A DNA stretch of 64,000 bases, from the IMG/VR virus record IMGVR_UViG_3300037264_003220, positions 26,281 to 90,280 of that record. One strand, written 5' to 3'. The DNA is from a virus. The position numbers and the translations under genes are program-made. Under the pieces are notes generated by a model. It had not been told where the DNA came from. It searched no databases and saw only the letters and a list, made by a program, of their open reading frames with translations. Positions 1 through 64,000 of the stretch are shown here, piece by piece (the stretch's first letter is position 1; every line of letters begins with the position of its first letter).

Positions 1-466
1 CCAATACTATATCTCCTTGAAGACCAACAATGGCTCCAGTAACAGCAAGGGTGTTCACGCCGGACGACACGGCTCCCCCAGGCCCACCAAGGAACGAGCG
101 AGTGTCGACAACAGAAATGACGTTCGCAGGCCCAGTGAATACTCGCGCCAGTGGAACTGACAACGACGGGAACCCAGATACATTGAAAGTGATGACGCCG
201 ACATTGCTGACGAACACAAAATTGGTCGTGTTTGGGGATAGCGTCAGCGCTGTCTGACCAAGGAACGGATAAATAGAACCACCAATTTGAACCTGACCAG
301 GAGCAACGTTGACCTTTAATCCCCCAGCCACCGTCACCTGGAGAGCAATGTTGATGGTCGCTAAGCTATCTGAAATATCAAAGTTGCGGCGAAGTGGAGC
401 ATCCCACGCCTGGTCTCCGTGACTAGGCTTCTCAAATCCGGCGTTAGGCGTAAATGTACTAGCCAT
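1..466 (-). CDS. tail fibre protein, N-terminal part (runs off window)
   Basis: The reading frame is open from an ATG at 466 to base 1, so only about 155 N-terminal residues are visible. It begins MASTFTPNAGFEKPSHGDQA and continues with a WDAPLRRNFD motif. This E-K-P-x-x-G-D-x-x-W-D pattern near the N-terminus is common in phage tail fibre and appendage proteins. The rest is rich in Val, Gly, Ser and Thr, as expected for beta-structured fibre material. The ribosome binding site AAGGAG lies inside the last codons of the upstream homing endonuclease gene, and the two genes overlap by 8 bases. Its place at the end of the baseplate genes also fits a fibre. Receptor specificity cannot be judged without the C-terminus. 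Confidence 0.75.
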   Translation of the reverse strand, partial: MASTFTPNAGFEKPSHGDQAWDAPLRRNFDISDSLATINIALQVTVAGGLKVNVAPGQVQIGGSIYPFLGQTALTLSPNTTNFVFVSNVGVITFNVSGFPSLSVPLARVFTGPANVISVVDTRSFLGGPGGAVSSGVNTLAVTGAIVGLQGDIVL

Positions 467-1217
467 TTTTAATTCTCCTTAAAACAGTATCAATGTTATT
501 GACATCATGCTCCCAGATGACAGCACATTTATATCCATGCTTAAGATAATAATCTTTACGTTCAAATTCATCACAATATTTTTGCGTTCTATTAGGAAAG
601 TGCTCTGGACATCCATGCCAATAACAGCCAAAAATTTCAACAATAATCTTTCTTTGTTTATGAATGAAATCTGGATTTTTAGAACCTATCCAATGTTTGC
701 CATTGCCAACATATGAAAATGGTAATTTTTCTTTTAAAGCAATTTTTTTAAACATTAATTCTGGTTGAGTCGGGCGAACATTACGATTAAAATTTGATGC
801 GTTTTTAACACGAGCCGATGTGTTTGTCTTATATTTTTTAAGCAATTTTTCACTCACTCTTTGTTTGGCTTCAGGCGTCCATCGAACAATAATTCTTTTC
901 TTTTTTGATGGCGTTCTGCCAAAAAGCAATCCAAGTCTTTCTATTCTATGACTCACGCTAAATTCACTGCGTTCAAGTTTAATTGCGATTTCTTTAGCAA
1001 AAAGTTTTTTAGCGTTTTTCCTTAAAAAATCATCTTCATATTCTGTCCAAAGACGATGACGATGTTCTTTCTTGACAATCGTCCCATTCTGTTTAAGAAG
1101 TCTAATAATTTTTTGCATAGTGTCTTTGCACATCCCAGGAGCCGATTCGCGCGTACTTTGATTTGAACGATAATAGTTCAAGACTTTTTCTTGTATTTCT
1201 GGTTTTTGAAAAATCAT
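459..1217 (-). CDS. Vsr-like (EDxHD-type) homing endonuclease
   Basis: This 252-residue protein likely cuts DNA at a specific target and spreads its own gene. The first ~110 residues look like DNA-binding helix-turn-helix segments, including a Myb-like stretch around RLWTEYEDDF. The C-terminal ~100 residues carry NPDFI (catalytic Asp), IVEIFGCYWHGCPEH and CAVIWEHDV, the core of the very-short-patch-repair-like nuclease fold also used by phage homing enzymes of the I-Bth0305I type. Its ATG overlaps the upstream gene's stop by 4 bases and its stop overlaps the next start by 8 bases. The gene is visibly more A+T rich than its neighbours, consistent with recent transfer. I see no intron boundaries, so it appears free-standing. 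Confidence 0.85.
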   Translation of the reverse strand: MIFQKPEIQEKVLNYYRSNQSTRESAPGMCKDTMQKIIRLLKQNGTIVKKEHRHRLWTEYEDDFLRKNAKKLFAKEIAIKLERSEFSVSHRIERLGLLFGRTPSKKKRIIVRWTPEAKQRVSEKLLKKYKTNTSARVKNASNFNRNVRPTQPELMFKKIALKEKLPFSYVGNGKHWIGSKNPDFIHKQRKIIVEIFGCYWHGCPEHFPNRTQKYCDEFERKDYYLKHGYKCAVIWEHDVNNIDTVLRRIKNG

Positions 1218-2581
1218 GCCATTATCACAATAGTGCCTGCATTATCTTTAACTGTTTTAACCTGCCCATCCGCCAAATTAAGCCACCGACGACCAGGAAA
1301 TAAATCAATCGTAAGCGGGTCAGTGAAGCGAAGTTCGGTATTGTTTTCGCCAGTAATCGCGCGTAAATCTTTCGGAGTTCTTAAAGCTGAATTATCAGGA
1401 TTACGAATATTCCCTCCGCCGCCAGCTGGGTCGAATGGAAGCCAATTTACGGCGAACAGAGGTAAATATTTATTAACAACGACAGTGTTCGCATAATCTG
1501 TCGTGATAGCGACATTACCGCTATTATCCAAATATCCATAATATGTGTTGGTCAATTGTCCAGCGAAAGAAATCGTAATAGGGTTGACGCCGCTCATGAT
1601 GTTGATAGCTGCTTTTCGAATGCCATTCACGTACACAGTTTCAGTGGCGGCGAGATTTTGAATATTAAGAAAATCGTTTCCTGGGTCAACAATAATGATT
1701 TGTGGATAAAGACCGCTGGTCAACAAAGTCGCGTCCGGCATGATGATTTTGTTGTCGTGAGTTTCTTTTTGATAAAGCTCATTCAATGGTTCTAAGCTGG
1801 ACACGATGCCGAGGTCTGCCAAGGTAAGACCGTGAGGATTGACTGGGGTGATTGTTCCTGTTCCAATGGAGCGAACATGGTCATCCACGACATGCAATTC
1901 TTCAGCGCCATAGGCAGTTACGGCGTCAGAGCGGTCAGCTTTCGGCGTTTTCGTTTTAACTGTTTGAAATTTCAGCAGCGCATAAGTTCTGTTCGTATAT
2001 GAAATATTAACCGATGGAATTGGATTCCCGATGCCTTGTCCTTTGACAGACCCGACATAAACGGCGTTCGCGAGAGGAGTGATGATGGGGTCGTTAATTG
2101 TGCTGATGATGACTTGATACCCGTCAGTTTGCCGAGTGAAGAATTTTTCAGATGTAATCGGATGAATGGAAATTTGAGAAACGTCGATTGTTTGCAAATA
2201 CTGAATCCAGATATAATTCAGCGCATTGAGAGTGTAATCCACCAAAGGAACGGCGATATTTCCAGTTGATTGAGGGGTCGGCTTGCCGGAACCAGGGTCT
2301 GTTTTAGATGGGTTTGTTGGGTCATAAAGAACGTTCGCATCAATAACGATTCTTTCTCCGCCAAAATACGCCACGCCAAAACTAATATCAACGCGAGTCT
2401 GGTCTAGAATATTCGGAGTCATGGTCATTTCGAAGGCGCCGCCCGATTCTGAATGGACGACGCCATTGCCGACATAATCAGACAATCTTTCCTTGATTGC
2501 TTGCTGCGTTTGTTGGCTTAAAGATACGTTAAAATCCTCAACGTATGGTTCTGTCCCGCTGGCGAGTATCAATCCCTTCAT
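1214..2581 (-). CDS. tail fibre or baseplate-attached structural protein
   Basis: This is a 455-residue protein starting MKGLILASGTEPYVEDFNVS. The sequence is dominated by short beta-strand-like segments with many Asn, Thr, Val and Gly, and it has no transmembrane segment. It lies between the wedge/fibre genes and the partial fibre gene at the end of the tail block, so a fibre or baseplate appendage is the best guess. A region around HVVDDHVRSIG followed by a long beta-rich half suggests at least two parts. It ends in an ATGA overlap with a homing endonuclease. I recognise no catalytic motif, and the exact family is uncertain. Confidence 0.6.
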   Translation of the reverse strand: MKGLILASGTEPYVEDFNVSLSQQTQQAIKERLSDYVGNGVVHSESGGAFEMTMTPNILDQTRVDISFGVAYFGGERIVIDANVLYDPTNPSKTDPGSGKPTPQSTGNIAVPLVDYTLNALNYIWIQYLQTIDVSQISIHPITSEKFFTRQTDGYQVIISTINDPIITPLANAVYVGSVKGQGIGNPIPSVNISYTNRTYALLKFQTVKTKTPKADRSDAVTAYGAEELHVVDDHVRSIGTGTITPVNPHGLTLADLGIVSSLEPLNELYQKETHDNKIIMPDATLLTSGLYPQIIIVDPGNDFLNIQNLAATETVYVNGIRKAAINIMSGVNPITISFAGQLTNTYYGYLDNSGNVAITTDYANTVVVNKYLPLFAVNWLPFDPAGGGGNIRNPDNSALRTPKDLRAITGENNTELRFTDPLTIDLFPGRRWLNLADGQVKTVKDNAGTIVIMA

Positions 2582-2627
2582 GACAACACCCCTAAAAATT
2601 TTTCTTTCATATTTATTTTCCTTATCA

Positions 2628-3746
2628 TCATGTTGTAAAAACCAGTTCTACCTTAGAGTCTGCCGGAATTAATTGAATTATCAACTGTCTGAGATAATCC
2701 TGGTCAATCGCTAATCCGAAAGTGTTATGCACAGTCAGAATGAAAGCATGAGCTTTTTCAGCTTTACTGTAAATAGTAACGATTGGGGAAAGGGTTGGGT
2801 TCAGCGGGTCGCGAATATAATAATGCGGTCTATTGGGTTCTGGGTCTGTTTTGGAAAAAATTCTCCACCCAGTTAAATCTTTGATTTGAATGATATCCGG
2901 CTCTCGACAAGTAAAGGCTTTAACGATTTTATTAACAGCGCTGATGGTGCCGGAATATTCATAAGCGTCTTTAAGCTGAATCAACTGCTCTCTATATTCT
3001 TGGAGGGTTTGATTGCGCGGGGAGAAGCTGTAAAGAATGCCAAAATTGTTGTACAGGGATTCGTCGCGAACGGACTCAAGATAGATGTCACGCTTCGCCC
3101 TTATAGATTCGAAGGACATCTCCTCGATTTGACGAGCGTACTCTTTGGCTAAAATATAAACGTAGGTGCTATTAACATCCTTCGTATAGACATTCTCATC
3201 AGGATACGTTGCAAAAATTCTGTTGGTTATATCGGTTTTCAGGCTATCGTCTCTTGTGAGCGTCTGGGTGTCCGTCCAAGGACTTTCCAGAGTTGCACTC
3301 AATACACGAACCCTCCAATAATATGGAATAGTTTGGTCTTCAGCTCTAATTGGGAATGCCACCTCATAAGAAATGACAAGTTGTCCCTTGCTGTATCCTA
3401 CTAAACCACGGGCGCCTCCAGTAAAGCCGCCAATGCCGAATCCGTCATCTCCGAAGCCGCCAATGCCAAATCCTGTAACAGCATCCATCCCATTGAAGCA
3501 TCTGAGATTTGGGCTTGAGAAAGTCGGGTCGGTGTCGATGCAAAGTTCAAAGTCATACTGATTGAATGGGGCTGGAGAGCCGCCGACACAAGTGGTGCAA
3601 CATTGCAATGTCCACAAGAACACGTAAGCATTCTCAGATGCGCCCAAATATGAGCGCGGATTTAAAGGAGTCAACACGCTTATTTTTGGAACAAATTGCG
3701 TGTTAAAAAGACTCGTGTTGAATTGTGATGTATTAAACCTTGCCAT
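2628..3746 (-). CDS. baseplate wedge protein, tail protein I-like
   Basis: This 372-residue protein probably forms part of the baseplate wedge. The N-terminus has an unusual FNTSQFNTSLFNTQF repeat, followed by a Cys-containing fibronectin-like stretch and a Gly-rich loop (FGIGGFGDDGFGIGGF). From about residue 190 the helical part (YARQIEEMSFESIRAKRDIY, then RNQTLQEYREQL and SGTISAVNKIVKAFT) resembles the P2 tail protein I / YmfQ type of wedge proteins. Those typically follow the J-like and gp25-like proteins, and both are close by here. The fibronectin-like insertion is more than the short form of this family needs. A role in attaching fibres is inferred from position. Confidence 0.6.
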   Translation of the reverse strand: MARFNTSQFNTSLFNTQFVPKISVLTPLNPRSYLGASENAYVFLWTLQCCTTCVGGSPAPFNQYDFELCIDTDPTFSSPNLRCFNGMDAVTGFGIGGFGDDGFGIGGFTGGARGLVGYSKGQLVISYEVAFPIRAEDQTIPYYWRVRVLSATLESPWTDTQTLTRDDSLKTDITNRIFATYPDENVYTKDVNSTYVYILAKEYARQIEEMSFESIRAKRDIYLESVRDESLYNNFGILYSFSPRNQTLQEYREQLIQLKDAYEYSGTISAVNKIVKAFTCREPDIIQIKDLTGWRIFSKTDPEPNRPHYYIRDPLNPTLSPIVTIYSKAEKAHAFILTVHNTFGLAIDQDYLRQLIIQLIPADSKVELVFTT

Positions 3747-3753
3747 TAAATTT

Positions 3754-4953
3754 TTAAACCACCTCGGCTGCCCATGATGCTAAAGTCGACAATCCAATTC
3801 CATATTCGCCAACGATTGTTGGTGTTATTGATAACGTAAAGCCAGTGATAAATGGTGCCGTTGTTCCAACGCTGGTGACATTAGCTATCGTGCCATTCAC
3901 AACGGTCACGCTCGGTAAGGACGCCTTTATCGCTCTATAAACGACAGGAGAATATTGAGCATTGGTCGACCCTGCATAAGCTCTCAATGAAAATTGATTC
4001 GATTCATAATATCTCAAACACCGTGACCAATCATCGGCGCTCTGGAAGGGCTGATATTCCATTGGCTTAGAGCCATTCACGAGCATGGCAGAATCAAGCC
4101 AAAATTGACTCAATGAAGGGGATATGTCAGCGAACCCAATACCGACTTCAAGAAATGCCGAGCCAACAGGAACCGTATACGTACAAGTCAAACGCTGCCA
4201 AGCCGTCCCTCCTGAATGAGCCACAGAAAAAGAAGTCGCTGGAGTGGCATTAGAGATAAATGCTTTGATTCCTGGGACAGTAGATTTAACCCAGATTGAA
4301 AATGAAACCGTTTTCCCTATGAAATCTTGATAATTTTCAACAAATTGTCGAATGAAATAAGATGTAGACCCGCCCACGGCAGAGATTTGACTGGAAAGAG
4401 ACGCGCTGCCGAGATTGATATTGGGAGCGGATGTGTCCTTGGTTATGGTAAATGACGGGGCGCCGGAATAACTCACCTTCCACTTATCTGCCGTAAAAGC
4501 GTCAGTGATGGGGCTGGCAAAAGAAGCGCCGCGCTGCCAGATTTCAAACCCAGGGTTGACCAATAAATTATTAAAAGCATTCAATCGAATGCCATTTACA
4601 AGGTCATTTTCAATGGCTTCAACTTCATCTTGAATTGAATTATGATGAAGCGCGACATGGTTGACAGCCACGGAAACACCCGACACATGAGTTGCTGCCG
4701 TCGTTCCATCTGCTCCGCGAGTATACCCAGTCAAATTGTTGCCGGAGATGCCAGTGTAAGTGACAATTTCACCGTCTTCAATAGTGACGACCCCAGCCGT
4801 CGGCATCCCTGCGGTACTCACAACGGCGATGCCGCTTCCTGCCGTATTATCTCCGCTGGCTCCAAGGCTGCCATTCAAAGTCGTGGCGAAATTGTTTATG
4901 GCTCGCGGGATGTTTATATCTGAAACGACCGCATTAGGATATTGAGCTGTCAT
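3754..4953 (-). CDS. tail fibre protein with carbohydrate-binding-like domain
   Basis: This 399-residue protein starts MTAQYPNAVVSDINIPRAIN. Residues ~30-110 contain a Gly/Thr-rich segment with GEIVTYTGISGN and TRGADGTTAATH, a small beta-structured attachment domain often found in phage fibres. From ~residue 130, LLVNPGFEIWQRG followed by DKWKV is a typical opening of a carbohydrate-binding-module-like beta-sandwich in tail fibres. The C-terminus (SADDWSRCLRYYESNQ onward) resembles the tips of such proteins. It sits directly after the gp25-like wedge gene and shares its start with that gene's stop. It most likely binds host surface glycans. Confidence 0.7.
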   Translation of the reverse strand: MTAQYPNAVVSDINIPRAINNFATTLNGSLGASGDNTAGSGIAVVSTAGMPTAGVVTIEDGEIVTYTGISGNNLTGYTRGADGTTAATHVSGVSVAVNHVALHHNSIQDEVEAIENDLVNGIRLNAFNNLLVNPGFEIWQRGASFASPITDAFTADKWKVSYSGAPSFTITKDTSAPNINLGSASLSSQISAVGGSTSYFIRQFVENYQDFIGKTVSFSIWVKSTVPGIKAFISNATPATSFSVAHSGGTAWQRLTCTYTVPVGSAFLEVGIGFADISPSLSQFWLDSAMLVNGSKPMEYQPFQSADDWSRCLRYYESNQFSLRAYAGSTNAQYSPVVYRAIKASLPSVTVVNGTIANVTSVGTTAPFITGFTLSITPTIVGEYGIGLSTLASWAAEVV

Positions 4954-5708
4954 TATTGTACCCTCATTTGTAAATTTACGTTCACTGCTTGAAACGTCCC
5001 CACCAACACTTCAATAACAATGTCAATCAATCTTGGGTCTTGGCTATTCGTGTTGATGGATAAGTTGTTTAACCCAAGAACAATTTCTTCTGCTGGCAAA
5101 ATATCTATTTCCTGAGCTTGAATTTGAATCAAGCTCTGTACCGCATTGACGATAGACTGCTGAAGCTTGAAAAAAATCGTCGGCGTCAACTTTTCTCCAA
5201 TGGCTGAGTTTAACGTGCTCCCATAATCAGGATTGAAAACGTTATTCCCGATGACAGTCAATAGCATCTTTAAAATATTCTGCCTCGCTCTGTCTATTCC
5301 TGTCAAAGTTGTCAGCTGACCAAGCCTGTCAAAATTAACGTCTTTGACGAATTTAAGCCCCAAGCATTTAGGGCAGGTCGTCAAAGGCGTCAAATAATCA
5401 ACTTCGTAAATCTTGTTCGGGATGACTGATGTCAACCCCTCAACAAAATTAACTCCTGGAGCAAATAAGAGATTGTTGAACTGCAATCTCTGGCTCCCCT
5501 GAAGAACAAAATCAGTTATCCCGTCCAAGAAAAACACATAGTTCGGATTCTGCTCTGTGTTGTAATGCTCTCGAACCTGAATCTCGTTCGTGTTCATATT
5601 GGTCGGGAACCTCAAATCCGCGTAATAAAACGGACTCATCCCATCCAGCATTATGACTTCATCACGGATGTGGTGGTCGCAAACAGTGTTAATTTGCAAA
5701 TCAATCAT
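4953..5708 (-). CDS. baseplate wedge protein, gp25-like
   Basis: This is a 251-residue protein. Its C-terminal half (RARQNILKMLLTVIGNNVFN, then PDYGSTLNSAIGEKLTP) matches the T4 gp25 / P2 W type of wedge initiator, with the characteristic N-x-P-x-x-G-S/T pattern. The N-terminal ~110 residues are an extra domain with a CPKC zinc-knuckle-like pair and several aromatic residues. It overlaps the J-like gene upstream and the fibre gene downstream by one base each, giving the usual wedge cluster of J-like, gp25-like and fibre genes. The family member lacks lysozyme activity despite its historical name, and no catalytic residues are expected here. Confidence 0.7.
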   Translation of the reverse strand: MIDLQINTVCDHHIRDEVIMLDGMSPFYYADLRFPTNMNTNEIQVREHYNTEQNPNYVFFLDGITDFVLQGSQRLQFNNLLFAPGVNFVEGLTSVIPNKIYEVDYLTPLTTCPKCLGLKFVKDVNFDRLGQLTTLTGIDRARQNILKMLLTVIGNNVFNPDYGSTLNSAIGEKLTPTIFFKLQQSIVNAVQSLIQIQAQEIDILPAEEIVLGLNNLSINTNSQDPRLIDIVIEVLVGTFQAVNVNLQMRVQ

Positions 5709-7153
5709 TAAATCACCGACATCCCAAGTAAACTATTCCCATCAAGCCGCAAATACTCAGTCAAACTCGCCTGGACGAATTGGTTGCTGCCTGACGACCC
5801 GCGCCGCGCCAATGTCGCGAATGGAACCACAATGGATGCCACCCCAGGAACCTGGCTCCGAATCTGGTACACCAAATCGCTTTGTTCCACTTTCGCTCCC
5901 AAACCGCCAGAATTGACAATGGTATTTAAGGCGTTGATGACGCTTGTCAGCACGGCGCCCTTGTCATACCCGCCATTGGCGACCGCAGTGAACCCAATGT
6001 CTATTATGACCATTGTTGCCTCTTTAGCTAAAGTGTCTGCTGTTAAAATTTGGTTGTTTGGGTCGTCCAAAATCAACTGCGTGTCTGGGACGTTTTTGTC
6101 GTAAATATATGCCACGGTGAATAAAGAGGCATTATCTGGCTTCATCCCAGGAATTGTCCATTGAACCGCGTCTAAAGATTTGACGGATTTGGCATAGGGG
6201 GAGGTCGTATCGTTCACCAAGGCATAATCGACTCCTTGTGAAAATGTGAACGGTACTGAGTTCGACAATCCGAGAACTCCAACAATGGACAATACGGGCT
6301 TATTATCGAGCACGTAGGTCAACTGTGAATTGTAAAATGTAGTGACTTGCTGGGCTTGAATCGGGTTCGTGCCCAATAGATAAATGTCAACCTCGTTCCC
6401 AAATTGAGTGCGCACCGCCTCGGCATCATTCGGGCCTACCACGGAAGCATCCTGAACCCCTTGCTGACTGATGACCAAACTTCGATACCCCGCCTTGGTT
6501 CCCAAATTACGAGCTTCCGCTTTGGCTATGACTCTTTGAGCCAAAGCAGTGTTGCTCTCAATATCCAACCCGCCTGAAGTCGCCAGCCTATTTGTGATGG
6601 AATTGATACCAGGAACGGGCTGTTGAAGAACGACAACGTTATTGGAACCGACGTTCCCTGACGCTCCAGCAAACACGGCTATAATGGACGCGGTAACGTC
6701 ATACGTGCCATAGGTCAAATCCTGAACGGCTGTCGACTTCAAAAAGACAGTCTGGCTGGTCACAAATTGAACCACGGAACCATCGGCTTGGCTTCGAGTG
6801 CTGACAACGACGCCTCCAGAGCCATCACTGGCTCCGATTTGAATATCGGCAGTGGGTTTATTGAAAGCCGAAAACGTGACGAATCCAGTGGCGTAAGCAG
6901 GCTGTTTACGAGACAAATTGTAATTGGCAGCCAAAGCGTCCATTTCTTCAGTAGTGAGGTCTGCGGCAAAAGCGACAGACTGAGCTTGTTGCAGCGTGGC
7001 GATGCTGGAGTAAGCGCTTGCAATTTCATTGGCTACGGCTTCAATAACGATATCGCGGAGGACGGTTCCCTCTAAAATATCCGCGTCTGGGCGCTTCAGC
7101 TTTATGTATGACTCCATGTCTGACACTATGTCTGCAAATGATTTGATTGCCAT
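5708..7153 (-). CDS. baseplate J-like wedge protein
   Basis: This 481-residue protein has the hallmarks of the Baseplate_J (P2 gpJ / T4 gp6) family. There is an N-terminal helical region (PDADILEGTVLRDIVIEAVA), then LTTEEMDALAANYNLSRK. A beta-rich middle includes FAGASGNVGSNNV, and ATSGGLDIESNTALAQRV leads into AEARNLGTKAGYRSL. This family forms the inner ring of the baseplate that clamps the tube end and transmits the contraction signal. Length is normal for the family. It lies between the spike gene and the gp25-like gene, the expected order. ATG is at 7153, close behind the spike stop. Confidence 0.85.
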   Translation of the reverse strand: MAIKSFADIVSDMESYIKLKRPDADILEGTVLRDIVIEAVANEIASAYSSIATLQQAQSVAFAADLTTEEMDALAANYNLSRKQPAYATGFVTFSAFNKPTADIQIGASDGSGGVVVSTRSQADGSVVQFVTSQTVFLKSTAVQDLTYGTYDVTASIIAVFAGASGNVGSNNVVVLQQPVPGINSITNRLATSGGLDIESNTALAQRVIAKAEARNLGTKAGYRSLVISQQGVQDASVVGPNDAEAVRTQFGNEVDIYLLGTNPIQAQQVTTFYNSQLTYVLDNKPVLSIVGVLGLSNSVPFTFSQGVDYALVNDTTSPYAKSVKSLDAVQWTIPGMKPDNASLFTVAYIYDKNVPDTQLILDDPNNQILTADTLAKEATMVIIDIGFTAVANGGYDKGAVLTSVINALNTIVNSGGLGAKVEQSDLVYQIRSQVPGVASIVVPFATLARRGSSGSNQFVQASLTEYLRLDGNSLLGMSVI

Positions 7154-7155
7154 AA

Positions 7156-8406
7156 TTAACCCACCTTTGTAATAACTGAGCCGATTTGCGCAGGCGTCAG
7201 CGGTATGACTGGAGGCGCTGAAATTGCTGAACCAGGCCCATTAACAACTCCAGGAACCACATGAGTATGCGTATTAAATAAGGGCGCCAATATATCAGCC
7301 AACACAGCCGGATGAATTGCCAGCGGCCCACCTAAATTCACCATTGACCCGCTTGCACCAATATTTACATTGGTGCCAGTTAAGGTAATATTTTGACTTT
7401 GCACAATAACGTTATTATCTCGAATGTCGACCATGGTTCCATTTGGAGATTTTACCGTCGTCCCCCCAATTCCATCCATCGTCACTATGCCGCCAGCTGC
7501 GTCCGTGGCAACCATCGAACCATCAGGCTTTAACACAATCGACACTTCTTTTCCATTTGCCGATACCTTAATAGTGTATAAATCATTTGCGATATGCGTT
7601 TCTTTCCCAACTGTAGTTGTTTGAATATCTTTTGGAACAGTAACGCTCATGCTTCCTTCTGCATCGACTTGAACATTGAATCCGCTTTTATGCGTAGCGT
7701 CATAATTTACATCTTGCTGATTAAAGGATTGTTTCTTCTCATCTTTTCTACGAATTGTTGCCGTTTCTTCATTGGCCGCGATAAGAAATAAATCATTAAG
7801 ACGAGCCGTGCCTAAAGTGACATCCCATATTTTTTCTTTTTCAGTGGCACTATCAATCGTCAAATTTTGAACATTATTGTCTTCTACATCGTCACGCACC
7901 TGACGAATAATAGTCCGCAAATTGGCAAATCTGTCCATATAAATCTCTGCGCCTTGAAATGATTTTAAAAATACTTCCCCGCCAGTGAGGTAACGCGTTG
8001 GTCTATAAAGAATCTCGCCCCCAGACACTTCAGACGCAGACGGAGGCAGACGATTCCCTTGAGCATCAATAGAGCCGCGTTCATAATAAGGATTGCCCTG
8101 AAGATAACCGACAATGACCGCATATCCACCAGGTCTAAAGCCAACAACGACAATATCGCCAGTGCGAGGATAAGCGAAGATTCCCCAACCTTGACCAGAC
8201 GCGGGGAACGTTAAAGGAATCTGGTCAACAGTGCCAAGACGAGTATCTACCCATTGAACTTGAGCCGTCCCATATGTTTGACGACGAGACGAACCACCTT
8301 GTTGAGGCGCGTTATAATCAATTTGCGTCAACACTCCAATGCGCAAATATTCATAAAAGTTAGTTTTTTCTGTTCCTGAATAAGGCGATGAAAAAAGTTC
8401 ATTCAT
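7156..8406 (-). CDS. baseplate central spike, gpV/gp5-like
   Basis: I chose the ATG at 8406 (MNELFSSPYSGTE), just after the hub stop; a TTG 30 bases upstream also opens the frame. The N-terminal ~110 residues form an oligonucleotide-binding-fold-like domain (YGTAQVQWVDTRLG, then GWGIFAYPRTGDIVVVGF), typical of gpV and of the gp5 OB domain. The C-terminal half has short alternating strands (KDIQTTTVGKETHIAN, VSIVLKPDGSM, NITLTGTNVNIGASG) like the triple beta-helix of membrane-piercing spikes. A THTHVV segment near the C-terminus could bind a metal ion, as some spike tips do. I see no lysozyme domain, so it should act mechanically. Confidence 0.8.
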   Translation of the reverse strand: MNELFSSPYSGTEKTNFYEYLRIGVLTQIDYNAPQQGGSSRRQTYGTAQVQWVDTRLGTVDQIPLTFPASGQGWGIFAYPRTGDIVVVGFRPGGYAVIVGYLQGNPYYERGSIDAQGNRLPPSASEVSGGEILYRPTRYLTGGEVFLKSFQGAEIYMDRFANLRTIIRQVRDDVEDNNVQNLTIDSATEKEKIWDVTLGTARLNDLFLIAANEETATIRRKDEKKQSFNQQDVNYDATHKSGFNVQVDAEGSMSVTVPKDIQTTTVGKETHIANDLYTIKVSANGKEVSIVLKPDGSMVATDAAGGIVTMDGIGGTTVKSPNGTMVDIRDNNVIVQSQNITLTGTNVNIGASGSMVNLGGPLAIHPAVLADILAPLFNTHTHVVPGVVNGPGSAISAPPVIPLTPAQIGSVITKVG

Positions 8407-8407
8407 A

Positions 8408-10711
8408 TTAATGAGCCAATGTCTGAGTCGTATCAAAATTAGTATTTGTCGGCATACCTGTTATTTTTGTCGCTTTAGTGCTTGCATTTTTATTATCTGC
8501 GGCAACTTGACCAGCGATATAGGCTTTTTCTATAGCTAAAGCATCTGCGAAATCAATATCGACGCCATATTCCCAAATATACCCACCATAATAAAATGGA
8601 CTTAAACTTGGAGATAACGCTTCTTTTGTGAACAATTTTTGTGGGTTATAAATATGAGCAATTTCATCAGGACTATACCCATTTACTTTCATTGTCGACA
8701 AAATAGAATTATAAGCAAGGTTTAATTGCCCAGCAGATAAAACAGTAAAAATTTCATTTTTTAAAATATCTCTATCGAGTTTGCGTTGCATCACATTTCT
8801 ATTTTCATCGTTTGAGGCGACAACAAAAACGCCAGCGCCCGTCACGACACTTCCAGCAATAAGACCAGCCAAATCAAGGACGGGCATTCGTCGATAAGTT
8901 AAATTCATTCTGCATGTATAACGAGAACCAGGAGCAATTGAATGCTCGATAGAGTCAACATAAAAAAGCATATTGCTTGATTTCAAATAAATGTAATTCC
9001 CTACACGATAACGCGAATCTCCAATTACTTCCAAAGAACCACCAGAGAAAGCTTTGCGATTAATTCTATTTAGCACCGAACTCGCCCAGACATTCAAGCT
9101 TGCATTAGTGATTAAGCCGATAACTGGCTGAATGTTCAGCATTTTTTCGCCATATTTTTTAATAAGACGATTATCTTTGATGTATCCAAAAATACCTAAA
9201 GCATCCAAATTGGTGCCCAGTCGAATTTTCCAATTTCCTGTCACGACAGCTACATTAGCGATGTCTGTATTATCTTCATAAGTGTTTTCTTGATAAATAT
9301 CAGTATCGGCTATGGCATTAATATTTGCAGGATTAACTAATTGTTGAAGACTAACATTCACAGGACGGAATCGAACCACTCCTTCTTCAGTAGCAAAAAA
9401 TTCAAAATTAACTATATTGGCAAACTCTTGAAATAATTTTTGAACCTCTTTCCATTCGGAAATCCACAAATCAAAACCATTTCTAAAAGCTACATCATAG
9501 GCTGGCTGAGCCGTACCTTCAATGACCATAATTGGTTTTTTAACAAAATTAGAAGCTTGAGCAGTTACAAGTGCTTTAGTGTTTTTAAAAATTTGTGTGC
9601 CTTGAACTTTCATCCCAGTAGAGCCAGATGTGTCAATATATTGTGTTATGTTGTTACTTCTGTCGTCTTCGATTTTTTTACGCAAATTAGCTATTTCAGT
9701 GTCAATAGCATCACCTCGCTCAATGCCGACATTGCCTGAATTAATCGCTCCAGCTAAATTTTGAGTTTGAGTTGAGAAAAAATTCTTTTGTTTATAAAGA
9801 ACGTTGTATTGGTTGATTGAGGACGAAATAGATGGGATTGAATTAATTGTTGAAAAAGAAAAAGCTCCTACATTGCTAACGACCTTCTCAACAGCTTCGG
9901 CGCCGCCGCCATCACCTTGAACCCATGGAAAAACAAAAGCGCTTAACGGTATATATTGAGCCTCTGGGTCTCGGTCAATAAGTGCCTTGCGAATTGCCAC
10001 GCGAGAATATCGCAATCTTTTAGTCACATCTTCACAATCAAGATTGATTGTGTTTTGATTTGGCGCCTTGTTGCGCGTCACTTTATTAATGAAGCCAGTA
10101 AAACATACACGCAAAACATTATTTTTATCTGGCAATCGAATTACAATAATATCGTCTGCTTCAAAAATTGTTTTTCCGACGAGAAGTGTATTTTTTTGAA
10201 AACAATATTTGTTTAAATCATTTTTAATTGTCACGGAAGCAGAGCCAGCAGAACTCACTGACAATCTAGTAGACACATTCAAAACATCCTCAATGCCATC
10301 TATAGCTGATGAACGAACCCTCACCGCCCATGCAGGTCTGCTTAAATCAATAATTCCGAGAGCGACAATATCAATATAAGACGCATTGATGTAAAGCTGA
10401 ACTGGAGCCGCATCTAAAGCTGGAGTAAAACCTGGGCCAATCGCCGAAGTACGAATTGGGAATGTTCCTGGTGATGGTCGAGTATCTATAATTGGCTGAA
10501 GAATGACATCTTTTCTTTTAAAAATAAAATCAAGCTTGCCCTTAATAGTCGATATAAATTCAGAGTAATAGCTTTGAAAATTCTTCAATTCCGTATCATA
10601 ATCTTGCGGCAAAGCTCGAAGCTGCTTAATAACGAAAACGTCAAATTCTCTATCAAGAGCGATTTGATTTTCAACCAACGCATCTTTGCCGCCTGCTGGA
10701 TAAATATTCAC
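8408..10711 (-). CDS. baseplate hub protein, gp27 / late-control-D-like
   Basis: This is a 767-residue protein directly upstream of the spike gene in the operon. The central part has YSRVAIRKALIDRDPEAQYI and a region ending in GGSLEVIGDSRYRVGNYIYL and YVDSIEHSIAPGSRYTCRMN. Such GD/RVG-strand-and-turn blocks are typical of hub proteins that cap the tube and hold the spike. It is long for the family, with an extra N-terminal region and a C-terminal tail. A Gly/Ala/Val-rich hydrophobic stretch (LAGLIAGSVVTGAGVFVVAS) near residue 640 is unusual for a hub and could be membrane-seeking. The gene is more A+T rich than the sheath or capsid genes. Confidence 0.7.
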   Translation of the reverse strand: MNIYPAGGKDALVENQIALDREFDVFVIKQLRALPQDYDTELKNFQSYYSEFISTIKGKLDFIFKRKDVILQPIIDTRPSPGTFPIRTSAIGPGFTPALDAAPVQLYINASYIDIVALGIIDLSRPAWAVRVRSSAIDGIEDVLNVSTRLSVSSAGSASVTIKNDLNKYCFQKNTLLVGKTIFEADDIIVIRLPDKNNVLRVCFTGFINKVTRNKAPNQNTINLDCEDVTKRLRYSRVAIRKALIDRDPEAQYIPLSAFVFPWVQGDGGGAEAVEKVVSNVGAFSFSTINSIPSISSSINQYNVLYKQKNFFSTQTQNLAGAINSGNVGIERGDAIDTEIANLRKKIEDDRSNNITQYIDTSGSTGMKVQGTQIFKNTKALVTAQASNFVKKPIMVIEGTAQPAYDVAFRNGFDLWISEWKEVQKLFQEFANIVNFEFFATEEGVVRFRPVNVSLQQLVNPANINAIADTDIYQENTYEDNTDIANVAVVTGNWKIRLGTNLDALGIFGYIKDNRLIKKYGEKMLNIQPVIGLITNASLNVWASSVLNRINRKAFSGGSLEVIGDSRYRVGNYIYLKSSNMLFYVDSIEHSIAPGSRYTCRMNLTYRRMPVLDLAGLIAGSVVTGAGVFVVASNDENRNVMQRKLDRDILKNEIFTVLSAGQLNLAYNSILSTMKVNGYSPDEIAHIYNPQKLFTKEALSPSLSPFYYGGYIWEYGVDIDFADALAIEKAYIAGQVAADNKNASTKATKITGMPTNTNFDTTQTLAH

Positions 10712-11379
10712 GCCGCACCTGCCGAAAGAAATCCTGGAGCGCTCGTGATAGCTTGAATTGGGCCTGCCATGGCAAGCTTGGCGCTGTCAGGAAAATTCAC
10801 CAAAAGCTGACGACAAATATAATCTGTCGATGAAAATGTCACTACAAATTCAAAGCTGTAATCGTAGACACGAGGTCTATCAATCTGTTCAGACCAAGAA
10901 AATGACGTAAAAAATCCAAGATAAAGCGTATAGCGGTAAACGATAAATGACTGAGCCAAATCTTTTAAACTCTTTTGTTTCTGACCAGTCACTTGGTCTT
11001 GAATTGATTTTTCTCCAGAATTTAAGTTCGTAACAGATGAGCCAGCCGGAAGCGTGTTTGGACTGAACATCTTCATAAAACTCACCATACGTTCTTTGTC
11101 AATTTTAAACAACTGTTGAAGCTTCAAAATTTGATAATCCACCATGGCAAAATCAGTAGCTGTTCCGACTTTCCTGGTTGTCCAACCAACGCAAGAGATA
11201 ACATCAGGTCGATTGCCCCAATGCTCATACACGAAAGAGCCAAGAGTTTGCGCTTCAGAAAATGATTTACGAGACGTAATTCTAAAATTTTGAGGATTTG
11301 GCTTGGTGATAATCAAAAAAGGAACAGTCGAGTTCCCAATAATCATCTGCGAAACTAAATCACGAGCACTAAAAGCCAT
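10708..11379 (-). CDS. tail tip or baseplate hub-associated protein
   Basis: This 223-residue protein, MAFSARDLVSQMIIGNSTVP, lies between tape measure and hub and overlaps both. Proteins at this place usually join the tape measure C-terminus to the hub or help hub assembly. The sequence alternates beta strands (TVPFLIITKPNPQNFRI, RVYDYSFEFVVTFSSTDYI) with a central charged helix-rich stretch (LQQLFKIDKERMVSFMKM). No LysM or hydrolase motif can be seen. The Gly/Ala-rich C-terminus is probably flexible. Assignment rests on position and general character. Confidence 0.55.
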   Translation of the reverse strand: MAFSARDLVSQMIIGNSTVPFLIITKPNPQNFRITSRKSFSEAQTLGSFVYEHWGNRPDVISCVGWTTRKVGTATDFAMVDYQILKLQQLFKIDKERMVSFMKMFSPNTLPAGSSVTNLNSGEKSIQDQVTGQKQKSLKDLAQSFIVYRYTLYLGFFTSFSWSEQIDRPRVYDYSFEFVVTFSSTDYICRQLLVNFPDSAKLAMAGPIQAITSAPGFLSAGAA

Positions 11380-13502
11380 TAGTTGCTCCCCCTATCTGTA
11401 GCTTGTGAAAATTGAAATTTCTTACGAAGCGCCATTACCACGGCTTCAATCAATGCTTCTGGATTTCCACCTGTCGATGTGACGTTCACATTTACGGTTG
11501 TTCCTTGGCCGCCAGATTGTGAGCCTTGCACAGGTTGTCTAGTTGATGTCGAAGTTGTGGTCTGTCTTTGTGCCGGAGCCACAGGAGTCGTGATATTTGG
11601 CAAATTTGGTATTAATGTAAATTTTGCAATGTCCATCGTGTTCGATACAGGATTCGCCATGAATTTTTTTTCAGGAACGCCCATGCGCTCCTGCTGTCTC
11701 CTCAAAGCTTCTTGATTTGCTATCTCAGGAGGCATGATTTTTGACAATGAAATTTTTTCTTTTTGTGTTCGTTCTGATTCTTCGTGAAGGACACTTTGAA
11801 TCTTTTTTAATTTAACTTGAGATTCAACGTCCCCGTGTGCCGCTTTCTCTCGAAGGTCAGAAAGTTCAGCTGAACGATATTTAGTTTTTGCCGCAAAAGC
11901 TTCTTCTTTAGCTCCGCCTCCTCCACCAAATAAAGTCACCCTAAATGCTGTGGCTTCACTGACGGCTTTTAAAGCGTCCGCTATCGCTCTCGTGCTTAAA
12001 CTCGTATCCTTGGCGAATCCAATTAAATCAGCAGTTTGTTCGGCTGGGTCTTTGCCTCCCGCTTTCTTGATTTCAGCTTGCATCTTTGCTAAATCATTAA
12101 CGCCGTCAACAATATTGTTCAAACTTTCATTCGATAAACTTTGAAGACTTTTTAACGCAGGGAATTCCTGCATTGTGAGTCTCATCGCTCCCATTTTTTC
12201 TTCTGAAGTTGCTCCGGCAGGAGTGATTTGATTCGCTAAAGCTTTCATGGTATTGACTTGAAGCTCAAGTAGAGCAGCTGGGTCTTTGCCTCCCATCATT
12301 CCAATGGCTCCCAATGGACTCATATTTCGTGGAATATTAGGCGTTCGCACATTCATTTGCTGCGCCAAAGCATAAATACCAGCCTGACGACCAAAATCTG
12401 CTTGGCGCATGGCTCCTGCCATCTGCGAAAATTGTTGAATCGACATAACGCCACTTATTAATTCTTTACCGAATTTGCGAACAATGGCTTCAGAAAAAGA
12501 CACTTCTTTGGTGTAATTTACAGTCGATTGAGATAATTCTGTCACAAGGCTCGTGTACATGTTTGTTGACATTCCAGCGGCTTTTGCCCCGTTTTCAAAG
12601 CCCATCAATGTCGCTCCAGCTTTATTGGCGGACATCCCAAATCTCTGAATCAAATTAATTGTAGCGGCTTGAGCGACATCCTGAGATACATTTGCGACTG
12701 TGGCGAAAGCAGCCGAAACTTCGGCAGCCTTCATAACCAGGCTTGTTCCCATATTGTTAAAATTGGCTCCGAACACACGAGTCATGGCAAGAACTTCGTC
12801 AGCAGCTTGCGTCGAAGTACGTCCCATTAAAATAAGGTTGGCGATAGTTTTTCCTGAAGCTTCGCGTAATTCGTCGGTGGCTTGATATGCGCGTACCCCG
12901 CCAAAACCAGCGGCGCCGCCAACTCGTCCTTGACCAATCCCCATCATTCCAATTGTCGCCCTGCGAGTTTGGATGTCGATATTCTCAATTCCTTTGGCTA
13001 AGTCAAGACCGACGCCAGCCCAGCCATATCTCATACTGGTGAAATTGCCCGTAGCTTGTTTGGCAAGTTCATTCATTGAAATCATCCCGCCTGCAAGCTT
13101 TCGTTTGAAATCAGTTATCGTCATCGTCCCAAGGTCAAATTCTTTAGAAACACTATTAAGACGACGACCAAATAAATCCATCCCCGCAGCCAGTTTCTCA
13201 GGGGCTACCCCCATTGAGCGTAGCGCTTGGCTCATTTGTTCAAGACCTCGCCTAGCGCTAGAATAAGACATAGCAGATTGAGCATTGGCTTCAATTAAAC
13301 CCAATATTGATTTTTTTGCTTCATCAGTTTTGAAGCCCATTAATTCTAATTCAAGATTTAAGTCACGAGTGGTCGTATTGTATTTTCTCGTGGCTGAATC
13401 TATGCGACCAATCTGCTCCAATAAGCCTTTAATTGTTTTTTGCATTGCTTCAAGGCTTGTTGAGTCAACTGGCTGTTGCGGATTTGTGGGGTCAATTGCC
13501 AT
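11379..13502 (-). CDS. tail tape measure protein
   Basis: This 707-residue, mainly helical protein sits immediately after the two tail assembly chaperone frames, sharing one base with the frameshift frame (TAATG). It has long Ala/Met/Gly-rich helical stretches such as ATINLIQRFGMSANKAGATL and the repeated A-N/Q-Q-x-x-A pattern typical of tape measure proteins, plus a C-terminal Thr/Ser/Gln-rich linker. At roughly 0.15 nm per residue, its length would imply a tail near 100 nm, a family rule of thumb only. No lysozyme or peptidase insertion is visible. Confidence 0.85.
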   Translation of the reverse strand: MAIDPTNPQQPVDSTSLEAMQKTIKGLLEQIGRIDSATRKYNTTTRDLNLELELMGFKTDEAKKSILGLIEANAQSAMSYSSARRGLEQMSQALRSMGVAPEKLAAGMDLFGRRLNSVSKEFDLGTMTITDFKRKLAGGMISMNELAKQATGNFTSMRYGWAGVGLDLAKGIENIDIQTRRATIGMMGIGQGRVGGAAGFGGVRAYQATDELREASGKTIANLILMGRTSTQAADEVLAMTRVFGANFNNMGTSLVMKAAEVSAAFATVANVSQDVAQAATINLIQRFGMSANKAGATLMGFENGAKAAGMSTNMYTSLVTELSQSTVNYTKEVSFSEAIVRKFGKELISGVMSIQQFSQMAGAMRQADFGRQAGIYALAQQMNVRTPNIPRNMSPLGAIGMMGGKDPAALLELQVNTMKALANQITPAGATSEEKMGAMRLTMQEFPALKSLQSLSNESLNNIVDGVNDLAKMQAEIKKAGGKDPAEQTADLIGFAKDTSLSTRAIADALKAVSEATAFRVTLFGGGGGAKEEAFAAKTKYRSAELSDLREKAAHGDVESQVKLKKIQSVLHEESERTQKEKISLSKIMPPEIANQEALRRQQERMGVPEKKFMANPVSNTMDIAKFTLIPNLPNITTPVAPAQRQTTTSTSTRQPVQGSQSGGQGTTVNVNVTSTGGNPEALIEAVVMALRKKFQFSQATDRGSN

Positions 13503-13870
13503 TATTCAATCACCTGCATAGAATCGCCTTCGTCTTCATTTTCGTCTTCTCCCTCAAACACGATGTCGCCCAAATTAATTTTGGACACATCAATTCCTTG
13601 AGACCTAAGCATGTCAAGATATTCCGACTTCCGCTGTTCCTGATATCGCTTTTTACCTTCTTTTTCTTTTTCCATCCCTGACCATAGCTCATAGTTGACC
13701 CATGGCAGCAAGGACTTGATTCTGTCCCCTAATTCCTCCTCGTCGGCAACGATGTTTTCACGAGACCAATCCCAATGAACAGCTTCAAACTCGCTTATTA
13801 AGCGGGCTGGAGTTGCGCCGAGTTTTGAGCAGACTTTCCAGAGGAGTCTGCCGATTGGCCCCTTGAGGAG
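13502..13870 (-). CDS. tail assembly chaperone, -1 frameshift extension (gpGT-like)
   Basis: This frame has no good start of its own. It is reached when ribosomes on the shorter chaperone gene slip back one base at the A_AAA_AAC heptamer (13870-13876). Translation then continues from residue 130 for about 122 residues, ending ...GDSMQVIE, to give a fusion of about 252 residues. This matches the lambda G/GT and P2 E/E' arrangement, where the rarer long product recruits the tape measure protein. The extension is charged and acidic at its end (GEDENEDEGD). A separate ORF beginning near 13711 is only the tail of this frame. Its stop shares a base with the tape measure ATG. Confidence 0.75.
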   Translation of the reverse strand, partial: LLKGPIGRLLWKVCSKLGATPARLISEFEAVHWDWSRENIVADEEELGDRIKSLLPWVNYELWSGMEKEKEGKKRYQEQRKSEYLDMLRSQGIDVSKINLGDIVFEGEDENEDEGDSMQVIE

Positions 13871-14259
13871 TTTTTTAGTGAATCAAGCTCCTTCCCACGT
13901 TCCTGTACCAGGTCGGAATAGCAATAGGTGAAAATGTATTCCACCATGCTCCAATCCATATCAGACAGGACTTGCTCAACGGCTTGCGCAACCGCCATTG
14001 AAGGGTCATTCCTTAATTTCTCACGCACTTCCGGCTGACCATCAATAGGGACATTATTAATGGATACCATTGAACGCGCGAGAATCGGAATTTTCGATGT
14101 CTCAATTTGAGACATATAATCCAACCCTCTATTGCCAGTGACTCTGCTTATTTCCGCCTGTTCTCCGGCTGTCAAAGTCTGCATCATCACTTTCGCCTCT
14201 CCGACCTGGTACTCTTTCAATTTGCGTTGACCAAGCAACGCGTCTATAAGCTTTTGCAT
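13798..14259 (-). CDS. tail assembly chaperone, short form (gpG-like)
   Basis: This 153-residue protein, MQKLIDALLGQRKLKEYQVG, lies between the tube gene and the tape measure gene, where myoviruses keep their tail chaperones. The body is helical, with YMSQIETSKIPILARSMVSI as the conserved-looking centre, and the C-terminus after residue 130 is a low-complexity Ser/Gln tail. That tail is what would be read without frameshifting; the functional extension lies in the -1 frame. The ribosome binding site GGGGAG precedes the ATG at a good distance. It follows the tube gene after a 48-base gap containing a hairpin. Confidence 0.75.
   Translation of the reverse strand: MQKLIDALLGQRKLKEYQVGEAKVMMQTLTAGEQAEISRVTGNRGLDYMSQIETSKIPILARSMVSINNVPIDGQPEVREKLRNDPSMAVAQAVEQVLSDMDWSMVEYIFTYCYSDLVQERGKELDSLKNSSRGQSADSSGKSAQNSAQLQPA
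13870..13876 (-). promoter_or_regulatory. programmed -1 ribosomal frameshift site (A_AAA_AAC)
   Basis: In the zero frame of the short chaperone the codons read CTA AAA AAC, a canonical X_XXY_YYZ slippery heptamer. After a -1 slip the new frame is open for 122 codons to the base before the tape measure ATG. The next ~40 bases are G+C-rich (CTCCTCAAGGGGCC), which could form a stimulatory structure. Position and outcome are those of the conserved tail chaperone frameshift of tailed phages. Confidence 0.8.
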
Positions 14260-14300
14260 AATTTCTCCCCTTCAGTGTTCTGTTTTCGAATCACTTCATG

Positions 14301-14320
14301 TCAAGGCTTAGAAGCCTTGA
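14301..14320 (-). terminator. hairpin at the stop codon of the tail tube gene
   Basis: A 9-base inverted repeat (TCAAGGCTT / AAGCCTTGA) with only two bases between the arms spans the last codons and stop of the tube gene. No U-run follows, so it is unlikely to be a complete intrinsic terminator. It may slow ribosomes or RNases and protect the highly expressed tube message, or give partial termination before the chaperone gene. The function is inferred. Confidence 0.4.
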
Positions 14321-14847
14321 GATTGAAGCGCTGGCGTCTCAACTTGACCGTAAACAATGGTGGCGTTTTCGATTTCTCGAATATCTCCGCCGGACACGTC
14401 ACGAGTCGAGTCGTATCTGCTAATCCAAGCATCCTTGTATATCTTCTGCACCACTTCAGTGGCTGGCGCCGAGATATTGGGAGTGCCATCTTGATTGAAT
14501 TGAGGCGTCGACACGCTTTCATGGATTTCAAAAGGCGTATCCATTTCAAAGAGCGTTTGCGTCCCAACTTTGGCTCCGAGAGCTTCCATGAGGTTCGCCC
14601 GATACAGCCGAATCCTTTTCACGGTAAGCGATTTTTCCCTGACAAGACCAGGAACCATTTCAAATGGTTCGCCAATTCTCTTGCCAAGCGTCGTACCAAT
14701 CTCAAACGAGGCGGTTACGTCCCTCGATTCAGACGGGTTGATGGTTTGGATAGCGCCTACATCAACAAGTGCTCCTGCACTATTTTTCACCCTGATGATG
14801 TAGGAGGTCGCTAACTGTATTCTTGTACTGGCTGGCTTGATGCTCAT
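14308..14847 (-). CDS. tail tube protein
   Basis: This 179-residue protein, MSIKPASTRIQLATSYIIRV, probably polymerises into the inner tail tube. Size, beta-rich content, the helical segment LTVKRIRLYRANLMEALGAK and the ending DIREIENATIVYGQVE agree with myovirus tube proteins. It is separated from the sheath gene only by an inserted homing endonuclease. Its Shine-Dalgarno GGAGG is inside that endonuclease's last codons and the genes overlap by ATGA. A hairpin covers its stop codon. Confidence 0.8.
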   Translation of the reverse strand: MSIKPASTRIQLATSYIIRVKNSAGALVDVGAIQTINPSESRDVTASFEIGTTLGKRIGEPFEMVPGLVREKSLTVKRIRLYRANLMEALGAKVGTQTLFEMDTPFEIHESVSTPQFNQDGTPNISAPATEVVQKIYKDAWISRYDSTRDVSGGDIREIENATIVYGQVETPALQSQGF

Positions 14848-15752
14848 TTCGTGTTTCCTCCTGTAATAAATAATTTAGAAATTATTTCTTCGGCAGTTCG
14901 TGATTTCAGTTCATGTTCCCAAATGATTTTTGATTGAATGCCATATTTTGCAAATGCTTTAGTTCTAAATTCAGCATCTTTTTGCTGTTCTACTTCTTTA
15001 TTAGGATGGCATTTTGGACAACCATGCCAATAACAGCCAAAAAGCTCAACGACTTCTTTCTTCCCGTTTACATTGACAAAATCTGGGTTCATGTTTTCAA
15101 CCCAAAATTTGCCATTGCCAACATACTGATAAGGAAGTTTGAATTTTGCAAATGCTTTGATGAATTTTCCTTCAAAACCATTCGGGTGGCTTTGCCCAAA
15201 TCCACCATGCCCAAGTCTACGAATCGCGTGCTCTCTAAGATTATTTTTGACTTTATCTTGATTCGCCCAAAGAGTGACTGCTTTAGAAATATTCCGACAA
15301 GTTTCTTTTGACCTTTTTTTACCTGTATGCAATTTGCTGATAAATTTCTTGAATTTTTGTGAACGTTTTTTTCCAAGCCATGAGCCGGAATGAGTCGAAT
15401 ACCATTTGTTCAATGATAAGCTGGTTTTCTTTTTCCATTCATCAGTATGATGCTTGCCAAATAAATAATGTTTTAGACCAGATTGAGCCTTGCTCATTTT
15501 TCTTTTTGTCGTTTCGGAATGATGCTTCCCAAGCATTCCATATGTTGCGCATCTTGCATCGCCCTTGCGTTGTTCGCTCATTTTTCTTTTTGTTTTTTCA
15601 CTATGGCGTTTCCCTTTCATTGGGCTGATTCTTCCAATTTGGCTTAAACCAATATTGGCTCTACGCTCGGCAGACAATGTTCTGCCGAGTTTCGCCAGAC
15701 GCATTTTGCGCCTAGTTTTCTCAGATATATGACTACCGAGCATAGAACTCAT
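14844..15752 (-). CDS. homing endonuclease, NUMOD3 repeats plus Vsr-like nuclease
   Basis: This 302-residue protein has several N-terminal copies of the NUMOD3-type DNA-binding motif (for example GMLGKHHSETTKRKMSKAQ and YLFGKHHTDEWKKK). The C-terminal nuclease has NPDFVNVNGKKEVVELFGCY followed by WHGCPKCHPN and KIIWEHEL, with the catalytic Asp in PDF. It splits the normally adjacent sheath and tube genes. Its nuclease core is almost identical at the DNA level to that of the endonuclease near 28 kb. It ends in an ATGA overlap with the tube gene, and its last codons include GGA GGA, that gene's ribosome binding site. The gene is A+T rich. Confidence 0.88.
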   Translation of the reverse strand: MSSMLGSHISEKTRRKMRLAKLGRTLSAERRANIGLSQIGRISPMKGKRHSEKTKRKMSEQRKGDARCATYGMLGKHHSETTKRKMSKAQSGLKHYLFGKHHTDEWKKKTSLSLNKWYSTHSGSWLGKKRSQKFKKFISKLHTGKKRSKETCRNISKAVTLWANQDKVKNNLREHAIRRLGHGGFGQSHPNGFEGKFIKAFAKFKLPYQYVGNGKFWVENMNPDFVNVNGKKEVVELFGCYWHGCPKCHPNKEVEQQKDAEFRTKAFAKYGIQSKIIWEHELKSRTAEEIISKLFITGGNTK

Positions 15753-15765
15753 TATTGTTGCCTTA

Positions 15766-17118
15766 TTATAGTGCCGAGTTCACGAATATACTGAACGAAA
15801 CATTCACGAAACGAAGTGGAAACACGGGCGCGATTTCAAACGACACATTCACCTGGCGCGGGTCAACAGAGTCAAGTTTGGCACTGATATTGCGGAACGC
15901 CGTAATAAGAGTCGAGCTGATGAAGTTCGACAGAATCGCCTGAACACTGGCTTGAATATTGCTCAGACTTCCTGTCAACAGCTTCGTACCGATGTATCGG
16001 GTATTCAGCGTGTCTCTTACGACTTTACGCAATAAGTCTTTGATGCGCCGAACACTGGGTTCGACACGTTCAATGCTGGATGTGTCAGTCGTCGACGCTT
16101 CCTTCACATAGACTCCATTGGAATCCTGTTGGAGGATAGTCACGCCAGAGCGAAGCATGAACAGAATTTCGCTTCTGATGTATTTGTAGCTATTCACGTC
16201 GAGACGAGACGGCAGCCGTTTCCGTAGAAGCGGCGTAGCCGCGTCATTGGCGGTTTCAATGCCAGCAAGAGCCGCCCCAGCATAAACTGAGGAAACCACG
16301 AGCCGAGCATCAGTAGTCGTTCCCACATCTTTCAACGTAATCCCGACAGACGGAGGAGCAACCATATTCACGCGGTCGCTATTGATTCCGTCAGCAAGAG
16401 TGCCAATGGTCTGCACGGTGTCATTCAGATTCGCCGGAGCAATCCAAGCATGACGTTCTTTCTGATTGAAGTCGGTCGACATCGCCTGCACATGGTTAAT
16501 GACGGCGCTTCTCACTTGCGTATTGGTCACGCCAGTCACAATCAAGGTATCAACTTCTTCCCGCTCTAATTGAGTCAAGGCATCAATATACGAGCTGGTC
16601 TGCCCATCAACGGCTTGACAGGTGACGACGATGGTTCCGTCTCCTCCTGATTCAAATGTCAACAGCGCAGCCAAAGTGATTTCGCTGATGACCCCATTAT
16701 TCAATTCTGCTCCGTAAATCGCTCGAACATCGTCAATGCTGAACAATGTTTTCGGCGTGTAATAAGTGGCGTCTTTCACTAATTTATACGACACATAATA
16801 AAGCGCCGCCGTAGAAGGCTGTTGACCAATCCACACAATCGTATTGTTGACGATGTTGTAGTCAACTCCTGCTACAAAGTCGAAAAACCCTGGGGAACTT
16901 CCCACTCCAAGAACCGAAGCGACGTTGCTGACGGTCGTGTTTGGGATAGTGTCAGTGCCGTTGAAGGCACCTTTGGTCACTTCGGCATTATCCACTTCCA
17001 CGGTGGCGCTCGCAGTGCCGACAATCCCAGTGACATTCACTGTCCCCGCTCCAATCGCCAACGACGGGTTTTCAATTTCAGAAACAACCACACCAGATTC
17101 TCTAACTGTTACTGACAT
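15766..17118 (-). CDS. tail sheath protein
   Basis: This 450-residue protein is the contractile sheath subunit. The start MSVTVRESGVVVSEIENPSL and the C-terminal domain (RRIKDLLRKVVRDTLNTRYI, LSNIQASVQAILSNFISSTL, then PVFPLRFVNVSFSIFV) are characteristic of sheath proteins, whose C-terminal arm donates strands to neighbouring subunits. A middle region with SGGDGTIVVTCQAVDGQTSS and RHAWIAPANLNDTVQTIG fits the protruding domains. The length is typical. It precedes the tube gene, with one endonuclease inserted between them. Confidence 0.9.
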   Translation of the reverse strand: MSVTVRESGVVVSEIENPSLAIGAGTVNVTGIVGTASATVEVDNAEVTKGAFNGTDTIPNTTVSNVASVLGVGSSPGFFDFVAGVDYNIVNNTIVWIGQQPSTAALYYVSYKLVKDATYYTPKTLFSIDDVRAIYGAELNNGVISEITLAALLTFESGGDGTIVVTCQAVDGQTSSYIDALTQLEREEVDTLIVTGVTNTQVRSAVINHVQAMSTDFNQKERHAWIAPANLNDTVQTIGTLADGINSDRVNMVAPPSVGITLKDVGTTTDARLVVSSVYAGAALAGIETANDAATPLLRKRLPSRLDVNSYKYIRSEILFMLRSGVTILQQDSNGVYVKEASTTDTSSIERVEPSVRRIKDLLRKVVRDTLNTRYIGTKLLTGSLSNIQASVQAILSNFISSTLITAFRNISAKLDSVDPRQVNVSFEIAPVFPLRFVNVSFSIFVNSAL

Positions 17119-17132
17119 AATAATCCTCCTCT

Positions 17133-17810
17133 TTAAAAGTTCGGGTCTGTAATACCATCAACAATCGTTATAAGACCGTTGACATCTGGTATTTGAATCT
17201 TGTCAATCAATTCAGCTTCGGCTATGGACAATGTGTCTTCAAATTCGGTGTAAACTTCAACATTCAATTCGTGAGAGAAAATAGGGTCATTGCCTATTTT
17301 TTCATAACTTTCTCCGACAAGATTAATATCGGTTATCTCAATTCCAGCAATTCTGAATTTTTCAAAAACCAAAAATCGCAGCGCCGAGATAAGCTTATCC
17401 GTAATTCTCTCAACTTTCTTGGGGTTATAATCATAGACCTTAATGTTGACGCTCAAATTTAATGGGCCGCCGTATCTTTCGCCTACGACTCCTGTCTGAG
17501 TCATGCCGTTTAAAAATACGTCACCCATCAATGGCTCTTGAAACTCTCTATTCAAGGAACGGAAGAAGCTTCTCCCGCCGACAATATCAACCACGATAAT
17601 GGGATAAATTCGGAACTGAACAGGAAAATGCTCAACTACGGTAATCTTCGTCGTCTTGTTGTCGGCGTTCCAAGTAAAGTCTGTATCAGACGCCGGAACA
17701 GGCGGTGACTGTTCAGGAAATTGCGCGTCCGGCAACCCGCTTATGGCGAAAAATTGCTGGATTATGCTGATGAACGTCATTCGTGTAAATCGTTTCGCGC
17801 GTAAAATCAT
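17133..17810 (-). CDS. putative tail terminator / neck protein
   Basis: I chose the ATG at 17810 that overlaps the previous stop (TGATG), with AGGAGGGG 7 bases before it; a GTG 6 bases upstream is less likely. The product is ~225 residues of mixed alpha/beta, with FRIYPIIVVDIVGGRSFF, GPLNLSVNIKVYDYNPKKVE and RITDKLISALRFLVF. Size, fold type and position immediately before the sheath gene are those of tail terminator or tail completion proteins, which stop tube growth and join tail to head. This is a position-based call. Confidence 0.5.
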   Translation of the reverse strand: MILRAKRFTRMTFISIIQQFFAISGLPDAQFPEQSPPVPASDTDFTWNADNKTTKITVVEHFPVQFRIYPIIVVDIVGGRSFFRSLNREFQEPLMGDVFLNGMTQTGVVGERYGGPLNLSVNIKVYDYNPKKVERITDKLISALRFLVFEKFRIAGIEITDINLVGESYEKIGNDPIFSHELNVEVYTEFEDTLSIAEAELIDKIQIPDVNGLITIVDGITDPNF

Positions 17811-18694
17811 CAGCACGCCCCTCCTTGTAAATATGGAGCCAACAAGTCTGGCGCTATCAATTGTGGATGTTTATAAGCCAAGTCTGTACGTTCCAGCTCA
17901 TTCATTTCAAAATCCTGATGCGTAATCAGGTCACGTTGAAAATAAGGCGTCACGTTCAAAATTTCAAATCGTCTATTTTCTCGGTCAATCAAAATATCCC
18001 TATCATGCAGTCTAGGCGTCCAAATCGTCCATGACCGTGGAACTCGCTGCTTCCTGAGTCCATACGTCGCCAGTTCTTTCAAAGCTGCCATGTTGTAATA
18101 CCGAACCCTAATTTTGATAGGGTTAAAATAAGTCACTGTGTCGGCGCGACCATAATCTTCTTCTGTGTTGGCATTGATTTCTTTCTGTTGGCGCTTAAAC
18201 AGCCAAAAATCGCCGCCATCCTGCTCCAAAAGCCACATATTTCGGCGCCTTATTTCTTCAAAGAAAAATTTCTGCTGGATGTTGGTCGGATACATGCCGC
18301 TGCGCGATTCAATCGTGACCGTGCTAATTTTTGTCTGTGGGGCTGTGAAAGTCATATTCATATCCCCAAAAGGAGACACGTCAAACGCTGGCAAATTCTC
18401 ATATGTAATCGGATTCGACGGCGGACTTTCACCAAGCAAATTCACCGACGTAACGGAATAATACGGGTCTGTGTCGATAATAATAGGGACATTGCTATCT
18501 AAGAAACTCGTCGACTGAATCAAAGACACATTCAATTTCGTGAAATCACCATACGGCGTATAATTTCGATAAACATTAAATCCGCTCACGCCATTGAGTG
18601 CGTCCCAATAAAGACGCACTTGCGTCTCAGGGAGATTTTGCCCTGTTGCCAACAGATTGCGAGCTATGACGTTACTAGGCGGTACGCATGACAT
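17810..18694 (-). CDS. neck or tail-attachment protein with fibronectin-like N-terminus
   Basis: Translation probably starts at ATG 18694 (MSCVPPSNVIARNL), behind GGAGTTATTGATT; it overlaps the end of the peptidase gene by about 20 bases. Residues ~25-100 look like a fibronectin type III domain (RLYWDALNGVSGFNVYRNYT, YYSVTSVNLLGESPPSNP). The rest is a distinct mixed domain with paired Trp and many Arg (RVPRSWTIWTPRLHDRDILI). Similar Fn-like N-termini occur in the protein at 35.1-35.9 kb, another probable connector. The place before tail terminator and sheath favours a neck or attachment role. No enzyme motif was seen. Confidence 0.45.
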   Translation of the reverse strand: MSCVPPSNVIARNLLATGQNLPETQVRLYWDALNGVSGFNVYRNYTPYGDFTKLNVSLIQSTSFLDSNVPIIIDTDPYYSVTSVNLLGESPPSNPITYENLPAFDVSPFGDMNMTFTAPQTKISTVTIESRSGMYPTNIQQKFFFEEIRRRNMWLLEQDGGDFWLFKRQQKEINANTEEDYGRADTVTYFNPIKIRVRYYNMAALKELATYGLRKQRVPRSWTIWTPRLHDRDILIDRENRRFEILNVTPYFQRDLITHQDFEMNELERTDLAYKHPQLIAPDLLAPYLQGGAC

Positions 18695-19169
18695 AATCAA
18701 TAACTCCACTCGATGCTAATTCATTCGGACTGACCAGTGTCTCTTTCACAGATGTCAATGGGAACCCTGCCTTTTTATAAGCTTCATCAACCCATCCAGA
18801 ACAAACTTGGTGACAATGCAAAAGTCCCATTCTTCCCAAAACCATATCAATAAAGCTGTAATGCTCTCCAATATTCAAATAACACCATGAAATAGCTCGT
18901 GTTTTAATAATGTCTCCACACATGGGTCGATAAATAACTTTCGCTCTTATATCATCAGCGATGAATCGAAATCGTGGGCGCGGCCACACCATTTCAACCG
19001 CTAAATCAGGCTCGGTACTCACCATCGCCACATGTGTATACCCTGGATAAGTCATCTTCCCCATCTCGCCACCAATCTTCTGAAGCCAGGAAAATATTCG
19101 ATGTTTCCAATTCCCATCATCTGGATAAAAAATCAAATCTCCTGGCTTCAAAATACTCACTGCGTTCAT
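18675..19169 (-). CDS. permuted NlpC/P60 (YiiX-like) papain-fold cysteine peptidase
   Basis: Starting at ATG 19169 (MNAVSILKPGDLIFYPDD), the product is 164 residues. It shows the circularly permuted papain-fold order: LKPGDLIFY, then YTHVAMVS with His46, AVEMVWPRPRF with Glu59, and HCHQVCSGWV with candidate nucleophile Cys123. This family cleaves amide or peptide bonds, often in peptidoglycan. Inside a tail operon it could be a virion-associated cell-wall hydrolase or serve lysis. Its start overlaps the previous stop by ATGA. The catalytic assignment rests on motifs, and the substrate is unknown. Confidence 0.75.
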   Translation of the reverse strand: MNAVSILKPGDLIFYPDDGNWKHRIFSWLQKIGGEMGKMTYPGYTHVAMVSTEPDLAVEMVWPRPRFRFIADDIRAKVIYRPMCGDIIKTRAISWCYLNIGEHYSFIDMVLGRMGLLHCHQVCSGWVDEAYKKAGFPLTSVKETLVSPNELASSGVIDYVMRTA

Positions 19170-19807
19170 TGAAAAAATTCCGTTAAAATATTGAAATATT
19201 TTATTTCTGTCGCGCTTAGTCCATTCGGACAATAACAATGAACCCGAAGTTTCATATATGTCGGGAATGCCATTGATTCATCACTAAGAAAGCTTAATTG
19301 AACTCCTGATGCAGTGTGAACATTCTGAATCATATTTGGCATCAACATTTGGTCTGTTGGATTCATTAAAACGTCGGCGCTAATGTAATCATTTTCGTCA
19401 TTAAAGTTTGAATAAAGATGCCCGCCACGGAAATAAACCGTTGCAGGCCAAGACAAATCTACAAATGAATATGTCATTCCTGGCGCCACAATTGCTTGAA
19501 ATCCTTTCCATTTGTTGTAAGTATTTGCAGGCTGCGGAGAAATGGATACCCTAGCGGGGCGCCCAACCCCTGCGCGAATAATCAAAGATTGATTAAATGA
19601 AGCCATGTAATTATTCTCGAATTCCGTAGCATCTGGATTCGCACTTCCGTCAATTAATTTAGGCAAATCGTATTGCCAATTAATGCCATTAGAGTCAGGC
19701 CCAACGAGACGGTAAGAGCTACCAATATCAACATACTGATTGGTAAGTCCTTTAGAAATAATGCAGAGATTTTTAAAGTCAGCCCACGTTTTAATTATTA
19801 ATTCCAT
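19166..19807 (-). CDS. virion-associated protein of unknown function
   Basis: The ATG at 19807 (MELIIKTWADFKNL) shares a base with the fibre gene's stop and follows GGAGGAAGTTTA; the upstream GTG-type extension is unlikely. The 213-residue protein has strand-rich segments (VGRPARVSISPQPANTYNKW, ATVYFRGGHLYSNFNDENDY) and aromatic residues typical of small receptor-binding or capping domains. It directly follows the coiled-coil fibre protein and may form its tip or adaptor. I do not recognise the family. Confidence 0.5.
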   Translation of the reverse strand: MELIIKTWADFKNLCIISKGLTNQYVDIGSSYRLVGPDSNGINWQYDLPKLIDGSANPDATEFENNYMASFNQSLIIRAGVGRPARVSISPQPANTYNKWKGFQAIVAPGMTYSFVDLSWPATVYFRGGHLYSNFNDENDYISADVLMNPTDQMLMPNMIQNVHTASGVQLSFLSDESMAFPTYMKLRVHCYCPNGLSATEIKYFNILTEFFQ

Positions 19808-22800
19808 TAAACTTCCTCCACCCATTCCACAACATAACTAAAGTTCCCACCTGTAACGGTGACTCCATTAAAGTTGACGGCTACCCCTTCTCCCGCGCCG
19901 CGCAAAGTAATAGCTTTATCTGGTTTAAGAGCCAAAAATAAATCATAAGGCGGAGAAGTCGTAGCGCCAGATGAGCCAGGTGCGACAGCTGGAATCATCA
20001 TGCGGTATGACGCTGTTGTCCCGACTGCCGCGCCAAGCCCAGTCGGATTAGCCGTATAAGAACGAACTGTTGCCGTGGCTGCCGCATCTGTCGAATCATG
20101 CGAGACAGCTGTTTGCAAAGCAGATGTCCCACCCGTGTTCACGGCGGAACGTTTAATTAAACGCACATCTTCAATGCTTTGAGTTGTTTGCGAACCAGAT
20201 ATGGCAATTCGCATAATGCGAATAGTTTTTGTTGCAGACCCATAAATCGTAAACACATCTGTTGCTGTTGCCGCAGAAGCAATGCTGGGAGCAGAAGCGG
20301 AATACGTAACTTGTTCTGACGTGCCTTGCAAAGCAACCTTTAAACTGCCCGCTTGCGTCAATGCTCGCGGTAACGCTTCAACAACTGGGCACAGCGCAGT
20401 CAATAATCTCAAATAAGTTGTCGCTATCGCTCCATTATTCGTTACCAATATTCTGAAATATAAACACACGGCTTGAAATGTCCTGCCGTCTCCAATTCCA
20501 GCTCGCGGAGTGAATGAATCAACAATATCCCAATTAACATTGTCGGTTGATTGTTGAACTTGAATAGTGCAATCCTGGCTCGCAATGAAATTAATTTGTA
20601 TCCCAGAAATTCCTACAGTTGTTTCACCAGCGCCTGTAAAAGTAGCCCCAGCAGCCAAATTTGCAGTAGAGTTATTAGATTGAGATGTTTCAACATCCTG
20701 AGTAATGCCAACAGCTAAATAACGATTGTTGTTCCGAACTATCCCTTCCATATACCCAACGCCATCTGTCACTCGAACAGGCAAATAATTTAAAGCAGAA
20801 AGCGTTAAACCATTTACAAGTGTCAAGTTTTCAGGAATCGCTGTTTGGTCTGCGGCAACGACAACAGGTAAAGACCCGCTCATTGCTTTTTGCCCATTTG
20901 TAAGACCAATAACGGCAGACGAAACAATGGTGGTAAGTTGACTGACCTGCTGCGATTCATAAAGTTGAATCGTCGTCAATTGAGACACTTCAAGTGCCAC
21001 GGCAGCATTCAAATTACTTAACTGCGTTATCTCTTGAGACATTAAAACATTGGCTGTTAATCCATTTACGACCTGTTGACTATTGGACGAATTCAATGTG
21101 CTGAGTTGGGCAACTTCTTGAGCCAATGTCGTATTGATTGTCGTTAATTGAGTTATTTCTAAAACTACGGCAGCGTTAAGATTTGAAAGCTCAGTGACTT
21201 CTTGACTCGATAAAACTATTTGAGCCGCTTGAGCTGACGCCGTTGCCACGGAAGTATTAAGAGTTGACAATTGAGCCACTTGTTGACTTTCATAAAGTTG
21301 GATGGTTGTGAGCTGCCCCACTTCAACGGACACAGCCATATTTAAGTTAGAAAGTTGAGTAATTTGTTGAGAAACAAGAATATTTTCAGCACTCTCAAAA
21401 CCAGTGTTTGAAATAATTTGAGATAGCTGAGAGACCTCTTGAGCCAACAAAGAGACCTGGTTATCGCTGGACGTGTTCAATGTTGAAAGCTGAGCAACCT
21501 CTTGGACTAAAGTCGTATTGACAGTCGTTAATTGAGAAACCTCTAAAGCAACGGCTAAATTGAGATTGGTTAATTGATTAACCTGTTGAACCATCAAATA
21601 AACATCCGAATCTGGCGTCGTCAAAAGTTGTGATAACTGAGAAACTTCTTGCGCTCCATATAATTGCAATGTCGATAATTGAGTTATCTCCTGAGATAAA
21701 TAGGGACGAGTGTCGATTGATGGAGACCCCGTATTGGTCATAATCTGAGACAACTGAGAAATTTCCTGGGAGCCGTATAGTTCAAGCGTTGTCATTTGAG
21801 TCACAACGTTTGACAGCCTGGCATCAATCGAAGTCAATTGCGAAACCTGTTGAGCCTCGTAAATTCCAATCGTGGTCAGTTGAGCCACTTCCAGAGAAAC
21901 AGACACCTCAAGATTGCTGAGTTGACCAACTTGCTGAGCGCCATAAAGCTCAAGCGTTGATAATTGAGTTATTTCCTGAGCTAAATAAGGGCGAATGTCG
22001 ACTTGAGAAACGCCAGTGTTGGCGATAATTTGAGAAAGCTGCCCTACCTCTTGAACCAATAAAGTTGTCTGAGCATCTTGTTTATTTTGAACTTGCGTAA
22101 GCTGTCCGACCTGCTGCGATTCATAAAGTTCGATTGTCGTTAATTGAGTAACGACAGTGGACAGGCGCCCATCAATACTGGTCAATTGCGCGACCTGTTC
22201 GTACTCATACAGACCGATAGTCGTCAATTGACTAACTTCTAAAACAACGGAAACATTCAAATCGTTGAGTTGTGAGATTTGTTGAGAGCCATAAAATTCA
22301 ATCGTGGAAAGCTGAGAAACTTGCTGATTTAAGATGGGCCTCGTATCAATATCGGCTACGCCAGTGTTGGTGATAATTTGACTTAATTGTGAAATTTCAT
22401 GAGATAATAATACGGTCTGGTCTTGCTGGTTTGTTTCGACCTGAGAAAGTTGAGCAACCTGTTGATTGGCGACAACAACAATATTGGTTAAACCGTCTTG
22501 AAGTGATTCTGTTGTAGATTTAATTTTGTCGAAAGTTTGAGTAAATCCATCGGCAATGGTGGCGATAGAAACGCGATTCAATAATTCCAATTCATCCGTA
22601 TTAAGATTTATGCTGTCGACGTTAATAGACAGCCCAGCCAATGATTGCAGGATGCTTAACTGAGTCGCTTCTGTAGAAACGCGAATTTGAATATCGGACA
22701 ATTGACCGACTTCTTGAGTCAATAATAAAGATATGTCACTTAATTGACTGACTTGCTGAATCGTCCCAGTAGTTTCGACCGCTATTTTATTAAGCGCATC

Positions 22801-22917
22801 CGAATCTTCCTGAGATAAATTGACAGTGCCTACTCTCGCCGATATTTCTCTGCCAGTTGTGCCGTCGGCATTATGAATATTGACATCGTTGCCGCCTGTT
22901 ATTCCACCAAAACTCAT
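19807..22917 (-). CDS. long coiled-coil fibre protein with 14-residue repeats
   Basis: The ATG at 22917 (MSFGGITGGNDVNIHN) overlaps the upstream stop by ATGA and follows GGAGG, giving 1036 residues. After a ~55-residue head, about 33 units of the form Q-L-S/T-x-L/I follow, most exactly 14 residues apart (two heptads), for example QLSNLEVSVSLEVA. Units of 21 and 25 residues with an N-T-G or D-x-R-P loop occur between them. This predicts a very long, interrupted trimeric or dimeric coiled coil. The last ~330 residues are globular and beta-rich (CTIQVQQSTDNVNWDIVDSF), likely the tip. It probably forms a long tail or head fibre together with its upstream paralogue. Confidence 0.75.
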   Translation of the reverse strand: MSFGGITGGNDVNIHNADGTTGREISARVGTVNLSQEDSDALNKIAVETTGTIQQVSQLSDISLLLTQEVGQLSDIQIRVSTEATQLSILQSLAGLSINVDSINLNTDELELLNRVSIATIADGFTQTFDKIKSTTESLQDGLTNIVVVANQQVAQLSQVETNQQDQTVLLSHEISQLSQIITNTGVADIDTRPILNQQVSQLSTIEFYGSQQISQLNDLNVSVVLEVSQLTTIGLYEYEQVAQLTSIDGRLSTVVTQLTTIELYESQQVGQLTQVQNKQDAQTTLLVQEVGQLSQIIANTGVSQVDIRPYLAQEITQLSTLELYGAQQVGQLSNLEVSVSLEVAQLTTIGIYEAQQVSQLTSIDARLSNVVTQMTTLELYGSQEISQLSQIMTNTGSPSIDTRPYLSQEITQLSTLQLYGAQEVSQLSQLLTTPDSDVYLMVQQVNQLTNLNLAVALEVSQLTTVNTTLVQEVAQLSTLNTSSDNQVSLLAQEVSQLSQIISNTGFESAENILVSQQITQLSNLNMAVSVEVGQLTTIQLYESQQVAQLSTLNTSVATASAQAAQIVLSSQEVTELSNLNAAVVLEITQLTTINTTLAQEVAQLSTLNSSNSQQVVNGLTANVLMSQEITQLSNLNAAVALEVSQLTTIQLYESQQVSQLTTIVSSAVIGLTNGQKAMSGSLPVVVAADQTAIPENLTLVNGLTLSALNYLPVRVTDGVGYMEGIVRNNNRYLAVGITQDVETSQSNNSTANLAAGATFTGAGETTVGISGIQINFIASQDCTIQVQQSTDNVNWDIVDSFTPRAGIGDGRTFQAVCLYFRILVTNNGAIATTYLRLLTALCPVVEALPRALTQAGSLKVALQGTSEQVTYSASAPSIASAATATDVFTIYGSATKTIRIMRIAISGSQTTQSIEDVRLIKRSAVNTGGTSALQTAVSHDSTDAAATATVRSYTANPTGLGAAVGTTASYRMMIPAVAPGSSGATTSPPYDLFLALKPDKAITLRGAGEGVAVNFNGVTVTGGNFSYVVEWVEEV
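20926..22746 (-). repeat. 14-residue (42-base) coiled-coil repeat array
   Basis: The coding region repeats a unit of 42 bases, seen on the plus strand as variants of a sequence with TTGAGTTATTTC or TTGAGAAACTTC cores. The protein period is 14, with conserved Q-L-S/T at positions 1-3, hydrophobic residues at 5 and 13, and E/Q-V/I-S/T/A/G at the end. Longer units add 7 or 11 residues. Units are degenerate at DNA level but well kept in protein, so selection acts on the coiled coil. Confidence 0.75.
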
Positions 22918-24191
22918 ACGGTTCCTCCATTTGCATAAATCTGCAAATTCGTCGTCACTGTAGTTGTGACGTATATTTTTTCCGCGTTCTGCCAATTAAA
23001 ATCAAATTGACCCTTAAACACGGGAATCGGCGTACTCAATGTTGAATTAAATTTCACAGATACTGGCTGCGACACCGACAAATAAACATCCTGCATCCGT
23101 GCGCCAAAATCATAAAGAACGTCCGTTAATCCAGCTGCCTGAGTCGCCTCATTTACATAATACTTTCCATGAGGCGAAGCGATAGTGACACTAACAGAAA
23201 GCCCTTCCAAAGTTTGCAGGACGCTCAACTGCGTCACTTCTTGATTTAACGTCGTTGAACTAAAGTTGAAACACAGTCCCTGCAAATCTTGAAGGATGCT
23301 CAACTGCGTCACTTCCTGAGCCAAAGAAGGAGCGTCAAAATTGATGCACAATCCTTCCAACTCTTGAAGAATACTCAGTTGCGTCGTTTCTTGAGCCAAT
23401 GCCGGAGAGTCAAATGTCAATCCTTGCAGCTGGCTTAAAATACTAAGCTGAGTGACCTCAGTTGAAACACGAATTTGAATATCTGAAAGTTGAGTCACTT
23501 CTTGAGATAAAAGACTCTCAACGCTTAAAGACTGTTGACGAATAAGACTCTCCAATGTGCTCAACTGCGTCACTTCCTGGGCGACCAAAGTAATAATATT
23601 GGTCAACCCTTCGAGCAGCTCAAGCTTCATGTCAGTCAATCCGTCTTGAATGGAGATAGTGGACGATTGCATGGTCGCCAACATGAGCGTTATTCCATCG
23701 GCAACCGTGGCAGTGTTAAGCCTCATCAATAATTCAAGCTCGTCCGTGTTGACATCAATCTTCCCAATATTGATGCACAGCCCGTTTAAGGCACTTATAA
23801 TGTTTGTCATGCCTTCGCTATTGGAAACAATCAGCTTATCCAAAAGCGCAATTTGTGTAAGCTGGCTAGATTCCTGAGCCAACGTCGGACTTTCAACGCT
23901 CAGGCTCCACATCCCATCCGCATTTGGTAATGCTTCAAGGTCATGCTTTAACCCTTGAGTGTCAATTCCCTGAATAATAACTTTGCCAATGGTGATTGGC
24001 GGCAGCGAAATTTCCGTATTAACCGTCAGCGCGTATTGGTCTGTGGTTCCGTCGACCAACGCAACTTGCAGCGGGACAATCACTCCATCAGAGCGCTGCC
24101 CCGCCAATACAGAAACCCATTCCGAGTCTGCGCTCCTCGGAAAGTGTTTCTTATTGAGATTCGGATGCCATTCAGGGAATGTTTCTGACAA
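22914..24191 (-). CDS. fibre protein with shorter coiled-coil repeat region
   Basis: This 425-residue protein probably starts at TTG 24191, with AGGAG 9 bases before it, since no ATG is near. It begins MSETFPEWHPNLNKKHFPRS. The middle (about 95-330) carries the same Q-E-V-T-Q-L-S-x-L-x repeat as its larger neighbour but with spacings of about 24-25 residues (LAQEVTQLSILQDLQGL). A shared block (KIDVNTDELELL and the like) shows common ancestry with the next gene. The C-terminus is beta-structured (YVTTTVTTNLQIYANGGTV). It overlaps the larger fibre gene by ATGA, so the two are likely co-translated parts of one fibre. Confidence 0.7.
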   Translation of the reverse strand: MSETFPEWHPNLNKKHFPRSADSEWVSVLAGQRSDGVIVPLQVALVDGTTDQYALTVNTEISLPPITIGKVIIQGIDTQGLKHDLEALPNADGMWSLSVESPTLAQESSQLTQIALLDKLIVSNSEGMTNIISALNGLCINIGKIDVNTDELELLMRLNTATVADGITLMLATMQSSTISIQDGLTDMKLELLEGLTNIITLVAQEVTQLSTLESLIRQQSLSVESLLSQEVTQLSDIQIRVSTEVTQLSILSQLQGLTFDSPALAQETTQLSILQELEGLCINFDAPSLAQEVTQLSILQDLQGLCFNFSSTTLNQEVTQLSVLQTLEGLSVSVTIASPHGKYYVNEATQAAGLTDVLYDFGARMQDVYLSVSQPVSVKFNSTLSTPIPVFKGQFDFNWQNAEKIYVTTTVTTNLQIYANGGTV

Positions 24192-24192
24192 T

Positions 24193-26652
24193 TTAGGCTA
24201 CTCCTGCTGGTTCAAGTTTTTGCTGTTGAATCTTTTGAAGCATGGCGTCAGTAGCCTTCAAGTTATCTTCGATTTTTTTAACATGAGACGAATGGCTATT
24301 GGAACTAATAGCTTCTTTGGCTTTCACAAAAGCGTCTTTCGCTTCCACGTATTTACCTTTGTTGAAAAGAATGACTCCGATATCGTTCCAGGCTCCCCAC
24401 AGTTTCGGGTCAAGCTCCACCGTCTTTTGATACAACACAAAAGCTTCGTCATATTTTTTGTTGTGATAAAGATGAATCGCGCGAATAAAATAAGGACGTG
24501 GGTCTTTGGGAGTCAGTTCACACTGGCGCTCCGCCAAAGCGTAATACCAGTCATGCTTGGCTGTCAAAGAATGCTTCTCTTTCAAATATCCGAAGTGGTA
24601 AAGAGGAACCTGCGTTCGCACTATGTTTACCTTTCTTGATTTCCCCATCTCAGCCAAGCTATCGTCAATGTCCTCATGAACGAGCCGCGTGTAAAATATG
24701 CGCGGGTCATTCACGAACATGCGTAGCGTCTCTGACAAAACCCAATTGGCATCCCACCCATTCTCGAATGGATTGGCTTGGTAATTCCGAATCGGAACCA
24801 AATAAGCGTCGACGTTCTCTACTTGCGCCAATTTCCATACATTTAAAAGATGGTCTTTAGGCACGATTTCGTCTGCATCAAGCCTCAAAATCCATGGTTT
24901 TGTACAGGCTCTTATGGCAGCGTTCCGTGGCTCTGAAAAGCCCTTAGACGGGATATCCCATGGAAACTCGACAACGCGGGCGCCCAGAGACTTGGCAATT
25001 TCTATGGTCTTATCCGTGCTGCCTGTGTCGCACACCACAACCTCATCTACAATAGGCAGGGCGCTTTGAATTGCCTGCGCTATGTTCTTTTCCTCATTCT
25101 TAGCCATGATAGATAGACTGATTTGGTTATAGCGAGGCAGTTTAGACCGCCAATCCTTAAATTTCGTTATTTCGTCAGCCAAACGCTTTTCTTCTTCTTC
25201 GGCTCGTTTAGCTTTCACCTCTGGGGACTCAACCAAGTTCTCCGGCTTCTCCAAATGGTCAGGAGTGAAATATGTGTCAGCCCAGAGCTTATAGCCTGCG
25301 CACATCGCACGCACACAGAAATCCCTGTCTTCGCCGCGAACGTTGCTGGGGAGGTTTTGAACGCGGCTGTATCCAACGCCACGGCTGATAGGCTCTCTGC
25401 CAATCAAGGTGCAGGCGCCGAGACCTCCAACAGGATACGTCCCAGGGCGTTTTAACATGGATAGGAACTCAGCATTGATTTCATACCCGCCACGAATCCA
25501 CACATTGGGGAGTGGCTGCGCATCTTTATGTCCCCAAGTTGCCCAAAATACTTCGGACACGATAGGGCGCTCCAGACCAACCAAATGCTTAAGCAAGCGC
25601 GGGTGTTTCATCACGATATCCGAATCCACCATGAACACGGCTTCGGATTGGAATCTATCTAAAGAGCCAAGCACGCGATTACGCATGAAAGCCATATTCG
25701 CCAGCTTCTGGTCTTCCCAGGAATGCTCTTTATCGCTGGCGTTCCCAAAATTAATGGTCTCTATTTCAACAAGCTTGTAAACCTTGTCTTTGCTCTCTGC
25801 CCACTTCTTCAATATCTCAAACGTGCCATCCTGAGAGTCATTGACGATAAAATAGAAGCTCAATTTTTCCTTTGGGTAATCCAGCAAGTCCATCCCAGCC
25901 AAAAATTTATCAATGACCCATTCACGGTTGCGAACCAATGAAGCCACGACAATGTTGGGCCATTCAATTTCATTTCTGAATGGCTTTAATTGAGCTGGCT
26001 TAAATATGCTATGGGCGTGCTCAAGATTGATGCCAGTCGCTCTCTGCAAGTAAAACTCATATTTACGTTCTTTATCTTTATCGTCAGCCCATCCCCAATG
26101 ATTCAAAAACAAATCAGAGCGAGCCATGCCGCGCATTGATTGAGACACGTAAGACGGCACGCACCCGCAATGAATGTTGCCAGCGTACCCAAATGGTTTA
26201 TCCTGATAACGGAACAAACGCGTAATCAGAGGACTCCAATAGCCATCTGTGCGATATTCGGTTTCATTCCACATGTCCAATAAGCGAACCGAGTACCAGT
26301 CATATTCCGTGGTCTTGATAAGCTCAGGCAATTCTTTAATAAAGCTGTCACTGAAGGTTTCATCGGCATCCTGACTGATTATCCAATCACCGTCTTTGGC
26401 GAAGCTTTTAGTCATCTCCCATTGCGTATTGCGTAGTTTGGATTCGTCTATTCCAAACATGGATTGCTCATATTGAGACGTGAAAAATTTGACCTTGGGA
26501 TACGACCGACACAATGATTCAGTCTTCCCGCCGTCATCGCTCTTGTCATCTAAAACAAGAATCAGGTCGGCAAACGCTGACGCGTTGTCAAGCATCCGCT
26601 TCAAATATCTCTCGCTTTCATTTCTTACCAACAGTTGAACTATGACACTCAT
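24193..26652 (-). CDS. three-module family 2-like glycosyltransferase with TPR tail
   Basis: This 819-residue protein looks like three nucleotide-sugar glycosyltransferase modules in a row. Module 1 (1-~235) has LVRNESERYLKRML, LDDKSDDGG and SQDADETF. Module 2 (~235-455) has NIVVASLVRNREWVIDKF, VNDSQDGT and the DxD-type MVDSDIVM. Module 3 (~495-700) has SLSIMAKNEEKNIAQAIQSA, CDTGSTDKT and LRLDADEIV. The C-terminus (~715-790) has tetratricopeptide-like helices (YDEAFVLYQKTVELDP). Module 1 is a close paralogue of the single-module protein next to it. Cytoplasmic glycosylation of virion fibres or host surface glycans is inferred from its position before the fibre genes. Confidence 0.82.
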   Translation of the reverse strand: MSVIVQLLVRNESERYLKRMLDNASAFADLILVLDDKSDDGGKTESLCRSYPKVKFFTSQYEQSMFGIDESKLRNTQWEMTKSFAKDGDWIISQDADETFSDSFIKELPELIKTTEYDWYSVRLLDMWNETEYRTDGYWSPLITRLFRYQDKPFGYAGNIHCGCVPSYVSQSMRGMARSDLFLNHWGWADDKDKERKYEFYLQRATGINLEHAHSIFKPAQLKPFRNEIEWPNIVVASLVRNREWVIDKFLAGMDLLDYPKEKLSFYFIVNDSQDGTFEILKKWAESKDKVYKLVEIETINFGNASDKEHSWEDQKLANMAFMRNRVLGSLDRFQSEAVFMVDSDIVMKHPRLLKHLVGLERPIVSEVFWATWGHKDAQPLPNVWIRGGYEINAEFLSMLKRPGTYPVGGLGACTLIGREPISRGVGYSRVQNLPSNVRGEDRDFCVRAMCAGYKLWADTYFTPDHLEKPENLVESPEVKAKRAEEEEKRLADEITKFKDWRSKLPRYNQISLSIMAKNEEKNIAQAIQSALPIVDEVVVCDTGSTDKTIEIAKSLGARVVEFPWDIPSKGFSEPRNAAIRACTKPWILRLDADEIVPKDHLLNVWKLAQVENVDAYLVPIRNYQANPFENGWDANWVLSETLRMFVNDPRIFYTRLVHEDIDDSLAEMGKSRKVNIVRTQVPLYHFGYLKEKHSLTAKHDWYYALAERQCELTPKDPRPYFIRAIHLYHNKKYDEAFVLYQKTVELDPKLWGAWNDIGVILFNKGKYVEAKDAFVKAKEAISSNSHSSHVKKIEDNLKATDAMLQKIQQQKLEPAGVA

Positions 26653-27362
26653 TTTAAGTCTCCTTTCATTTTTTCGATTTTCAATTCCTCTAATATCACT
26701 GACGTGGTTACTGATTTGGCATGTTCCAAATCAAAACCAACTGCTCTACCGTCGAGATAAAATTTTTGTTTAGCCAGTCTCTTGGCTTCGTCCGCCCAGC
26801 CCCAATGAATAATTTTCACGTCACGTCGCTCTATGCCATTGTGACTTTGCAAGATGTATTGCGGCAACAATGGAATATGATTAACGCCAGCGGGCAAATT
26901 TGCTGGTTCATCTTGATATCTAAAAAATATCTCTTTGACCGGAGACCACATGCCGTCCACGCGAAAATGTGTTGGCGACCACATGTCTAAAATTCTGAAT
27001 CTATACCAGTCATAAATTCCTTTGGTTAGGTCGTCGACGACCTGAGCAAATGATTTATCCATTTCTTCGTCGGCGTCAAGAACGAGAATCCAGTCGCCCT
27101 TCTTCGCCACTTCACGAACTTTCTCCCATTGGACTTCACGCAACTTCGGTTCATTGATAGGGTACATGGACACATCAAACGAGGATTCATGAAAAATAAC
27201 TTTTGGGTATGATTTAAAGAGAAACTTTGTCGCGCCTCCGTCGTTGCTTTTATCATCCAGTACCACAAAAGAATCAACAATGTCTCGAACGGATTCCAAC
27301 ACTCGCTCAATATAAGGCGAATGGGCTTCGTTCTTCACTATCATAGTGGCTATAATCGACAT
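26649..27362 (-). CDS. single-module family 2-like glycosyltransferase
   Basis: This 237-residue GT-A-type glycosyltransferase domain has MSIIATMIVKNEAHSPYIE, the sugar-nucleotide motif VVLDDKSNDGG and the DxD motif in WILVLDADEEM. It aligns along its length with module 1 of the downstream three-module protein, including KLREVQWEKV / KLRNTQWEM and DWYRFRILDMWSPT. The two therefore arose by duplication. It starts right after the methyltransferase stop and overlaps the next gene by ATGA. Donor and acceptor are unknown. Confidence 0.82.
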   Translation of the reverse strand: MSIIATMIVKNEAHSPYIERVLESVRDIVDSFVVLDDKSNDGGATKFLFKSYPKVIFHESSFDVSMYPINEPKLREVQWEKVREVAKKGDWILVLDADEEMDKSFAQVVDDLTKGIYDWYRFRILDMWSPTHFRVDGMWSPVKEIFFRYQDEPANLPAGVNHIPLLPQYILQSHNGIERRDVKIIHWGWADEAKRLAKQKFYLDGRAVGFDLEHAKSVTTSVILEELKIEKMKGDLK

Positions 27363-27992
27363 TTATTTCTCCACGGCAAAAGCATAAACCGCTAATTGGT
27401 CAACGTGGCAATCAACATCATATTCGCGGCTACGCAAAACATCCACTGGCATGACGGGATTGACGCCAAGGTTCTTGGCGAACCTGACAAAGTTATCCAA
27501 CGAAAAATCATACGGACTTGGTTCGATGCTGACATCCACAGTCAAATAGAATTTTCCACCAGGTTTTATCACTCTCATACATTCATTAAATGGAATCATG
27601 GGGTCGTCGCCAACATGCTCCAAAACGCTGATACAAAATGCAGCATCAAAACTGCAATCTTGGAACGGCATTTTTCTTATGTCGGCAACGCACGCAGAAA
27701 GGTTGGCAATCTCTTTCTCGTGCACGACCACGGCTGAGTCAATATCCACGTTAATGACTTGCTTGGCTTTTTTGCACAGGTACTTTTGAAGCACGGAATG
27801 TCCGGCGCCAGCATCAAGAACTTTATGAGTTTCATTCAACCAATTACTTTGAATAATCGCCCAAGGATATTCGACTTGTCTACTCCATGCTAAGCGACCA
27901 TGATTTAAAATTTCTAAATCAGATTTAATTTTTATGAAATCTGGGTCACTCAACCACGTTTTCAACATAAATCCATGATTCATTATTTTCAT
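27363..27992 (-). CDS. SAM-dependent methyltransferase (class I)
   Basis: This 209-residue protein has the Rossmann methyltransferase core. Motif I is VLDAGAGHS (58-66), VINVDID follows as the acidic end of strand 2, then CVADIRKMPFQDCSFD and FCISVLEHV as motif IV/V. RVIKPGGKFYLTVD is typical of Methyltransf_11 proteins. Such enzymes beside glycosyltransferases commonly methylate sugars or small molecules. The start ATGA overlaps an endonuclease stop. The target is unknown; a DNA methylase is unlikely because no DPPY-type motif is present. Confidence 0.82.
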   Translation of the reverse strand: MKIMNHGFMLKTWLSDPDFIKIKSDLEILNHGRLAWSRQVEYPWAIIQSNWLNETHKVLDAGAGHSVLQKYLCKKAKQVINVDIDSAVVVHEKEIANLSACVADIRKMPFQDCSFDAAFCISVLEHVGDDPMIPFNECMRVIKPGGKFYLTVDVSIEPSPYDFSLDNFVRFAKNLGVNPVMPVDVLRSREYDVDCHVDQLAVYAFAVEK

Positions 27993-28744
27993 TTGCTTAA
28001 CCTTTTAATGAGACAATCACGAAAATTTGACTTATTTAGCTCGTGTTCCCAAATAACCTTACAATTAAACCCATATCGTTTAAATGCTGCCACTCTTTGT
28101 TGACGATTATTTTTTATCCCGCCAACTCCGCCATTGGGATAACATTTTTGACAACCATGCCAATAACAACCAAAAAGCTCAACGACTTCTTTCTTCCCAT
28201 TTACATTGACGAAATCTGGATTCATCCATCCAACGGTAAAGCTACCATCGCCGACATATTTATATGGCAAATTGGCGTCGTCAATAATTTTTTGCAATTC
28301 TAGTTCCGTCTTATTCGGCTTCATAGAAAACTTGCCATCATTCATCATTTGCGCCGCCACTTCTCTATGAAGCTTCATCATGGTTTTACTTTTATGAAAC
28401 TTTTTCATTTTCAAAAGTTCTTCTTTTGTATGCTTGCGACCAAAGGTCGGACTTTTACTGCCAGACAAGCCATACATAGGGTTATTTTTTCCAATTTTCA
28501 ATTCAGAGATTCTTTTCAATCGAGAATCTGTTTCTTTAGTAAGACCATAATTCCACAATTTTTTCCCATAAGACGGATTATCTTTCCCGAACATCACATG
28601 CTTATTTTTTCTCATGCGTTCTTTCGTTGCTTCACTGTGCTTCTTCCCATAAAAAGAATTATCAGCGCCCATCCTTGAAACAGAAATACGCTTCATGCCA
28701 GGATGTAAATCCTTTGTAATTCCTTTATTCCAAGCTATTCGCAT
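27989..28744 (-). CDS. homing endonuclease, NUMOD3 repeats plus Vsr-like nuclease
   Basis: This is a 251-residue paralogue of the enzyme at 14.8-15.7 kb. NUMOD3-like DNA-contact units (SFYGKKHSEATKERMRKNKH, NPSYGKK, SPTFGRKHTKEELLKMKK) occupy the first half. The nuclease half has MNPDFVNVNGKKEVVELFGC, YWHGCQKCYPN and CKVIWEHEL. Around 70 bases of the nuclease core differ from the paralogue at only about four positions, so the copy event was recent. It is inserted between an unknown structural-type gene (3-base gap) and the methyltransferase (ATGA overlap). The gene is A+T rich. Confidence 0.88.
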   Translation of the reverse strand: MRIAWNKGITKDLHPGMKRISVSRMGADNSFYGKKHSEATKERMRKNKHVMFGKDNPSYGKKLWNYGLTKETDSRLKRISELKIGKNNPMYGLSGSKSPTFGRKHTKEELLKMKKFHKSKTMMKLHREVAAQMMNDGKFSMKPNKTELELQKIIDDANLPYKYVGDGSFTVGWMNPDFVNVNGKKEVVELFGCYWHGCQKCYPNGGVGGIKNNRQQRVAAFKRYGFNCKVIWEHELNKSNFRDCLIKRLSK

Positions 28745-28747
28745 TAT

Positions 28748-29632
28748 TTATTCTATGACGTTAAGCTCGTGCGCCCAGAATGCGCCTTCTTTCCCGTCAT
28801 TCCACTTTATCGCGAAAGAGCCATCCTTGTTTTTCTTCTGAACTGTCCCAATGGCGTTTCCTTTGGCAACTTTAGCAAGACGAGTCACGGGCTTATATCC
28901 TTCTTCTTTTGGAACGGAGAATGAGGCTTTCTTTTCCATCTGCGGAACACTGAGAACGCTCAAAACGGCGCTCGCGATACGCAAAGACGTTTCCCGCTTC
29001 TTATTTGTTTCAATGAATTCATCCAAAGATGTTTTGTCTGAAACAGCGCCAAACTTTTTGAAAGAACAAAATTCTTTCGCATTGGCTTTGAGATAAAACG
29101 GACACGGCTCGTCTCCGCTTGTTCCCCTGCACGCTTTCACTTCAATCTTACTGGTGTCGATAGGACAGGTAACGCATTCAGCTTTCAACTCAGCAAACAC
29201 TTCAATCCCTGGTCTGGCTTTCTGGGCATTCTCAATTTGCACAAGAGAGAATCCGGCTTCCCAATCCAAGTCAAGAATCTTCGCTTTGCGATTACCATAT
29301 TTCTTGGCAATGTATGCCAAAACTTCCTTACCAATAACATTCGCGTCCCATTTGGTATTATTGGCATCTTTCAAATCCCACTGCGCAGCTACAAACAACG
29401 AATCGTCCTGCGACGAATAATGAGACCATTGTTCAGTCACCTTCCCAGCATCGACCGCCATGTATTCCTGCGGCTCATTCTGAGGTCTGGCTTCCCATAT
29501 GGTTTTTGCCGTATTCCACTTCCATGTTTTACCAGCCCCAGCATCGGTCATCGGTTTTGGAACGGCTGGCTTATCTGCCACCCTTGTGTGTCTTTGCTCC
29601 TTTATTTGTTGGAGCCTATCTTTAATATTCAT
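28748..29632 (-). CDS. unknown protein with Cys cluster and SH3-like C-terminus
   Basis: This 294-residue protein is not recognised. A short KTWKWNTAKTIWEARP stretch near residue 35 resembles a tag-like segment seen elsewhere in this phage. The middle has a Cys-rich region (CVTCPID, then ACRG, CPFYL and FCSF) that could bind zinc or an Fe-S cluster. An EKKAS motif near residue 235 precedes a C-terminal SH3/KOW-like module (IGTVQKKNKDGSFAIKWNDG). A good GGAGG site precedes the ATG. The same K-K-A-S pattern joins domains in the giant protein at 53-58 kb. It may be virion-packaged, by inference. Confidence 0.45.
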   Translation of the reverse strand: MNIKDRLQQIKEQRHTRVADKPAVPKPMTDAGAGKTWKWNTAKTIWEARPQNEPQEYMAVDAGKVTEQWSHYSSQDDSLFVAAQWDLKDANNTKWDANVIGKEVLAYIAKKYGNRKAKILDLDWEAGFSLVQIENAQKARPGIEVFAELKAECVTCPIDTSKIEVKACRGTSGDEPCPFYLKANAKEFCSFKKFGAVSDKTSLDEFIETNKKRETSLRIASAVLSVLSVPQMEKKASFSVPKEEGYKPVTRLAKVAKGNAIGTVQKKNKDGSFAIKWNDGKEGAFWAHELNVIE

Positions 29633-29673
29633 TGTGTGTTCCTCCTCCTCGATTTAAAACTACGATACGACGA

Positions 29674-31656
29674 TTACTTTGGTTTTTTAACGCAAAGCGA
29701 CCGCCGATTCATGTAATCTTCAACTTCGAACATTTCATCAGTCATTGGGTCTTTCACTGTCGGTTCTCTGAAAAAAACCATTACCTGCCATCTATTGAGC
29801 GGCTGCACAAATATTGCCATGGCTTTATAAAACGGGACGCATTTTGAGCCGTCGTCATTTAATAAATGCCCATTCAAATCAGGCTGGCTCTCAGAAGGAA
29901 CCCCATCGGGTAAGACGGGACGGCTGGTAGATTTTTGTTCAGGGGCTTTCTTTTGCGGCGCCTTTTCTTCTGATTGCTCTTGAGAATATTCGCTTTGCGG
30001 AGTCGAGATTTTGGTTTGTTTAAATCTTTCATTGGCTACTCCTGTAATCACCCCAGAAGCGTCGTCAATCATCTCTTGCGCGTTCTCATAAATGGCAGTC
30101 AGTGACGTTCTGAAATCAATCAAATTATCCGCTATTTCTTCAGGGTCGACTATTTGCAAACTGCCGTCGGACGTGTCATTGTCGACAGCCCAAAACAAAC
30201 GCCCATCAGCTGAATCTATGTGACCAACGGCTCGATACAATCCTAAGCCAGGCTTATACTCATCCCAATCTATAACGATTTCATTGGGGCTAAAAAATCC
30301 AGACGCCTCGCGAATGCCGTAATCCATCCTGGTCATCAACCCTTTGCTTTCAAGAGCGCTTTCTTCGTAATAACGCCAATCCAAATCTTTCAAAACTTCA
30401 TCATCGGTTTTGCGACGCACGAATTCGATTTCATTGGGATGAACTTCAAAAATGGTTTGACCATTTATCGGAGTCTCCCATCGAACCACGATATCAACAT
30501 CCGCTTCATGGTGCATTTTAGAAATCGCAATGACCTCGCCCTGAGTCTTCGTGTTGATATCTTTGACGATATCGCCAACGCTTAAGGTCAAGGTCTTGTC
30601 TATTTCAGAGCCAAGCTTCATCAAAGAATAATTCCCGTATCCATCCTGAACAAAGGTTCCTTTGCGCAGGAAGCTAAACAAGGAATCCATGGGGTATTTT
30701 TGATGAGACTGGCGCAGTAGCTCGGCTAAATAAGGGGTGATACGCTGGATAAAGATGGGCTGCTGGAGCGGAGAGACTTCGCCATGACTCAAGGTCACGG
30801 CTTTGATGGCTGCCAATTCTTTCTTGTCTCTCACGAGCGGCAGAATATTGTCGATTGAAAATGAAACGCTATTTGCCGTAATCTTGAACTCGCGCCGAAG
30901 CCACGGATTATAAACGGCTCGCACGAACATAGGAGACACGGAAGCGACAGGCGTATAGAAATTCACATCACTCCCAGCGTCACCTGGTACGTCTTCAACA
31001 AGATTCTTGGGCACGCGCATAACTGCAATTTGGTAGCCCTTATGATTCGAGGCAATACTGAGAGAATCCGATAGTGTTTCATCGGCTTTTAACCCTGTCA
31101 TGGTCGGGTCTGTGAATCTGTCCACGGCGGCGTAGAGCGTCAAAAAAGATTGAGCTGACGACTTATAAGAAATCCCCAAATACTGCTCCACCAAAGACCA
31201 GGCAGCGTCAATCTTGCCCTGGTCAATCAATTTTTTGAATTGAGCAATATCTTCCTCGTCAGCCTGCTGTAAAAACTTGGCTGTTTCCATGACTCCCATC
31301 CATCCAGGATAAAACACGGAACGGCGCCGTAGCCGAGATTGAACAGTTCCTTCCGGCTTGCTTACGGATACGATACAGGCTGGGTCTATGATTTTCTTGG
31401 CATAGATTCCCAGAGGTTCAATGATTGTCACAGCGTCTTTAGGAACATCCAACTCGACTACGGCAGGCTTTCCGAGCATGGCGTCTGGGAAAGCCAGTTT
31501 AAAATCATCACTGACGTTTGATTGAATCAACGCAAATGAAAGAGCTTCGTCAAACGAATCTGTTAAAAAGGCGGGCTGCTTGTTTGACCAATCCCAAATT
31601 CCAATTTTCGCCACTTTGCTGGCTATAATGTCCGTCGTTCCGTAAAAGAGTTTCAT
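29674..31656 (-). CDS. large protein with ADP-ribosyltransferase-like N-terminus
   Basis: This is a 660-residue protein. The first ~110 residues (KLFYGTTDIIASKVAKIG, PAFLTDSFDEALSFALIQ, PAVVELDVPKDAVTII) follow the layout of ADP-ribosyltransferase/RES-like folds: a Y-x-G-T strand, then a P-x-F/L-T-D-S-x-x-x-A-x-x-F-A helix and a hydrophobic strand. The His of the usual Y-H-G-T motif is replaced (F-Y-G-T-T), so activity is uncertain. The remainder includes a helical region, a KOW/SH3-like part (SVGDIVKDINTKTQGEVIAI) and a Lys/Pro/Gln-rich linker before the C-terminus. Packaged effector enzymes such as T4 Alt are a precedent. The start overlaps the previous gene by ATGA. Confidence 0.5.
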   Translation of the reverse strand: MKLFYGTTDIIASKVAKIGIWDWSNKQPAFLTDSFDEALSFALIQSNVSDDFKLAFPDAMLGKPAVVELDVPKDAVTIIEPLGIYAKKIIDPACIVSVSKPEGTVQSRLRRRSVFYPGWMGVMETAKFLQQADEEDIAQFKKLIDQGKIDAAWSLVEQYLGISYKSSAQSFLTLYAAVDRFTDPTMTGLKADETLSDSLSIASNHKGYQIAVMRVPKNLVEDVPGDAGSDVNFYTPVASVSPMFVRAVYNPWLRREFKITANSVSFSIDNILPLVRDKKELAAIKAVTLSHGEVSPLQQPIFIQRITPYLAELLRQSHQKYPMDSLFSFLRKGTFVQDGYGNYSLMKLGSEIDKTLTLSVGDIVKDINTKTQGEVIAISKMHHEADVDIVVRWETPINGQTIFEVHPNEIEFVRRKTDDEVLKDLDWRYYEESALESKGLMTRMDYGIREASGFFSPNEIVIDWDEYKPGLGLYRAVGHIDSADGRLFWAVDNDTSDGSLQIVDPEEIADNLIDFRTSLTAIYENAQEMIDDASGVITGVANERFKQTKISTPQSEYSQEQSEEKAPQKKAPEQKSTSRPVLPDGVPSESQPDLNGHLLNDDGSKCVPFYKAMAIFVQPLNRWQVMVFFREPTVKDPMTDEMFEVEDYMNRRSLCVKKPK

Positions 31657-32096
31657 ATGTTCGTCTCCCCCTGAAGTCCAAAACTATCAACACGAATGGG
31701 CCTTAATTCAGCATTGTCGCGGCAATAAATGATGAGAGAACAACTTTTGTCGCCAGGATGTGAGCGCTCAAATAGAGGGGCGTCGTGCATCAGACCACTC
31801 AAAAACTGCGTCAAGTCCCAACGCTGCCCATGCAAAGCCACGCACACGTCATGGGTCGACGCGCCGCTGTCCCATTGCACGGTGTCATATCCGCGTGATT
31901 GAAGGCTTTGCAAAATCGGGCGCGACATGTCCTTGCGGTGATTGCCTGGCCCAGGCCCAGTTTGCACAGTAGGAGATTTTGGGGTCTTCTTGGGCGCGGG
32001 TGTTTGAGTTGGCGACAGCTTGCGCTTAAGCCAATTCCAAGCGTCTCCGATTCCGAGAGCTTTTCTGGTGATATTTGAGACCGTTGTCCAGCTCAT
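31653..32096 (-). CDS. unknown protein with W-T tag N-terminus
   Basis: This 147-residue protein starts MSWTTVSNITRKALGIGDAW, a variant of the M-x-W-T-K-x-A start found on several small proteins here. After a Pro/Thr/Lys-rich linker (~28-55), a compact domain follows (SRPILQSLQSRGYDTVQWDS, TQFLSGLMHDAPLFER, SLIIYCRDNAELRPIRVDSF). I do not recognise it. It ends in an ATGA overlap with the ADP-ribosyltransferase-like gene, so the two may work together. It is the first minus-strand gene after the plus-strand cassette. Confidence 0.5.
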   Translation of the reverse strand: MSWTTVSNITRKALGIGDAWNWLKRKLSPTQTPAPKKTPKSPTVQTGPGPGNHRKDMSRPILQSLQSRGYDTVQWDSGASTHDVCVALHGQRWDLTQFLSGLMHDAPLFERSHPGDKSCSLIIYCRDNAELRPIRVDSFGLQGETNI

Positions 32097-32109
32097 TTTT
32101 ATCGTCCCT

Positions 32110-32180
32110 CAAAAACAATCTTATAAATCAATACGTTTTTCATTTATGATTCACGCAACTCAATCGTATTCTTTAAGTAG
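32110..32180 (+). promoter_or_regulatory. candidate promoter for the plus-strand membrane genes
   Basis: The 96-base gap between the divergent starts must hold signals for both directions. On the plus strand CTTATAAATCAATAC contains TATAAATC, one base from the T4-type late promoter core, and TTTATGATT further on resembles a -10 box. No clear -35 box was seen. The assignment is tentative. Confidence 0.25.
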
Positions 32181-32192
32181 GAGGGTACAAAT

Positions 32193-32663
32193 ATGAAACC
32201 GAACAAAGTCTGGTTCCCGCAATTGGGAAAATATGTCGAAGTCAGCTACAAGCCTTTCAAATGTCAAGCATGGGAAAGCCTGCAAAACACTCATAAAAGC
32301 AGTTACTGGTCTAACTTCAACGTCTTCGAGTTTCTGTTTCGACTTGTCGTTTTCTTGTTCGTATTCCTGCCACTCAGTTACTTCTGTCTCGCCGTTTATT
32401 TCGGCATGTTTGGTGCAAAATGGGGCTTCATTATCATTGGCGTCGCCTACTGTCTTATCATTGCGTGCATCTTGAGCAACACCAAGCCAACGCAATTCAT
32501 TCCCACTGTTGGGATGATTATTCAAGGTACTGCTTTGTTGCCATTCCTATTCATTGGCGGATTCATCCTGGGGCAAGCCCCTTTCGGAAGTTCCACCATT
32601 GCGGGCATCGGCGCAAGCCTTGTGTCAGCATCCCCTCCAGGGAGTAAAAGCCATGACAATTAA
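32193..32663 (+). CDS. small multi-pass membrane protein on the opposite strand
   Basis: This 156-residue protein has a strong ribosome binding site (TAGGAGG) before its ATG. It has a soluble N-terminal ~45 residues and then three or four hydrophobic segments (FLFRLVVFLFVFLPLSYFCL, WGFIIIGVAYCLIIACIL, GTALLPFLFIGGFILGQA). It sits, with the next small gene, in opposite orientation to everything else, like a moron cassette with its own promoter. An antisense ORF covers part of the region but has no comparable ribosome site. Possible roles include superinfection exclusion, holin-like activity or envelope change; the sequence does not decide. Confidence 0.65.
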   Translation: MKPNKVWFPQLGKYVEVSYKPFKCQAWESLQNTHKSSYWSNFNVFEFLFRLVVFLFVFLPLSYFCLAVYFGMFGAKWGFIIIGVAYCLIIACILSNTKPTQFIPTVGMIIQGTALLPFLFIGGFILGQAPFGSSTIAGIGASLVSASPPGSKSHDN

Positions 32664-32808
32664 TCTTCTCAAAAACTTCATCCGTTACAAATTGGGGCTG
32701 TCCAAAACGTCCTTCAAGGGTCGCCGTCCCTGGCTCATCCTGTTTTGGACATGCCTCTGGCTCGACCTATCTCGATTCTTTACCCGCCATCCCTCGGAGG
32801 CTGAGTAA
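32653..32808 (+). CDS. small membrane-associated protein on the opposite strand
   Basis: This 51-residue protein, MTINLLKNFIRYKLGLSKTS, overlaps the end of the preceding membrane gene and has a GGGAG site 7-8 bases before its ATG. A basic region is followed by a Trp/Leu-rich segment (RPWLILFWTCLWLDLSRF) long enough to lie in or cross the membrane. It overlaps the 3' end of the convergent minus-strand gene by 29 bases. It probably acts with its neighbour. The function is unknown. Confidence 0.5.
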   Translation: MTINLLKNFIRYKLGLSKTSFKGRRPWLILFWTCLWLDLSRFFTRHPSEAE

Positions 32809-33187
32809 CCCTGTCCATTATCTCTGAATGACCTGCCGGAGGGCTGGCGGGGTCGATGATGGGCTGATTCTTGTATTTGGGTCTCAACCTATCTCGTTCC
32901 CTGGTATATCCCTGCGCCGCGTCTTCCTCGGTGGTTGGGTCGGCGCCCATGGCTGATGGGGACTCGCCTTCACCGTCATCCGTAAAATTATCCCCAGTTT
33001 GAACCGTAGAAGGATTGGCATCGTTCAAATCCCAACGACCAGCTTCAATATCGGCAGACGTAATGACCCAATGGGAATCAAGACCATAAACGCGGCTGCG
33101 CAGCCCGATTTTGCCGTTTTGAAGCCATTTCACAAAACCATGGCGATGCCCCACTTTGTCAATCAACCAATCCCCGACTTTAAGCAC
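32780..33187 (-). CDS. unknown protein, SH3-like start and acidic linker
   Basis: This 135-residue protein starts MLKVGDWLIDKVGHRHGFVK, which with NGKIGLRSRVYGLDSHWVI looks like a small SH3/KOW-type beta-barrel. The second half is low complexity, acidic and Pro-rich (DDGEGESPSAMGADPTTEED). Several other genes in this block combine an SH3-like module with a disordered tail. Its start overlaps the upstream gene by 8 bases; its end runs 29 bases into the convergent plus-strand gene. The function is unknown. Confidence 0.5.
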   Translation of the reverse strand: MLKVGDWLIDKVGHRHGFVKWLQNGKIGLRSRVYGLDSHWVITSADIEAGRWDLNDANPSTVQTGDNFTDDGEGESPSAMGADPTTEEDAAQGYTRERDRLRPKYKNQPIIDPASPPAGHSEIMDRVTQPPRDGG

Positions 33188-33386
33188 CAGCGGTCTCCTT
33201 TTGAGCCTTGAACGCTTTCATTTCATCAACCGTGTCGAATCTTGGACACTTGCCCTTTACCAGTTCCTTGGTGCTGACGATGCAATGGCACACCGAACAC
33301 CGCAATATGCCAATGTAAACACCAAACAAATCCCGCTTACTTAGCGGGCATTGGCTACACACTTCGTTTGAAACGACGAATGCCAT
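33180..33386 (-). CDS. small zinc-ribbon protein
   Basis: Taking ATG 33386, the product is 68 residues, MAFVVSNEVCSQCPLSKRDL. Cysteines at C10, C13, C30, C33, C35 and C47 form paired CxxC knuckles (CSQC, CSVC), a compact zinc-binding fold. Small proteins of this C-x-x-C-P-L...G-I-L-R-C-S-V-C type occur singly in many phages, often of unknown role. It overlaps the preceding zinc-ribbon gene by 32 bases. A longer start upstream is possible but lies inside that gene. Confidence 0.55.
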   Translation of the reverse strand: MAFVVSNEVCSQCPLSKRDLFGVYIGILRCSVCHCIVSTKELVKGKCPRFDTVDEMKAFKAQKETAGA

Positions 33387-33579
33387 TTTGACTCGATATT
33401 TTGAATTTCTGTCTATGTTCCAACAAATGCGGTGCGCAAAGAACATGACCTGGAGCCGCCTTCTCTTTGCACAGAGGGCATAATCCCATTCTTTTTAAAC
33501 ACTCGTATTGCTGTTTCGCATTACAAGCAAAGACTGAGACTCGTCCATTCCCGTTCGGGCCGCAAGCCGTTTTTTTCAT
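33355..33579 (-). CDS. small zinc-ribbon protein
   Basis: This is a 74-residue basic protein, MKKTACGPNGNGRVSVFACN, with LCPLCKEKAAPGHVLCAPHL as a C-x-x-C...C-x-x-H type zinc site and a basic C-terminus (RRFKRSV). It overlaps the upstream gene's stop by ATGA and therefore belongs to the same operon. It could contact RNA or DNA, but no family is recognised. Confidence 0.5.
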   Translation of the reverse strand: MKKTACGPNGNGRVSVFACNAKQQYECLKRMGLCPLCKEKAAPGHVLCAPHLLEHRQKFKISSQNGIRRFKRSV

Positions 33580-35003
33580 CTTTTGGTAAAGTCTGTCGGA
33601 ACCAAGCCTTTTTCAATGTTGCCAATAATGGCGTCAAAACACCCTTTACAGTCAAACCTGTAATGAGCCAATTTAATCAAGTCCACATCTTTCCGGCTGG
33701 CAAATTTCTTCGCCATTTCAACGCTGACCGCGCTCACTTCGTCCTGGCTCGCAATCTTCTTCGCAAACTCCGGCTCGGCGCTGGCTCGCTTGCTGATGGA
33801 TTCGATAATCGTCTTCGCCAAGTCAGCTTCAGGAACCGATGCTTCGATTTTGACTTCAGCAGTCGTCGGAGCGGCAGTTGCCGTGGTCGTCACGCAATCA
33901 AGGCATGAAGTATAAGCAGCCTGCTTCTTGGTTTTGCCTTTCTGACCCTTGAACCCAGCGTCAGCGATTTTGGCTTCCACGCATTTATCCAGGGCTTCCG
34001 CTTCTTCGCGCGTCTTGGCAACCACGTGGATGCCTTCGTCCCGCTTCATGAATCCGCCCATGGCTTCCTTCCAGCCGCCCATTTGACGAGGTTTCACTCG
34101 GTCAAGAGTGCGGGCAATGGCGGTAATCATCTTGTCGATTCTTTCCACCATGTTATTGGAAGACTCAATCCCGATATGAGCAAGAGCCTTGCCGAACATT
34201 TCCTGGTCGACAGTCTCATTGGTGGCTTGGCAGTAAAACCCGTAGAGAGTGGCATATTCATTCGCCATCTCAGAGTAAGAAGCAAACCGCGAAGGAAGCG
34301 CTGGTTCCGCATCCTGAACTTCAGGATTTTTCAACCAAGCATTGATTTTTTCCAAGCTGGCATCCTTCTCAGTCATCTTCTTGCCTTTCTCTTTGTAATC
34401 TTCGCCGCTTACATCTGATTTATGAGTTTCAGATTTGATGGCGCCTTGGTCGCCTTCCGGCGCCTTGGTCTTTTCTTGATTGCCTTCTTCTTTATATTCC
34501 TCGCCAATCTTTTCATCTTTGGTGGTTTTCTGAGAAATAGATTTCTGGTCTCCGCTCGGTTCATCAAGAACCTTGGTCGACTCTCCATCTTTTTCCTTAA
34601 AGTCATATCCAATGGATTTATCCGTTGTGCCTGGTTTGATATCCTTGTTGGCTACGCCAGGAGTCGCGTCGGCTTTCTTAAGCCATTTCGCTGTCATGGT
34701 CTTGCCTTCAGACATGACATCGAGCGCCGGAGCTTCTGTGGTGGTTTTCTGCGAGATTGCTTTCTGGTCTCCTTCAGGAGCGTTGGTCTTTTCCTGGTTG
34801 TCGACGCGTTTGTATTCCGCGCCAATAGCTTCGTCCGGCTTCGTTGTTTCTTTGGGTTCTGCCTGAGTTCCTTCCGGCTCGTCCATTATTTTCGCTTTAT
34901 CTTCTTCTTTAAATTCTTGCCCAATCGTTGAATCTTCCGTCCCTGGTTTAATGTCCTTGTTAGGAACGCCCGTGGTTACATCTGCTTTTTTAGACCATTG
35001 CAT
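33576..35003 (-). CDS. unknown head-region protein with tandem acidic repeats
   Basis: This 475-residue protein starts MQWSKKADVTTGVPNKDIKP. Residues 3-90 and 107-190 are two copies of one unit (W-x-K-K-A-D-x-T-x-G-V, NKDIKPGT, then IGxxFKE and NQEKTxAPEGDQ), both acidic and probably unfolded. A helical region follows (~215-330), then a short domain with TREEAEALDKCVEAKIADAG. Two Cys pairs (SCLDC, DCKGC) lie near the C-terminus. Both repeats open with the W-S/L-K-K-A signature shared by many genes here. It may be a head-interior or neck protein. I do not recognise a family. Confidence 0.5.
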   Translation of the reverse strand: MQWSKKADVTTGVPNKDIKPGTEDSTIGQEFKEEDKAKIMDEPEGTQAEPKETTKPDEAIGAEYKRVDNQEKTNAPEGDQKAISQKTTTEAPALDVMSEGKTMTAKWLKKADATPGVANKDIKPGTTDKSIGYDFKEKDGESTKVLDEPSGDQKSISQKTTKDEKIGEEYKEEGNQEKTKAPEGDQGAIKSETHKSDVSGEDYKEKGKKMTEKDASLEKINAWLKNPEVQDAEPALPSRFASYSEMANEYATLYGFYCQATNETVDQEMFGKALAHIGIESSNNMVERIDKMITAIARTLDRVKPRQMGGWKEAMGGFMKRDEGIHVVAKTREEAEALDKCVEAKIADAGFKGQKGKTKKQAAYTSCLDCVTTTATAAPTTAEVKIEASVPEADLAKTIIESISKRASAEPEFAKKIASQDEVSAVSVEMAKKFASRKDVDLIKLAHYRFDCKGCFDAIIGNIEKGLVPTDFTKR

Positions 35004-35102
35004 TGTGATTCCTCCTTAAATTAACTTTATAAGTTCATTCGGCTTTTGCTCGGTGAATCACCAACGCATCCGCCATTTACGACAGAAATCTTTTCGTTTT
35101 CT

Positions 35103-35867
35103 TTATCGACCCATCGAATTAAAAATATCGAGAATGTTCGAAACGCCTCTCGACATGACGCCGCCAATACCGACGGGCAATTGCATAGTGCCGACGCTCT
35201 CGCCTTGGAACGCAAATTCAAGTTTGATAAGAGCCAGAAGGTCGTTCACTATTTTTTGCACGTTCGTCAGCGCCTGATTTATTTTGGCGCCACGGTCAAT
35301 ATTGAGAGACAATCCGTTGTCGCTGTAACTGAAGTCGTTGATGGAAAGCCCCAGGTATTTATTCATCAGCGTAAACAACTGAGCCAAATACATCAACATG
35401 GCTTCATACCCGCAGCAAGGGAAATTCTCAATAGTGAAGCACGTCACAGGCGGATAAATATTGAAGGCGCCAAGCGCGAAATTAAGACCGACGAGAAGCT
35501 CTTGGTCTGTAAATTGCTTCCCCGTATTTGGGTCGGCGGTCAAAACAGTTCCCAACATCTCCCTGAGCAGGTAAACGAGACGCGCTTCTTTCGGCGTCAG
35601 GTCGAGAAAGGCAGGGTTATATCCAGAAGCTTGATTCGCAACTGAATCAAAAAACTTAATGGTATAGAATTTATCCCTGCCATTCTCGGCTGAACTGTCG
35701 ACATAAGAAGTGATAAACGCGGGCGGGCAATTCGCAATTCCAGAAGGAACCGTGGCAATCAGGAAATAAGGGTTCGCTTCTGAAGTTGACCGATAAATCT
35801 GAATCTGGTCATAATTGGCTTGACCAGCGATACTCGGCGGAATTGTCCAGTTTATCTGTGTGCTCAA
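35103..35867 (-). CDS. probable neck / head-tail connector with Fn-like domain
   Basis: This is a 254-residue protein. The first ~95 residues resemble a fibronectin type III domain (DQIQIYRSTSEANPYFLIAT, DKFYTIKFFDS). The rest is helical, with LTPKEARLVYLLREMLG, NFALGAFNIYPPV and LFTLMNKYLGLSINDFSYSD, similar in feel to head-tail adaptor proteins that bind under the portal. The position downstream of the capsid gene and before tail genes supports this. It overlaps the preceding gene by ATGA. Confidence 0.5.
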   Translation of the reverse strand: MSTQINWTIPPSIAGQANYDQIQIYRSTSEANPYFLIATVPSGIANCPPAFITSYVDSSAENGRDKFYTIKFFDSVANQASGYNPAFLDLTPKEARLVYLLREMLGTVLTADPNTGKQFTDQELLVGLNFALGAFNIYPPVTCFTIENFPCCGYEAMLMYLAQLFTLMNKYLGLSINDFSYSDNGLSLNIDRGAKINQALTNVQKIVNDLLALIKLEFAFQGESVGTMQLPVGIGGVMSRGVSNILDIFNSMGR

Positions 35868-36460
35868 GAAGCCTCCTCGTGGGCCGCGTCGTCAACCAAT
35901 ATTTCAGGAACAGAATCATCCTTCACTATAATGACCTTCCGCTTCCCTTCCTTCATTTCATCAGGGTTCATCACAACCACGGGCAAGCACATGACTCCGC
36001 CATGTTCAACCAAAGGAAGCTTGAACCATTTTCTTTTGGCAGAGGCATATCCGTACATGTGCTCATTCTTGCGGCTATCGTCCTTTTCGTAAGGCGGCAA
36101 CACGCCATAGCTGTGAACCTTGATGCGAGCTTCCAATTGTTCGTCAGGAACATCGACAGAGCCGAACATAACTTTAAACCAATAGTCTTCCTGTGACGAT
36201 AAGCGGTTGTCCTCGTGACGAACCAGAGCCATATCAGTTTCAGGAATTTCAATTTTAATGCCTTCGCCAGAAGCCGTCCCGTATCTCACGGGACGGTAAA
36301 TGTCATTGTCTTCAACGGCGATAGAAATGTTGTCTTTTTGATTCGGGCTTAATCCCTTGGTATCCCACAGAAGCGTGATAAGCTCCTGCGTCCGGCGATA
36401 AACTCGCAATCGAATGGGCGGCTTTTGAAGCTGTCCTTGTGTTGGCGTTGTAATTGTCAT
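35864..36460 (-). CDS. unknown head-completion candidate
   Basis: This 198-residue protein, MTITTPTQGQLQKPPIRLRV, is beta-strand rich at first (RLRVYRRTQELITLLWDT, IYRPVRYGTASGEGIKIEI). It has a charged middle (EARIKVHSYGVLPPYEKDD) and an acidic end. It forms an overlapping pair with the connector candidate. The size and place fit a head-completion or stopper protein, but no signature proves it. Confidence 0.4.
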   Translation of the reverse strand: MTITTPTQGQLQKPPIRLRVYRRTQELITLLWDTKGLSPNQKDNISIAVEDNDIYRPVRYGTASGEGIKIEIPETDMALVRHEDNRLSSQEDYWFKVMFGSVDVPDEQLEARIKVHSYGVLPPYEKDDSRKNEHMYGYASAKRKWFKLPLVEHGGVMCLPVVVMNPDEMKEGKRKVIIVKDDSVPEILVDDAAHEEAS

Positions 36461-36479
36461 TTCAGTTTTCTCCTAATTA

Positions 36480-37757
36480 TTAAACGATTTGAAGTTGAGC
36501 TATCCGTTGTTCAATCATCTTATGAACGGGAAGTTCATGCGGAATGTGCTCAGCCATAACCGCTAACTTTTCAACGTCATTTTCTTTCACAACAAACATC
36601 TTCTGCTCATTCAGACTCTTGGCTAAAAAATCAACAACAAACTTCGGAGCAGCCTTACTTGCTGTCGGCTTTTCCGCTTGCTTAGCGCCTTCTTTTTGCG
36701 CCTTCAGCTTTTTTTGATAATTTTTATTCCATAGACGTTTCTTTTCGGTTTGCGACATCTCTCGCGCCGTGTGCTTAATAGCGCTTGATACCATCTCTCC
36801 CGTGGTAATTTCTTCACCGCCAAGAGGATTGGCTTTAGAGCCATTCATCACAATAGAGCTTTCGTCTATTTCAACTTCCGGCACGTCTGATGTTGCAACC
36901 GCGCGATGCAGCTTCTCGGACACAAGCGTTTCCGAATTGACCAGCTGTCCGTCCATTACTATTTCCACTCCGCCATGCACAGGCGGTCTGCTCTTGACTT
37001 CATCAGTGGTGAAGCGCCGCCCTGAAACAGGCGTATCGACTTCGGGACGTGACGGTCTCCCCTGCATTTGGCTGGCGGGAAGGCTGGTTCGATTACGAAT
37101 CACGTCATCGGCGTGCATCCTGGAATTATTCTTAACATCGAAGTTCTTTTGCTGAGCCGGAGTAACCAATCCGCGCTTCAACACTTCAGATGCTTTTAGG
37201 GTGGTGCGCTGAGCTTCAGTAGGCTGACTCACGGCATACTGGTCAACAGTGAGCATCGCGTCTTCAACGGCGTAAGCCACGCGCCCATCGGAGAGCTTGA
37301 TTTGCCATCGCCCGTCGGTTCCTCTACGCCCAGATATCTTGCCGGACATATTGGATGGGCCTTTGATGTAAACAAAGTCTCCAATGTTAAATTTTGGATT
37401 TACGAACTCAGTTCCTTGGGACGCGACCGTGCTGGCGCCGCGCTCTCCCAAATCCTGGACATCAACTCCTTCCGGCACAACGCGCCGTAACGGTGGGTTA
37501 AATTCCGGCGTGCGCGACAAAGGATTAGTCTTGCCGGACTTCTTTAAAGGAGGGAATGATTCTTCAATGTCTTCTTCTTGGGTTAAAATACCCAAATGAA
37601 AAAAGCGGCGAAGGTCGCTTGATTGGCGAACCTCGTCGGCTGAGAAACTACGGCTGACTTCACGAGGCGCAATGCTGGCGGGCCTCGAAAGGTCGTTAAT
37701 AATGATTGTACTGTCGGTTGTATTGCGAAACCAATAATATTCTTGTTCTGTAGTCAT
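36480..37757 (-). CDS. unknown protein with internal KOW/SH3-like module
   Basis: This 425-residue protein directly follows the capsid gene. An N-terminal domain starts YYWFRNTTDSTIIINDLSRP, a pattern seen in small beta-sandwich attachment domains. Around residues 120-170, FNIGDFVYIKGPSNMSGKIS followed by GRWQIKLSDGRVAYAVED is a clear SH3/KOW-like barrel. Long polar linkers follow, then a basic helix (KKRLWNKNYQKKLKAQKEG) and a Lys/Ala segment with TASKAA. The end is helical. A structural or head-interior role is inferred from position. Confidence 0.45.
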   Translation of the reverse strand: MTTEQEYYWFRNTTDSTIIINDLSRPASIAPREVSRSFSADEVRQSSDLRRFFHLGILTQEEDIEESFPPLKKSGKTNPLSRTPEFNPPLRRVVPEGVDVQDLGERGASTVASQGTEFVNPKFNIGDFVYIKGPSNMSGKISGRRGTDGRWQIKLSDGRVAYAVEDAMLTVDQYAVSQPTEAQRTTLKASEVLKRGLVTPAQQKNFDVKNNSRMHADDVIRNRTSLPASQMQGRPSRPEVDTPVSGRRFTTDEVKSRPPVHGGVEIVMDGQLVNSETLVSEKLHRAVATSDVPEVEIDESSIVMNGSKANPLGGEEITTGEMVSSAIKHTAREMSQTEKKRLWNKNYQKKLKAQKEGAKQAEKPTASKAAPKFVVDFLAKSLNEQKMFVVKENDVEKLAVMAEHIPHELPVHKMIEQRIAQLQIV

Positions 37758-37835
37758 GATGTATCTCCTTTTCTTTTTATCAGAGTTCTAGTTCGAGACT
37801 TCTTGAACTTTGCTTCTTTACTTCAGTAAGGGAGT

Positions 37836-37865
37836 GGGGAGCCGAGCCTTTCAGCCCGACTCCCC
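37836..37865 (-). terminator. strong hairpin downstream of the capsid gene
   Basis: On the minus strand, GGGGAGTCGGGC pairs with GGCTCGGCTCCCC around a short AAA-containing loop, forming a 12-pair stem. Two of the pairs are G-U wobbles in the minus-strand RNA but mismatches on the plus strand, showing which RNA is meant to fold. No clean U-run follows. It may act as a partial terminator or 3' stabiliser for the abundant capsid message. Confidence 0.55.
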
Positions 37866-37894
37866 AATCCAGTGAATCAATAACTCTCTAGGAC

Positions 37895-38893
37895 TTAAAC
37901 GATGTCGAGTTCAACAACACCAGCGGTGTTATGGATACCCATACCGATTTGTTCCCAGCCGTAAATATCATACTGACCTTGCGGAACGTTATCGAAGATT
38001 TTCACTTCGACTTTTTTCCGTTCAGGCAGACGACCGAGTTTATCAGGTGTAGTAACCACAAACACTTTACCAACTGGATTACGAGTGCTGACAATCAGCT
38101 TCATCCCGAAGATGCTGCCGAAATATCCTGTTTCCACGACAGTGTTCAGTGTTACCTGGTCAATGTCGTTCGACGGGAATTTCAACAGGTCTGCATATTG
38201 CTTGGGGTTCATGAGAACCGTGGAAGCAATGAGCTGATTCGATGTGATGGAACCCACCATGTCGGCCAACACTGTCTTTGTGACAGCGCTAGACGAGAAC
38301 GGTGTGTTCGGGGACACGGCAGAAGCCGCAGCCAACACACGGAAAAACTCATCATCCTCAGCAATCGCCATCGCTATGGCGACGCGCTCTTTGGCGCGGT
38401 CGAACACAGGATAACGACGAACTTGGATGTCTTCATATTTCACGACTTCATCAATCCCCAAAACAAATGTCGGGAACTGCACACGACGAACGTTTGTCTC
38501 AAAGACGGTGGGAGACCCAAGAGCGGCGAGTTTAACCGCGCCGAATTCGGGAATATCAACGTCATAGATAGGGAAGTCACCTTGCGGCATTTCGTCCACA
38601 AGAAGAACCTTTCTATCCACAGAGACATAATCCAAACGAGTCTTCAAGGGCAACTGCATGGAATAAGCCAGTCTACGGAAGCCATTCGGCCCCGAAAGAA
38701 TCTGGGAAAGCGCATCTTCCATCTGCTGGGGCGGAACGCTGGGAAGCAGAGGAGCATTACCCGCAGTGCGGGCAAAGCCTCCATTTCCGAGCTGTCCTGA
38801 ACCAACAGAGGAAGCGGCCTTCATGATTTGGGCAATGAAACGGTCTTTAGCCGCTCCATTTAATTCGCCCATCAGGTTTTGTCCTGGTAGCAT
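37895..38893 (-). CDS. major capsid protein (HK97 fold)
   Basis: This 332-residue protein forms the head shell. The C-terminal part (VETGYFGSIFGMKLIVSTRN, VGKVFVVTTPDKLGRLPERK, YDIYGWEQIGMGIHNTAG) is the P-domain/A-domain signature of HK97-type capsid proteins in many myoviruses. The N-terminal ~50 residues are helical and contain MKAASSVGSG and FARTAGNAP, plausible sites for maturation cleavage by the encoded protease. It follows protease, scaffold and decoration genes, the canonical order. A GGAGA site precedes the ATG and a strong hairpin follows the stop. Confidence 0.88.
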   Translation of the reverse strand: MLPGQNLMGELNGAAKDRFIAQIMKAASSVGSGQLGNGGFARTAGNAPLLPSVPPQQMEDALSQILSGPNGFRRLAYSMQLPLKTRLDYVSVDRKVLLVDEMPQGDFPIYDVDIPEFGAVKLAALGSPTVFETNVRRVQFPTFVLGIDEVVKYEDIQVRRYPVFDRAKERVAIAMAIAEDDEFFRVLAAASAVSPNTPFSSSAVTKTVLADMVGSITSNQLIASTVLMNPKQYADLLKFPSNDIDQVTLNTVVETGYFGSIFGMKLIVSTRNPVGKVFVVTTPDKLGRLPERKKVEVKIFDNVPQGQYDIYGWEQIGMGIHNTAGVVELDIV

Positions 38894-38921
38894 GTTAGTC
38901 TCCTGTTTAGTTCAAGTCCGC

Positions 38922-39392
38922 TTAGGCAAGAAGCCCAAGTCGAATCTCTAAGTTTGGATTTGTGTTCGTCGGGGGCACATTCACTCGTCCAATGAAGTTG
39001 GTCAAGCCATTGGCTTGTCCCGCATCATTCGTGATGACGCCTGTGGAAGAAACCCACAGATTGTCGTTCACGTTATACGTCTTCGAGGAGTCGTACACGT
39101 CGATTGTGGTTGTGCCATTGACAGTCGAATAAAGAGAAGGGGCAACGGTGACAATACCAGCTTTAACTACGTTGATTTTGCCTGAACCGAATGCACCGAA
39201 CTCTCCAAACGTGTCGTCGCGATAAGAATTCTTATCGTTTTTGGACAGACCATAAACGAGAGTAGCTTGAGTGGAGGCGATGACCTGCGCATTGGAATCC
39301 AACGACACTGGGCGTCCGGCATAGACCACCGCAGCAGCGTTAGCAACCTTTGTTGAGTCTTCTTCCACTCTCCTATCCGTATTAATGGACAT
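38922..39392 (-). CDS. capsid decoration (head-stabilising) protein
   Basis: This 156-residue beta-rich protein, MSINTDRRVEEDSTKVANAA, contains AGRPVSLDSNAQVIASTQAT and KAGIVTVAPSLYSTVNGTTT. This architecture (early V-x-A-G-x-x-V/L region, mid-protein G-x-V-T-V segment) is typical of small cementing proteins encoded just before the capsid gene. It would bind the outside of the mature shell. No Cys or membrane segments are present. Confidence 0.7.
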   Translation of the reverse strand: MSINTDRRVEEDSTKVANAAAVVYAGRPVSLDSNAQVIASTQATLVYGLSKNDKNSYRDDTFGEFGAFGSGKINVVKAGIVTVAPSLYSTVNGTTTIDVYDSSKTYNVNDNLWVSSTGVITNDAGQANGLTNFIGRVNVPPTNTNPNLEIRLGLLA

Positions 39393-39432
39393 AATTATGT
39401 CCTCCGATTTTGGAGTATTTTTGCCGCTCTTA

Positions 39433-40455
39433 TTAGGAGCGAGCTATGGTGTCTTGAGTCCACAGATTTGAGAGGCGTTCGACCACGCTTCCCTGTGCGG
39501 TCTTTTCAGGACTCAGCACAACAGGGAGCACATCTCCTTCACCCTCGTCAAGGCTTCCATATGAGGCCATTCCTTCTTTCGGTGCAACTTCATTTTTCGG
39601 TTGTCCTGCTTGAGAATCTTTAGCTTCGATTTTCTCAACGATGTCCTGCAAGGCAAGCAAGGCTTTTTCGTCGAGACCAGAGAGAGCTTTACGGCAAGCT
39701 TCGAGTTCCGCTTCTTTAACGCCAAGCTCAGTCAGCTCATGGAGAATGCCGTCGATATGTTCGGCGACCACTCTTTGAGCGTCGTCTTCGGCTTTCTTTT
39801 TAAGTTCGGCTTTCGCTTGAGCGGCTTCTTTCTTCGCCAGTTCCGCTTCTCTCATGAGAACGTTCTTTTCTTCGAGCGCTCTCTTTAACAACTTCATCGG
39901 GCCATTTAGATTTTTGGATTTGAGGTCAATTGCTTTGGCAGGTTCGCCAACGCCACCCGCGTCGGGCAGACGATTGAAGAAGTCCTTGATTTTACGACCG
40001 TGCCCAGGAACCGAAGACGGCTTTTCAGCCAATTTTTTATTGGCAGCCACTTCTTCTTCGCTGAGAGCGCTCGTAACTCCGTCTTTGCTCGCGTCTTGAC
40101 GGGGAACTTCCTTCTCGTTGATAGCCCAGTTTGCATAATCAAAGTCTTTGTCGCCGGAAGTCGCAACGCGCTTCAGGTCGGCTTTGACAGTGACTTTCTG
40201 GCTATCCACCCATTTCAGGAATCCATTAAAGGTGTTGCCTGATTCTTTCTTAATCATTTCGCAAATCTGTTCGGGTTCCAAGACCTCAGATTGTTTGCCT
40301 TTCACGATAAGTTTCTGCACTTCAACAGGGACAATGTTTGCGGCTTTAATGACTTTAGCCCGTCCAGACCCTTCGCGAGCGATGAAGAAACTGCGCAGGA
40401 AAGAATCTTTCGGGTTTGCACCATCTTGAACAACGTATTTAAGTGAGAAGTCCAT
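39433..40455 (-). CDS. capsid scaffolding protein
   Basis: This 340-residue, highly charged protein lies between the protease and the decoration/capsid genes, the usual scaffold position. A long predicted coiled coil (about 190-280: LLKRALEEKNVLMREAELAK, then KKEAAQAKAELKKKAEDDAQ) is the expected core of scaffolds that fill the prohead. The N-terminal ~120 residues form a separate folded part. SPEKTAQGS near the C-terminus again shows the K-x-A motif. It is probably degraded or released during maturation, as is general for scaffolds. Confidence 0.75.
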   Translation of the reverse strand: MDFSLKYVVQDGANPKDSFLRSFFIAREGSGRAKVIKAANIVPVEVQKLIVKGKQSEVLEPEQICEMIKKESGNTFNGFLKWVDSQKVTVKADLKRVATSGDKDFDYANWAINEKEVPRQDASKDGVTSALSEEEVAANKKLAEKPSSVPGHGRKIKDFFNRLPDAGGVGEPAKAIDLKSKNLNGPMKLLKRALEEKNVLMREAELAKKEAAQAKAELKKKAEDDAQRVVAEHIDGILHELTELGVKEAELEACRKALSGLDEKALLALQDIVEKIEAKDSQAGQPKNEVAPKEGMASYGSLDEGEGDVLPVVLSPEKTAQGSVVERLSNLWTQDTIARS

Positions 40456-40476
40456 TTTGTTTGCCTCCTATGGCAT

Positions 40477-42111
40477 TCAGTATTTCGGCGTTTCCGCCGT
40501 GTCTGTTTTCATGTCTATTCCAAGCAACTCGCGCCACCGTGCTATTTTCTGCATTTCAGACATTTCAGGGTTCAGAGGTTCGAGCAAAACGCCCGTCGCT
40601 TTTCCACTTCGATACAACCGAAGCAAATCTTTACCAGCTTCTTTAATCAATTTCATTTCAGGCCCAATTTCAATTGCTGCCGCTGGTTCAGCAGTCTGGG
40701 AGCCTGCATACAAATGAGTCAACAGCACGTTCGATAACGCATGAATCGCCTTATCCAACAATATCGTCGCTGCCGTTCTTGCGCCGTAAAATTCTTCTGG
40801 AGCGCACGCGTCTTGAGGAGGCGCCATAATTTCCTCTTTCACTTTATTGATTTCCTGCACGACTTCATCCGTGTGCTCCACGACTTTTTTCGTAACTTCA
40901 TTAATAATAGGAAGTTGCGCGTCAACAAGAAGACCTGATAACAGCGCGTCTACCTGTCGCATAACTTCTTCAGAAACAATCCCATCTATCTTGGATTTAA
41001 TGGCTTCCTTAATTTTTTCATCAATCTTGTCTCCGACAGGCTTCATTTCTTCCTGAATAACGGTCATGAGGTCAGGAGATGTGACGGGCGCGGTCGGGTC
41101 AATCATGACATTGGATTGTTTCTTGGGAGGGAATGAGGGTTTCTTCTTGGGAATTTTATTGAGAGGGTCTTCAATATTACCGCTGCCGGATGTATTCGAC
41201 GGCATGGCTTGCATGATTTGCTTTGGATTGGCGCCGCCAGAATCAACGGCTGGGTTCCCCTGGAATGTCGAAGGCGATTGAACATTGAGAGCGGTCTTTT
41301 GCAAGCTGGCTCGAAGCGCGAGCCGTTCTTCCGGCGTTAAACGAGCGATAGCCACATCAAGCGTGCAACGCCCATCAGGACATCCCGCCGCAATTGCTTT
41401 TTTACTTTGGTAATCGGCGGCATGGCGGAGAAGGCTCTGCTGTATGCTGGCGAACACTTCAAACACGTGCGCTTCCACATCAGCAGGCTGAGCCACGCCA
41501 GACAACTCCGAGAACGTCACTTTGCGATTGATTTCATGAGCCTTAATACCATCCGGCATTATCCGCCCTTTGCAATAAGCGCCCGACATCGGGTTCATGT
41601 GAACGCACAAATCATTCTGGGTATGCGCGACGTTCCCGCACAGAGAGCACTCCGCTTCTTCAACAGAACACCCCATGGATACTGCGTTAAGGATTCCAGC
41701 TTCAACTTGACGAGCGATATCTGCATGAGCCTTGCGGTCAACGGCAACGAGACACTCAATGTATTTGCCTTCTGGATACCAAACACTGTCAAGAATAATA
41801 CCCTTGGCTTTTTCAATGCTATCACTGTCATGTTCAATATAAAAACCTTTGCCGACAAACGAGCCATACGCCGTCGCCAATTCTTTCTCGTCAAAATAAT
41901 CACCATTGCCATTTGGAACATTGGCTGTGATAGAGCGAGCGCGGAAATAAACAAAATTGTCGGGGTCGTACTCGAATGCCTCTGTCGGCAGGAAGTCGCC
42001 CTTTTTAACAAGTGTCGACTTCTTTACCACATCAGTCCAAGACCATTTTTTTGATGTCGTGTCTTGAGACAAAATATCGGATATTTGCATGGTTGCTCGT
42101 CGTATAAACAT
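40477..42111 (-). CDS. head maturation protease with zinc insert and C-terminal extension
   Basis: This is a 544-residue protein. Residues ~40-210 form the prohead protease domain: ARSITANVPNGNGDYF, GFYIEHDSDSIEKAKG with His94, and GILNAVSMGCSVEEAECS with the likely Ser145 nucleophile. A cluster C155, C158, C169, H171 and C180 forms an inserted zinc-binding loop. The N-terminal tag region (SKKWSWTDVVKKS) resembles the W-T-K-x-A signature of other genes. Residues ~250-544 are an extra helical part (DKIDEKIKEAIKSKIDGIVS), perhaps scaffold-like or a target-recognition arm. It would cleave scaffold and N-terminal propeptides. The start shares a base with the upstream stop; GGAGG is in place. Confidence 0.82.
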   Translation of the reverse strand: MFIRRATMQISDILSQDTTSKKWSWTDVVKKSTLVKKGDFLPTEAFEYDPDNFVYFRARSITANVPNGNGDYFDEKELATAYGSFVGKGFYIEHDSDSIEKAKGIILDSVWYPEGKYIECLVAVDRKAHADIARQVEAGILNAVSMGCSVEEAECSLCGNVAHTQNDLCVHMNPMSGAYCKGRIMPDGIKAHEINRKVTFSELSGVAQPADVEAHVFEVFASIQQSLLRHAADYQSKKAIAAGCPDGRCTLDVAIARLTPEERLALRASLQKTALNVQSPSTFQGNPAVDSGGANPKQIMQAMPSNTSGSGNIEDPLNKIPKKKPSFPPKKQSNVMIDPTAPVTSPDLMTVIQEEMKPVGDKIDEKIKEAIKSKIDGIVSEEVMRQVDALLSGLLVDAQLPIINEVTKKVVEHTDEVVQEINKVKEEIMAPPQDACAPEEFYGARTAATILLDKAIHALSNVLLTHLYAGSQTAEPAAAIEIGPEMKLIKEAGKDLLRLYRSGKATGVLLEPLNPEMSEMQKIARWRELLGIDMKTDTAETPKY

Positions 42112-42329
42112 TATTCCTCCACAACCTCTTTAAATTCAATTTCGCCGCCGCACTTGGGACATCTAATTCCTCTGCTGCTTAATACGGCAATTCCGCCAAA
42201 AGTCTTTATCACTCCATGTGACACGGTTCCCACTTTCTCTCCGCACACGCACGTCACATTTTGCGCGTCGTCAAGAATGTATTGACACGTTTTAATCGGT
42301 TCCGGCGTTCCTTTTCTTTCAAAGCTCAT
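42111..42329 (-). CDS. small zinc-ribbon protein
   Basis: This 72-residue protein, MSFERKGTPEPIKTCQYILD, has VTCVCGEKVG and RCPKCGGEIEFKE. Two CxC/CxxC knuckles about 30 residues apart make a probable zinc ribbon. It overlaps genes on both sides (ATGA and TAATG), between an unknown helical protein and the protease. The role is unknown; a structural cofactor in head assembly is possible. Confidence 0.5.
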   Translation of the reverse strand: MSFERKGTPEPIKTCQYILDDAQNVTCVCGEKVGTVSHGVIKTFGGIAVLSSRGIRCPKCGGEIEFKEVVEE

Positions 42330-42712
42330 ATGGATTTTGTTATGTTCCTCATAAATTCTTTTTCACTTTCTTCTTTCGCCCTGTACCAACGCCAAAATTT
42401 ATCACACGCTCTGTCTCTGACGCTCCCGCCCATCTTGCGTTCGGCTCGTTTTAACAACGCTCTCAGTATCAGAACGCACTCTTTAAAATACACCTTACCG
42501 TCACGCATCTTCGCAACTCCATGGTCAGGTCTGTCATCCCCGAACATAGCGTCAGCGGCATGGTCAAGAAACAGGTTGAGCGCTGGTATTAATCCCCGTG
42601 GGATTCTTATATTGGCTTTGTCGTCCCACAGCGCTTTTGCCGCTTTCTCTAACTCCCCGTCCCGCTTCCCTATCAATGTCTTCAAAGATTTTCGTTCTTT
42701 TTTCATTTGCAT
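42326..42712 (-). CDS. unknown helical protein (overlaps the preceding ORF)
   Basis: This 128-residue protein is helix-rich and basic (LEKAAKALWDDKANIRIPRG, ECVLILRALLKRAERKMGGS, ACDKFWRWYRAKEESEKEF). It looks like a genuine folded protein. Its first 149 bases overlap, in another frame, the end of the previous ORF, and its ATG has only a weak, distant AGGAAGG site. Either two genes overlap strongly or one gene is joined by a +1 shift near an A-rich run. It ends in an ATGA overlap with the zinc-ribbon gene. Confidence 0.5.
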   Translation of the reverse strand: MQMKKERKSLKTLIGKRDGELEKAAKALWDDKANIRIPRGLIPALNLFLDHAADAMFGDDRPDHGVAKMRDGKVYFKECVLILRALLKRAERKMGGSVRDRACDKFWRWYRAKEESEKEFMRNITKSI

Positions 42713-42893
42713 ATTCGGTTATCTGCCTTCCTAATTTTTGTAATTCAACTGCCAATCCAGTCACTTCAGAATAAAAAAGACCCATGTCTTCATCATTCAA
42801 AATCCGCATCAACTGACCAAACGCTCTGTCGACCTGACTCATATAATGCAGACTGTCATTCTCAAATTCGTTCAAAGATTCCAAGCTGCTCAT
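42564..42893 (-). CDS. unknown small protein after portal (possible frameshifted partner)
   Basis: This is a 109-residue ORF. The first ~65 residues (MSSLESLNEFENDSLHYMSQ ... ELQKLGRQITEY) look like a natural helical protein. The rest, after YANEKRTK, is Ser/Gly/Arg-rich and less protein-like, exactly where the next ORF begins in another frame. It starts in an ATGA overlap with the portal stop. It may be a portal-associated chaperone or connector. The tail of the frame should be viewed with caution. Confidence 0.45.
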   Translation of the reverse strand: MSSLESLNEFENDSLHYMSQVDRAFGQLMRILNDEDMGLFYSEVTGLAVELQKLGRQITEYANEKRTKIFEDIDREAGRGVRESGKSAVGRQSQYKNPTGINTSAQPVS

Positions 42894-44785
42894 ATGGCTG
42901 GGCCTTCAGCGCCTGGAGTCGTCGGCAAGGTTTCCTTTTCTTCGGGAGATTCACCCGCGCCTGGCGCTCCTGGCGTCTTGGCTGGCTCAGACAATGGGGG
43001 AGGAAGTTCGCCCATCGGCCCGCCACCCATACCACCAGCCGGAGCTTCATTCAAATCCTTCAGTTTCGGCGGGCGCCGTCCGCCTGGCTTCTTGCTGTCT
43101 GCCTTCTCTTGAACCTGTTCTTTCATGGCAAGGTCATTCAAAATGTCTTGAACCTTCTCACCTTTCAGGAAGCGGTCGCGTAATTCCTTATTCTCAGCGT
43201 CATCAAGGTACGCTTTCTTAAGTTCCTGCCAGTCCTTGTCGAGATAGGTGGCTTCTTCCTTCTGGAACTGGCTCACTATGGTTTTGGATGTCAGCCCGAA
43301 CACGTCATTGATAATTTCCTGCGGGATGCGACCATCATTGCGCAAGCGTAACATCATCTCCTGCTCCTGCGTGTTATTGAGCAGGTTCAACTTCTGCCAG
43401 ATAAAGCTCGGAAGGAAATATTTTTCATCAGGAATGTTGCCGCCGCGAATCTTGATTTTATGCTCGACCTCTGCCTTGGTAGGACGAATCAACTGCTGCT
43501 CGCGAGCCATGGGAAGGAAAATCTTGTATTTGAAAATCTTTTCTATTTCAGCGCGGTCAGTGATGTAACGATGAAACAACATTTTCAGGTTCACGGTTTG
43601 TCCGGCATACGATGGCGCTTCCCCGCCGATAAGTGCTTCATTGGCAAACAAACCCACCATGATGCGCTTGCCCACCCAATCAAACCATGGAATCAAATTC
43701 TCAATCTTGTCCTTTGTCCCCACGTAATCCACGGTAAGACCAAAGTGATAGATGATGTTGTAATCAGGGTCATTCGCCGCCGACACAAGCAACTGTTTAA
43801 ATTTATCGAAATGCTTCTTTGATGGAATCCAGCCTTTGGACTCCGAGCCGAGCTTGAAAATTTTGATGGGGAACATGTGGCGGTCGACGAAAGTATATTG
43901 GAGGTAACGCAGCTTGTCTTCAAACAACAGGTCTTTCAAAACTCGCTTCACCAATGAAAGACCGCGCAACGTGTATTTCGATGTTCGATTCGCAAAGTGA
44001 ACGACCCTGTTCCCATCCAGCATATGCGGCTTGCCTCGCCCAACTGATTCGACGAATTGCTTCGGCATGAGTCCTACAATGGCTTTGTCTATGGGGTCAT
44101 TGGAGCCGACAATCTTTTGAAGCTCTGGGTCGGGGAGGAGAAAGTAAGCGGCAGAATTGGAAACATACGTCCTCTTGATGTCTATATATTCGGGAGGGTA
44201 TTGGTTCCATTCCTGCCACTCGAAATTAGTTTTGTCCCAGTTGCCATACCACACGGACTCGCCAAGCAAATGCTTGTCGCGGAGCATCCATACCGCCATC
44301 TGAAGCAGGTCAAGTTTTTCCTTGGTGTAATTGAAATAAGATTTAACTCCAGCATCATCAACATGAAGTTCAAAATCTGACAGCGGGAACGTGCTATGGA
44401 TGTCGATAACGGAGCCGACATAAGGTTGGAACTTGTAATAGTGACGAAGGCGCTTGTTGACTTCTTTGAGATTGTCTTCAGGAAAGAGAAGGAGAACGGT
44501 ATCCCATAATGGGTCGACATAAAGGAGAGGCGTGCGCACGGTATCTGACGCGGAGCTGCTTTGAAACAACTGCTGGAACTCAGCCGTTCTCTTGAACCCT
44601 TTTCCATCGCCAAGCTGACCGCCGGAGCCTATGCGGTTGAATCCCTGACTTCCTGTCCCATCGGCTTGCGCCTGTTCATAAAGCGCTTCTTTGGCTGATT
44701 CAAGCAGCTCTTGCTGGGCGGCGTTGCGATGTAGGTTCGCGCTTACGCCATCACCAACGAAATCTTCTTCAGCAGTTTTTGCCAC
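42890..44785 (-). CDS. portal protein
   Basis: This 631-residue protein forms the dodecameric portal at one head vertex. Typical portal features are TPLLYVDPLWDTVLLLFPED at the start of the clip region, YLQYTFVDRHMFPIKIFKLG in the wing, WFDWVGKRIMVGLFANEALI, and NNTQEQEMMLRLRNDGRIP near the crown. The last ~90 residues are Pro/Gly-rich and flexible. MAKTAEEDF at the start and GFKRTAEFQQ near 65 carry the K/R-T-A-E pattern discussed in the findings. It overlaps genes on both sides. Confidence 0.85.
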   Translation of the reverse strand: MAKTAEEDFVGDGVSANLHRNAAQQELLESAKEALYEQAQADGTGSQGFNRIGSGGQLGDGKGFKRTAEFQQLFQSSSASDTVRTPLLYVDPLWDTVLLLFPEDNLKEVNKRLRHYYKFQPYVGSVIDIHSTFPLSDFELHVDDAGVKSYFNYTKEKLDLLQMAVWMLRDKHLLGESVWYGNWDKTNFEWQEWNQYPPEYIDIKRTYVSNSAAYFLLPDPELQKIVGSNDPIDKAIVGLMPKQFVESVGRGKPHMLDGNRVVHFANRTSKYTLRGLSLVKRVLKDLLFEDKLRYLQYTFVDRHMFPIKIFKLGSESKGWIPSKKHFDKFKQLLVSAANDPDYNIIYHFGLTVDYVGTKDKIENLIPWFDWVGKRIMVGLFANEALIGGEAPSYAGQTVNLKMLFHRYITDRAEIEKIFKYKIFLPMAREQQLIRPTKAEVEHKIKIRGGNIPDEKYFLPSFIWQKLNLLNNTQEQEMMLRLRNDGRIPQEIINDVFGLTSKTIVSQFQKEEATYLDKDWQELKKAYLDDAENKELRDRFLKGEKVQDILNDLAMKEQVQEKADSKKPGGRRPPKLKDLNEAPAGGMGGGPMGELPPPLSEPAKTPGAPGAGESPEEKETLPTTPGAEGPAI

Positions 44786-45149
44786 TAAACACTCCCGTTT
44801 CTTGAAGTTTTTGAATTTGCTCAGCTTTCGGGTTCAAGGCATCGCAAATTATCGCCGTCATCTTGTTCACCACTGCGCTTTGCTGCGTCCACAACTGATT
44901 CAGTTCTTCCTTCTGCCCTTCCGCTAAATCGCTCACATACTCATATGGCACAGACACTTTCACGGCAAGACCAGTTTTGGACTGAACCATAAAAACAAAC
45001 ATACAGTTCACCACGTCATCAACCAGTCTTAATTTCCATCCCTGACTTTCCAGCGCCATCAACTCTTTTAACTGCGCTACTATTTCCGGCAATGGGACGC
45101 GCGTCAGGTTCACCACGTTCGTCAAATACCTTTCCCGCATGGCTTCCAC
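44769..45149 (-). CDS. unknown protein preceding portal
   Basis: This ~126-residue protein starts either at a GTG sharing a base with the previous stop (TAGTG) or at ATG 45140 (MRERYLTNVVNL). Helical segments (PEIVAQLKELMALESQGWKL, LAEGQKEELNQLWTQQ) flank a strand region. It overlaps the portal start by 17 bases. No family was recognised; a terminase- or portal-linked accessory is possible given its place. Confidence 0.45.
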   Translation of the reverse strand: MEAMRERYLTNVVNLTRVPLPEIVAQLKELMALESQGWKLRLVDDVVNCMFVFMVQSKTGLAVKVSVPYEYVSDLAEGQKEELNQLWTQQSAVVNKMTAIICDALNPKAEQIQKLQETGVFSGKNC

Positions 45150-45667
45150 TATTCGAATAGAACCAGGAAGCCTCCGTAAACACCGTAACGAGTAATGTGC
45201 GTTTTAAAATCACGTCCAGTCCAGGCGCCAGCAGTAAGATATTTCAACAGACCCTGGTCGAATCCGGCATTGTCGACCGCCGCGCGTAAGGCGGGAGTGT
45301 TATTTATCAAGGTTCCACCATGAAAGTTGAGACCAACAATAGGAATGGCGCCATTCTCGGCTGCCTGGTTATCAATGGACTTCACCACGCCAACATCGGC
45401 GCTCAAAGCGCGATAACGATAAATCGCAGTCGTGCCGCCCGCCATCAAGGTGTGCTCATTGAAATCATAGAAGGTCGCCGGAGTAAGGTTGTCCAAGAGA
45501 TGAAACGAGCTATTGGATGAGACATCTCCCCAGATTTTCCCAAAGAACCCATCAACCGCAACAACGGTATTGGTGCTGGCGGCGCGAGCCGGAGCCGCAA
45601 ACAATGCCATCGCAGTCGCCATCGCCAACGCAATCCACAACACATTTTTAATCAACTTTCGTTTCAT
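45149..45667 (-). CDS. secreted protein with Sec signal peptide
   Basis: I chose the second ATG (45667) because AAGGAG lies 7 bases before it. The first ~30 residues are a clear Sec signal: KRKLIKNVLWIALAMATAMA, ending LFAAPARA-AS with an A-x-A cleavage site. The ~140-residue mature part is Gly/Asn/Phe-rich (VVAVDGFFGKIWGDVSSNSS, VGLNFHGGTLINNTPALRA) without further membrane helices. Such a periplasmic or surface protein is unexpected beside the portal gene. It could alter the host envelope or block superinfection, by inference. Confidence 0.6.
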   Translation of the reverse strand: MKRKLIKNVLWIALAMATAMALFAAPARAASTNTVVAVDGFFGKIWGDVSSNSSFHLLDNLTPATFYDFNEHTLMAGGTTAIYRYRALSADVGVVKSIDNQAAENGAIPIVGLNFHGGTLINNTPALRAAVDNAGFDQGLLKYLTAGAWTGRDFKTHITRYGVYGGFLVLFE

Positions 45668-45678
45668 TTTCATTCTCC

Positions 45679-45987
45679 TTATGCGCTGATTTCAAAGCAA
45701 TTTTTTTCTTTCAAGAACTTGAATTGCGCCCCACATGTAATCGTCTTCATCCCCTGACCCTTTCGAGGGTCGAATATCTGTCGAAACGAATGAGACACCA
45801 TGGTCTTTCCGAACGACTGAGACGCATTCAAAATAATGTCTCCAAAACATTTCGGGCACGACACTATGACTTCCGGCCCGAACGTGCCGTCAGCCTTGGA
45901 CAATAACGCCCAAGAACCTGGCGACATACTGTCTTTGCGCCAGCCCGCCAATCCAGTTGGCGCTCTCGTGGCGGCAAAGACCTTCAT
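45679..45987 (-). CDS. unknown small protein with zinc-knuckle
   Basis: This is a 102-residue protein, MKVFAATRAPTGLAGWRKDS. VSCPKCFGDIILN supplies one CxxC pair and TITCGAQFKF a third Cys, so metal binding is possible but not complete. Its start is three bases behind the previous gene. No family was recognised. Confidence 0.4.
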   Translation of the reverse strand: MKVFAATRAPTGLAGWRKDSMSPGSWALLSKADGTFGPEVIVSCPKCFGDIILNASQSFGKTMVSHSFRQIFDPRKGQGMKTITCGAQFKFLKEKNCFEISA

Positions 45988-45989
45988 TG

Positions 45990-46313
45990 TTACAGCCAGT
46001 TTCCGTTGGCTCCGCCGTTCACGGCAACAGGAGCGGCATTGCTGCCAGCGTGCGGGCGCCCATCTTGTTTGTCCAAGATAGCGGGGCCGAAGCTTCTGCC
46101 ATCATATTTCACATTGGGAACGCTCTTGGTCTGGAGAGACAGAGTTCCAATACCAGTCGGTTCGCCAATAACGGCGCTTTCATTCATGGTCACGCGAGAT
46201 TCGAGAACGGTTTTGATGGGCTTGTCATCCTGAAGCGGAACGCCCTGACTGGAGATGGGTTCAGCGTTAAGAATCGGGGGAATGGCTTTGCCTGTAAAGT
46301 CGATGTATGTCAT
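45990..46313 (-). CDS. unknown protein behind a structured leader
   Basis: This 107-residue protein, MTYIDFTGKAIPPILNAEPI, is Pro/Gly/Asn-rich and probably extended. It is the first gene after an intrinsic terminator and follows AAGGAGGACACTCAA. A CCCC-ATTAA-GGGG hairpin lies just before the ribosome site. No family is recognised. The same F-T-G-K-A-I string ends the partial gene at the right edge of the window. Confidence 0.45.
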   Translation of the reverse strand: MTYIDFTGKAIPPILNAEPISSQGVPLQDDKPIKTVLESRVTMNESAVIGEPTGIGTLSLQTKSVPNVKYDGRSFGPAILDKQDGRPHAGSNAAPVAVNGGANGNWL

Positions 46314-46394
46314 TTGAGTGTCCTCCTTAAATGTCCCCTTAATGGGGCGATAACCACGCCACTTCGGTTTTCGTTTTCAAAATCGTATAGCCAA

Positions 46395-46446
46395 CAAAAA
46401 AGGGGCTGAAACTGCTTAATGAATTCTTAAGCAATCTCAGCCCCTA
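46395..46446 (-). terminator. intrinsic terminator between accessory block and head module
   Basis: On the minus strand GGGGCTGA...GCTTAA pairs with TTAAGC...TCAGCCCC in a long stem, followed directly by TTTTTTT. This is a textbook rho-independent terminator. It ends or attenuates the upstream transcript before the gene at 46313. The 5' arm can also pair with an upstream CAGCC, giving an alternative structure. Confidence 0.8.
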
Positions 46447-46579
46447 AATGGCTGGCTATGTCGGTCGGGATTTAGGCCCGTTCGGGGTAATTACTCCCCT
46501 ACCGTTTTGCAAATTTGGTTGGCACACTTACGCGGAAATTTTCACCTTCCTCCCCTGCCAACTGGGTCAGAAGGAATAA
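46447..46579 (-). promoter_or_regulatory. structured non-coding RNA leader upstream of the terminator
   Basis: These 133 bases between a small lipoprotein-like gene and the terminator have no ORF. On the minus strand GTTGGCA (near 46560) pairs with TGCCAAC, enclosing a GGAA/TTCC hairpin. Further down, GGGGAGTAATTACCCC and CCGAACGG can fold, and a final CAGCC can invade the terminator stem. The layout of a folded region, a terminator and then a gene is that of a riboswitch or attenuator. I do not recognise a known class. Confidence 0.35.
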
Positions 46580-46726
46580 TCAGCCGCGCCGAACTAAAAA
46601 CTTTGGATGACCCCAATCAATAAACTTCTTATGAGAGCACCCCATCAACAACAAAAGCGCATAACACGTCGCCGCGAGGAGAACCCATCCCATCGGGCGG
46701 AATCTTACTGGATACTTATCAGGCAT
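46580..46726 (-). CDS. small lipoprotein-like membrane protein
   Basis: This 48-residue ORF overlaps the previous gene's stop by 8 bases. It has MPDKYPVRFRPMGWVLLAAT followed by CYALLLLMGCSHKK: a basic start, one hydrophobic stretch and a lipobox-like L-L-M-G-C. The mature part is only ~20 residues and basic. Small lipoproteins in phages can act as outer spanins or exclusion factors; nothing here decides that. The ribosome site is weak, so expression would rely on coupling. Confidence 0.4.
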   Translation of the reverse strand: MPDKYPVRFRPMGWVLLAATCYALLLLMGCSHKKFIDWGHPKFLVRRG

Positions 46727-47033
46727 CCTTCATCACGGCAAGCGTCTTTTCTTTATCTGCCACTGCGGTAAATCCTTTGACATTGTTGACGCCCGCGCTG
46801 GCGGTCTCAACAGAGATTGATTCAGGGATTGCAGTCAAAGGAGCATACGGAGGACTCTGACCAATGGCGGCGGCTTGATAATTCGTGTTCACGGTTTGAA
46901 TAACTGGCTTGCTGAAATTGTTTATTGCGGGCTGGTTGGGCACGACGCCCTGATTTTCATATTTGGTTATAAAACTACTTAGCGACGGAGAATCAATCGG
47001 TGCCGCCTTCTGCTCATTAAAAGAAAACCCCAT
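46719..47033 (-). CDS. unknown small protein
   Basis: This 104-residue protein, MGFSFNEQKAAPIDSPSLSS, is rich in Pro, Asn, Val and Ala (VNTNYQAAAIGQSPPYAPLT), likely extended or partly disordered, and ends in a short charged helix. It lies after a homing endonuclease and before the lipoprotein-like ORF. No family was recognised. Confidence 0.4.
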   Translation of the reverse strand: MGFSFNEQKAAPIDSPSLSSFITKYENQGVVPNQPAINNFSKPVIQTVNTNYQAAAIGQSPPYAPLTAIPESISVETASAGVNNVKGFTAVADKEKTLAVMKDA

Positions 47034-47034
47034 A

Positions 47035-47658
47035 TTAAACCCCCACAGTTAAAGATTTTTTAACATCCCAACCACTTTTGAATCTATACCATAATGTTCC
47101 AGTTGATAATCCTATTTTTTCAGCCCAAGCAGACATTGGCATAGTTAAACCATTAAATGAAATCATCTTATTTCTTGATGTATTTCTTTGCTGTTCCTTT
47201 CTTGTTGCCCATCTAACATTTCCTGGTTCATAATTACCGTCGTTATTAATGCGGTCGAGAGAATATTCAGGAGACGGTCTAAGTCCATTATCGGCTATGA
47301 AATTTTCAAATTTGTGCCAAGGCGGATGGACTGCAATATTGCGACCGCCGTAATTTTTATAACCTTTAGTGTTTCGATTCTCGCAACGTTGAATCATCAT
47401 ATTCCAAATAGAATATTCGGCAGCTCTATTACTTCTTGTCGAATATCCATGTTTTAAATTTCTATCAATCGTCGTCTTTCTCACCAAGCATCCGCACGAT
47501 TGAGCCTGCCCGCCTTGTAAGTTACTATGAAGAATTAATTTAATATTTCCGCAATCACATTGGCACAACCAGTAATGCCTATATCCGCGCATTTCTCCAA
47601 AACCAATAACTTTTAACAAACCAAATACACGACTCATTAAATCAGAGCGAATCTTCAT
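47035..47658 (-). CDS. HNH homing endonuclease
   Basis: This is a 207-residue protein. An N-terminal zinc-ribbon-like part (YWLCQCDCGNIKLILHSNLQ, SCGC) is followed by YSIWNMMIQRCENRNTKGYK and NYGGRNIAVHPPWHKFENFI. The HNH-type core is EYSLDRINNDGNYEPGNVRW with ATRKEQQRN. The C-terminus is a helix-turn-helix-like tail (MPMSAWAEKIGLSTGTLWYR). This is a common phage mobile endonuclease family. A GGAGG site sits 12 bases after the upstream stop, and the gene ends one base before the next ATG. The gene is A+T rich. It is a paralogue of the one at 50.7-51.3 kb. Confidence 0.85.
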   Translation of the reverse strand: MKIRSDLMSRVFGLLKVIGFGEMRGYRHYWLCQCDCGNIKLILHSNLQGGQAQSCGCLVRKTTIDRNLKHGYSTRSNRAAEYSIWNMMIQRCENRNTKGYKNYGGRNIAVHPPWHKFENFIADNGLRPSPEYSLDRINNDGNYEPGNVRWATRKEQQRNTSRNKMISFNGLTMPMSAWAEKIGLSTGTLWYRFKSGWDVKKSLTVGV

Positions 47659-47670
47659 ATCGCCTCCGAA

Positions 47671-47889
47671 TTAATAGTCTTGAATGATAGGCTGTTCGCG
47701 GCAAGAAATCCATTGCTTAGCTTCCGCAATAGGGAGTCCGCTTTTGATGAAAAAAGACAAAAGCTCTGCTTCGCTCTCATATTGAGTGCTGGCAAGAATT
47801 GTCCGAACCCAAGCCGTGCGTGTTGAGACCAAAGAGTTGTCACTCTTTTGAGAAGATTTCCGTTGGTCTGACACTTTAGTCCACTGCAT
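47671..47889 (-). CDS. small W-T-K-tagged protein
   Basis: This is a 72-residue protein, MQWTKVSDQRKSSQKSDNSL, with AAAGGAAAAC before the ATG. It carries the M-x-W-T-K-x start shared with other small proteins of this block. The C-terminal ~45 residues form a compact helical domain (TAWVRTILASTQYESEAELL, FFIKSGLPIAEAKQWISC). A longer ORF in another frame over the same bases is rejected. The function is unknown. Confidence 0.5.
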   Translation of the reverse strand: MQWTKVSDQRKSSQKSDNSLVSTRTAWVRTILASTQYESEAELLSFFIKSGLPIAEAKQWISCREQPIIQDY

Positions 47890-47949
47890 TTTAGTTTTCC
47901 TTTATTACACTGATTTTCAGAGCGGTTCGCGTTCATGTTCTGTTTTCCT

Positions 47950-48069
47950 TTAACATCCGCAATTTTGCTTTGTCTTCTTAAGCATATTCGCTTTATACTT
48001 CCGCAGTATCGCGGCTGAGCTTACAATAACGATAATCAACATTATAAGTGAAAACAGCACAATTTTCAT
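47950..48069 (-). CDS. 39-residue single-pass membrane protein
   Basis: This short ORF begins 10 bases after the preceding stop. The protein starts MKIVLFSLIMLIIVIVSSAA with one strong membrane helix, followed by a basic tail (ILRKYKANMLKKTKQ) and a final Cys-Gly-Cys. A GGGAG lies 14 bases upstream, somewhat far. It fills an otherwise empty 190-base gap. A small membrane-anchoring role is likely; the details are unknown. Confidence 0.4.
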   Translation of the reverse strand: MKIVLFSLIMLIIVIVSSAAILRKYKANMLKKTKQNCGC

Positions 48070-48078
48070 ACTTGTTTT

Positions 48079-48294
48079 TCAAACTCCCGCTGGTCTATAT
48101 ACTCCAACTCCGCTCAAATCCTGAACTCCTATCTGCCCGCCTGAGAACGCCATCGCAATTTCCAGAGGCGCTTTCGTATATTCCGTGTAAAGCGTTAAAC
48201 CAATCTGAGAAACGATGATGTCACTTAATGGTATCGGTGCAAATTCTTTCCCCGCTGGGCCGCCGCCAAAGTTGACGCCAGAATCGTCACTCAT
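48079..48294 (-). CDS. unknown small protein
   Basis: This is a 71-residue protein, MSDDSGVNFGGGPAGKEFAP, Gly-rich at first, then with two hydrophobic but probably soluble segments (LSDIIVSQIGLTLYTEY, PLEIAMAFSGGQIGVQDL). The start shares a base with the previous stop (TAATG). No family was recognised. Confidence 0.4.
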   Translation of the reverse strand: MSDDSGVNFGGGPAGKEFAPIPLSDIIVSQIGLTLYTEYTKAPLEIAMAFSGGQIGVQDLSGVGVYRPAGV

Positions 48295-48689
48295 TAAAAT
48301 TCAGCCTGCCATTGTTCTTTGTACCAATCCAAACTCTTTGGCGCCAACTGTTTCCAACCTTCTTCTCCAGGCTCAATGCTAACTTTAACATTTGAAATAT
48401 GAACTGTCTGAGACTCCTGCTTGTAATCATCAGTAGAATCATCAAACACTTCGTATTCCACGGTAATGTCCTGGTCAGGGACAGTCACCATAACACCATC
48501 AATGCCCCAATCACGAACGTCAAGCTGCGCCGACCATTTCAACGTAATTGGCTTGACTGATTCCATCCCAGCTTCTTTATAATTCAATTCCACATCAGAC
48601 GTTTCAAAATTCATTGCGCTGGCTGAACGAACCCATGCTGGCGCCTGAAGTTCAGCAACAATATCTTTTGTTGTTCGAGTCCAGTCCAT
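48294..48689 (-). CDS. W-T-R-tagged beta-rich protein
   Basis: This is a 131-residue protein, MDWTRTTKDIVAELQAPAWV. After the tag-like start come many beta strands (VKPITLKWSAQLDVRDWGID, ITVEYEVFDDSTDDYKQESQ, VHISNVKVSI), and a short helix with SLDWYKEQWQAEF ends it. It is tightly linked to the W-T-K-tagged gene upstream (TAATG). No family was recognised. It may be one of a set of packaged small domains. Confidence 0.45.
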   Translation of the reverse strand: MDWTRTTKDIVAELQAPAWVRSASAMNFETSDVELNYKEAGMESVKPITLKWSAQLDVRDWGIDGVMVTVPDQDITVEYEVFDDSTDDYKQESQTVHISNVKVSIEPGEEGWKQLAPKSLDWYKEQWQAEF

Positions 48690-48943
48690 TAACGACCTTC
48701 ACCGTGAAGCAAATCTTCGCCCGTGTTCTCATTGATAATAGTCCAACGTAAGTTATCATTTACCCATTCCTGTTCTTCCGTGGTCAAATCAAGACCACTA
48801 ATTAAATTGCGCCATTGCTCGCCGACAAAATCTTCAAGCGCTTCCGATAAAGCATAGGCAATTTCACGTTGTCGTATATCATCAAGTACGACTTCTGTTT
48901 CTTTTTCGCCTTCGGGTATTTCTTTAGCTGTTTTTGTCCACAT
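48689..48943 (-). CDS. small W-T-K-tagged acidic protein
   Basis: This 84-residue protein starts MWTKTAKEIPEGEKETEVVL. Its first codons and ribosome site (from AAGGGATAATTT on) are identical over 29 bases to those of the next gene upstream. The body is acidic and helical (REIAYALSEALEDFVGEQWR, TTEEQEWVNDNLRWTI). Apart from the start, the two proteins are unrelated. The function is unknown. Confidence 0.5.
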   Translation of the reverse strand: MWTKTAKEIPEGEKETEVVLDDIRQREIAYALSEALEDFVGEQWRNLISGLDLTTEEQEWVNDNLRWTIINENTGEDLLHGEGR

Positions 48944-48955
48944 AAATTATCCCTT
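48927..48955 (-). repeat. 29-base direct repeat, copy 1
   Basis: This is an exact copy of the bases at 49155-49183. It covers the end of one gene, the ribosome site AAGGGA and the codons for M-W-T-K-T-A of the next. Together the copies bracket a 74-residue gene. Confidence 0.8.
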
Positions 48956-49171
48956 GCCTCCATATCCTCGTGCATCCAACTCTTGTTGTAATTGTTCAGT
49001 AGTCATATGTCGATAGCCTTGAAATCCATCACGCAAGCAACTCTCAATCCAATCCGGCGAACCTTGGTCAATCGCAATTTTCCAATCAGATTCAATCAGG
49101 ATATCGACGAGTTTTTCTTTGGCTTCATCAAATTCATTTTGTTTCTTATGAAGGGCTGTTTTTGTCCACAT
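48947..49171 (-). CDS. small W-T-K-tagged protein bracketed by direct repeats
   Basis: This is a 74-residue protein, MWTKTALHKKQNEFDEAKEK. After the tag a helical body follows (LVDILIESDWKIAIDQGSPD, MTTEQLQQELDARGYGGKG). The last part (HMTTEQLQQELDARGY) recalls short helical peptides in many phage proteins. The gene lies between two exact 29-base direct repeats, so it can be gained or lost by recombination. The function is unknown. Confidence 0.5.
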   Translation of the reverse strand: MWTKTALHKKQNEFDEAKEKLVDILIESDWKIAIDQGSPDWIESCLRDGFQGYRHMTTEQLQQELDARGYGGKG

Positions 49172-49183
49172 AAATTATCCCTT
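49155..49183 (-). repeat. 29-base direct repeat, copy 2
   Basis: This is identical to 48927-48955. It contains the end of the endonuclease gene (V-K-G-stop), the ribosome site and the first six codons of the 74-residue gene. The match in coding and non-coding bases points to copying rather than convergence. Confidence 0.8.
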
Positions 49184-49900
49184 TACGGCGTAACAGCCAA
49201 CCGTTTTCATAATTTTATCAGCAACAACATCAAATTTATTATTTATATCTCGTTCCCAAAATCGCAAAACAGTATGCCCATGACTTAATAAATAATCATT
49301 TTGAGACTTATCTCGTTCAGTTCCATGTGGATAATGATGCCAGTAATCACCATCGGCAAAGATACACACGCAGCCATCAATTAAAAAATCAGGAGTAGCG
49401 CCTCCAATTCGTGCTTGAAAACGAAACGGTATTTTTTTATCAATCAAAAACTTCTTAATCTTTCTCTCTATCGACGAATTAGCATACTTATTATGCCTAC
49501 TCCCATAAATAGCTCGGCACGTTTTAGAACAAGTTTTCTGTTTATCAAATAGTCTTTTTTCAACAAGAAACACCTTACTGCATATGGCACAAATCTTTGC
49601 CATTCTTGGAATCCAATGAGATGAATTTTGCCCTGATTTTGTTTTAGATAAATGTTGACCGTAACATTTGTTTGAACAAAATCTACTACCACCAATCTTC
49701 AAAAGATTAGTTCGTGGGCGAAACGCCGTTCCGCAAATTTCACACGGTTTCATCAGAGGTATCCGCTCATCATCACGTCGAGCTAATTTAGCGCTACATG
49801 ACAAACTGCAAGTGCGCCCTCCGCCACGTCTCACCTGACACGGAGGCGATTGAAACCACTTACCACACACGACACAATGACAATCAATTAAGATTTTCAT
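49175..49900 (-). CDS. homing endonuclease with three zinc fingers and Vsr-like nuclease
   Basis: This 241-residue protein has three N-terminal Cys4-type fingers (HCVVCGKWFQSPPC with TCSLSC, PCEICGTAFRP with FCSNKC, ICAICSKVFLV with TCSKTC). A nuclease domain follows with SSIERKIKKFLIDKKIPFRF, GGATPDFLIDGCVCIFADGD and VLRFWERDI. This P-D-F...D-G-D-x-W-H pattern is the DUF559/Vsr-like endonuclease core. The zinc fingers would read the DNA target. It starts in an ATGA overlap and ends three bases before the next ATG, supplying its AAGGGA ribosome site. The gene is A+T rich. Confidence 0.85.
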   Translation of the reverse strand: MKILIDCHCVVCGKWFQSPPCQVRRGGGRTCSLSCSAKLARRDDERIPLMKPCEICGTAFRPRTNLLKIGGSRFCSNKCYGQHLSKTKSGQNSSHWIPRMAKICAICSKVFLVEKRLFDKQKTCSKTCRAIYGSRHNKYANSSIERKIKKFLIDKKIPFRFQARIGGATPDFLIDGCVCIFADGDYWHHYPHGTERDKSQNDYLLSHGHTVLRFWERDINNKFDVVADKIMKTVGCYAVKG

Positions 49901-50685
49901 TCTCTAAAATAAACCAACCCTTTTTCAGTTGTTTCATAATCTCCAGAATAATGAGATAAAAAGTGCGCCCAACCATCAGTGCTCACGGCGTCTTCGGCGG
50001 CAGCGTCAATATCAATCAGATTATTTTTCATAACTAATTTCTTAGCTTCGTCTTCACCAAAATTGCTCACATAATAATCGTAACCGCCCATGCCTTCTCG
50101 AATTTGGTCTTCAGTCATTTTCTCCACGAACGCATCAATATGCTCCTGCGCATCGAATCCTTCGGCAAGCGCTTCGTCCTTGTCAACAATCTGACGCTCC
50201 ACTAATTCATCTGCAAGGCGGCTGGACAATCCTTCATGAGACGGCTCGCCATCAATGTCCGTGGCGTAACTCTGGTTCCATTCATTGTAAACTTCGCTGA
50301 AAAAGTCGCGAGCCTTGCCTTCATCAATTTGCGAATTCAACCATTCCTGATTAAACAGCTCCGGCTCATTCTCAAGGTCGTTATGCACTTGTTCAGTGGC
50401 AACCCGTTCCGCCACGTCTTCAGTCCAGAAAAATCGGTATTCAACGCCTTCAGCCTTGAATGTTCCGCCATCATCACTGTCGACTTTGAAATCGGTTATC
50501 TCGGCAACGTCAACGCTGAGAGACTTTGCCAAGTCAGCGACCGCTTTCTCGTCAAACTTGCCCACTGCTTCGGCGTCGTTTTCTGATTCGGCAATCCTCT
50601 GCATCTCCGCTACAGCTTCATCAGTGTTTTTGCCTTGATGAGCGAACTGTTCGAGCTTTACCAATTTATCCGTCTTCTGCTTCAT
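49897..50685 (-). CDS. unknown acidic protein
   Basis: The ATG at 50685 (MKQKTDKLVKLEQF) overlaps the endonuclease stop (TGATG) and follows GGAGGATTG, giving 262 residues; the longer frame lies inside the endonuclease gene. The protein is strongly acidic and helical (EAVAEMQRIAESENDAEAVG, DFFSEVYNEWNQSY, MTEDQIREGMGGYDYYVSNF). It ends in a compact C-terminal unit (STDGWAHFLSHYSGDYETTE, GLVYFRE) that looks like a small domain of its own. No enzyme motif was seen. Confidence 0.45.
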   Translation of the reverse strand: MKQKTDKLVKLEQFAHQGKNTDEAVAEMQRIAESENDAEAVGKFDEKAVADLAKSLSVDVAEITDFKVDSDDGGTFKAEGVEYRFFWTEDVAERVATEQVHNDLENEPELFNQEWLNSQIDEGKARDFFSEVYNEWNQSYATDIDGEPSHEGLSSRLADELVERQIVDKDEALAEGFDAQEHIDAFVEKMTEDQIREGMGGYDYYVSNFGEDEAKKLVMKNNLIDIDAAAEDAVSTDGWAHFLSHYSGDYETTEKGLVYFRE

Positions 50686-51305
50686 CACAATCCTCCAGCC
50701 GTAACGCACACAGCTTTTTCTGGAACAATACCCTTGCTTAACCGCGACCTAATCGTTGAATGATTTACACCAAATTTTCTTGACCACTCCATTACCGTTT
50801 TTGATTGATTACCAATTTTTAAAATCCATGAATCACTTTTATTTCTATTTTGCTTCTCAACAGTAGACCAACGAATATTCCCTGGAACATAACCTTTATT
50901 ATTGTCAATACGGTCAAGAGAATATTCAGCGGAAGGACGACGACCGATTGTTTTTAAAATATAAGCTAAAAATTCTTTGTAAGAATTTCTCCATATTGGA
51001 TACATCGTTATTCCATTGCCGCCGTAATAAATAAAGTCTTTATTATTTCTATTCCCTGTTCTACATTTTATTCCATGCCACAGCCTATATTCAGGTGTCT
51101 TGCCCGACTCGCCGTGAGTTCGTCTTTTGATGTACTTGCATTGCTCACATGATTGTACGCCTTGCGCCAAATTCGCATAAAATACTTCTCGAACAATTCC
51201 ACAATTACATCGACAAAGCCATTTAGTATGACGACCGCTTGATTTGGCTCTCGCCACAATCACATAGCTGCCATAAACGTCGCCAATTTTGGCTTTGGTT
51301 TTCAT
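50685..51305 (-). CDS. HNH homing endonuclease
   Basis: This 206-residue paralogue of the enzyme at 47 kb has a zinc-ribbon part (KWLCRCNCGIVREVFYANLA, SCEQCKYIKRRTHGE) and EYRLWHGIKCRTGNRNNKDF. The HNH-type core is IYYGGNGITMYPIW with AEYSLDRIDNNKGYVPGNIR, and the C-terminus is helix-turn-helix (KTVMEWSRKFGVNHSTIRSR). It is inserted between two unknown genes with overlaps of 4 and 1 bases. Its last codons GGA GGA form the next gene's ribosome site. The gene is A+T rich. Confidence 0.85.
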   Translation of the reverse strand: MKTKAKIGDVYGSYVIVARAKSSGRHTKWLCRCNCGIVREVFYANLAQGVQSCEQCKYIKRRTHGESGKTPEYRLWHGIKCRTGNRNNKDFIYYGGNGITMYPIWRNSYKEFLAYILKTIGRRPSAEYSLDRIDNNKGYVPGNIRWSTVEKQNRNKSDSWILKIGNQSKTVMEWSRKFGVNHSTIRSRLSKGIVPEKAVCVTAGGL

Positions 51306-52903
51306 AATTCGCCAGCCGCTTCCGAATGGGCTTGCTGTCTTTCTCTGAAAAATGCCTTGGCAAATCCTTCTTCACTGACCGCGTAAATCTTATTGTCAGA
51401 GAATTTGGAAGTGTCATCAAACACCACTTGCCCTTCCGCGATAACAAACACCAAAAGAGCTGGCTTGGTATTGATTTCTTCCGGCAAGGAATTATCAATG
51501 ACATCCACGAGCACGGAAAGAATGGCGTTGGCGCTAAAGAATTGGTCGACATCTTGTCCAGGCACTTGAATATCATTCTCAAGCTTCTCCGACAACTCGC
51601 GACCATGGTATTTGAAAGAGCTTACCCGCATGATGAAATTCCGCAACACAGAATTTTTTTGCTTGATGTATTCAAGAACCTTCGCTACGTTTTCTGTTGC
51701 AGCCTTGTCCACGTCAACTTCTTCCTGCTGCGCGTCAAAGTATTCCGATGGCGTCACCTGGTTCTTTTCGTCATCAAACGGCTTGCTCTTGATGCCGTCT
51801 TCGACTTCCATAAGCTTTTCCGACATACCTGTTTCTGTCGCCTTATCCTGAGAGTCGGTCGCTGGCTTCAAAGTCGTGTCCGGCTCGCCAGGGACGAGAG
51901 CGGTGCGAATCCAATCTGCTTCACTCGCAGTAATGTGCCCAAACTCAAGCGCTCCCTCAATCATAATTCGCACGTCATTGGTTGACGTTCCTCTCATACT
52001 GAGCTGGCGATAAAGGCTGGAGGCTCGTTCGCTAAGTTGTTTTGCAGACCCTTCCCTGCCAACGATGCCGTTCTCCGCAAATTCATCAGCCAACTCAGGA
52101 AACTTATCAGCAAGCTGTTTGAAATAGGAATCCCACTCAGCAACCTCTCTCCAGCTCATGCTTTCTGCACTCTGCGCTGATTGCCAATCAACTGCAATCT
52201 GTCTGGCTTCTCCGGCTGTCGCCACTTCTTCAACTGGCTTTCTGGCAGATGCCTGCAAAAGTATGCTCGGATTTGAGTCCAGGGTTGACAGCTCCGGCCC
52301 TTCATCTTTGAAGTCTTTCATCACGTCTTTCGTGAGAGGTTCGTCGAACAACATGGCTTCCTTCACATGGTCTTTTAAGCCTGCGATAGCCTTGTCGGAA
52401 GTGATGTACATTTCCACGACATCACGCTGAGTATCTCCCTTCTGACCAAACAGGGCGAAACCCCAGTTGTAGGGATTGATGAAGTAGAAGTCATAAGTCT
52501 TGTCTTTGGCGACGCCCCAGCCCATGGATATGCCTGGAATCGTGGGAGGAGTCGATAAGAACTTGCCAGGGTTGAGGAGGTCATAAGGATGGATGCCAGT
52601 CAAGTGCTTGAACGCCCGCACGATTTCATCCCGCTGATAGCCCAAAGAAATCAAGTAGCCTTCCATGAACTTATACGAAAAGCGCCCCTCGTTAATCATT
52701 CTCTTGAGGTTTCTTTCCAACTCAATACGCTCAGGACGAGTGTTGGTTCCGGCATAAAAAACGTCAGCATACTGATGACTGATGTTCCAGTCACGCGCTG
52801 ACGCTTTTCGCTTGGTTTCTTCTTTGGTTTTCAAATCGTTAAGAACGGGGTCAAATTCTTCCCCATCAAAATTGACATCTTCTTTTTCAAGCCAAGTTGA
52901 CAT
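51302..52903 (-). CDS. unknown multidomain protein with tag-like start
   Basis: I chose ATG 52903 (MSTWLEKEDVNFDGEEFDPV) because AGGAGG lies 8 bases before it; an ATG six bases earlier is too close. The 533-residue protein has RKASARDWNISHQYADVFYA, a helical part (ELERNLKRMINEGRFSYKFM) and PPTIPGISMGWGVAKDKTYD. Another tag-like ESMSWREVAEWDSYFKQL lies near 265, and the C-terminus (LSVLVDVIDNSLPEEI, ALLVFVIAEGQVVFDDT) forms an alpha/beta domain. K-A-S-A and Q-A-S-A segments separate the parts, as in the giant protein next to it. No family was recognised. Confidence 0.45.
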   Translation of the reverse strand: MSTWLEKEDVNFDGEEFDPVLNDLKTKEETKRKASARDWNISHQYADVFYAGTNTRPERIELERNLKRMINEGRFSYKFMEGYLISLGYQRDEIVRAFKHLTGIHPYDLLNPGKFLSTPPTIPGISMGWGVAKDKTYDFYFINPYNWGFALFGQKGDTQRDVVEMYITSDKAIAGLKDHVKEAMLFDEPLTKDVMKDFKDEGPELSTLDSNPSILLQASARKPVEEVATAGEARQIAVDWQSAQSAESMSWREVAEWDSYFKQLADKFPELADEFAENGIVGREGSAKQLSERASSLYRQLSMRGTSTNDVRIMIEGALEFGHITASEADWIRTALVPGEPDTTLKPATDSQDKATETGMSEKLMEVEDGIKSKPFDDEKNQVTPSEYFDAQQEEVDVDKAATENVAKVLEYIKQKNSVLRNFIMRVSSFKYHGRELSEKLENDIQVPGQDVDQFFSANAILSVLVDVIDNSLPEEINTKPALLVFVIAEGQVVFDDTSKFSDNKIYAVSEEGFAKAFFRERQQAHSEAAGEL

Positions 52904-53006
52904 TGCCATTTCCTCCTGAAATATAGTGTATTTTTTACCATTTTTCCACAACAGCTTGTGGAATCTCTGTTATTCTCCACAACCTATTGGTGTTCTCCGT
53001 CGAGAC
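52904..53006 (-). promoter_or_regulatory. intergenic region with perfect hairpin
   Basis: This is one of the few real gaps in the operon. It contains an 8-base perfect inverted repeat (TTCCACAA / TTGTGGAA at 52944-52963) with a 4-base loop. On the minus strand an A-rich stretch follows it, then TACACTATATTTC before the AGGAGG. No U-run follows the stem, so a terminator is unlikely; a processing site, protein-binding site or promoter is possible. Confidence 0.35.
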
Positions 53007-53195
53007 TTATTTTCCAGAGCAAGACTTCAGAGCCTGGAGAGACTTCTCGTCAAGCGCGGACTCAAGACTAAAACCTTTTTTCACAACTTTAAACTCTCGC
53101 CTCGGCGGTCGCGTGTCTCGTCTCACCATCGGCTGCGGCATCTTGCGAGCCACATTATTCAAGGCGTCTATGGCTTTGTCCAAACTTCCCTTCAT
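53007..53195 (-). CDS. unknown small basic protein
   Basis: This 62-residue protein, MKGSLDKAIDALNNVARKMP, starts in an ATGA overlap with the giant gene's stop. It is basic (VRRDTRPPRREFKVVKKGF) with a short helix at each end. The first residues (KGSLDKA) repeat a string found in the giant protein near residue 962. The function is unknown. Confidence 0.45.
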   Translation of the reverse strand: MKGSLDKAIDALNNVARKMPQPMVRRDTRPPRREFKVVKKGFSLESALDEKSLQALKSCSGK

Positions 53196-56100
53196 ACTGG
53201 CATGGCTTCCTTTTCTTTGATTGTGAACGTGGCGCCCGTGGGCTGGTCATATGTGTCCAGAATAACGGCGTCGTATTTCTTATCTTCCGCGATAAGCGCC
53301 GCGTGCCGCTTCACTATCTGCGCTTTGTCGCCGTTATACAACCACACTTTGTCGCCTTCACGAAACTTATACCCAGCGTTCTTAAAGAACTCTGCCGTGG
53401 ATTGGATTTTCAAGTTCTGCTTCTTCCGTTTCAGCCTGCGGGATTCTTTGTCAAGCTCCCACGCGCTGCCGGACAAGTCAGAGCTTTTGAATTGGTCGAA
53501 GTATTTGGCATAACGCTTTTGAGACGAATTAACTTCTTTGTCTTCCGGCGCCAATGTAAACACGGTCTTGCCTGTTTCGGCAAGGTCTTCAAGAGGAGAC
53601 CAAACTTGATAATTCGGATACCACCAAATATTGACGCCTTCTTCGGCGCGTAAATGACCAGCGTCATCAAGCACTGCATCAGAAAGAATCGGAGCCGACG
53701 TAAGAGCGCCGATGTCTTCTGGGTTGACCCACATTAAACCAGCGTCAGTGACAGGCTCAAAAACTTCATACATGAGGTTATCACTCGTATCGCCTGCCGC
53801 AACTTTTTCTTTTAATTCAGCTTGACCTTCAGCGTCAATGGAAATTTCTAAATCACTATTTGGTAATTGCTTCCAAACCGTAATCCAATACGATGCTTTC
53901 TTATCCAACGCCGCATGACGTTCCGGCGGGATACGGTCTGTCTCCCATATTTTATTGATGGGACGCGTCACGATTCCGCTGCCATCTTCCATATCAATTT
54001 TCATATTGCCTTCGGCGTCCGGCTCCGATACTGCCCATCCATACCAGCCATCGACTTCAAGATACTTGCCAATCCACGGCCCGCGCTTTGGGTCTATGTG
54101 GGCAGTTTTTTCCACGGCGCCACCAGCTTGTCTAGTCACGACCACATCATGCCCTTCATGTTCACTCTTTCTATTTGGGAAGAAAGGCATTTCACAAGTC
54201 CGACACCAATATTCATCAGCGCCAGCTTGACGCGCCACGACAGATTGCTTCTGCACGAATTCCATGGCTTGGTCAATCATTTGTTGACGACGTTCGCCTT
54301 CGGCAGCATCAAACGCTCCACCTGTCCACATGGACAAAGCGCTTTCCACGGCTTTGCGTTCGTCGCCCTTATCAAGCTCAAGGCATTCTTTGTAAACATC
54401 TAGAAAGGAAACTTCCTCGGCGTTCTTGCCAAATGAAGCCGTCTTCGTCGCAATGGTATCAAGCAACTTATGCACGGCTTCGGTCACGTCTTCGCCGCGC
54501 ACATACGCTGCTTCAGCAACTTTATAAACCTTTCCAATGTCCATGATATTGATTTGATATCCATACACGGCATCCTGAACAACTCTGTCCAATTCAGCCT
54601 GTTGCTTCTTGGGCAACTTGGATTCTCTTACCGCAGCTATCTTGGTGACTTGCGAAGTTTCGCAATGAGGGCAATAGATAGTTTCATTGGCGCGATTACG
54701 AACAAATTTATATCCACATTTTTCACATTGAAAATTCGTAGGCTCGCCCGCCGCTGCCGTTACTTCTGTCTTCGCCGCTTCCTCAGCTGCTTTGGCTTTT
54801 TCTTCCTTCTTGGTCTTGCGCGTCTCCTGCTGGTCTTTAAGACGCTTTTCCAATTTCTCAAGCGCGTCCACTGTTGAAGCAATCTCAGATGGGTCGGCTT
54901 TGTCCACGTCCAAATCCTTCAGTTTCCGGCGCAACGACTTCACTTGGTCAGACAAGCCAGCTCTCCGGCTCCCGCCAAGCTTCTTATTTACGGCGGCGGC
55001 AATTTCTTGAGCATTGTCTTCCATCCAACGAACGAATGCAGGATTATCCAAATCGCCAACAGCATCCGCTCCGCCGCTCACTTCACTCATTGCCCAATTA
55101 TAAAGCCCTTCATCATTGAGCACCCATTCCGTGAGCGAGTCCAAATCATTGGGAGCAATTTCAAGAATAGCCTTCCGAAGCGCACCCGTTTCATCGAACC
55201 CTTCTTCGGCAGTATCCGCCAAGATGCCTTCCCATTCTTTTTGTGCTTCTGCTTCAGACGCATATCCCTTTGATTCAACAAATCCCTGTTCACCTGTCCA
55301 AAGAATGATAAACGGATTCGCCTCGAACCATTGCTTTTCTTCGGCAGTAAGCGGAGCAACTTCAAGCTCGGTCGCAACCTTCTCGGCTTCCTCGGCAGTC
55401 ACACTGCGTAACAGACCATACCAGCCGCCTGTTTCAACGCTGCCAGCTTCTTCGCCAAGTCCATCCAAACTCATAGTCCAAAGGATTTCGTCAATGATGG
55501 TGCTGAACTTTCCTGGCCCCTTGCGTCTGATTCCTTCTGCCGCCGCTTTGTCCAATGAGCCTTTGACTGTATGCTCGCGGTCTAACTTAGCCCACTCCGC
55601 ATACGGCATATCATAAAGAGTTTTGGGGTCGACGCCCATTTTCTGAGCAACCTCATCTTTGCGTTCCTTCTGATAAATCATAGAGTCCTTGTCTTCAATC
55701 CCATAAAATCGTGCCTGCTTCATACTGCCCTCCAAATAAAGTTTGTTGTCGTCTCCAATGACAAGATTTATTTCACCAAACGAATGCGCAATCTCAGTCA
55801 GCTTATCACCAACTTCGCCAAGACCTCTATCCCAAAACCCAGCACCATGCCCATTGCGAGTCAACCAGAAGTCATGCCCAGCCTGTTCCTCATCAATACC
55901 ATTCAGCAGCTCGCCCGCTTTCTCTTTGAACGCCGCGCAATCTGCCTTGGCTTTATCCATACTCTCCGGCGATATGTCGGCGAAATCATAATTCTTGTCA
56001 AGCGGGTCTCCGCCTTGCTCATCAGATTGGTCTAACTCAGACCACAACGCCGCTTCAAGATAGGCGCCAACGAACTTGCCCAAGCCTTGATACGATTCAT

Positions 56101-58447
56101 CGGCAGCTGTCTTTGTTGTGCCGCCGCCAGCAATAAGGTCAGCCACTTCGCGGAACGCATCAACCTCGACATCTTTCTCTAAAGACAAAGCATGTTCGCC
56201 ATTCACGCTCACATCAATGGCGCCATCATCCGCATAAGAGAATGTAAACTGCCAATCTTCCGTATCAATCGTTCCTGCTGGAGGATTCGGCAAACGCATC
56301 TCGTTCATGTAATCAAAGACTTTGGGCGGCAGCTGCTCAAAACGCAAAGTGACAGAGCCTCCCTGCGCAGCCGTCTTCTGTTTCACTTCCTTGCGAACCT
56401 TGCTGTTGCAACGCTCGCAAAAGTCAGAGCCATCCTCTTTAATGCCCAAGCCGCATTGAATACACAGATTGTCCTGCGCACTGATAATCTTCTTTTCCTC
56501 AAACTCTTTGCGATGCTCGCGCTCTTGCTCAATGGTATGCTCAAGCACTTTCTGAAGGTCTGGGCTGGCGTCTTCCTTCTGCCCACGGTATTCATCTATG
56601 GCAGCTTGCTCAAGCTCCACATCGCGTTTCACTATTTCTTCGTCGCGGCTGGCGGTCTTTGAACTTGCTTCTGTGCCCATATCGCTTTCGGCTATGATTT
56701 CGGCAACAATTTTATTGGCGTCAGCACCGTAATGCTCAGAAACTTCCTTCATCCCGCCACCGTAATAAGACTTCACAGCATCTTCAAGTTGTTGTGCTGA
56801 ATAATCTTTCAAATCAATATCGAATAACACTCCATGGTCAAACACCATAAACTCATTTTCAGATATTTTCTTTACCCACTGATTCGTATCTTCATCTGTG
56901 CGAGTAAACCCATTTTGTTTGAAATAAGATTCGCCGTACATTCCTTCATCGCGACTGGCGGTCTTGTTCCCATGCTTCCTACCAAGATATTCACCGAAAT
57001 TACCATCAATGCTGGCGTTGCCGTGGTCAGATATCTGCCACACATTCGGGTAATAATTCTCCTTCTGCATCCAAGCATAAATGTCGCCATAGAACTTGTC
57101 CCAATCATCATGCAGCTTGGCGATTTTTTTGCCGCCTGCGTAAGCGACAGTCTCGGCGCCCAACGTGCCTTCGCCTTGAATAATGACATCTTCTTCAGAT
57201 GGGCCGCCATTTATCCCCATGTCATCTATAATTTCGTCATCAGGGATGCCATGTTCGTCGGCGAAGTCGGCTTTCTTATTTAATGACGCTTTCTTGGTAT
57301 CCCGCCACGTCGACCAATCCTGAAAATACTCAGCCGCCATTTCCATGGTCACATCAATACCAGCTTCATTGTCAGCGATATCTCGGATATAACTAATCAA
57401 ATCATCTTGGTCAGGAACCATATGCGCCTTGGCAAAATAATCCTGTGACTCTTGAAGAACCTTGTCTGTCCATTCTGGGTCGCCAACGCCAGGCGCGTCA
57501 GCGTCTTCGCCCATTTCATCAAGCGCCGTCACGAGCCGCTTCACCATACCAGCTTTCTTCTCGCCGCCTGGTTTAGAGCCATAATAAAAATAAGCCACGG
57601 TCACTTGGTTGTTTTGCATATCTGGTTCTTTAACGGCATACCCACTCCACGCCGTCACGGTATCAAAACCGATATACCCAAGATTCGCCAACTCGTCATT
57701 CTCCACGACCACGAACTCTCCCAAGTCAAACACGTCGCCATCAAACCTAAAGAAATTCCCCTGACCAGATTCTTCTGATTTAAAGTAATCAACCGTTTTC
57801 TTTTCTTCATCAGTCAATTCGTCAAAGTCAACCAACGGCACGGTTTCTTCCTTTTGAATGATGAGTTGGTCATCGGCTTGTTTCTTCATGCCAGCTTCTT
57901 TCTTAAACGAGCATTGCACTTGCTCCGGCTTCAGGTCTTTATGTTCAGCCAAATATTTCTCTTTGGCTTCTTGACAGGTCTTCGCCCATGTCGTGGTTGC
58001 CTTGTATTCCTTATCAACAAAGATTTCTATTTTGGGATGGCTGCGTTTATCGCCGTAGGCAGCTTCTAACTTCGGCAATCTTCCCGTGCCTTCACACGCC
58101 GGACATTCCTTGCCATCCATATGCCCTTCACCGCCGCATTCGGTGCAGGTTTCCCAGTCCTTGGCAACCTTTGTCCAGGAAGCAGCCTTCACAATCTTAA
58201 GATGATATCGCGCACCACAATCTTCACATTCCTCCACCTTGGAATAAGCGTCAGGGGAATTGAAAGTTGTTTTATGACCAAGCTCGTTATGTTTCTGATA
58301 AGGAGTTTTCTCGCTCGCCGACGCCATGCAACCGCAAGCACCGTTGCACTTGGCGCATGTTTCCGATTCCTGCTTTATCTTGGCAGGAGCCATTCTGTCT
58401 TTCGGTTCGTTCATCAATCGTTTCTTCGGCGGAATTAAATTATCCAT
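53192..58447 (-). CDS. giant string-of-domains protein (candidate polyprotein)
   Basis: I chose ATG 58447 (MDNLIPPKKRLMNEPK) behind AAAGGAGAG, giving 1751 residues; the upstream extension lies in the endonuclease. About 15 small domains are joined by K-K/T-A-S/A/D linkers near residues 88, 298, 386, 496, 598, 692, 780, 1336, 1448 and 1517. Visible parts are Cys pairs (31-76), a tag-like SWTKVAKDW (90-98) and a DnaJ-type zinc region (101-122). A short two-helix ferritin-like segment (608-648) is followed by a zinc ribbon (662-680). GHDFWLTRNGHGAGFWDR lies at 857-874, a coiled coil at 1165-1230, and zinc ribbons at 1241-1262 and 1415-1433. No membrane segment is visible. I infer a virion-packaged or cleaved protein. 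Confidence 0.6.
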   Translation of the reverse strand: MDNLIPPKKRLMNEPKDRMAPAKIKQESETCAKCNGACGCMASASEKTPYQKHNELGHKTTFNSPDAYSKVEECEDCGARYHLKIVKAASWTKVAKDWETCTECGGEGHMDGKECPACEGTGRLPKLEAAYGDKRSHPKIEIFVDKEYKATTTWAKTCQEAKEKYLAEHKDLKPEQVQCSFKKEAGMKKQADDQLIIQKEETVPLVDFDELTDEEKKTVDYFKSEESGQGNFFRFDGDVFDLGEFVVVENDELANLGYIGFDTVTAWSGYAVKEPDMQNNQVTVAYFYYGSKPGGEKKAGMVKRLVTALDEMGEDADAPGVGDPEWTDKVLQESQDYFAKAHMVPDQDDLISYIRDIADNEAGIDVTMEMAAEYFQDWSTWRDTKKASLNKKADFADEHGIPDDEIIDDMGINGGPSEEDVIIQGEGTLGAETVAYAGGKKIAKLHDDWDKFYGDIYAWMQKENYYPNVWQISDHGNASIDGNFGEYLGRKHGNKTASRDEGMYGESYFKQNGFTRTDEDTNQWVKKISENEFMVFDHGVLFDIDLKDYSAQQLEDAVKSYYGGGMKEVSEHYGADANKIVAEIIAESDMGTEASSKTASRDEEIVKRDVELEQAAIDEYRGQKEDASPDLQKVLEHTIEQEREHRKEFEEKKIISAQDNLCIQCGLGIKEDGSDFCERCNSKVRKEVKQKTAAQGGSVTLRFEQLPPKVFDYMNEMRLPNPPAGTIDTEDWQFTFSYADDGAIDVSVNGEHALSLEKDVEVDAFREVADLIAGGGTTKTAADESYQGLGKFVGAYLEAALWSELDQSDEQGGDPLDKNYDFADISPESMDKAKADCAAFKEKAGELLNGIDEEQAGHDFWLTRNGHGAGFWDRGLGEVGDKLTEIAHSFGEINLVIGDDNKLYLEGSMKQARFYGIEDKDSMIYQKERKDEVAQKMGVDPKTLYDMPYAEWAKLDREHTVKGSLDKAAAEGIRRKGPGKFSTIIDEILWTMSLDGLGEEAGSVETGGWYGLLRSVTAEEAEKVATELEVAPLTAEEKQWFEANPFIILWTGEQGFVESKGYASEAEAQKEWEGILADTAEEGFDETGALRKAILEIAPNDLDSLTEWVLNDEGLYNWAMSEVSGGADAVGDLDNPAFVRWMEDNAQEIAAAVNKKLGGSRRAGLSDQVKSLRRKLKDLDVDKADPSEIASTVDALEKLEKRLKDQQETRKTKKEEKAKAAEEAAKTEVTAAAGEPTNFQCEKCGYKFVRNRANETIYCPHCETSQVTKIAAVRESKLPKKQQAELDRVVQDAVYGYQINIMDIGKVYKVAEAAYVRGEDVTEAVHKLLDTIATKTASFGKNAEEVSFLDVYKECLELDKGDERKAVESALSMWTGGAFDAAEGERRQQMIDQAMEFVQKQSVVARQAGADEYWCRTCEMPFFPNRKSEHEGHDVVVTRQAGGAVEKTAHIDPKRGPWIGKYLEVDGWYGWAVSEPDAEGNMKIDMEDGSGIVTRPINKIWETDRIPPERHAALDKKASYWITVWKQLPNSDLEISIDAEGQAELKEKVAAGDTSDNLMYEVFEPVTDAGLMWVNPEDIGALTSAPILSDAVLDDAGHLRAEEGVNIWWYPNYQVWSPLEDLAETGKTVFTLAPEDKEVNSSQKRYAKYFDQFKSSDLSGSAWELDKESRRLKRKKQNLKIQSTAEFFKNAGYKFREGDKVWLYNGDKAQIVKRHAALIAEDKKYDAVILDTYDQPTGATFTIKEKEAMPV

Positions 58448-58460
58448 TGAAATCTCTCCT

Positions 58461-58925
58461 TTAATGCAAAGCTGCGACAGCTTCCTGATACATCGCGCTC
58501 GCCTCTTGTTCGCTGTTAAAGCTCCCAAGGTTCTTATTTTTTCCCGAAAATCTTATTTGGGCAATCCATTTGTTACGTTTTTTATCCCAAGTCACGCCAA
58601 TGTATTTTGAATAAGTTTTACCATTCCTTCTCGCAGTTCGATTAGAACTATTGACCCGTTGAGTCACAATTCTTAAATTTTCTCTCTGATTATTTAAGCC
58701 GTCTCCATCCTTATGGTCAACCATCATGCCTTTGATACGAGGGAACCCAATAATAAAATGGTGCATATATTCTGCTCTTTGAACCCCATCAACAGTATTT
58801 ACATGACGCGCAGCATAAAAAACATTTCGACTCTTAACGGCGAACCAATTTAATGAATTCAAAATATCAAAAATACTATCATCAACTATTGCCACTTTAC
58901 CTTTGGTAAGTTCAATTTCTTTCAT
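58461..58925 (-). CDS. HNH homing endonuclease with AP2-like domain
   Basis: This is a 154-residue protein. Residues ~40-95 form an HNH_3-type nuclease (EYMHHFIIGFPRIKGMMVDH, then KDGDGLNNQRENLRIVT). The C-terminus (KYIGVTWDKKRNKWIAQIRF, GKNKNLGSFNSEQEASAMYQ) is an AP2-like DNA-binding domain. It lies between the two largest accessory genes, overlapping the upstream one by 14 bases, and is followed by TAAAGGAGAG and the giant protein's ATG. The gene is A+T rich. It is the only one of the seven endonucleases whose stop lies before the next ribosome site. Confidence 0.88.
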   Translation of the reverse strand: MKEIELTKGKVAIVDDSIFDILNSLNWFAVKSRNVFYAARHVNTVDGVQRAEYMHHFIIGFPRIKGMMVDHKDGDGLNNQRENLRIVTQRVNSSNRTARRNGKTYSKYIGVTWDKKRNKWIAQIRFSGKNKNLGSFNSEQEASAMYQEAVAALH

Positions 58926-61900
58926 CGGCTATTTCCCCATCAAGAACATCAAATGCCTGCGCTTCCGTAATTTTAAATTGACCCATTAAATCTTCAACGA
59001 TTTCATTCTCATTCATAGTGCCCAGCTTAACTAAATCTTTTGCTAATTGCTGTGTACTATTAACAGGGATAGTAGGCATAGGAGCGCCAGCATTTGGAAA
59101 AACATCCTTTGTCCCTGTCTCAACCGCATCTTCAAAACGGTCTCTATCTCTTGCCGCAGGCGATATGGTTTGTGAACCATCGTTTCTTTCTGGAGCAGTA
59201 TCAGTATGAGCATGTTGAGTCGCTGGCTTCACCCACCCAAGCTGAACCAGATAAGCGTAAAGGTCTTTCTCGGTTTTGTCGGCGCCGTATCCTGGTGCTG
59301 ACTCAGCATGATAACGCTTCGCAACTGTCTCAGCCTGCTTCTCGTTCAGGAACGGGGTTTGGTTCGGGTCGACTTCGTACCCCATCACGTCAAAGGCAAG
59401 ATTGAGCAGATTTTCTTTATGGTCTACAGCGTCCGCCTTCACCTTCAACACCCGCGCGTCGGCACGCAGAGACGCTTCCAGCTCAAGCAGAGCAACAAAT
59501 TCTTTATCGCTCGCGCACTTCCCTGGAATCCATTCAAACCGACTCCTGTCTCCACGCGCCCGCGCCGTCTTCCAATGCGGATGGTTATTAATGAGAGCGA
59601 AATAACTCTGCCATGTTTTTTCCACGGCAGCATTTATATGGAGATTAGGAACCTTATCGGATTGTGATAACTTTGACTTATCCACAGAGTTATCAGACTT
59701 ATCCACAGGCACGAAGCCGCTGCCCCGCTTCACTGCCATCATACGGCTGATTATCTTGGGCTGGGGGCGCGGGGTCGGTGCGCTTGGATTGGTCTTGATG
59801 ACAGGCTCCTGACCAGGAACGAGAGCGGGTTCTTCGTCGGACGAGGACGGTGCGCTGGGTTGTTCCGGCTGGGCTGGTTTGGCAATCTCCTCCACAGGAG
59901 TTGGCGGCATGACGGGCTTTGCTTGCGGCCCAACGCCTTCCACGTCCTCCGGCTTGGGTTCTTTGGGCGGCGGCGCCTCTATGCCAGTCTGCTTGGACAG
60001 CTGGTCATGAATCTTGCGCACGTCTTCCTTGGTATATTTCAATTGGTTGCGGGACAGCCAGGTATAAATCTCATGTTGAATCCCTTCAAAGTCCATGCCC
60101 TTCAGATTTTCTATGGTGATGCCGTCCAAGATACGGTTTGCCACGTACACGGGCTGAAGGCTTATAGCGGCTTCAAATTCAAACTCGGCATCATGTTTTT
60201 CATCCTCGTCAATTTGATTATTCACCTCTATTTCGCAATCTGCGCACATGCCATGACTGGTGCGCTCCGCATTGGGGTCGCCCTTCAAATGCTTGCCGCA
60301 CCATGCGCACACGGTTTTGGTGGGAATCTGCGCCGCCGTGCGCCCAAAGAAATAATGAATATCCTTTGCGCCATCGTAAGCCCAAACCAATGACGCATCC
60401 TCCGCCTTCCAAAAGCTCACAGCCTTGCTCGTTGGCACAGCACTCATGTCACCCACCGCGTCAACAAACTCCGGCTCGGTCATCTCCACCCCGCTCTCCA
60501 CAGCCTGAGCCATCTCTGTAGCGTCACCAAATGGCGAGGATGGGTCTTCAAGAATATCCACGCACGTGCCCACGAAACCAAACTGGGCGCCCGTTTTCTT
60601 TTGACTCGCCCACTTTTTCATGTCCTCGATAGACACGTCCACATCAGCAAGGTCATCCCAATATTCCTGACCATCCTTGCCAGGGTTGACGCCGGATTCA
60701 ATAGTGCCGGATAAGGTCAAGCGCATCTCCCCGTCCTTCACGCCCGTCGCCTTATTCAACAATTCCACGAACACATCCGCGAACACCATGCCTTCAGCCG
60801 AATCAAGATTGGTCAAGACCACATTGGTTTTGTAATTGGCGGGGTCAAATTCAAAATACATCGACACAAGGTCGGGCAGCACGCGCTCAACATTGGTGGT
60901 CACTTCGTCGTTCCATTTCCACGCCGGATTCTTGTCGGCTGGCTCCGTTGGCGATGCGGGACGGGGGTCGGAAGGCGACAGCACAGTCAACTTTTGGGGG
61001 GTCGTCTCATTATCTGTCGCAAGCGATTCATCATCAAGCTCTTTCAACGGTTCGTCCACCGCCGCCGCTGGCATTGGCGGTTTGTCGCCACGTTCAATCG
61101 CTTTGGGTTGATTATCAATAACTCTTGGTTCACCTGGTTCCTGCGCCGTCCGTGTCCAGCTGGCTTGGCAATTGATACAGCCCCCGTCGTCGTTTATCTC
61201 AATAGGCGGCTTGGGAGACCCACAATCTTTACAATACACGGCTTCCGCCGCACGCCAAAATGTTCCACGTGGAACATTTTTCGACGCCCTTTTGTCCCCC
61301 ATATCCGTAGAAGATTCGTCCAGCACTTCCTCCACTTTGTCAACCTGACTGACATCCAATGAAGGGTTCTCGTCCGCATCTCCAAGTATTTTTTCCAGGT
61401 TCTTCCACAACCAAATATAGCCGAACTTCTGGAGGTATTTGAATGTGATGTTTTCCTCCGAATCCGGCTCATAGTCTACATCCCGCTCATCAGAGACTTC
61501 CTGCGCTTTATCCATAATAGCAATCAGCTCGTTCTCTAATTCCTCGGTACGTTCTTGTAGGCGGTTCTGAAATTTTGAACGGGAGGCAGAGTCCATGGTC
61601 TCAATAGCTTCTTTCAGAGCATCAATGTTTTTGATGTCTCTCTTTGCGTTCCCGATAGCCACGTCAAGTTCCTGCACCATGCCTTCAGCATCATCAATGA
61701 TTGACGAGTAAACCGACTCAGGGTCGAAATCAGTATCCACGGTACGCGGCGCCTGTTCCCACGTATCCGTTTTCAAATCATAAATTCCATCCGTGGTATG
61801 CGCCTGCATATGCGGAGTCTCAAACGAAACCTCGAAAGGATGTTCAGTATCCAGCACTTTCCATTGCTGGTCACGCATTTCATCCTTATACGAATCCAAG

Positions 61901-62181
61901 ATTTCATCGAGGTCGTCTTGAGAAAGACCAGGATATTCCGCTTTAAGCTTATCCCAATCCACCACGATATGAAGGTCAAGGTCGGAACGGCGATTCCATT
62001 GAAACGAAGTGAGAGAGCCGAGGATGCGCATGGTTTCAATCCAGGGCACGTCCTGAAGATAGGGTTCTATTTTAGATAGGATGTCTTCTTTGACAGCCTG
62101 CTTAAGGGTTCCGTCACTCTCCCAAATGGATTGGTCGAGTCCGCTCATGCTGTAATCGAGAACGTTGCCTTGTTTTTTCAT
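58912..62181 (-). CDS. large protein with nucleotidyltransferase-like N-terminus
   Basis: This is a 1089-residue protein. ETMRILGSLTSFQWNRRSDL followed by DLHIVVD (50-75) is the G-S...D-x-D signature of DNA-polymerase-beta-type nucleotidyltransferases (Asp67, Asp69). A helical region with DKAQEVSDERDVDY follows. Later parts are joined by K-R-A-S and Q-A-S-W-T-R-T-A motifs near 298 and 340: a zinc ribbon (CKDCGSP, CINCQ), an acidic/Pro-rich linker and a second zinc ribbon (CAWCGKHLKGD, GMCADC). A Pro-rich spacer and two more helical domains end it. Architecture and linkers match the giant protein encoded next. The role of the nucleotidyltransferase, perhaps acting on tRNA or a host protein, is open. 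Confidence 0.55.
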   Translation of the reverse strand: MKKQGNVLDYSMSGLDQSIWESDGTLKQAVKEDILSKIEPYLQDVPWIETMRILGSLTSFQWNRRSDLDLHIVVDWDKLKAEYPGLSQDDLDEILDSYKDEMRDQQWKVLDTEHPFEVSFETPHMQAHTTDGIYDLKTDTWEQAPRTVDTDFDPESVYSSIIDDAEGMVQELDVAIGNAKRDIKNIDALKEAIETMDSASRSKFQNRLQERTEELENELIAIMDKAQEVSDERDVDYEPDSEENITFKYLQKFGYIWLWKNLEKILGDADENPSLDVSQVDKVEEVLDESSTDMGDKRASKNVPRGTFWRAAEAVYCKDCGSPKPPIEINDDGGCINCQASWTRTAQEPGEPRVIDNQPKAIERGDKPPMPAAAVDEPLKELDDESLATDNETTPQKLTVLSPSDPRPASPTEPADKNPAWKWNDEVTTNVERVLPDLVSMYFEFDPANYKTNVVLTNLDSAEGMVFADVFVELLNKATGVKDGEMRLTLSGTIESGVNPGKDGQEYWDDLADVDVSIEDMKKWASQKKTGAQFGFVGTCVDILEDPSSPFGDATEMAQAVESGVEMTEPEFVDAVGDMSAVPTSKAVSFWKAEDASLVWAYDGAKDIHYFFGRTAAQIPTKTVCAWCGKHLKGDPNAERTSHGMCADCEIEVNNQIDEDEKHDAEFEFEAAISLQPVYVANRILDGITIENLKGMDFEGIQHEIYTWLSRNQLKYTKEDVRKIHDQLSKQTGIEAPPPKEPKPEDVEGVGPQAKPVMPPTPVEEIAKPAQPEQPSAPSSSDEEPALVPGQEPVIKTNPSAPTPRPQPKIISRMMAVKRGSGFVPVDKSDNSVDKSKLSQSDKVPNLHINAAVEKTWQSYFALINNHPHWKTARARGDRSRFEWIPGKCASDKEFVALLELEASLRADARVLKVKADAVDHKENLLNLAFDVMGYEVDPNQTPFLNEKQAETVAKRYHAESAPGYGADKTEKDLYAYLVQLGWVKPATQHAHTDTAPERNDGSQTISPAARDRDRFEDAVETGTKDVFPNAGAPMPTIPVNSTQQLAKDLVKLGTMNENEIVEDLMGQFKITEAQAFDVLDGEIADERN

Positions 62182-62184
62182 ATT

Positions 62185-62430
62185 TTAATTCCAGTCCACT
62201 TTAACCTTGGTAAATCCCACGGGTCGCCTTGCATACAATCCTGGCTCCAACCTAACCACTTCAACCCATATCTCGCTGTCCGGCTTGTCAAATTCAACCA
62301 CGGGCCAGAACTCGCCCTTGATGTACCGCCGCATGGTCATTACTGATGGGATGGTATCGAACAACCACTCATCATGCGCCAGTACACGGTCAAAAATAAC
62401 CCGATATCGTTCCGGCAGCTGAACGTTCAT
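62185..62430 (-). CDS. unknown small protein
   Basis: This 81-residue protein, MNVQLPERYRVIFDRVLAHD, has an alpha/beta mix and ends in beta strands (EIWVEVVRLEPGLYARRPVG, FTKVKVDWN). The start shares a base with the previous stop (TAATG). No family was recognised. It lies just before the nucleotidyltransferase-like gene and may serve with it. Confidence 0.45.
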   Translation of the reverse strand: MNVQLPERYRVIFDRVLAHDEWLFDTIPSVMTMRRYIKGEFWPVVEFDKPDSEIWVEVVRLEPGLYARRPVGFTKVKVDWN

Positions 62431-62606
62431 TAATAATTCGACAACACCGCGCCAATCTTGTCCAGCTCATTGATGATGCCGTCCAAATCAGCAGGGCTTG
62501 GATTCCCCGCGTCCAAAGCATCAGCGATGAGTCTCAACTGCTGCGCCATCCCAGGCAAAGTGTCTGGGTCTCCACCAAATGTCTCCGCTTGTTTTGTCCA
62601 GCTCAT
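62430..62606 (-). CDS. 58-residue W-T-K-tagged protein
   Basis: The ATG at 62606 (MSWTKQAETFGGDPDTLPGM) has GGAGG directly before it, so the longer frame is rejected. After the tag come two short helices (AQQLRLIADALDAGNPS, DLDGIINELDKIGAVLS). The start matches the internal S-W-T-K-V-A of the giant protein. This suggests the same small module can exist as a free protein or inside the string. The function is unknown. Confidence 0.6.
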   Translation of the reverse strand: MSWTKQAETFGGDPDTLPGMAQQLRLIADALDAGNPSPADLDGIINELDKIGAVLSNY

Positions 62607-62607
62607 G

Positions 62608-62862
62608 TCATCCTCCAATATATTCTGCGCCAGCAATCCCAATAACCCAGGCGTCTGTCGCTGCCACGTACACACCGCTATGAAAATCCAATCCGTTCGG
62701 AAAGTCATGACTGCCAGCCAAAAGCAAAACTGTCATGGTCAATCCATTGGCTCCTGTCGCACTGTCAAAAAGCTGGGCACTTGTCGTCACCTGAACCGAC
62801 GTAACCTTCCCCGTTCCTACAATCGCTTGAGCGTTGCCTGTGTTCCAAATCGGCTTAGCCAT
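62608..62862 (-). CDS. unknown small beta-rich protein
   Basis: This is an 84-residue protein, MAKPIWNTGNAQAIVGTGKV. Strand-like segments (TSVQVTTSAQLFDSATGANG, LTMTVLLLAGSHDFPNGLDF) and the ending VYVAATDAWVIGIAGAEYIG resemble small beta-sandwich head-decoration or fibre-base domains. It overlaps the previous gene by 8 bases and ends in GGA GGA TGA, which supplies the next ribosome site. Confidence 0.5.
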   Translation of the reverse strand: MAKPIWNTGNAQAIVGTGKVTSVQVTTSAQLFDSATGANGLTMTVLLLAGSHDFPNGLDFHSGVYVAATDAWVIGIAGAEYIGG

Positions 62863-63061
62863 AAATCATTCCTCCCTCGTTATTGAAGTCTCCCAATATA
62901 ACCTGAGATTCCTTCGCTTTACTTAAAATGCTCTGCAAAATTTGCCGCTTGTCTTCATCCATGGATTCTTCAATAAGAGCGGTCATCAACGTGTCTTCCA
63001 AATGCTCAAGCAGCCCACCTAAAATCAAACGCGTGTTCGATAATTGCTTGAGAGCTTTCAT
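62855..63061 (-). CDS. unknown small helical protein
   Basis: The ATG at 63061 (MKALKQLSNTRLILGGLLEH) shares bases with the stop of a small membrane ORF (TGATG), giving 68 residues. A TTG at 63106 would add 15 residues but has no convincing ribosome site. The protein is helical and acidic (EDTLMTALIEESMDEDKRQI, LQSILSKAKESQVILGD). No family was recognised. Confidence 0.5.
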   Translation of the reverse strand: MKALKQLSNTRLILGGLLEHLEDTLMTALIEESMDEDKRQILQSILSKAKESQVILGDFNNEGGMIYG

Positions 63062-63168
63062 CAAATCGTGCCGTGGCACAAATGCAAAATAACTTTCGCA
63101 AGCCAATACCCAAACGTTCCGCCAAATCCCATCAAAAACCCATTCACTATTGTTTTAATCAAATCCAC
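63061..63168 (-). CDS. 35-residue membrane protein with GTG start
   Basis: This short ORF begins at GTG behind a good GGAGAG site and ends in a TGATG overlap with the next gene. The product (MDLIKTIVNGFLMGFGGTFG, then YWLAKVILHL) is a single Gly-containing hydrophobic helix of about 25 residues. Coupling to its neighbours and the ribosome site support a real gene. A small membrane or pore-type role is possible, but there is no direct evidence. Confidence 0.4.
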   Translation of the reverse strand: MDLIKTIVNGFLMGFGGTFGYWLAKVILHLCHGTI

Positions 63169-63176
63169 ATTCTCTC

Positions 63177-63977
63177 CTACGCTATCGCATGTAACTCCTG
63201 ATTGATTTCTTCCCACTGCGCATTGTCAGACTCTATGGAACCCAAAGTGATTGAGAATAAGCTCTTAAGTTCATTGAACCAAGCCTTCAAGGTATCCCAT
63301 GCGCTCGCCGCAACCTTCAATGAACTTCTTGGCCCAAGCAACTTCTTCAAATCTTCCGGCGCCATGGCTTCCCAATTGGGTTCCTGCAATTCCTTGGGGC
63401 GCTTCTTCTGCTCAGTTTGAAGATATTCTGACCAGCCTTCTTTCACATCTTCCATTTTAAAGAGTTGGAGCTTAAGTTCTTCCCAAGCTTTCAACTTGCT
63501 TGGCTTTACCATGGCGTTGATTTTGCTGATAACGTCGTTCATGGCATCAATGGACTTGGGCGCCACCACGTTCCGCTCCGACGCTTCTCTAAGCGTATAA
63601 ACCATGCTCTCTATCAGGGCTTCGTGTTGAGGCAAGGCTCGGATGGCATCTTTAATGAAAGAGATTACCTTGGAGTATTCTTCCTGAAGCTTAGGGATAT
63701 TGAACTGCTCCATCTGCTTCTCTTGGTACTTGGCTACTTCGTCTTGAACAGACTTGAGGGCTGAGTAGTACGCCTCCACTTTAGCGCTGGCGTTCAACAC
63801 TCGCTTCTTCAAAATCTCCGGCGCCGACATCTCCGCTTCTTCAGCTTGCGACGGGCTTTCCTTTGGCTCCGTCTTCTTCCCAAATCCAAATGCTTGTCTG
63901 TCCATAAACTCCTCCGTTAAATCTTTGTTGCTGGCGATAATATTTAAAGCGATTATTTGTATGGATTCTTGATTCAT
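63177..63977 (-). CDS. unknown helical protein
   Basis: This 266-residue protein, MNQESIQIIALNIIASNKDL, is mostly helical with long charged stretches (KVEAYYSALKSVQDEVAKYQ, ISFIKDAIRALPQHEALIES). It carries a KVAASAWDTLKAW segment near 220, a variant of the A-S-W-x-x-x-A motif that recurs in the block. The ribosome site GGGGAAGG precedes the ATG, which overlaps an upstream stop. It is perhaps a scaffold- or chaperone-like accessory. No family was recognised. Confidence 0.45.
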   Translation of the reverse strand: MNQESIQIIALNIIASNKDLTEEFMDRQAFGFGKKTEPKESPSQAEEAEMSAPEILKKRVLNASAKVEAYYSALKSVQDEVAKYQEKQMEQFNIPKLQEEYSKVISFIKDAIRALPQHEALIESMVYTLREASERNVVAPKSIDAMNDVISKINAMVKPSKLKAWEELKLQLFKMEDVKEGWSEYLQTEQKKRPKELQEPNWEAMAPEDLKKLLGPRSSLKVAASAWDTLKAWFNELKSLFSITLGSIESDNAQWEEINQELHAIA

Positions 63978-64000
63978 ATAGCCTTCCCCGTAAAAGTTAT
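63974..64000 (-). CDS. C-terminal end of an upstream gene (partial)
   Basis: Eight codons ending in TGA (I-T-F-T-G-K-A-I) overlap the next ATG in the ATGA fashion used throughout the operon. Only this fragment lies in the window. The product cannot be named. Confidence 0.3.
   Translation of the reverse strand: MTFTGKAI

What the first reader, a model, noticed from the sequence alone, without database searches (positions are those of the whole stretch)
47671..62606. Shared M-x-W-T-K-x-A start on unrelated small proteins, and the same motif inside the giant protein
Seen: proteins at 47889, 48689, 48943, 49171 and 62606 start M(x)WT(K/R)xx, and those at 32096 and 35003 start similarly. The same string occurs inside the large proteins (SWTKVAKD at residue 90; QASWTRTAQE near 340) and near the N-terminus of the protease (KKWSWTDVVKK). 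Outside the tag the proteins are unrelated. Known precedent: T4 internal proteins carry a short N-terminal capsid-targeting sequence that is removed by the prohead protease. Inference: this is a targeting tag for head packaging or a protease recognition site, marking a cargo set injected with the DNA.
Basis: partly seen in the sequence, partly recalled or inferred. Interest (0 to 1): 0.8.

Follow-up and report, generated by a model that had tools for sequence, protein, structure and literature searches.

The report
Phage cargo polyproteins sharing protease sites
A short motif that starts several unrelated phage proteins looks like the cutting site of the phage's own capsid protease; the same site recurs in its shell and portal proteins and between the shuffled modules of giant cargo proteins, suggesting that these phages load their heads with long chains that are cut into separate proteins.

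Summary
The motif is real. Seven window proteins begin M(x)W[TS]; four have the full W-[TS]-K-x-A. They are unrelated beyond the tag. The core is not 'WT' but [KR]-x-A, usually with an aromatic residue two places earlier. KTA/RTA is enriched in the head gene block (20 seen, 5.2 expected), not in the rest of the genome (5 seen, 7.6 expected); the reversed string is not enriched. The same F-x-R-x-A occurs twice in the major capsid protein and in the portal. One capsid copy aligns with phage G's mature capsid N-terminus, reported from N-terminal sequencing. In relatives the giant protein's modules are re-ordered, lost or duplicated, and module edges fall near [KR]xA sites (48 of 91 within 10 residues; 27.9 expected). 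The enrichment recurs in phages of Mycobacterium, Gordonia, Rhodococcus and Eggerthella, not in Erwinia phage Alexandra; P1's capsid site differs. Best reading: a head-maturation-protease recognition code; the giants are 'polyvalent' cargo polyproteins cut in trans, and tags are single-domain versions. Cleavage, packaging and injection are inferred, not shown. Phage G's measured site has Ala at P1 but not K/R at P3, and the module-edge test is not specific in actinophages.

The parts
53192..58447 (-). giant cargo polyprotein (1751 aa) with 20 [KR][TKVQ]A sites
   Evidence: Modules re-ordered in G002, and inserted, lost or duplicated in G001; sites listed; 21 predicted pieces of 6-218 aa
58912..62181 (-). 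second large cargo protein (1089 aa), N-terminal nucleotidyltransferase-like module (by eye; phrog_36119), WTRTA site
   Evidence: phrog_36119; HSPs to L020 and L017 proteins
58163..58177 (-). internal site WTKVA in the giant (residues 91-95)
61144..61158 (-). internal site WTRTA in the 1089-aa protein (residues 342-346)
48947..49171 (-). tagged small protein MWTKTA (74 aa)
48689..48943 (-). tagged small protein MWTKTA (84 aa)
48294..48689 (-). tagged protein (131 aa): MDWTRTT start is degenerate; the aligned site is WVRSA at residues 19-23 (48621-48635), which is the N-terminal WVRTA of the G001 orthologue
47671..47889 (-). tagged small protein MQWTKVS (72 aa), also STRTA at residues 22-26
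62430..62606 (-). tagged small protein MSWTKQA (58 aa); homologue MSWTKTA in G002
33576..35003 (-). tagged protein MQWSKKA (475 aa) with an internal repeat starting WLKKA (residues 107-111, 34671-34685)
   Evidence: tag and internal tag kept in G001 and G002; A7-D8 invariant in four sequences including G003
31653..32096 (-). weakly similar start MSWTTVS (147 aa), lacks K and A
37895..38893 (-). major capsid protein, two F-x-R-x-A sites
   Evidence: phrog_2522 major head protein
38762..38776 (-). capsid protein site FARTA|GN (residues 40-44)
   Evidence: F40, R42 and A44 invariant in four aligned sequences
38666..38680 (-). capsid protein site FRRLA|YS (residues 72-76), aligned with the phage G mature N-terminus Ala27|Gln28
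42890..44785 (-). portal protein; starts MAKTA, site FKRTA|EF at residues 64-68 (44582-44596)
   Evidence: phrog_16240
40477..42111 (-). head maturation protease; His94 and Ser145 invariant in eight aligned sequences
   Evidence: phrog_18299 head maturation protease E 2.6e-21
39433..40455 (-). scaffold-like protein with EKTA|QGS near its C-terminus (KTA at 39496-39504)
   Evidence: assignment by position only, no family match
51302..52903 (-). 533-aa protein sharing a module (residues 221-289) with the giant of G002

Best explanation
The tag is one instance of the recognition site of the phage's own head maturation protease, aromatic-x-[KR]-x-A, cut after the Ala. The site lies in the propeptide part of the capsid protein and near the N-terminus of the portal. 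It also lies at the start of small single-domain cargo proteins, where cutting would remove 6-7 residues, and between the modules of giant cargo proteins, where cutting in trans inside the prohead would turn one long chain into about 20 pieces. Because modules carry their own flanking sites, they can be lost, duplicated, re-ordered or become separate genes without spoiling their release. Shown here: the motif, its enrichment, its presence in capsid and portal proteins, its place near module edges in the window's close relatives, the shuffling, and the conservation of its core. Inferred: that this protease cuts there, that the products are in the virion, and that they are injected.
For: 1) [KR]TA 20 in 33 head-region proteins against 5.2 +- 2.3 shuffled (max 13 of 300), 5 against 7.6 in the other 46; reversed AT[KR] 1 against 5.3. 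2) Capsid propeptide F-x-R-x-A in window, G001, G002, G003, G004, G005 and G009; portal G-F-x-R-x-A in window, G001, G002, G003, G004 and the portal-like 920-aa protein of G009. 3) Phage G capsid protein 282 residues, mature 255, from N-terminal sequencing (PMC5646251 Table 1, passage), i.e. a cut after Ala27, which aligns to window Ala76 in FRRLA|YS. 4) Module edges: 48 of 91 within 10 residues of a [KR].A site against 27.9 +- 4.4 (0 of 5000 rotations reached it); [KR][TKVQ]A 31 against 14.0; control A.[KR] 24 against 19.4. 5) Giant re-ordered in G002; inserted, lost and duplicated modules in G001; capsid proteins of both 92-94% identical to the window's. 6) Orthologues keep the core while leader length changes. 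7) Phages examined with [KR]TA already fixed: Eggerthella LE2-3 head 17 against 3.0, tail 2 against 2.8; selected large head proteins of seven actinophages 8-24 against 2.2-3.4. 8) Protease His94 and Ser145 invariant in eight sequences. 9) G003 giant: four F.K.A sites, all between Pfam domains.
Against: No cleavage or virion data for any of these cargo proteins. Phage G's measured site is VALA|Q: Ala at P1 but no K/R at P3. At the aligned capsid position P1 is Gly in 7 of 14 sequences. In actinophages the module-edge test is not specific: [KR].A 140/372 against 116.9, but control A.[KR] 113 against 86.9, and A.[KR] itself is raised in Tonenili (138 against 113.9) and Stormageddon (174 against 136.0). 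In the window clade the edge test also gave raised [KR]A (30 against 19.4) and slightly raised [KR].[STG] (38 against 30.1), and each HSP counts in both proteins, so ends are not independent. [KR]TA alone is not enriched in G002 (10 against 6.9), G003 (3 against 2.1) or G006 (6 against 4.5); F.[KR].A is not enriched in G001 or G002. The [FW] form of the N-terminal tag is absent from phage G (0 of 59) and G005 (0 of 14) and not significant in G003 (1 of 29) or Tonenili (1 of 38). G005 portal has no site. In the G003 giant plain [KR].A sites are only mildly outside domains (6 of 16 inside, 49% coverage). Motif variants were chosen after seeing contexts in the window. The structure model of the giant is too poor to show linkers (mean pLDDT 49.6). 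Two controls were raised: G001 A.[KR].W 5 against 1.7; Rctr197k tail A.[KR].F 8 against 2.1.
Confidence: 0.77

Rival explanations
1. The tag is a capsid-targeting signal that brings cargo into the prohead; cleavage is secondary or absent.
For: Known precedent for N-terminal signals: T4 internal protein III and P1 DarB, first 30 residues (PMC9024508, abstract and passages). Tags sit at the extreme N-terminus in several viruses.
Against: The same core occurs many times inside each giant and in the capsid and portal proteins, where no cargo targeting is needed; the tags are only 5-7 residues; module edges coincide with sites in the window clade.
Confidence: 0.12
2. [KR]xA strings are a by-product of linker composition (Lys, Thr, Ala and Ser are common in flexible linkers) and have no recognition role.
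For: In actinophages module edges are also near the control motif A.[KR].
Against: Reversed AT[KR] is not enriched where [KR]TA is (window 1 against 5.3; Eggerthella 3 against 3.0; Finch 2 against 2.5); linker composition does not explain start tags, the capsid sites or the portal site.
Confidence: 0.06
3. The sites are cut by a different protease (host, or an embedded peptidase as proposed for polyvalent proteins) or only after injection.
For: Iyer et al. 2017 propose release of domains by embedded zincin or assemblin-like peptidases, before or after injection (PMC5512222, passages).
Against: No peptidase family matched in the large proteins scanned from the window and three relatives; the capsid and portal proteins carry the same site, and such proteins are substrates of the head protease in SPN3US (PMC10052503, passages).
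Confidence: 0.05

Closest known systems
Polyvalent proteins (Iyer et al. 2017, PMC5512222; passages read)
   Same: Giant multidomain phage proteins with shuffled enzyme domains (GGDEF, primase and nucleotidyltransferase types among them), DarA-linked, thought to be injected with DNA; the authors already compare them with RNA-virus polyproteins.
   Different: They propose release by embedded peptidases (zincin, or assemblin-like at the C-terminus). Here no peptidase matched in the large proteins, and the sites match those of the capsid and portal, pointing to the head protease acting in trans. I saw no site code in the passages shown, and the word 'linker' has no occurrence in the main text.
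T4 / phiKZ / SPN3US prohead protease processing of internal head proteins
   Same: A head protease cuts capsid, portal and ejected internal proteins at one short motif; SPN3US gp245 cuts after A-X-E, 14 sites in nine substrates (PMC10052503, passages).
   Different: In SPN3US the cuts remove N-terminal propeptides (and the protease's own C-terminal one); here one chain would give many mature pieces. The motif is [KR]-x-A, not x-x-E.
P1 DarA / Dar antirestriction head proteins
   Same: Internal head proteins, DarA believed to be proteolytically processed; G001's second large protein has a DarA_C domain (E 1.1e-6, above the curated cut-off) and a weak phrog_1926 match (E 0.0026).
   Different: P1 capsid protein is cut at MLE|S (mature N-terminus from PMC9024508; preceding residues), so the protease code differs; the window protein lacks the DarA_C part.
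African swine fever virus pp220/pp62
   Same: A DNA virus whose polyproteins are cut to build internal virion layers (start of an abstract in search listings only, PMC10308890).
   Different: Structural core proteins of a eukaryotic virus; protease and site differ (recalled).
Herpesvirus assemblin
   Same: Same protease superfamily as phage head proteases, with cleavage after Ala in the scaffold (recalled, not tested).
   Different: No cargo polyprotein (recalled).

Membership tests
Polyvalent proteins (Iyer et al. 2017) | one polypeptide with 2 or more disparate domains | tested here: met
   G003 giant: ligase, mCpol, GGDEF, LigD Prim-Pol, sigma-like, LigD 3'-PE; the window giant itself has one weak Pfam match but PHROG matches to several separate stretches
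Polyvalent proteins (Iyer et al. 2017) | delivered with DNA into the host | not testable with these tools
   only DarA_C and phrog_1926 in a relative and gene location
Polyvalent proteins (Iyer et al. 2017) | embedded peptidase (present in part of the class only) | tested here: not met
   no peptidase family matched at E 0.01 or better in the large proteins of the window and of G001, G002, G003
Head maturation protease (HK97/T4/assemblin-like) | family match and gene beside capsid protein and portal | tested here: met
   phrog_18299 E 2.6e-21; gene order portal, protease, scaffold-like, small protein, capsid protein
Head maturation protease (HK97/T4/assemblin-like) | conserved His and Ser | tested here: met
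   His94 and Ser145 invariant in 8 aligned sequences; that they are catalytic is inferred
T4-type capsid-targeted internal protein | N-terminal signal removed by the prohead protease | tested here: inconclusive
   tag contains the presumed site; removal and packaging not observed
P1 DarA family | DarA domain | tested here: not met
   absent from the ten window proteins scanned; present in G001

The most novel reading that the evidence does not exclude
A widespread group of tailed phages, including phages of Mycobacterium smegmatis and Eggerthella and perhaps phage G, uses a modular cargo polyprotein: interchangeable effector modules strung together with capsid-protease sites, packed as one chain, cut to single proteins during head maturation and injected with the DNA. 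The site is a genome-readable code that lists the head's contents.
Probability: 0.55. Interest if true: 0.88.

Novelty: new variant of a known kind. Interest (0 to 1): 0.74.

Why it matters
What is packed in phage heads beside DNA, and how it is chosen, is known for few phages. A readable site shared by capsid, portal and cargo would let anyone predict the injected set from sequence, explain why giant polyvalent proteins can shuffle domains freely, and give a handle for loading foreign proteins. Relatives that grow on M. smegmatis (Myrna virions were purified for PMC7150772, passages) make it testable.

Tried and rejected
Rejected: 'WT' as the core (F, L or M replaces W in other viruses and in capsid/portal sites). 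Rejected: the protease string KKWSWTDVVKK as a site. Rejected: my own first thought that phage G's capsid protein lacks an N-terminal extension; Table 1 of PMC5646251 gives 282 and 255 residues. Rejected: P1 as sharing the code (MLE|S; [KR]TA 6 against 3.1). Inconclusive: structure prediction of giant residues 560-1250, mean pLDDT 49.6, so linkers could not be judged. Not specific: module-edge test in actinophages. Negative: Erwinia phage Alexandra, [KR]TA 3 against 5.9. Led nowhere: protease scan of viral contigs, only two loci on contigs already known; NCBIfam on window cargo; PDB search, one related capsid chain only. Gene calls are from my own simple caller, not curated; it missed some listed ORFs (for example 47035-47658, 49175-49900, 50685-51305 and 32096), and counts depend on it. 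One search used 33 head-region proteins (32096 added by hand), onward 32. The actinophage counts use 4-6 hand-picked large head proteins per phage. Literature: nine searches listed no paper that I recognised as describing this code; most subscription journals and all preprints are outside the library, so this is weak evidence of absence.
Full report
Setting. The window is 64 kb of a 90,280-base virus record. All 56 genes that my caller found in it lie on the minus strand. In transcription order: small genes and two giants (about 63-47 kb), portal (44785-42890), protease (42111-40477), a scaffold-like protein, a small protein, the major capsid protein (38893-37895), more cargo-like genes down to 29 kb, then tail genes. 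Family matches: portal phrog_16240, capsid phrog_2522, protease phrog_18299 'head maturation protease'.

Observation. Of seven starts, four carry the full W-[TS]-K-x-A; two have Ser or Thr instead of the last Ala; one (32096) lacks the core. Beyond residue 8 the seven proteins show no clear pairwise similarity (best E 0.047). The codons of the tag differ synonymously between genes and viruses, so the peptide and not the DNA is kept; the exception is 48943/49171, which share 29 bases of ribosome-binding site plus tag.

The core is [KR]-x-A. In 33 head-region proteins [KR]TA occurs 20 times against 5.2 +- 2.3 after shuffling (maximum 13 in 300); in the other 46 called proteins 5 against 7.6. [KR][KTVQE]A: 78 against 34.2, elsewhere 30 against 33.9. 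The reversed order is not enriched (AT[KR] 1 against 5.3), which argues against mere composition. The variant motifs were chosen after seeing the window, so weight lies on phages looked at afterwards.

Capsid, portal and protease. Four related capsid proteins share invariant F40, R42, A44, i.e. F-x-R-x-A; the same pattern stands in G004 (GFTRSA), G005 (NFKREA) and G009 (GFDRRA). In G006 and G007 the capsid N-terminus was not seen, because a homing-endonuclease-like gene (by eye) precedes the capsid frame. Seven actinophages have G-[FL]-x-R-x-A or, in Pupper, Ser at the end. No such site was apparent in phage G, Eggerthella, Rctr197k or Alexandra capsid N-termini. Portals: window GFKRTA|EF, G001 and G002 GFKRQA|DF, G004 GFERTA|QF, G003 GFTREA|AD, and GFTRKA|SV in the portal-like (by eye) 920-aa protein of G009; none in G005. 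Homologous proteases of G003 and G005 carry GFEKIA and DFKKTA near their N-termini; the window protease does not. His94 and Ser145 of the protease are invariant in eight sequences including phage G and two actinophages.

A measured site. PMC5646251 Table 1 (passage only) gives phage G's capsid protein as 282 residues and mature 255, with N-terminal sequencing. That places the cut after Ala27 (GRVALA|QAMA, my subtraction). The alignments, without a gap between the two proteins there, put it at window Ala76: GFRRLA|YSMQ, a second F-x-R-x-A. Over 14 aligned capsid proteins P3 is K/R in 12 and P1 is Ala in 7, Gly in 7. Phage G itself has Ala, not K/R, at P3. So Ala at P1 is supported by measurement; K/R at P3 is not in that one case.

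Shuffled giants. G001 and G002 have capsid proteins 92-94% identical to the window's. In G001 the giant's homologue (2320 aa) keeps the shared modules in the window's order but with insertions, losses and one module twice; in G002 (2444 aa) the shared modules stand in a different order from both the window and G001. G003 and G004 gave no match to the giant. One module of the G002 giant is part of a separate gene in the window (51302-52903). HSP ends (91 after merging, six proteins, 79 HSPs counted in both directions) lie within 10 residues of a [KR].A site in 48 of 91 cases; rotating the ends gives 27.9 +- 4.4, and none of 5000 rotations reached 48. [KR][TKVQ]A: 31 against 14.0. Controls: A.[KR] 24 against 19.4, [DE].A 26 against 30.0, [KR].[VIL] 32 against 32.5; [KR]A (30 against 19.4) and [KR].[STG] (38 against 30.1) were raised. 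In the actinophages the same test is not specific.

Orthologues. Window 48689 and its G001 counterpart align at W-V-R-[ST]-A although the window copy has a longer leader whose MDWTRTT is degenerate. Window 35003 has a second, internal copy of tag plus module (WLKKA|DATPG), kept in G001 and G002; the N-terminal A|D is also kept in G003.

Other viruses. In the G006 clade tags read MEWLRKA, MKWIKKA, MPWLIRRA; 5 of 29 proteins carry an N-terminal [FW].{1,2}[KR].A against 0.21 expected, 0 of 33 in its other fetched regions. G001 has 4 of 36 and G002 5 of 28 (each including the protease), G009 head 3 of 21 (one is the capsid protein); G003 1 of 29, G005 0 of 14, Tonenili 1 of 38, Stormageddon 2 of 37, phage G 0 of 59. 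In G009 a 524-aa protein joins two modules that sit in two different proteins in the window, and its own start string MSF[VI]NFK[KR]L (without the Ala) recurs between them. G003's 1992-aa giant has DNA ligase, mCpol, GGDEF, LigD primase, weak sigma-like and LigD phosphoesterase matches; its four F.K.A sites lie between those domains, while plain [KR].A sites lie inside them in 6 of 16 cases at 49% coverage (control A.[KR] 10 of 15). [KR]TA is enriched in the fetched regions of phage G (13 against 4.8), Tonenili (17 against 6.7) and Stormageddon (20 against 9.2), and in the head regions of Eggerthella LE2-3 (17 against 3.0; tail 2 against 2.8) and Rctr197k (14 against 5.5; tail 0 against 4.3), not in Erwinia phage Alexandra (3 against 5.9). 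It is not enriched as KTA in G002, G003 or G006; there broader or F-containing forms are (G002 [KR][TKVQ]A 55 against 32.3; G003 F.[KR].A 7 against 1.7; G006 7 against 2.5). Phage G proteins in its first 50 kb start MKRLISKTA, MKRLIKKAS, MSKKISRLKKTA, MKKFSRLQKKAA.

Cargo. G001's second large protein has a DarA_C domain and a weak match to phrog_1926 'released from the phage upon host infection', in a stretch the window homologue lacks. No peptidase family matched in the large proteins scanned from the window or from G001-G003. That they are in virions and injected is inference.

Conclusion. The best-supported reading is one protease code for capsid, portal and cargo, with the giants as cargo polyproteins. 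It falls within the polyvalent-protein theme (Iyer et al. 2017, passages; also mentioned in PMC7824862, passages) and the prohead-protease theme (SPN3US, passages), and differs from both in how the modules would be released. Cleavage itself is untested.

Noticed in passing
window 47035-47658, 49175-49900, 50685-51305, 58461-58925, 27989-28744, 14844-15752, 459-1217: Seven endonuclease-like genes lie among the head and tail genes; HNH_3/AP2, NUMOD3, DUF559 or Vsr matches for five of them, while 47035 and 50685 matched nothing but resemble each other by eye.
   Followed up: partly
L027:4881-8363 (protease) and 25-2739 (portal), L035:14353-18039 (terminase-like), L033:2366-5329 (ligase), L050:5223-8336: Intein-like inserts (by eye) in protease, portal, terminase-like and ligase genes of relatives; the Eggerthella LE2-3 gene annotated 'tRNA synthetase' looks like the head protease with an intein.
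   Followed up: no
L022:2054-8032: One phage protein combining DNA ligase, LigD primase and LigD phosphoesterase domains, resembling an end-joining kit, with mCpol, GGDEF and weak sigma-like matches.
   Followed up: partly
window 48927-48955 and 49155-49183: Genes 48943 and 49171 share 29 identical bases covering ribosome-binding site and tag, as if the tag had been copied as a DNA cassette.
   Followed up: partly
L023 (phage G), N-termini of gp13, gp17, gp20, gp38, gp53, gp56, gp57: Phage G has its own shared start, RL(I)KK[AS]-like or KTA, on several proteins of its first 50 kb, including an ART-like gp53 (by eye).
   Followed up: partly
window 19807-24191: Two proteins with long arrays of a repeat like 'QVSQLTTI'.
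   Followed up: no
window 24193-26652: 819-aa protein with glycosyltransferase-2 and TPR matches inside the tail gene block.
   Followed up: no

What the first reader, a model, noticed from the sequence alone, without database searches (positions are those of the whole stretch)
53192..58447. Giant protein looks like a polyprotein of ~15 small domains joined by K-K/T-A-S/A linkers
Seen directly: 1751 residues with K-[KT]-A-[SAD] recurring about every 60-120 residues (near 386, 391, 496, 598, 692, 780, 1336, 1448, 1517 and others), including two exact K-T-A-S-R-D-E copies. Each interval looks like a separate small domain (zinc ribbons, DnaJ-type knuckle, helical pairs). From memory of phage proteins, the block with FWLTRNGHGAGFWDR also occurs elsewhere as a free-standing protein, but I could not check this. 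Inference: the linkers are cleavage sites for the head maturation protease encoded at 40-42 kb, so one gene yields a set of packaged proteins.
Basis: partly seen in the sequence, partly recalled or inferred. Interest (0 to 1): 0.85.

Follow-up and report, generated by a model that had tools for sequence, protein, structure and literature searches.

The report
Phage polyprotein with protease-cleavable linkers
A phage gene strings about twenty small proteins into one 1751-residue chain, and the joints carry the same K-x-A signature found at the presumed cutting points of the phage's capsid and portal proteins, so the capsid-maturation protease very probably chops it into a set of small, probably virion-carried, proteins.

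Summary
P0001 (58447→53192, 1751 aa) is a string of about 20 modules. Two relatives carry 2320- and 2444-aa orthologues whose modules are shuffled, duplicated, gained or lost. Module edges coincide with [KR]-x-A: 59 of 106 homology-block ends lie within 8 residues, 28.8 expected, 0/2000. Sites exactly 6 residues apart (KxASLxKxA) occur 5 times, 0.26 expected. Free-standing homologues in other phages begin and end close to these sites. The same motif ([GSA]-[FLWM]-x-[KR]-x-A) sits where a head protease should cut: MCP (GFARTA|G, next to where phage G's MCP begins), portal (GFKRTA|E), and just past the protease domain. The ORF at 40477-42111 models as a T4-gp21/herpes-type maturation protease with invariant His94 and Ser145. 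Distant relatives have largely different modules joined by the same linker; in some, the protease itself is fused to a 1900-aa KxA-rich protein. Cleavage and packaging remain unproven: no proteomics exists, and the only polyprotein fold prediction was low-confidence. Works like: a virion polyprotein cut in trans. Closest known: polyvalent proteins plus T4/SPN3US/P1 head-processed ejection proteins. New variant of a known kind.

The parts
53192..58447 (-). Giant polyprotein gene P0001, 1751 aa, late head-gene region
   Evidence: intact orthologues of 2320 and 2444 aa in G001 and G002
58319..58447 (-). Residues 1-43: conserved N-terminal segment (constant in all three relatives; candidate head-targeting leader)
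   Evidence: 63% identical to G001, block ends at residue 43; targeting role is inference
58016..58162 (-). Residues 96-144: DnaJ-type Cys-rich (zinc) module; occurs at residues 633-690 of the G001 protein
   Evidence: (PF00684 weak, phrog_3931 E=6e-5)
57551..57874 (-). Residues 192-299: module with phrog_1845 similarity; at residues 1289-1408 in the G002 protein
57269..57295 (-). Double linker site KKA|SLNKKA|D (residues 385-393)
   Evidence: 5 double sites at spacing 6 vs 0.26 expected
56957..57268 (-). Residues 394-497: module also in G001 (1079-1141), G002 (1478-1540) and distant phage G018
56945..56965 (-). Linker site KTA|SRDE (residues 495-501), first copy
56639..56659 (-). Linker site KTA|SRDE (residues 597-603), second copy; aligned sites TKTA|GRDE and KRKA|DRDA in relatives
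56477..56650 (-). Residues 600-657: helical-pair (ferritin/COQ7-like) module, 84% and 75% identical in relatives but in other contexts
56369..56467 (-). Residues 661-693: zinc-ribbon module ending in QKTA|A; absent from the G001 polyprotein at this place
55712..56104 (-). Residues 782-912: phrog_1915 module (HDFWLTRNGHGAGFWDRGLG), free-standing in many phages; flanked by KTA|A and MKQA|R
   Evidence: most free-standing homologues map to about 774-786 .. 905-914
55541..55711 (-). Residues 913-969: 57-aa module absent in G001, where one site GMKKTA|AEGI stands instead of the two sites that flank it here
55178..55540 (-). Residues 970-1090: module shared with G001 (1335-1465)
54743..54958 (-). 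Residues 1164-1235: coiled-coil-like module; two copies in G001, one in G002, weak matches in G005, G010, G018
54635..54742 (-). Residues 1236-1271: zinc-ribbon module
   Evidence: Zn_ribbon_8, E=0.01
54419..54445 (-). Double linker site KTA|SFGKNA|E (residues 1335-1343)
53894..53920 (-). Double linker site RHA|ALDKKA|S (residues 1510-1518)
53528..53893 (-). Residues 1519-1640: module that is the free-standing gene LAV_00215 in Sphingobium phage Lacusarx (extrapolated 1521-1640)
53195..53506 (-). Residues 1648-1751: conserved C-terminal module (C-terminal in all three relatives)
58912..62181 (-). Sister polyprotein (1089 aa) with N-terminal nucleotidyltransferase-like region and linkers such as SWTRTA|Q; the G001 counterpart carries DarA_C
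40477..42111 (-). Head maturation protease (residues about 48-221) plus C-terminal region; catalytic His94/Ser145; N-terminal leader MFIRRA|T
41290..41307 (-). Presumed self-cleavage site SLQKTA|LN just past the protease domain (conserved as ERTALN, DKSALN in relatives)
38762..38779 (-). MCP site GFARTA|G (residues 39-44) at the end of a propeptide lacking in phage G gp27 and LR745208 MCP
44582..44599 (-). Portal site GFKRTA|E (residues 63-68), conserved as GFKRQA|D, GFERTA|Q, GFTREA|A, GFSRQA|N
39496..39504 (-). Scaffold-like protein site EKTA|Q near the C-terminus (DKTA|Q and EKTS|Q in relatives)
48689..48943 (-). Small free-standing gene starting MWTKTA|KEI
48947..49171 (-). Small free-standing gene starting MWTKTA|LHK
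33576..35003 (-). 475-aa gene starting MQWSKKA|DVT (leader conserved in both relatives), with a second site WLKKA|D

Best explanation
The gene encodes a virion polyprotein. About 20 small modules, at least two of which exist as free-standing proteins in other phages, are translated as one chain that carries a constant N-terminal segment and a constant C-terminal module. The chain is probably built into the prohead. The phage's own T4-gp21/herpes-type maturation protease (40477-42111) then cuts it after the alanine of [KR]-x-A, preferentially (G/S/A)-(F/L/W/M)-x-(K/R)-x-A|(S/A/G/D/E). This is the same P3-x-P1 site that appears to be used to trim MCP, portal and protease and to cut the scaffold. 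Double sites release a hexapeptide such as SLNKKA. The freed modules stay in the head and are delivered with the DNA. New modules are added by insertion next to a KxA linker, so the array evolves like a cassette string. Shown here: modular build, shuffling, motif excess and its coincidence with module edges, the same motif in head proteins, and the protease's identity. Inferred: cleavage itself, prohead packaging, delivery, and the role of each module.
For: Motif excess in P0001 but not in control genes. Shuffled, duplicated and lost modules in two relatives. Homology-block ends at [KR]xA: 59/106 against 28.8, z=4.9; [DE].A and [KR].[LIV] show nothing, the reversed motif A.[KR] z=2.7. Double sites at spacing 6: 5 against 0.26 here, 14 against 1.7 over ten polyproteins, control genes 1 against 1. 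Module insertion that turns one site into two flanking sites. Free-standing homologues end near the sites. Same extended motif in MCP, portal and just past the protease domain, conserved across diverged relatives. Protease fold and catalytic residues. Other lineages G018, G010 and G004 with largely different modules and the same SLxKxA linkers. In many relatives the protease is fused to an 1800-2200-aa KxA-rich chain. The SPN3US prohead protease also reads P3-x-P1, as A-x-E (PMC10052503). DarA_C, the family of a P1 head protein that is trimmed by the prohead protease and ejected, in the G001 sister polyprotein (PMC12810830).
Against: No experimental cleavage or virion proteomics for this group. 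[KR]xA is a weak motif: several matches lie inside modules (e.g. residue 1025, in a confidently modelled helix), and some module edges lack it. The AlphaFold model of residues 590-1095 has mean pLDDT 44.6, so low confidence at linkers is not decisive. The reversed motif also shows some edge association, as K/A-rich disordered linkers would.
Confidence: 0.72

Rival explanations
1. A polyvalent-type multidomain protein that is packaged and delivered uncut; the K/A-rich linkers are merely flexible, disordered joints.
For: Polyvalent proteins are known, and some are delivered whole (PMC5512222). Linkers are rich in K, A and S. The reversed motif A.[KR] also sits near module edges to a lesser degree.
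Against: The spacing and order [KR]-x-A is specific: [KR]..A and [KR].G show no significant edge association. The fixed 6-residue double site and the extended motif are not expected of generic linkers. The same motif recurs in non-homologous head proteins at expected cut positions.
Confidence: 0.15
2. The motif is a docking or head-targeting tag, one per module, that binds scaffold or protease and need not be cut inside the chain.
For: Some small genes carry it as a six-residue N-terminal leader, MWTKTA. T4 and SPN3US use N-terminal targeting propeptides (PMC7411985).
Against: In known systems the targeting propeptide is removed by the protease at its end, so tag and cut site coincide. The MCP site lies 6-7 residues before the point where relatives lacking a propeptide begin.
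Confidence: 0.07
3. Processing by a host protease, or inside the host cell after delivery, not by the prohead protease during head maturation.
For: Iyer and colleagues suggest post-delivery processing for polyvalent proteins with embedded peptidases (PMC5512222).
Against: No Pfam peptidase domain was found in P0001, and the sites match those of the phage's own MCP and portal.
Confidence: 0.05
4. Chance or assembly artefact: a long open frame without meaning.
For: None found.
Against: Three diverged genomes keep 5.2-7.3 kb open frames with about 38-85% identical modules.
Confidence: 0.01

Closest known systems
Phage polyvalent proteins (Iyer et al. 2017, PMC5512222)
   Same: Many domains in one polypeptide, encoded next to virion genes, rearranged between relatives, presumed to be delivered with DNA; operational analogy with viral polyproteins already drawn there.
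   Different: No LPD or metallopeptidase domain detected in P0001; modules are mostly small, zinc-ribbon-like or unknown; a repeated cut-site linker shared with MCP and portal; processing predicted in trans by the prohead protease rather than by an embedded peptidase.
T4 internal proteins and Alt; SPN3US ejection proteins (PMC7411985, PMC10052503)
   Same: Head proteins matured by the prohead protease, at a P3-x-P1 motif in SPN3US, then ejected; protease fold matches T4 gp21.
   Different: Those are one protein with one removable propeptide; here one chain has some 20 modules and many internal sites. Motif is [KR]-x-A rather than A-x-E (SPN3US) or L/I-x-E (T4, general knowledge).
Phage P1 DarA/Dar system (PMC12810830, PMC9024508)
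   Same: Head-packaged proteins, DarA trimmed by the prohead protease; DarA_C domain found in the G001 sister polyprotein.
   Different: DarA is a single protein; no DarA_C was detected in the window's own copy.
Herpesvirus assemblin
   Same: Same protease fold; from general knowledge it cuts after Ala, often before Ser, in x-x-A|S.
   Different: Cuts its own precursor and scaffold, not a string of unrelated modules.
T4 gp22 scaffold, cut to internal peptides (general knowledge)
   Same: One head protein cut at many sites by the prohead protease.
   Different: Products are scaffold debris, not shuffled folded modules with free-standing homologues.

Membership tests
Polyvalent proteins | Several distinct domains in one polypeptide | tested here: met
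   Distinct PHROG/Pfam matches in separate segments and module shuffling
Polyvalent proteins | Encoded with virion structural genes | tested here: met
   Between portal/protease/scaffold/MCP (37-45 kb) and the sister polyprotein
Polyvalent proteins | Carries the characteristic domains (LPD, metallopeptidase, ART, ParB and others) | tested here: not met
   No such Pfam match in P0001 up to E=1; NTase-like and DarA_C only in sister or relative polyproteins
Prohead-protease-processed ejection proteins (T4/SPN3US/P1 type) | Contains the protease's cleavage motif, shared with MCP | tested here: met
   the motif itself is inferred from conservation, not from sequenced N-termini
Prohead-protease-processed ejection proteins (T4/SPN3US/P1 type) | Is cut, packaged and ejected | not testable with these tools
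   Needs virion proteomics
Prohead/herpes-type maturation protease (ORF 40477-42111) | Fold and catalytic His/Ser | tested here: met
   Foldseek top hit T4 gp21 5jbl (prob 1.00, E=9e-4), then herpes proteases; His94 and Ser145 invariant in 41 sequences
phrog_1915 (residues 782-912) | Profile match over most of the family length | tested here: met
   E=2e-33, profile positions 9-140 of 141
Virus polyprotein in the general sense | Repeated protease-type sites between modules | tested here: met
Virus polyprotein in the general sense | Demonstrated cleavage by the virus protease | not testable with these tools
   No wet-lab data

The most novel reading that the evidence does not exclude
A lineage of phages related in head genes to Bacillus phage G has a true cassette-type virion polyprotein: proteins that other phages carry as free-standing genes are captured behind a short K-x-A leader, strung into giant chains and released by the maturation protease inside the prohead, giving an easily reshuffled payload of head-delivered small proteins.
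Probability: 0.5. Interest if true: 0.85.

Novelty: new variant of a known kind. Interest (0 to 1): 0.72.

Why it matters
If true, dsDNA phages use a virion polyprotein strategy like that of RNA viruses: one late gene and one packaging event could load many small proteins into the head at equal stoichiometry, with the capsid protease as the release switch. It would explain why very large, unannotated late ORFs in phages related to Bacillus phage G look like junk, give a rule (cut at [KR]-x-A) for reading them, and yield a searchable list of candidate host-takeover or anti-defence modules. Distant relatives carry 2H-phosphoesterase, LMW phosphatase and HAD-like modules in such chains. A protease that reads KxA with extended context would also be a usable, sequence-specific tool.

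Tried and rejected
Whole-protein search for relatives in IMG/VR with P0001 alone found none, because the patterns missed the relatives; the protease as bait found two. MCP and C-terminal-module scans gave only the same two contigs, and bacterial genomes gave none. PDB sequence search of P0001: no match. AlphaFold of residues 590-1095 with a four-row alignment: mean pLDDT 44.6. The module-boundary sites 599, 693, 781, 912, 969 and 1093 fall in blocks of pLDDT 23-36, and the in-module KxA at 1025 in a block of 75, but most of the model is weak, so this counts only as compatible. An alignment with misplaced fragments was discarded. A tblastn of residues 385-786 against isolated phages gave nothing. 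tRNA search: none. Literature searches for a prohead-protease-cut phage polyprotein found only the polyvalent-protein, SPN3US and P1 papers. Considered and rejected: chance ORF, KxA as simple composition effect (shuffle and control-gene tests).
Full report
WHAT IS THERE. The window is bases 26281-90280 of a 90,280-base virus record. The gene runs from ATG 58447 to stop 53192 on the minus strand and encodes 1751 residues. It lies in the head-gene region of a contractile-tailed phage: tail sheath at 15766-17118, portal 42890-44785 and maturation protease 40477-42111, a scaffold-like protein 39433-40455, and MCP 37895-38893, which matches Bacillus phage G gp27, PDB 6wkk. A sister giant protein (1089 aa, 58912-62181) lies just upstream, separated by an HNH/AP2 homing-type endonuclease gene (58461-58925) that is absent in relative G001, where the two genes nearly touch.

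IS THE MOTIF REAL. K-[KT]-A-[SAD] occurs 8 times (0.5 expected, 0/1000 shuffles). [KR]-[TKRQSNV]-A occurs 23 times (7.5 expected), while about 15,000 residues of other genes from the same genome show 42 against 51. Linkers are often double: KAASWTKVA, KEAGMKKQA, KKASLNKKA, KTASFGKNA and RHAALDKKA have two K/R-x-A exactly six residues apart (5 seen, 0.26 expected). Over ten polyproteins of five genomes it is 14 against 1.7; in control genes 1 against 1.

MODULES MOVE. Using the protease as bait two IMG/VR relatives were found (G001, 146,629 bases; G002, 144,307 bases). Each has an intact orthologue, of 2320 and 2444 aa, beginning and ending with the same N- and C-terminal segments; between these the modules are in different order, duplicated, missing or new. 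For example the phrog_1915 module is at residues 782-917 here, 1207-1346 in G001 and 184-326 in G002, and the 1164-1235 module is doubled in G001. Ends of homologous blocks fall within 8 residues of a [KR]xA in 59 of 106 cases (28.8 expected, 0/2000 common shifts). [DE]xA, [KR]x[LIV], [KR]xG and [KR]xxA show no significant association; the reversed motif A-x-[KR] shows a weaker one, z=2.7 against 4.9. Ends from overlapping pairwise comparisons are not independent; the common-shift null keeps that dependence. A clean case: where G001 has a single GMKKTA|AEGI, the window has GSMKQA|...57 residues...GSLDKAA|AEGI, a module bracketed by two sites.

MODULES ARE FREE-STANDING ELSEWHERE. Segments match PHROG families of small proteins: phrog_1915 (141-position profile, E=2e-33), phrog_3931 (59), phrog_1845 (93) and, weakly, phrog_3762 (50). 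450 isolated-phage records match P0001, mostly at residues ~790-905 in the rows listed. In Sphingobium phage Lacusarx two modules are two adjacent small genes, LAV_00216 and LAV_00215. Extrapolating the ends of the free-standing proteins onto P0001 gives 785-906 (Hena1), 786-905 (KP2025), 775-908 (JC01) and 774-911 (LAV_00216), against predicted cuts after 781 and 912; and 1521-1640 (LAV_00215), against cuts after 1518 and 1647. Two others have N-terminal extensions (742 and 703) but similar C-termini (914, 906). In several of these phages the gene lies near a genome end, in CcrBL9 inside the terminal repeat; that these are early genes is inference.

THE SAME SITE IN HEAD PROTEINS. MCP has GFARTA|G here, GFARSA|G in G001/G002, GFTRSA|G in L029, GFSRTA|S in L032, GLQRQA|G in L030 and GLKKKA|S in L053. 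It lies 6-7 residues before the point where the MCP genes of phage G and LR745208, which lack a propeptide, begin. Portal has GFKRTA|E, GFKRQA|D, GFERTA|Q, GFTREA|A and GFSRQA|N. The protease has SLQKTA|LN just past its domain, and the scaffold-like protein EKTA|Q. P3 and P1 are kept while P2 and P1' vary, the pattern of a P3-x-P1 protease such as SPN3US gp245 (A-x-E; PMC10052503). The extended form (G/S/A)-(F/L/W/M)-x-(K/R)-x-A occurs 7 times in P0001 (0.69 expected) and 2 times in 16,138 control residues (3.8 expected). This extended form was derived partly from the same sequences, so its excess in P0001 is descriptive; its recurrence in G004 (5 against 0.31) was found after it was defined. 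Two small genes begin MWTKTA, a 475-aa gene begins MQWSKKA and the protease itself MFIRRA; the latter two leaders are conserved in both relatives. A six-residue leader is the same length as the hexapeptide between double sites, which suggests, but does not show, that linkers descend from leaders of fused genes.

THE PROTEASE. In 41 sequences His94 and Ser145 are invariant, with a C-x2-C...C-x-H cluster (Cys155, 158, 169 invariant, His171 nearly so) that looks like a zinc knuckle insert. The AlphaFold model (residues about 50-210 above 90 pLDDT) matches T4 gp21 (5jbl, probability 1.00, E=9e-4) and then herpesvirus proteases.

THE WIDER GROUP. Sixty-five related loci were found. Three further contigs, G018, G010 and G004, carry giant late proteins with largely different modules but the same kind of linker: SLNKDA, SLDKQA, SLNKEA, SLQKEA, SIEKEA, SMKKEA. 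[KR]-x-A-[SADE] occurs 66 times in seven G010/G018 polyproteins (24.7 expected), and the six-residue double site 7 times (0.76 expected). Their modules include a 2'-5' RNA ligase-like 2H phosphoesterase, an LMW phosphotyrosine phosphatase and HAD-like domains. G001's sister polyprotein carries DarA_C (PF18789, above its gathering score), the domain of a P1 protein that is packaged, trimmed by the P1 protease and ejected (PMC12810830). In a large subgroup the protease is itself the N-terminus of an 1800-2200-aa protein with up to 2.7 times the expected [KR]xA, e.g. 50 against 18.9, as expected of a self-cut chain.

MECHANISM. Best reading: polyprotein co-assembled into the prohead, cut in trans by the maturation protease at [KR]-x-A, modules kept in the head and delivered. 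Shown: modularity, shuffling, edge-motif coincidence, motif sharing with head proteins, protease identity. Inferred: cutting, packaging, delivery, functions.

NOVELTY. Components are known kinds (polyvalent proteins; prohead-protease-matured ejection proteins). The combination, an array of small shuffled modules with the capsid protease's presumed site at each joint, was not found described in the papers searched, a search limited to open-licence full texts. Hence new variant of a known kind.

Noticed in passing
40477-42111 (residues 155-171): Conserved CxxC...CxH cluster, a putative zinc knuckle inserted in a T4-gp21-type prohead protease.
   Followed up: partly
47035-47658, 49175-49900, 50685-51305, 58461-58925: Several genes that look like homing-type endonucleases sit between late genes; 47035-47658 and 50685-51305 are paralogues (32% identical), and the HNH/AP2 one at 58461-58925 separates the two polyprotein genes, which nearly touch in G001.
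   Followed up: partly
L099:10262-18343: 2693-aa G010 polyprotein with several copies of a W[IV]xPxG-type module separated by KxA linkers, ending near an LMW phosphotyrosine phosphatase.
   Followed up: partly
L073:9812-15613 and similar (L068, L072, L078, L081, L083, L067): Maturation protease fused to a ~1900-aa KxA-rich chain (z up to 8).
   Followed up: partly
L023:7728-11363 (Myrna gp97): Annotated 'tape measure' in a cluster C mycobacteriophage but contains the maturation protease domain and excess KxA (31 vs 15.6); probably misannotated.
   Followed up: partly
L064, L069, L084, L087 and others: Portal and/or protease genes of many relatives are interrupted by long in-frame stretches that look like inteins.
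   Followed up: no
window 51302-52951 and L017:10836-18170: By eye, a module of the window's 549-aa protein (AREIAVDWQSAQ...FAENGIVG) resembles one inside the G002 giant protein, suggesting modules also move between different late genes.
   Followed up: no
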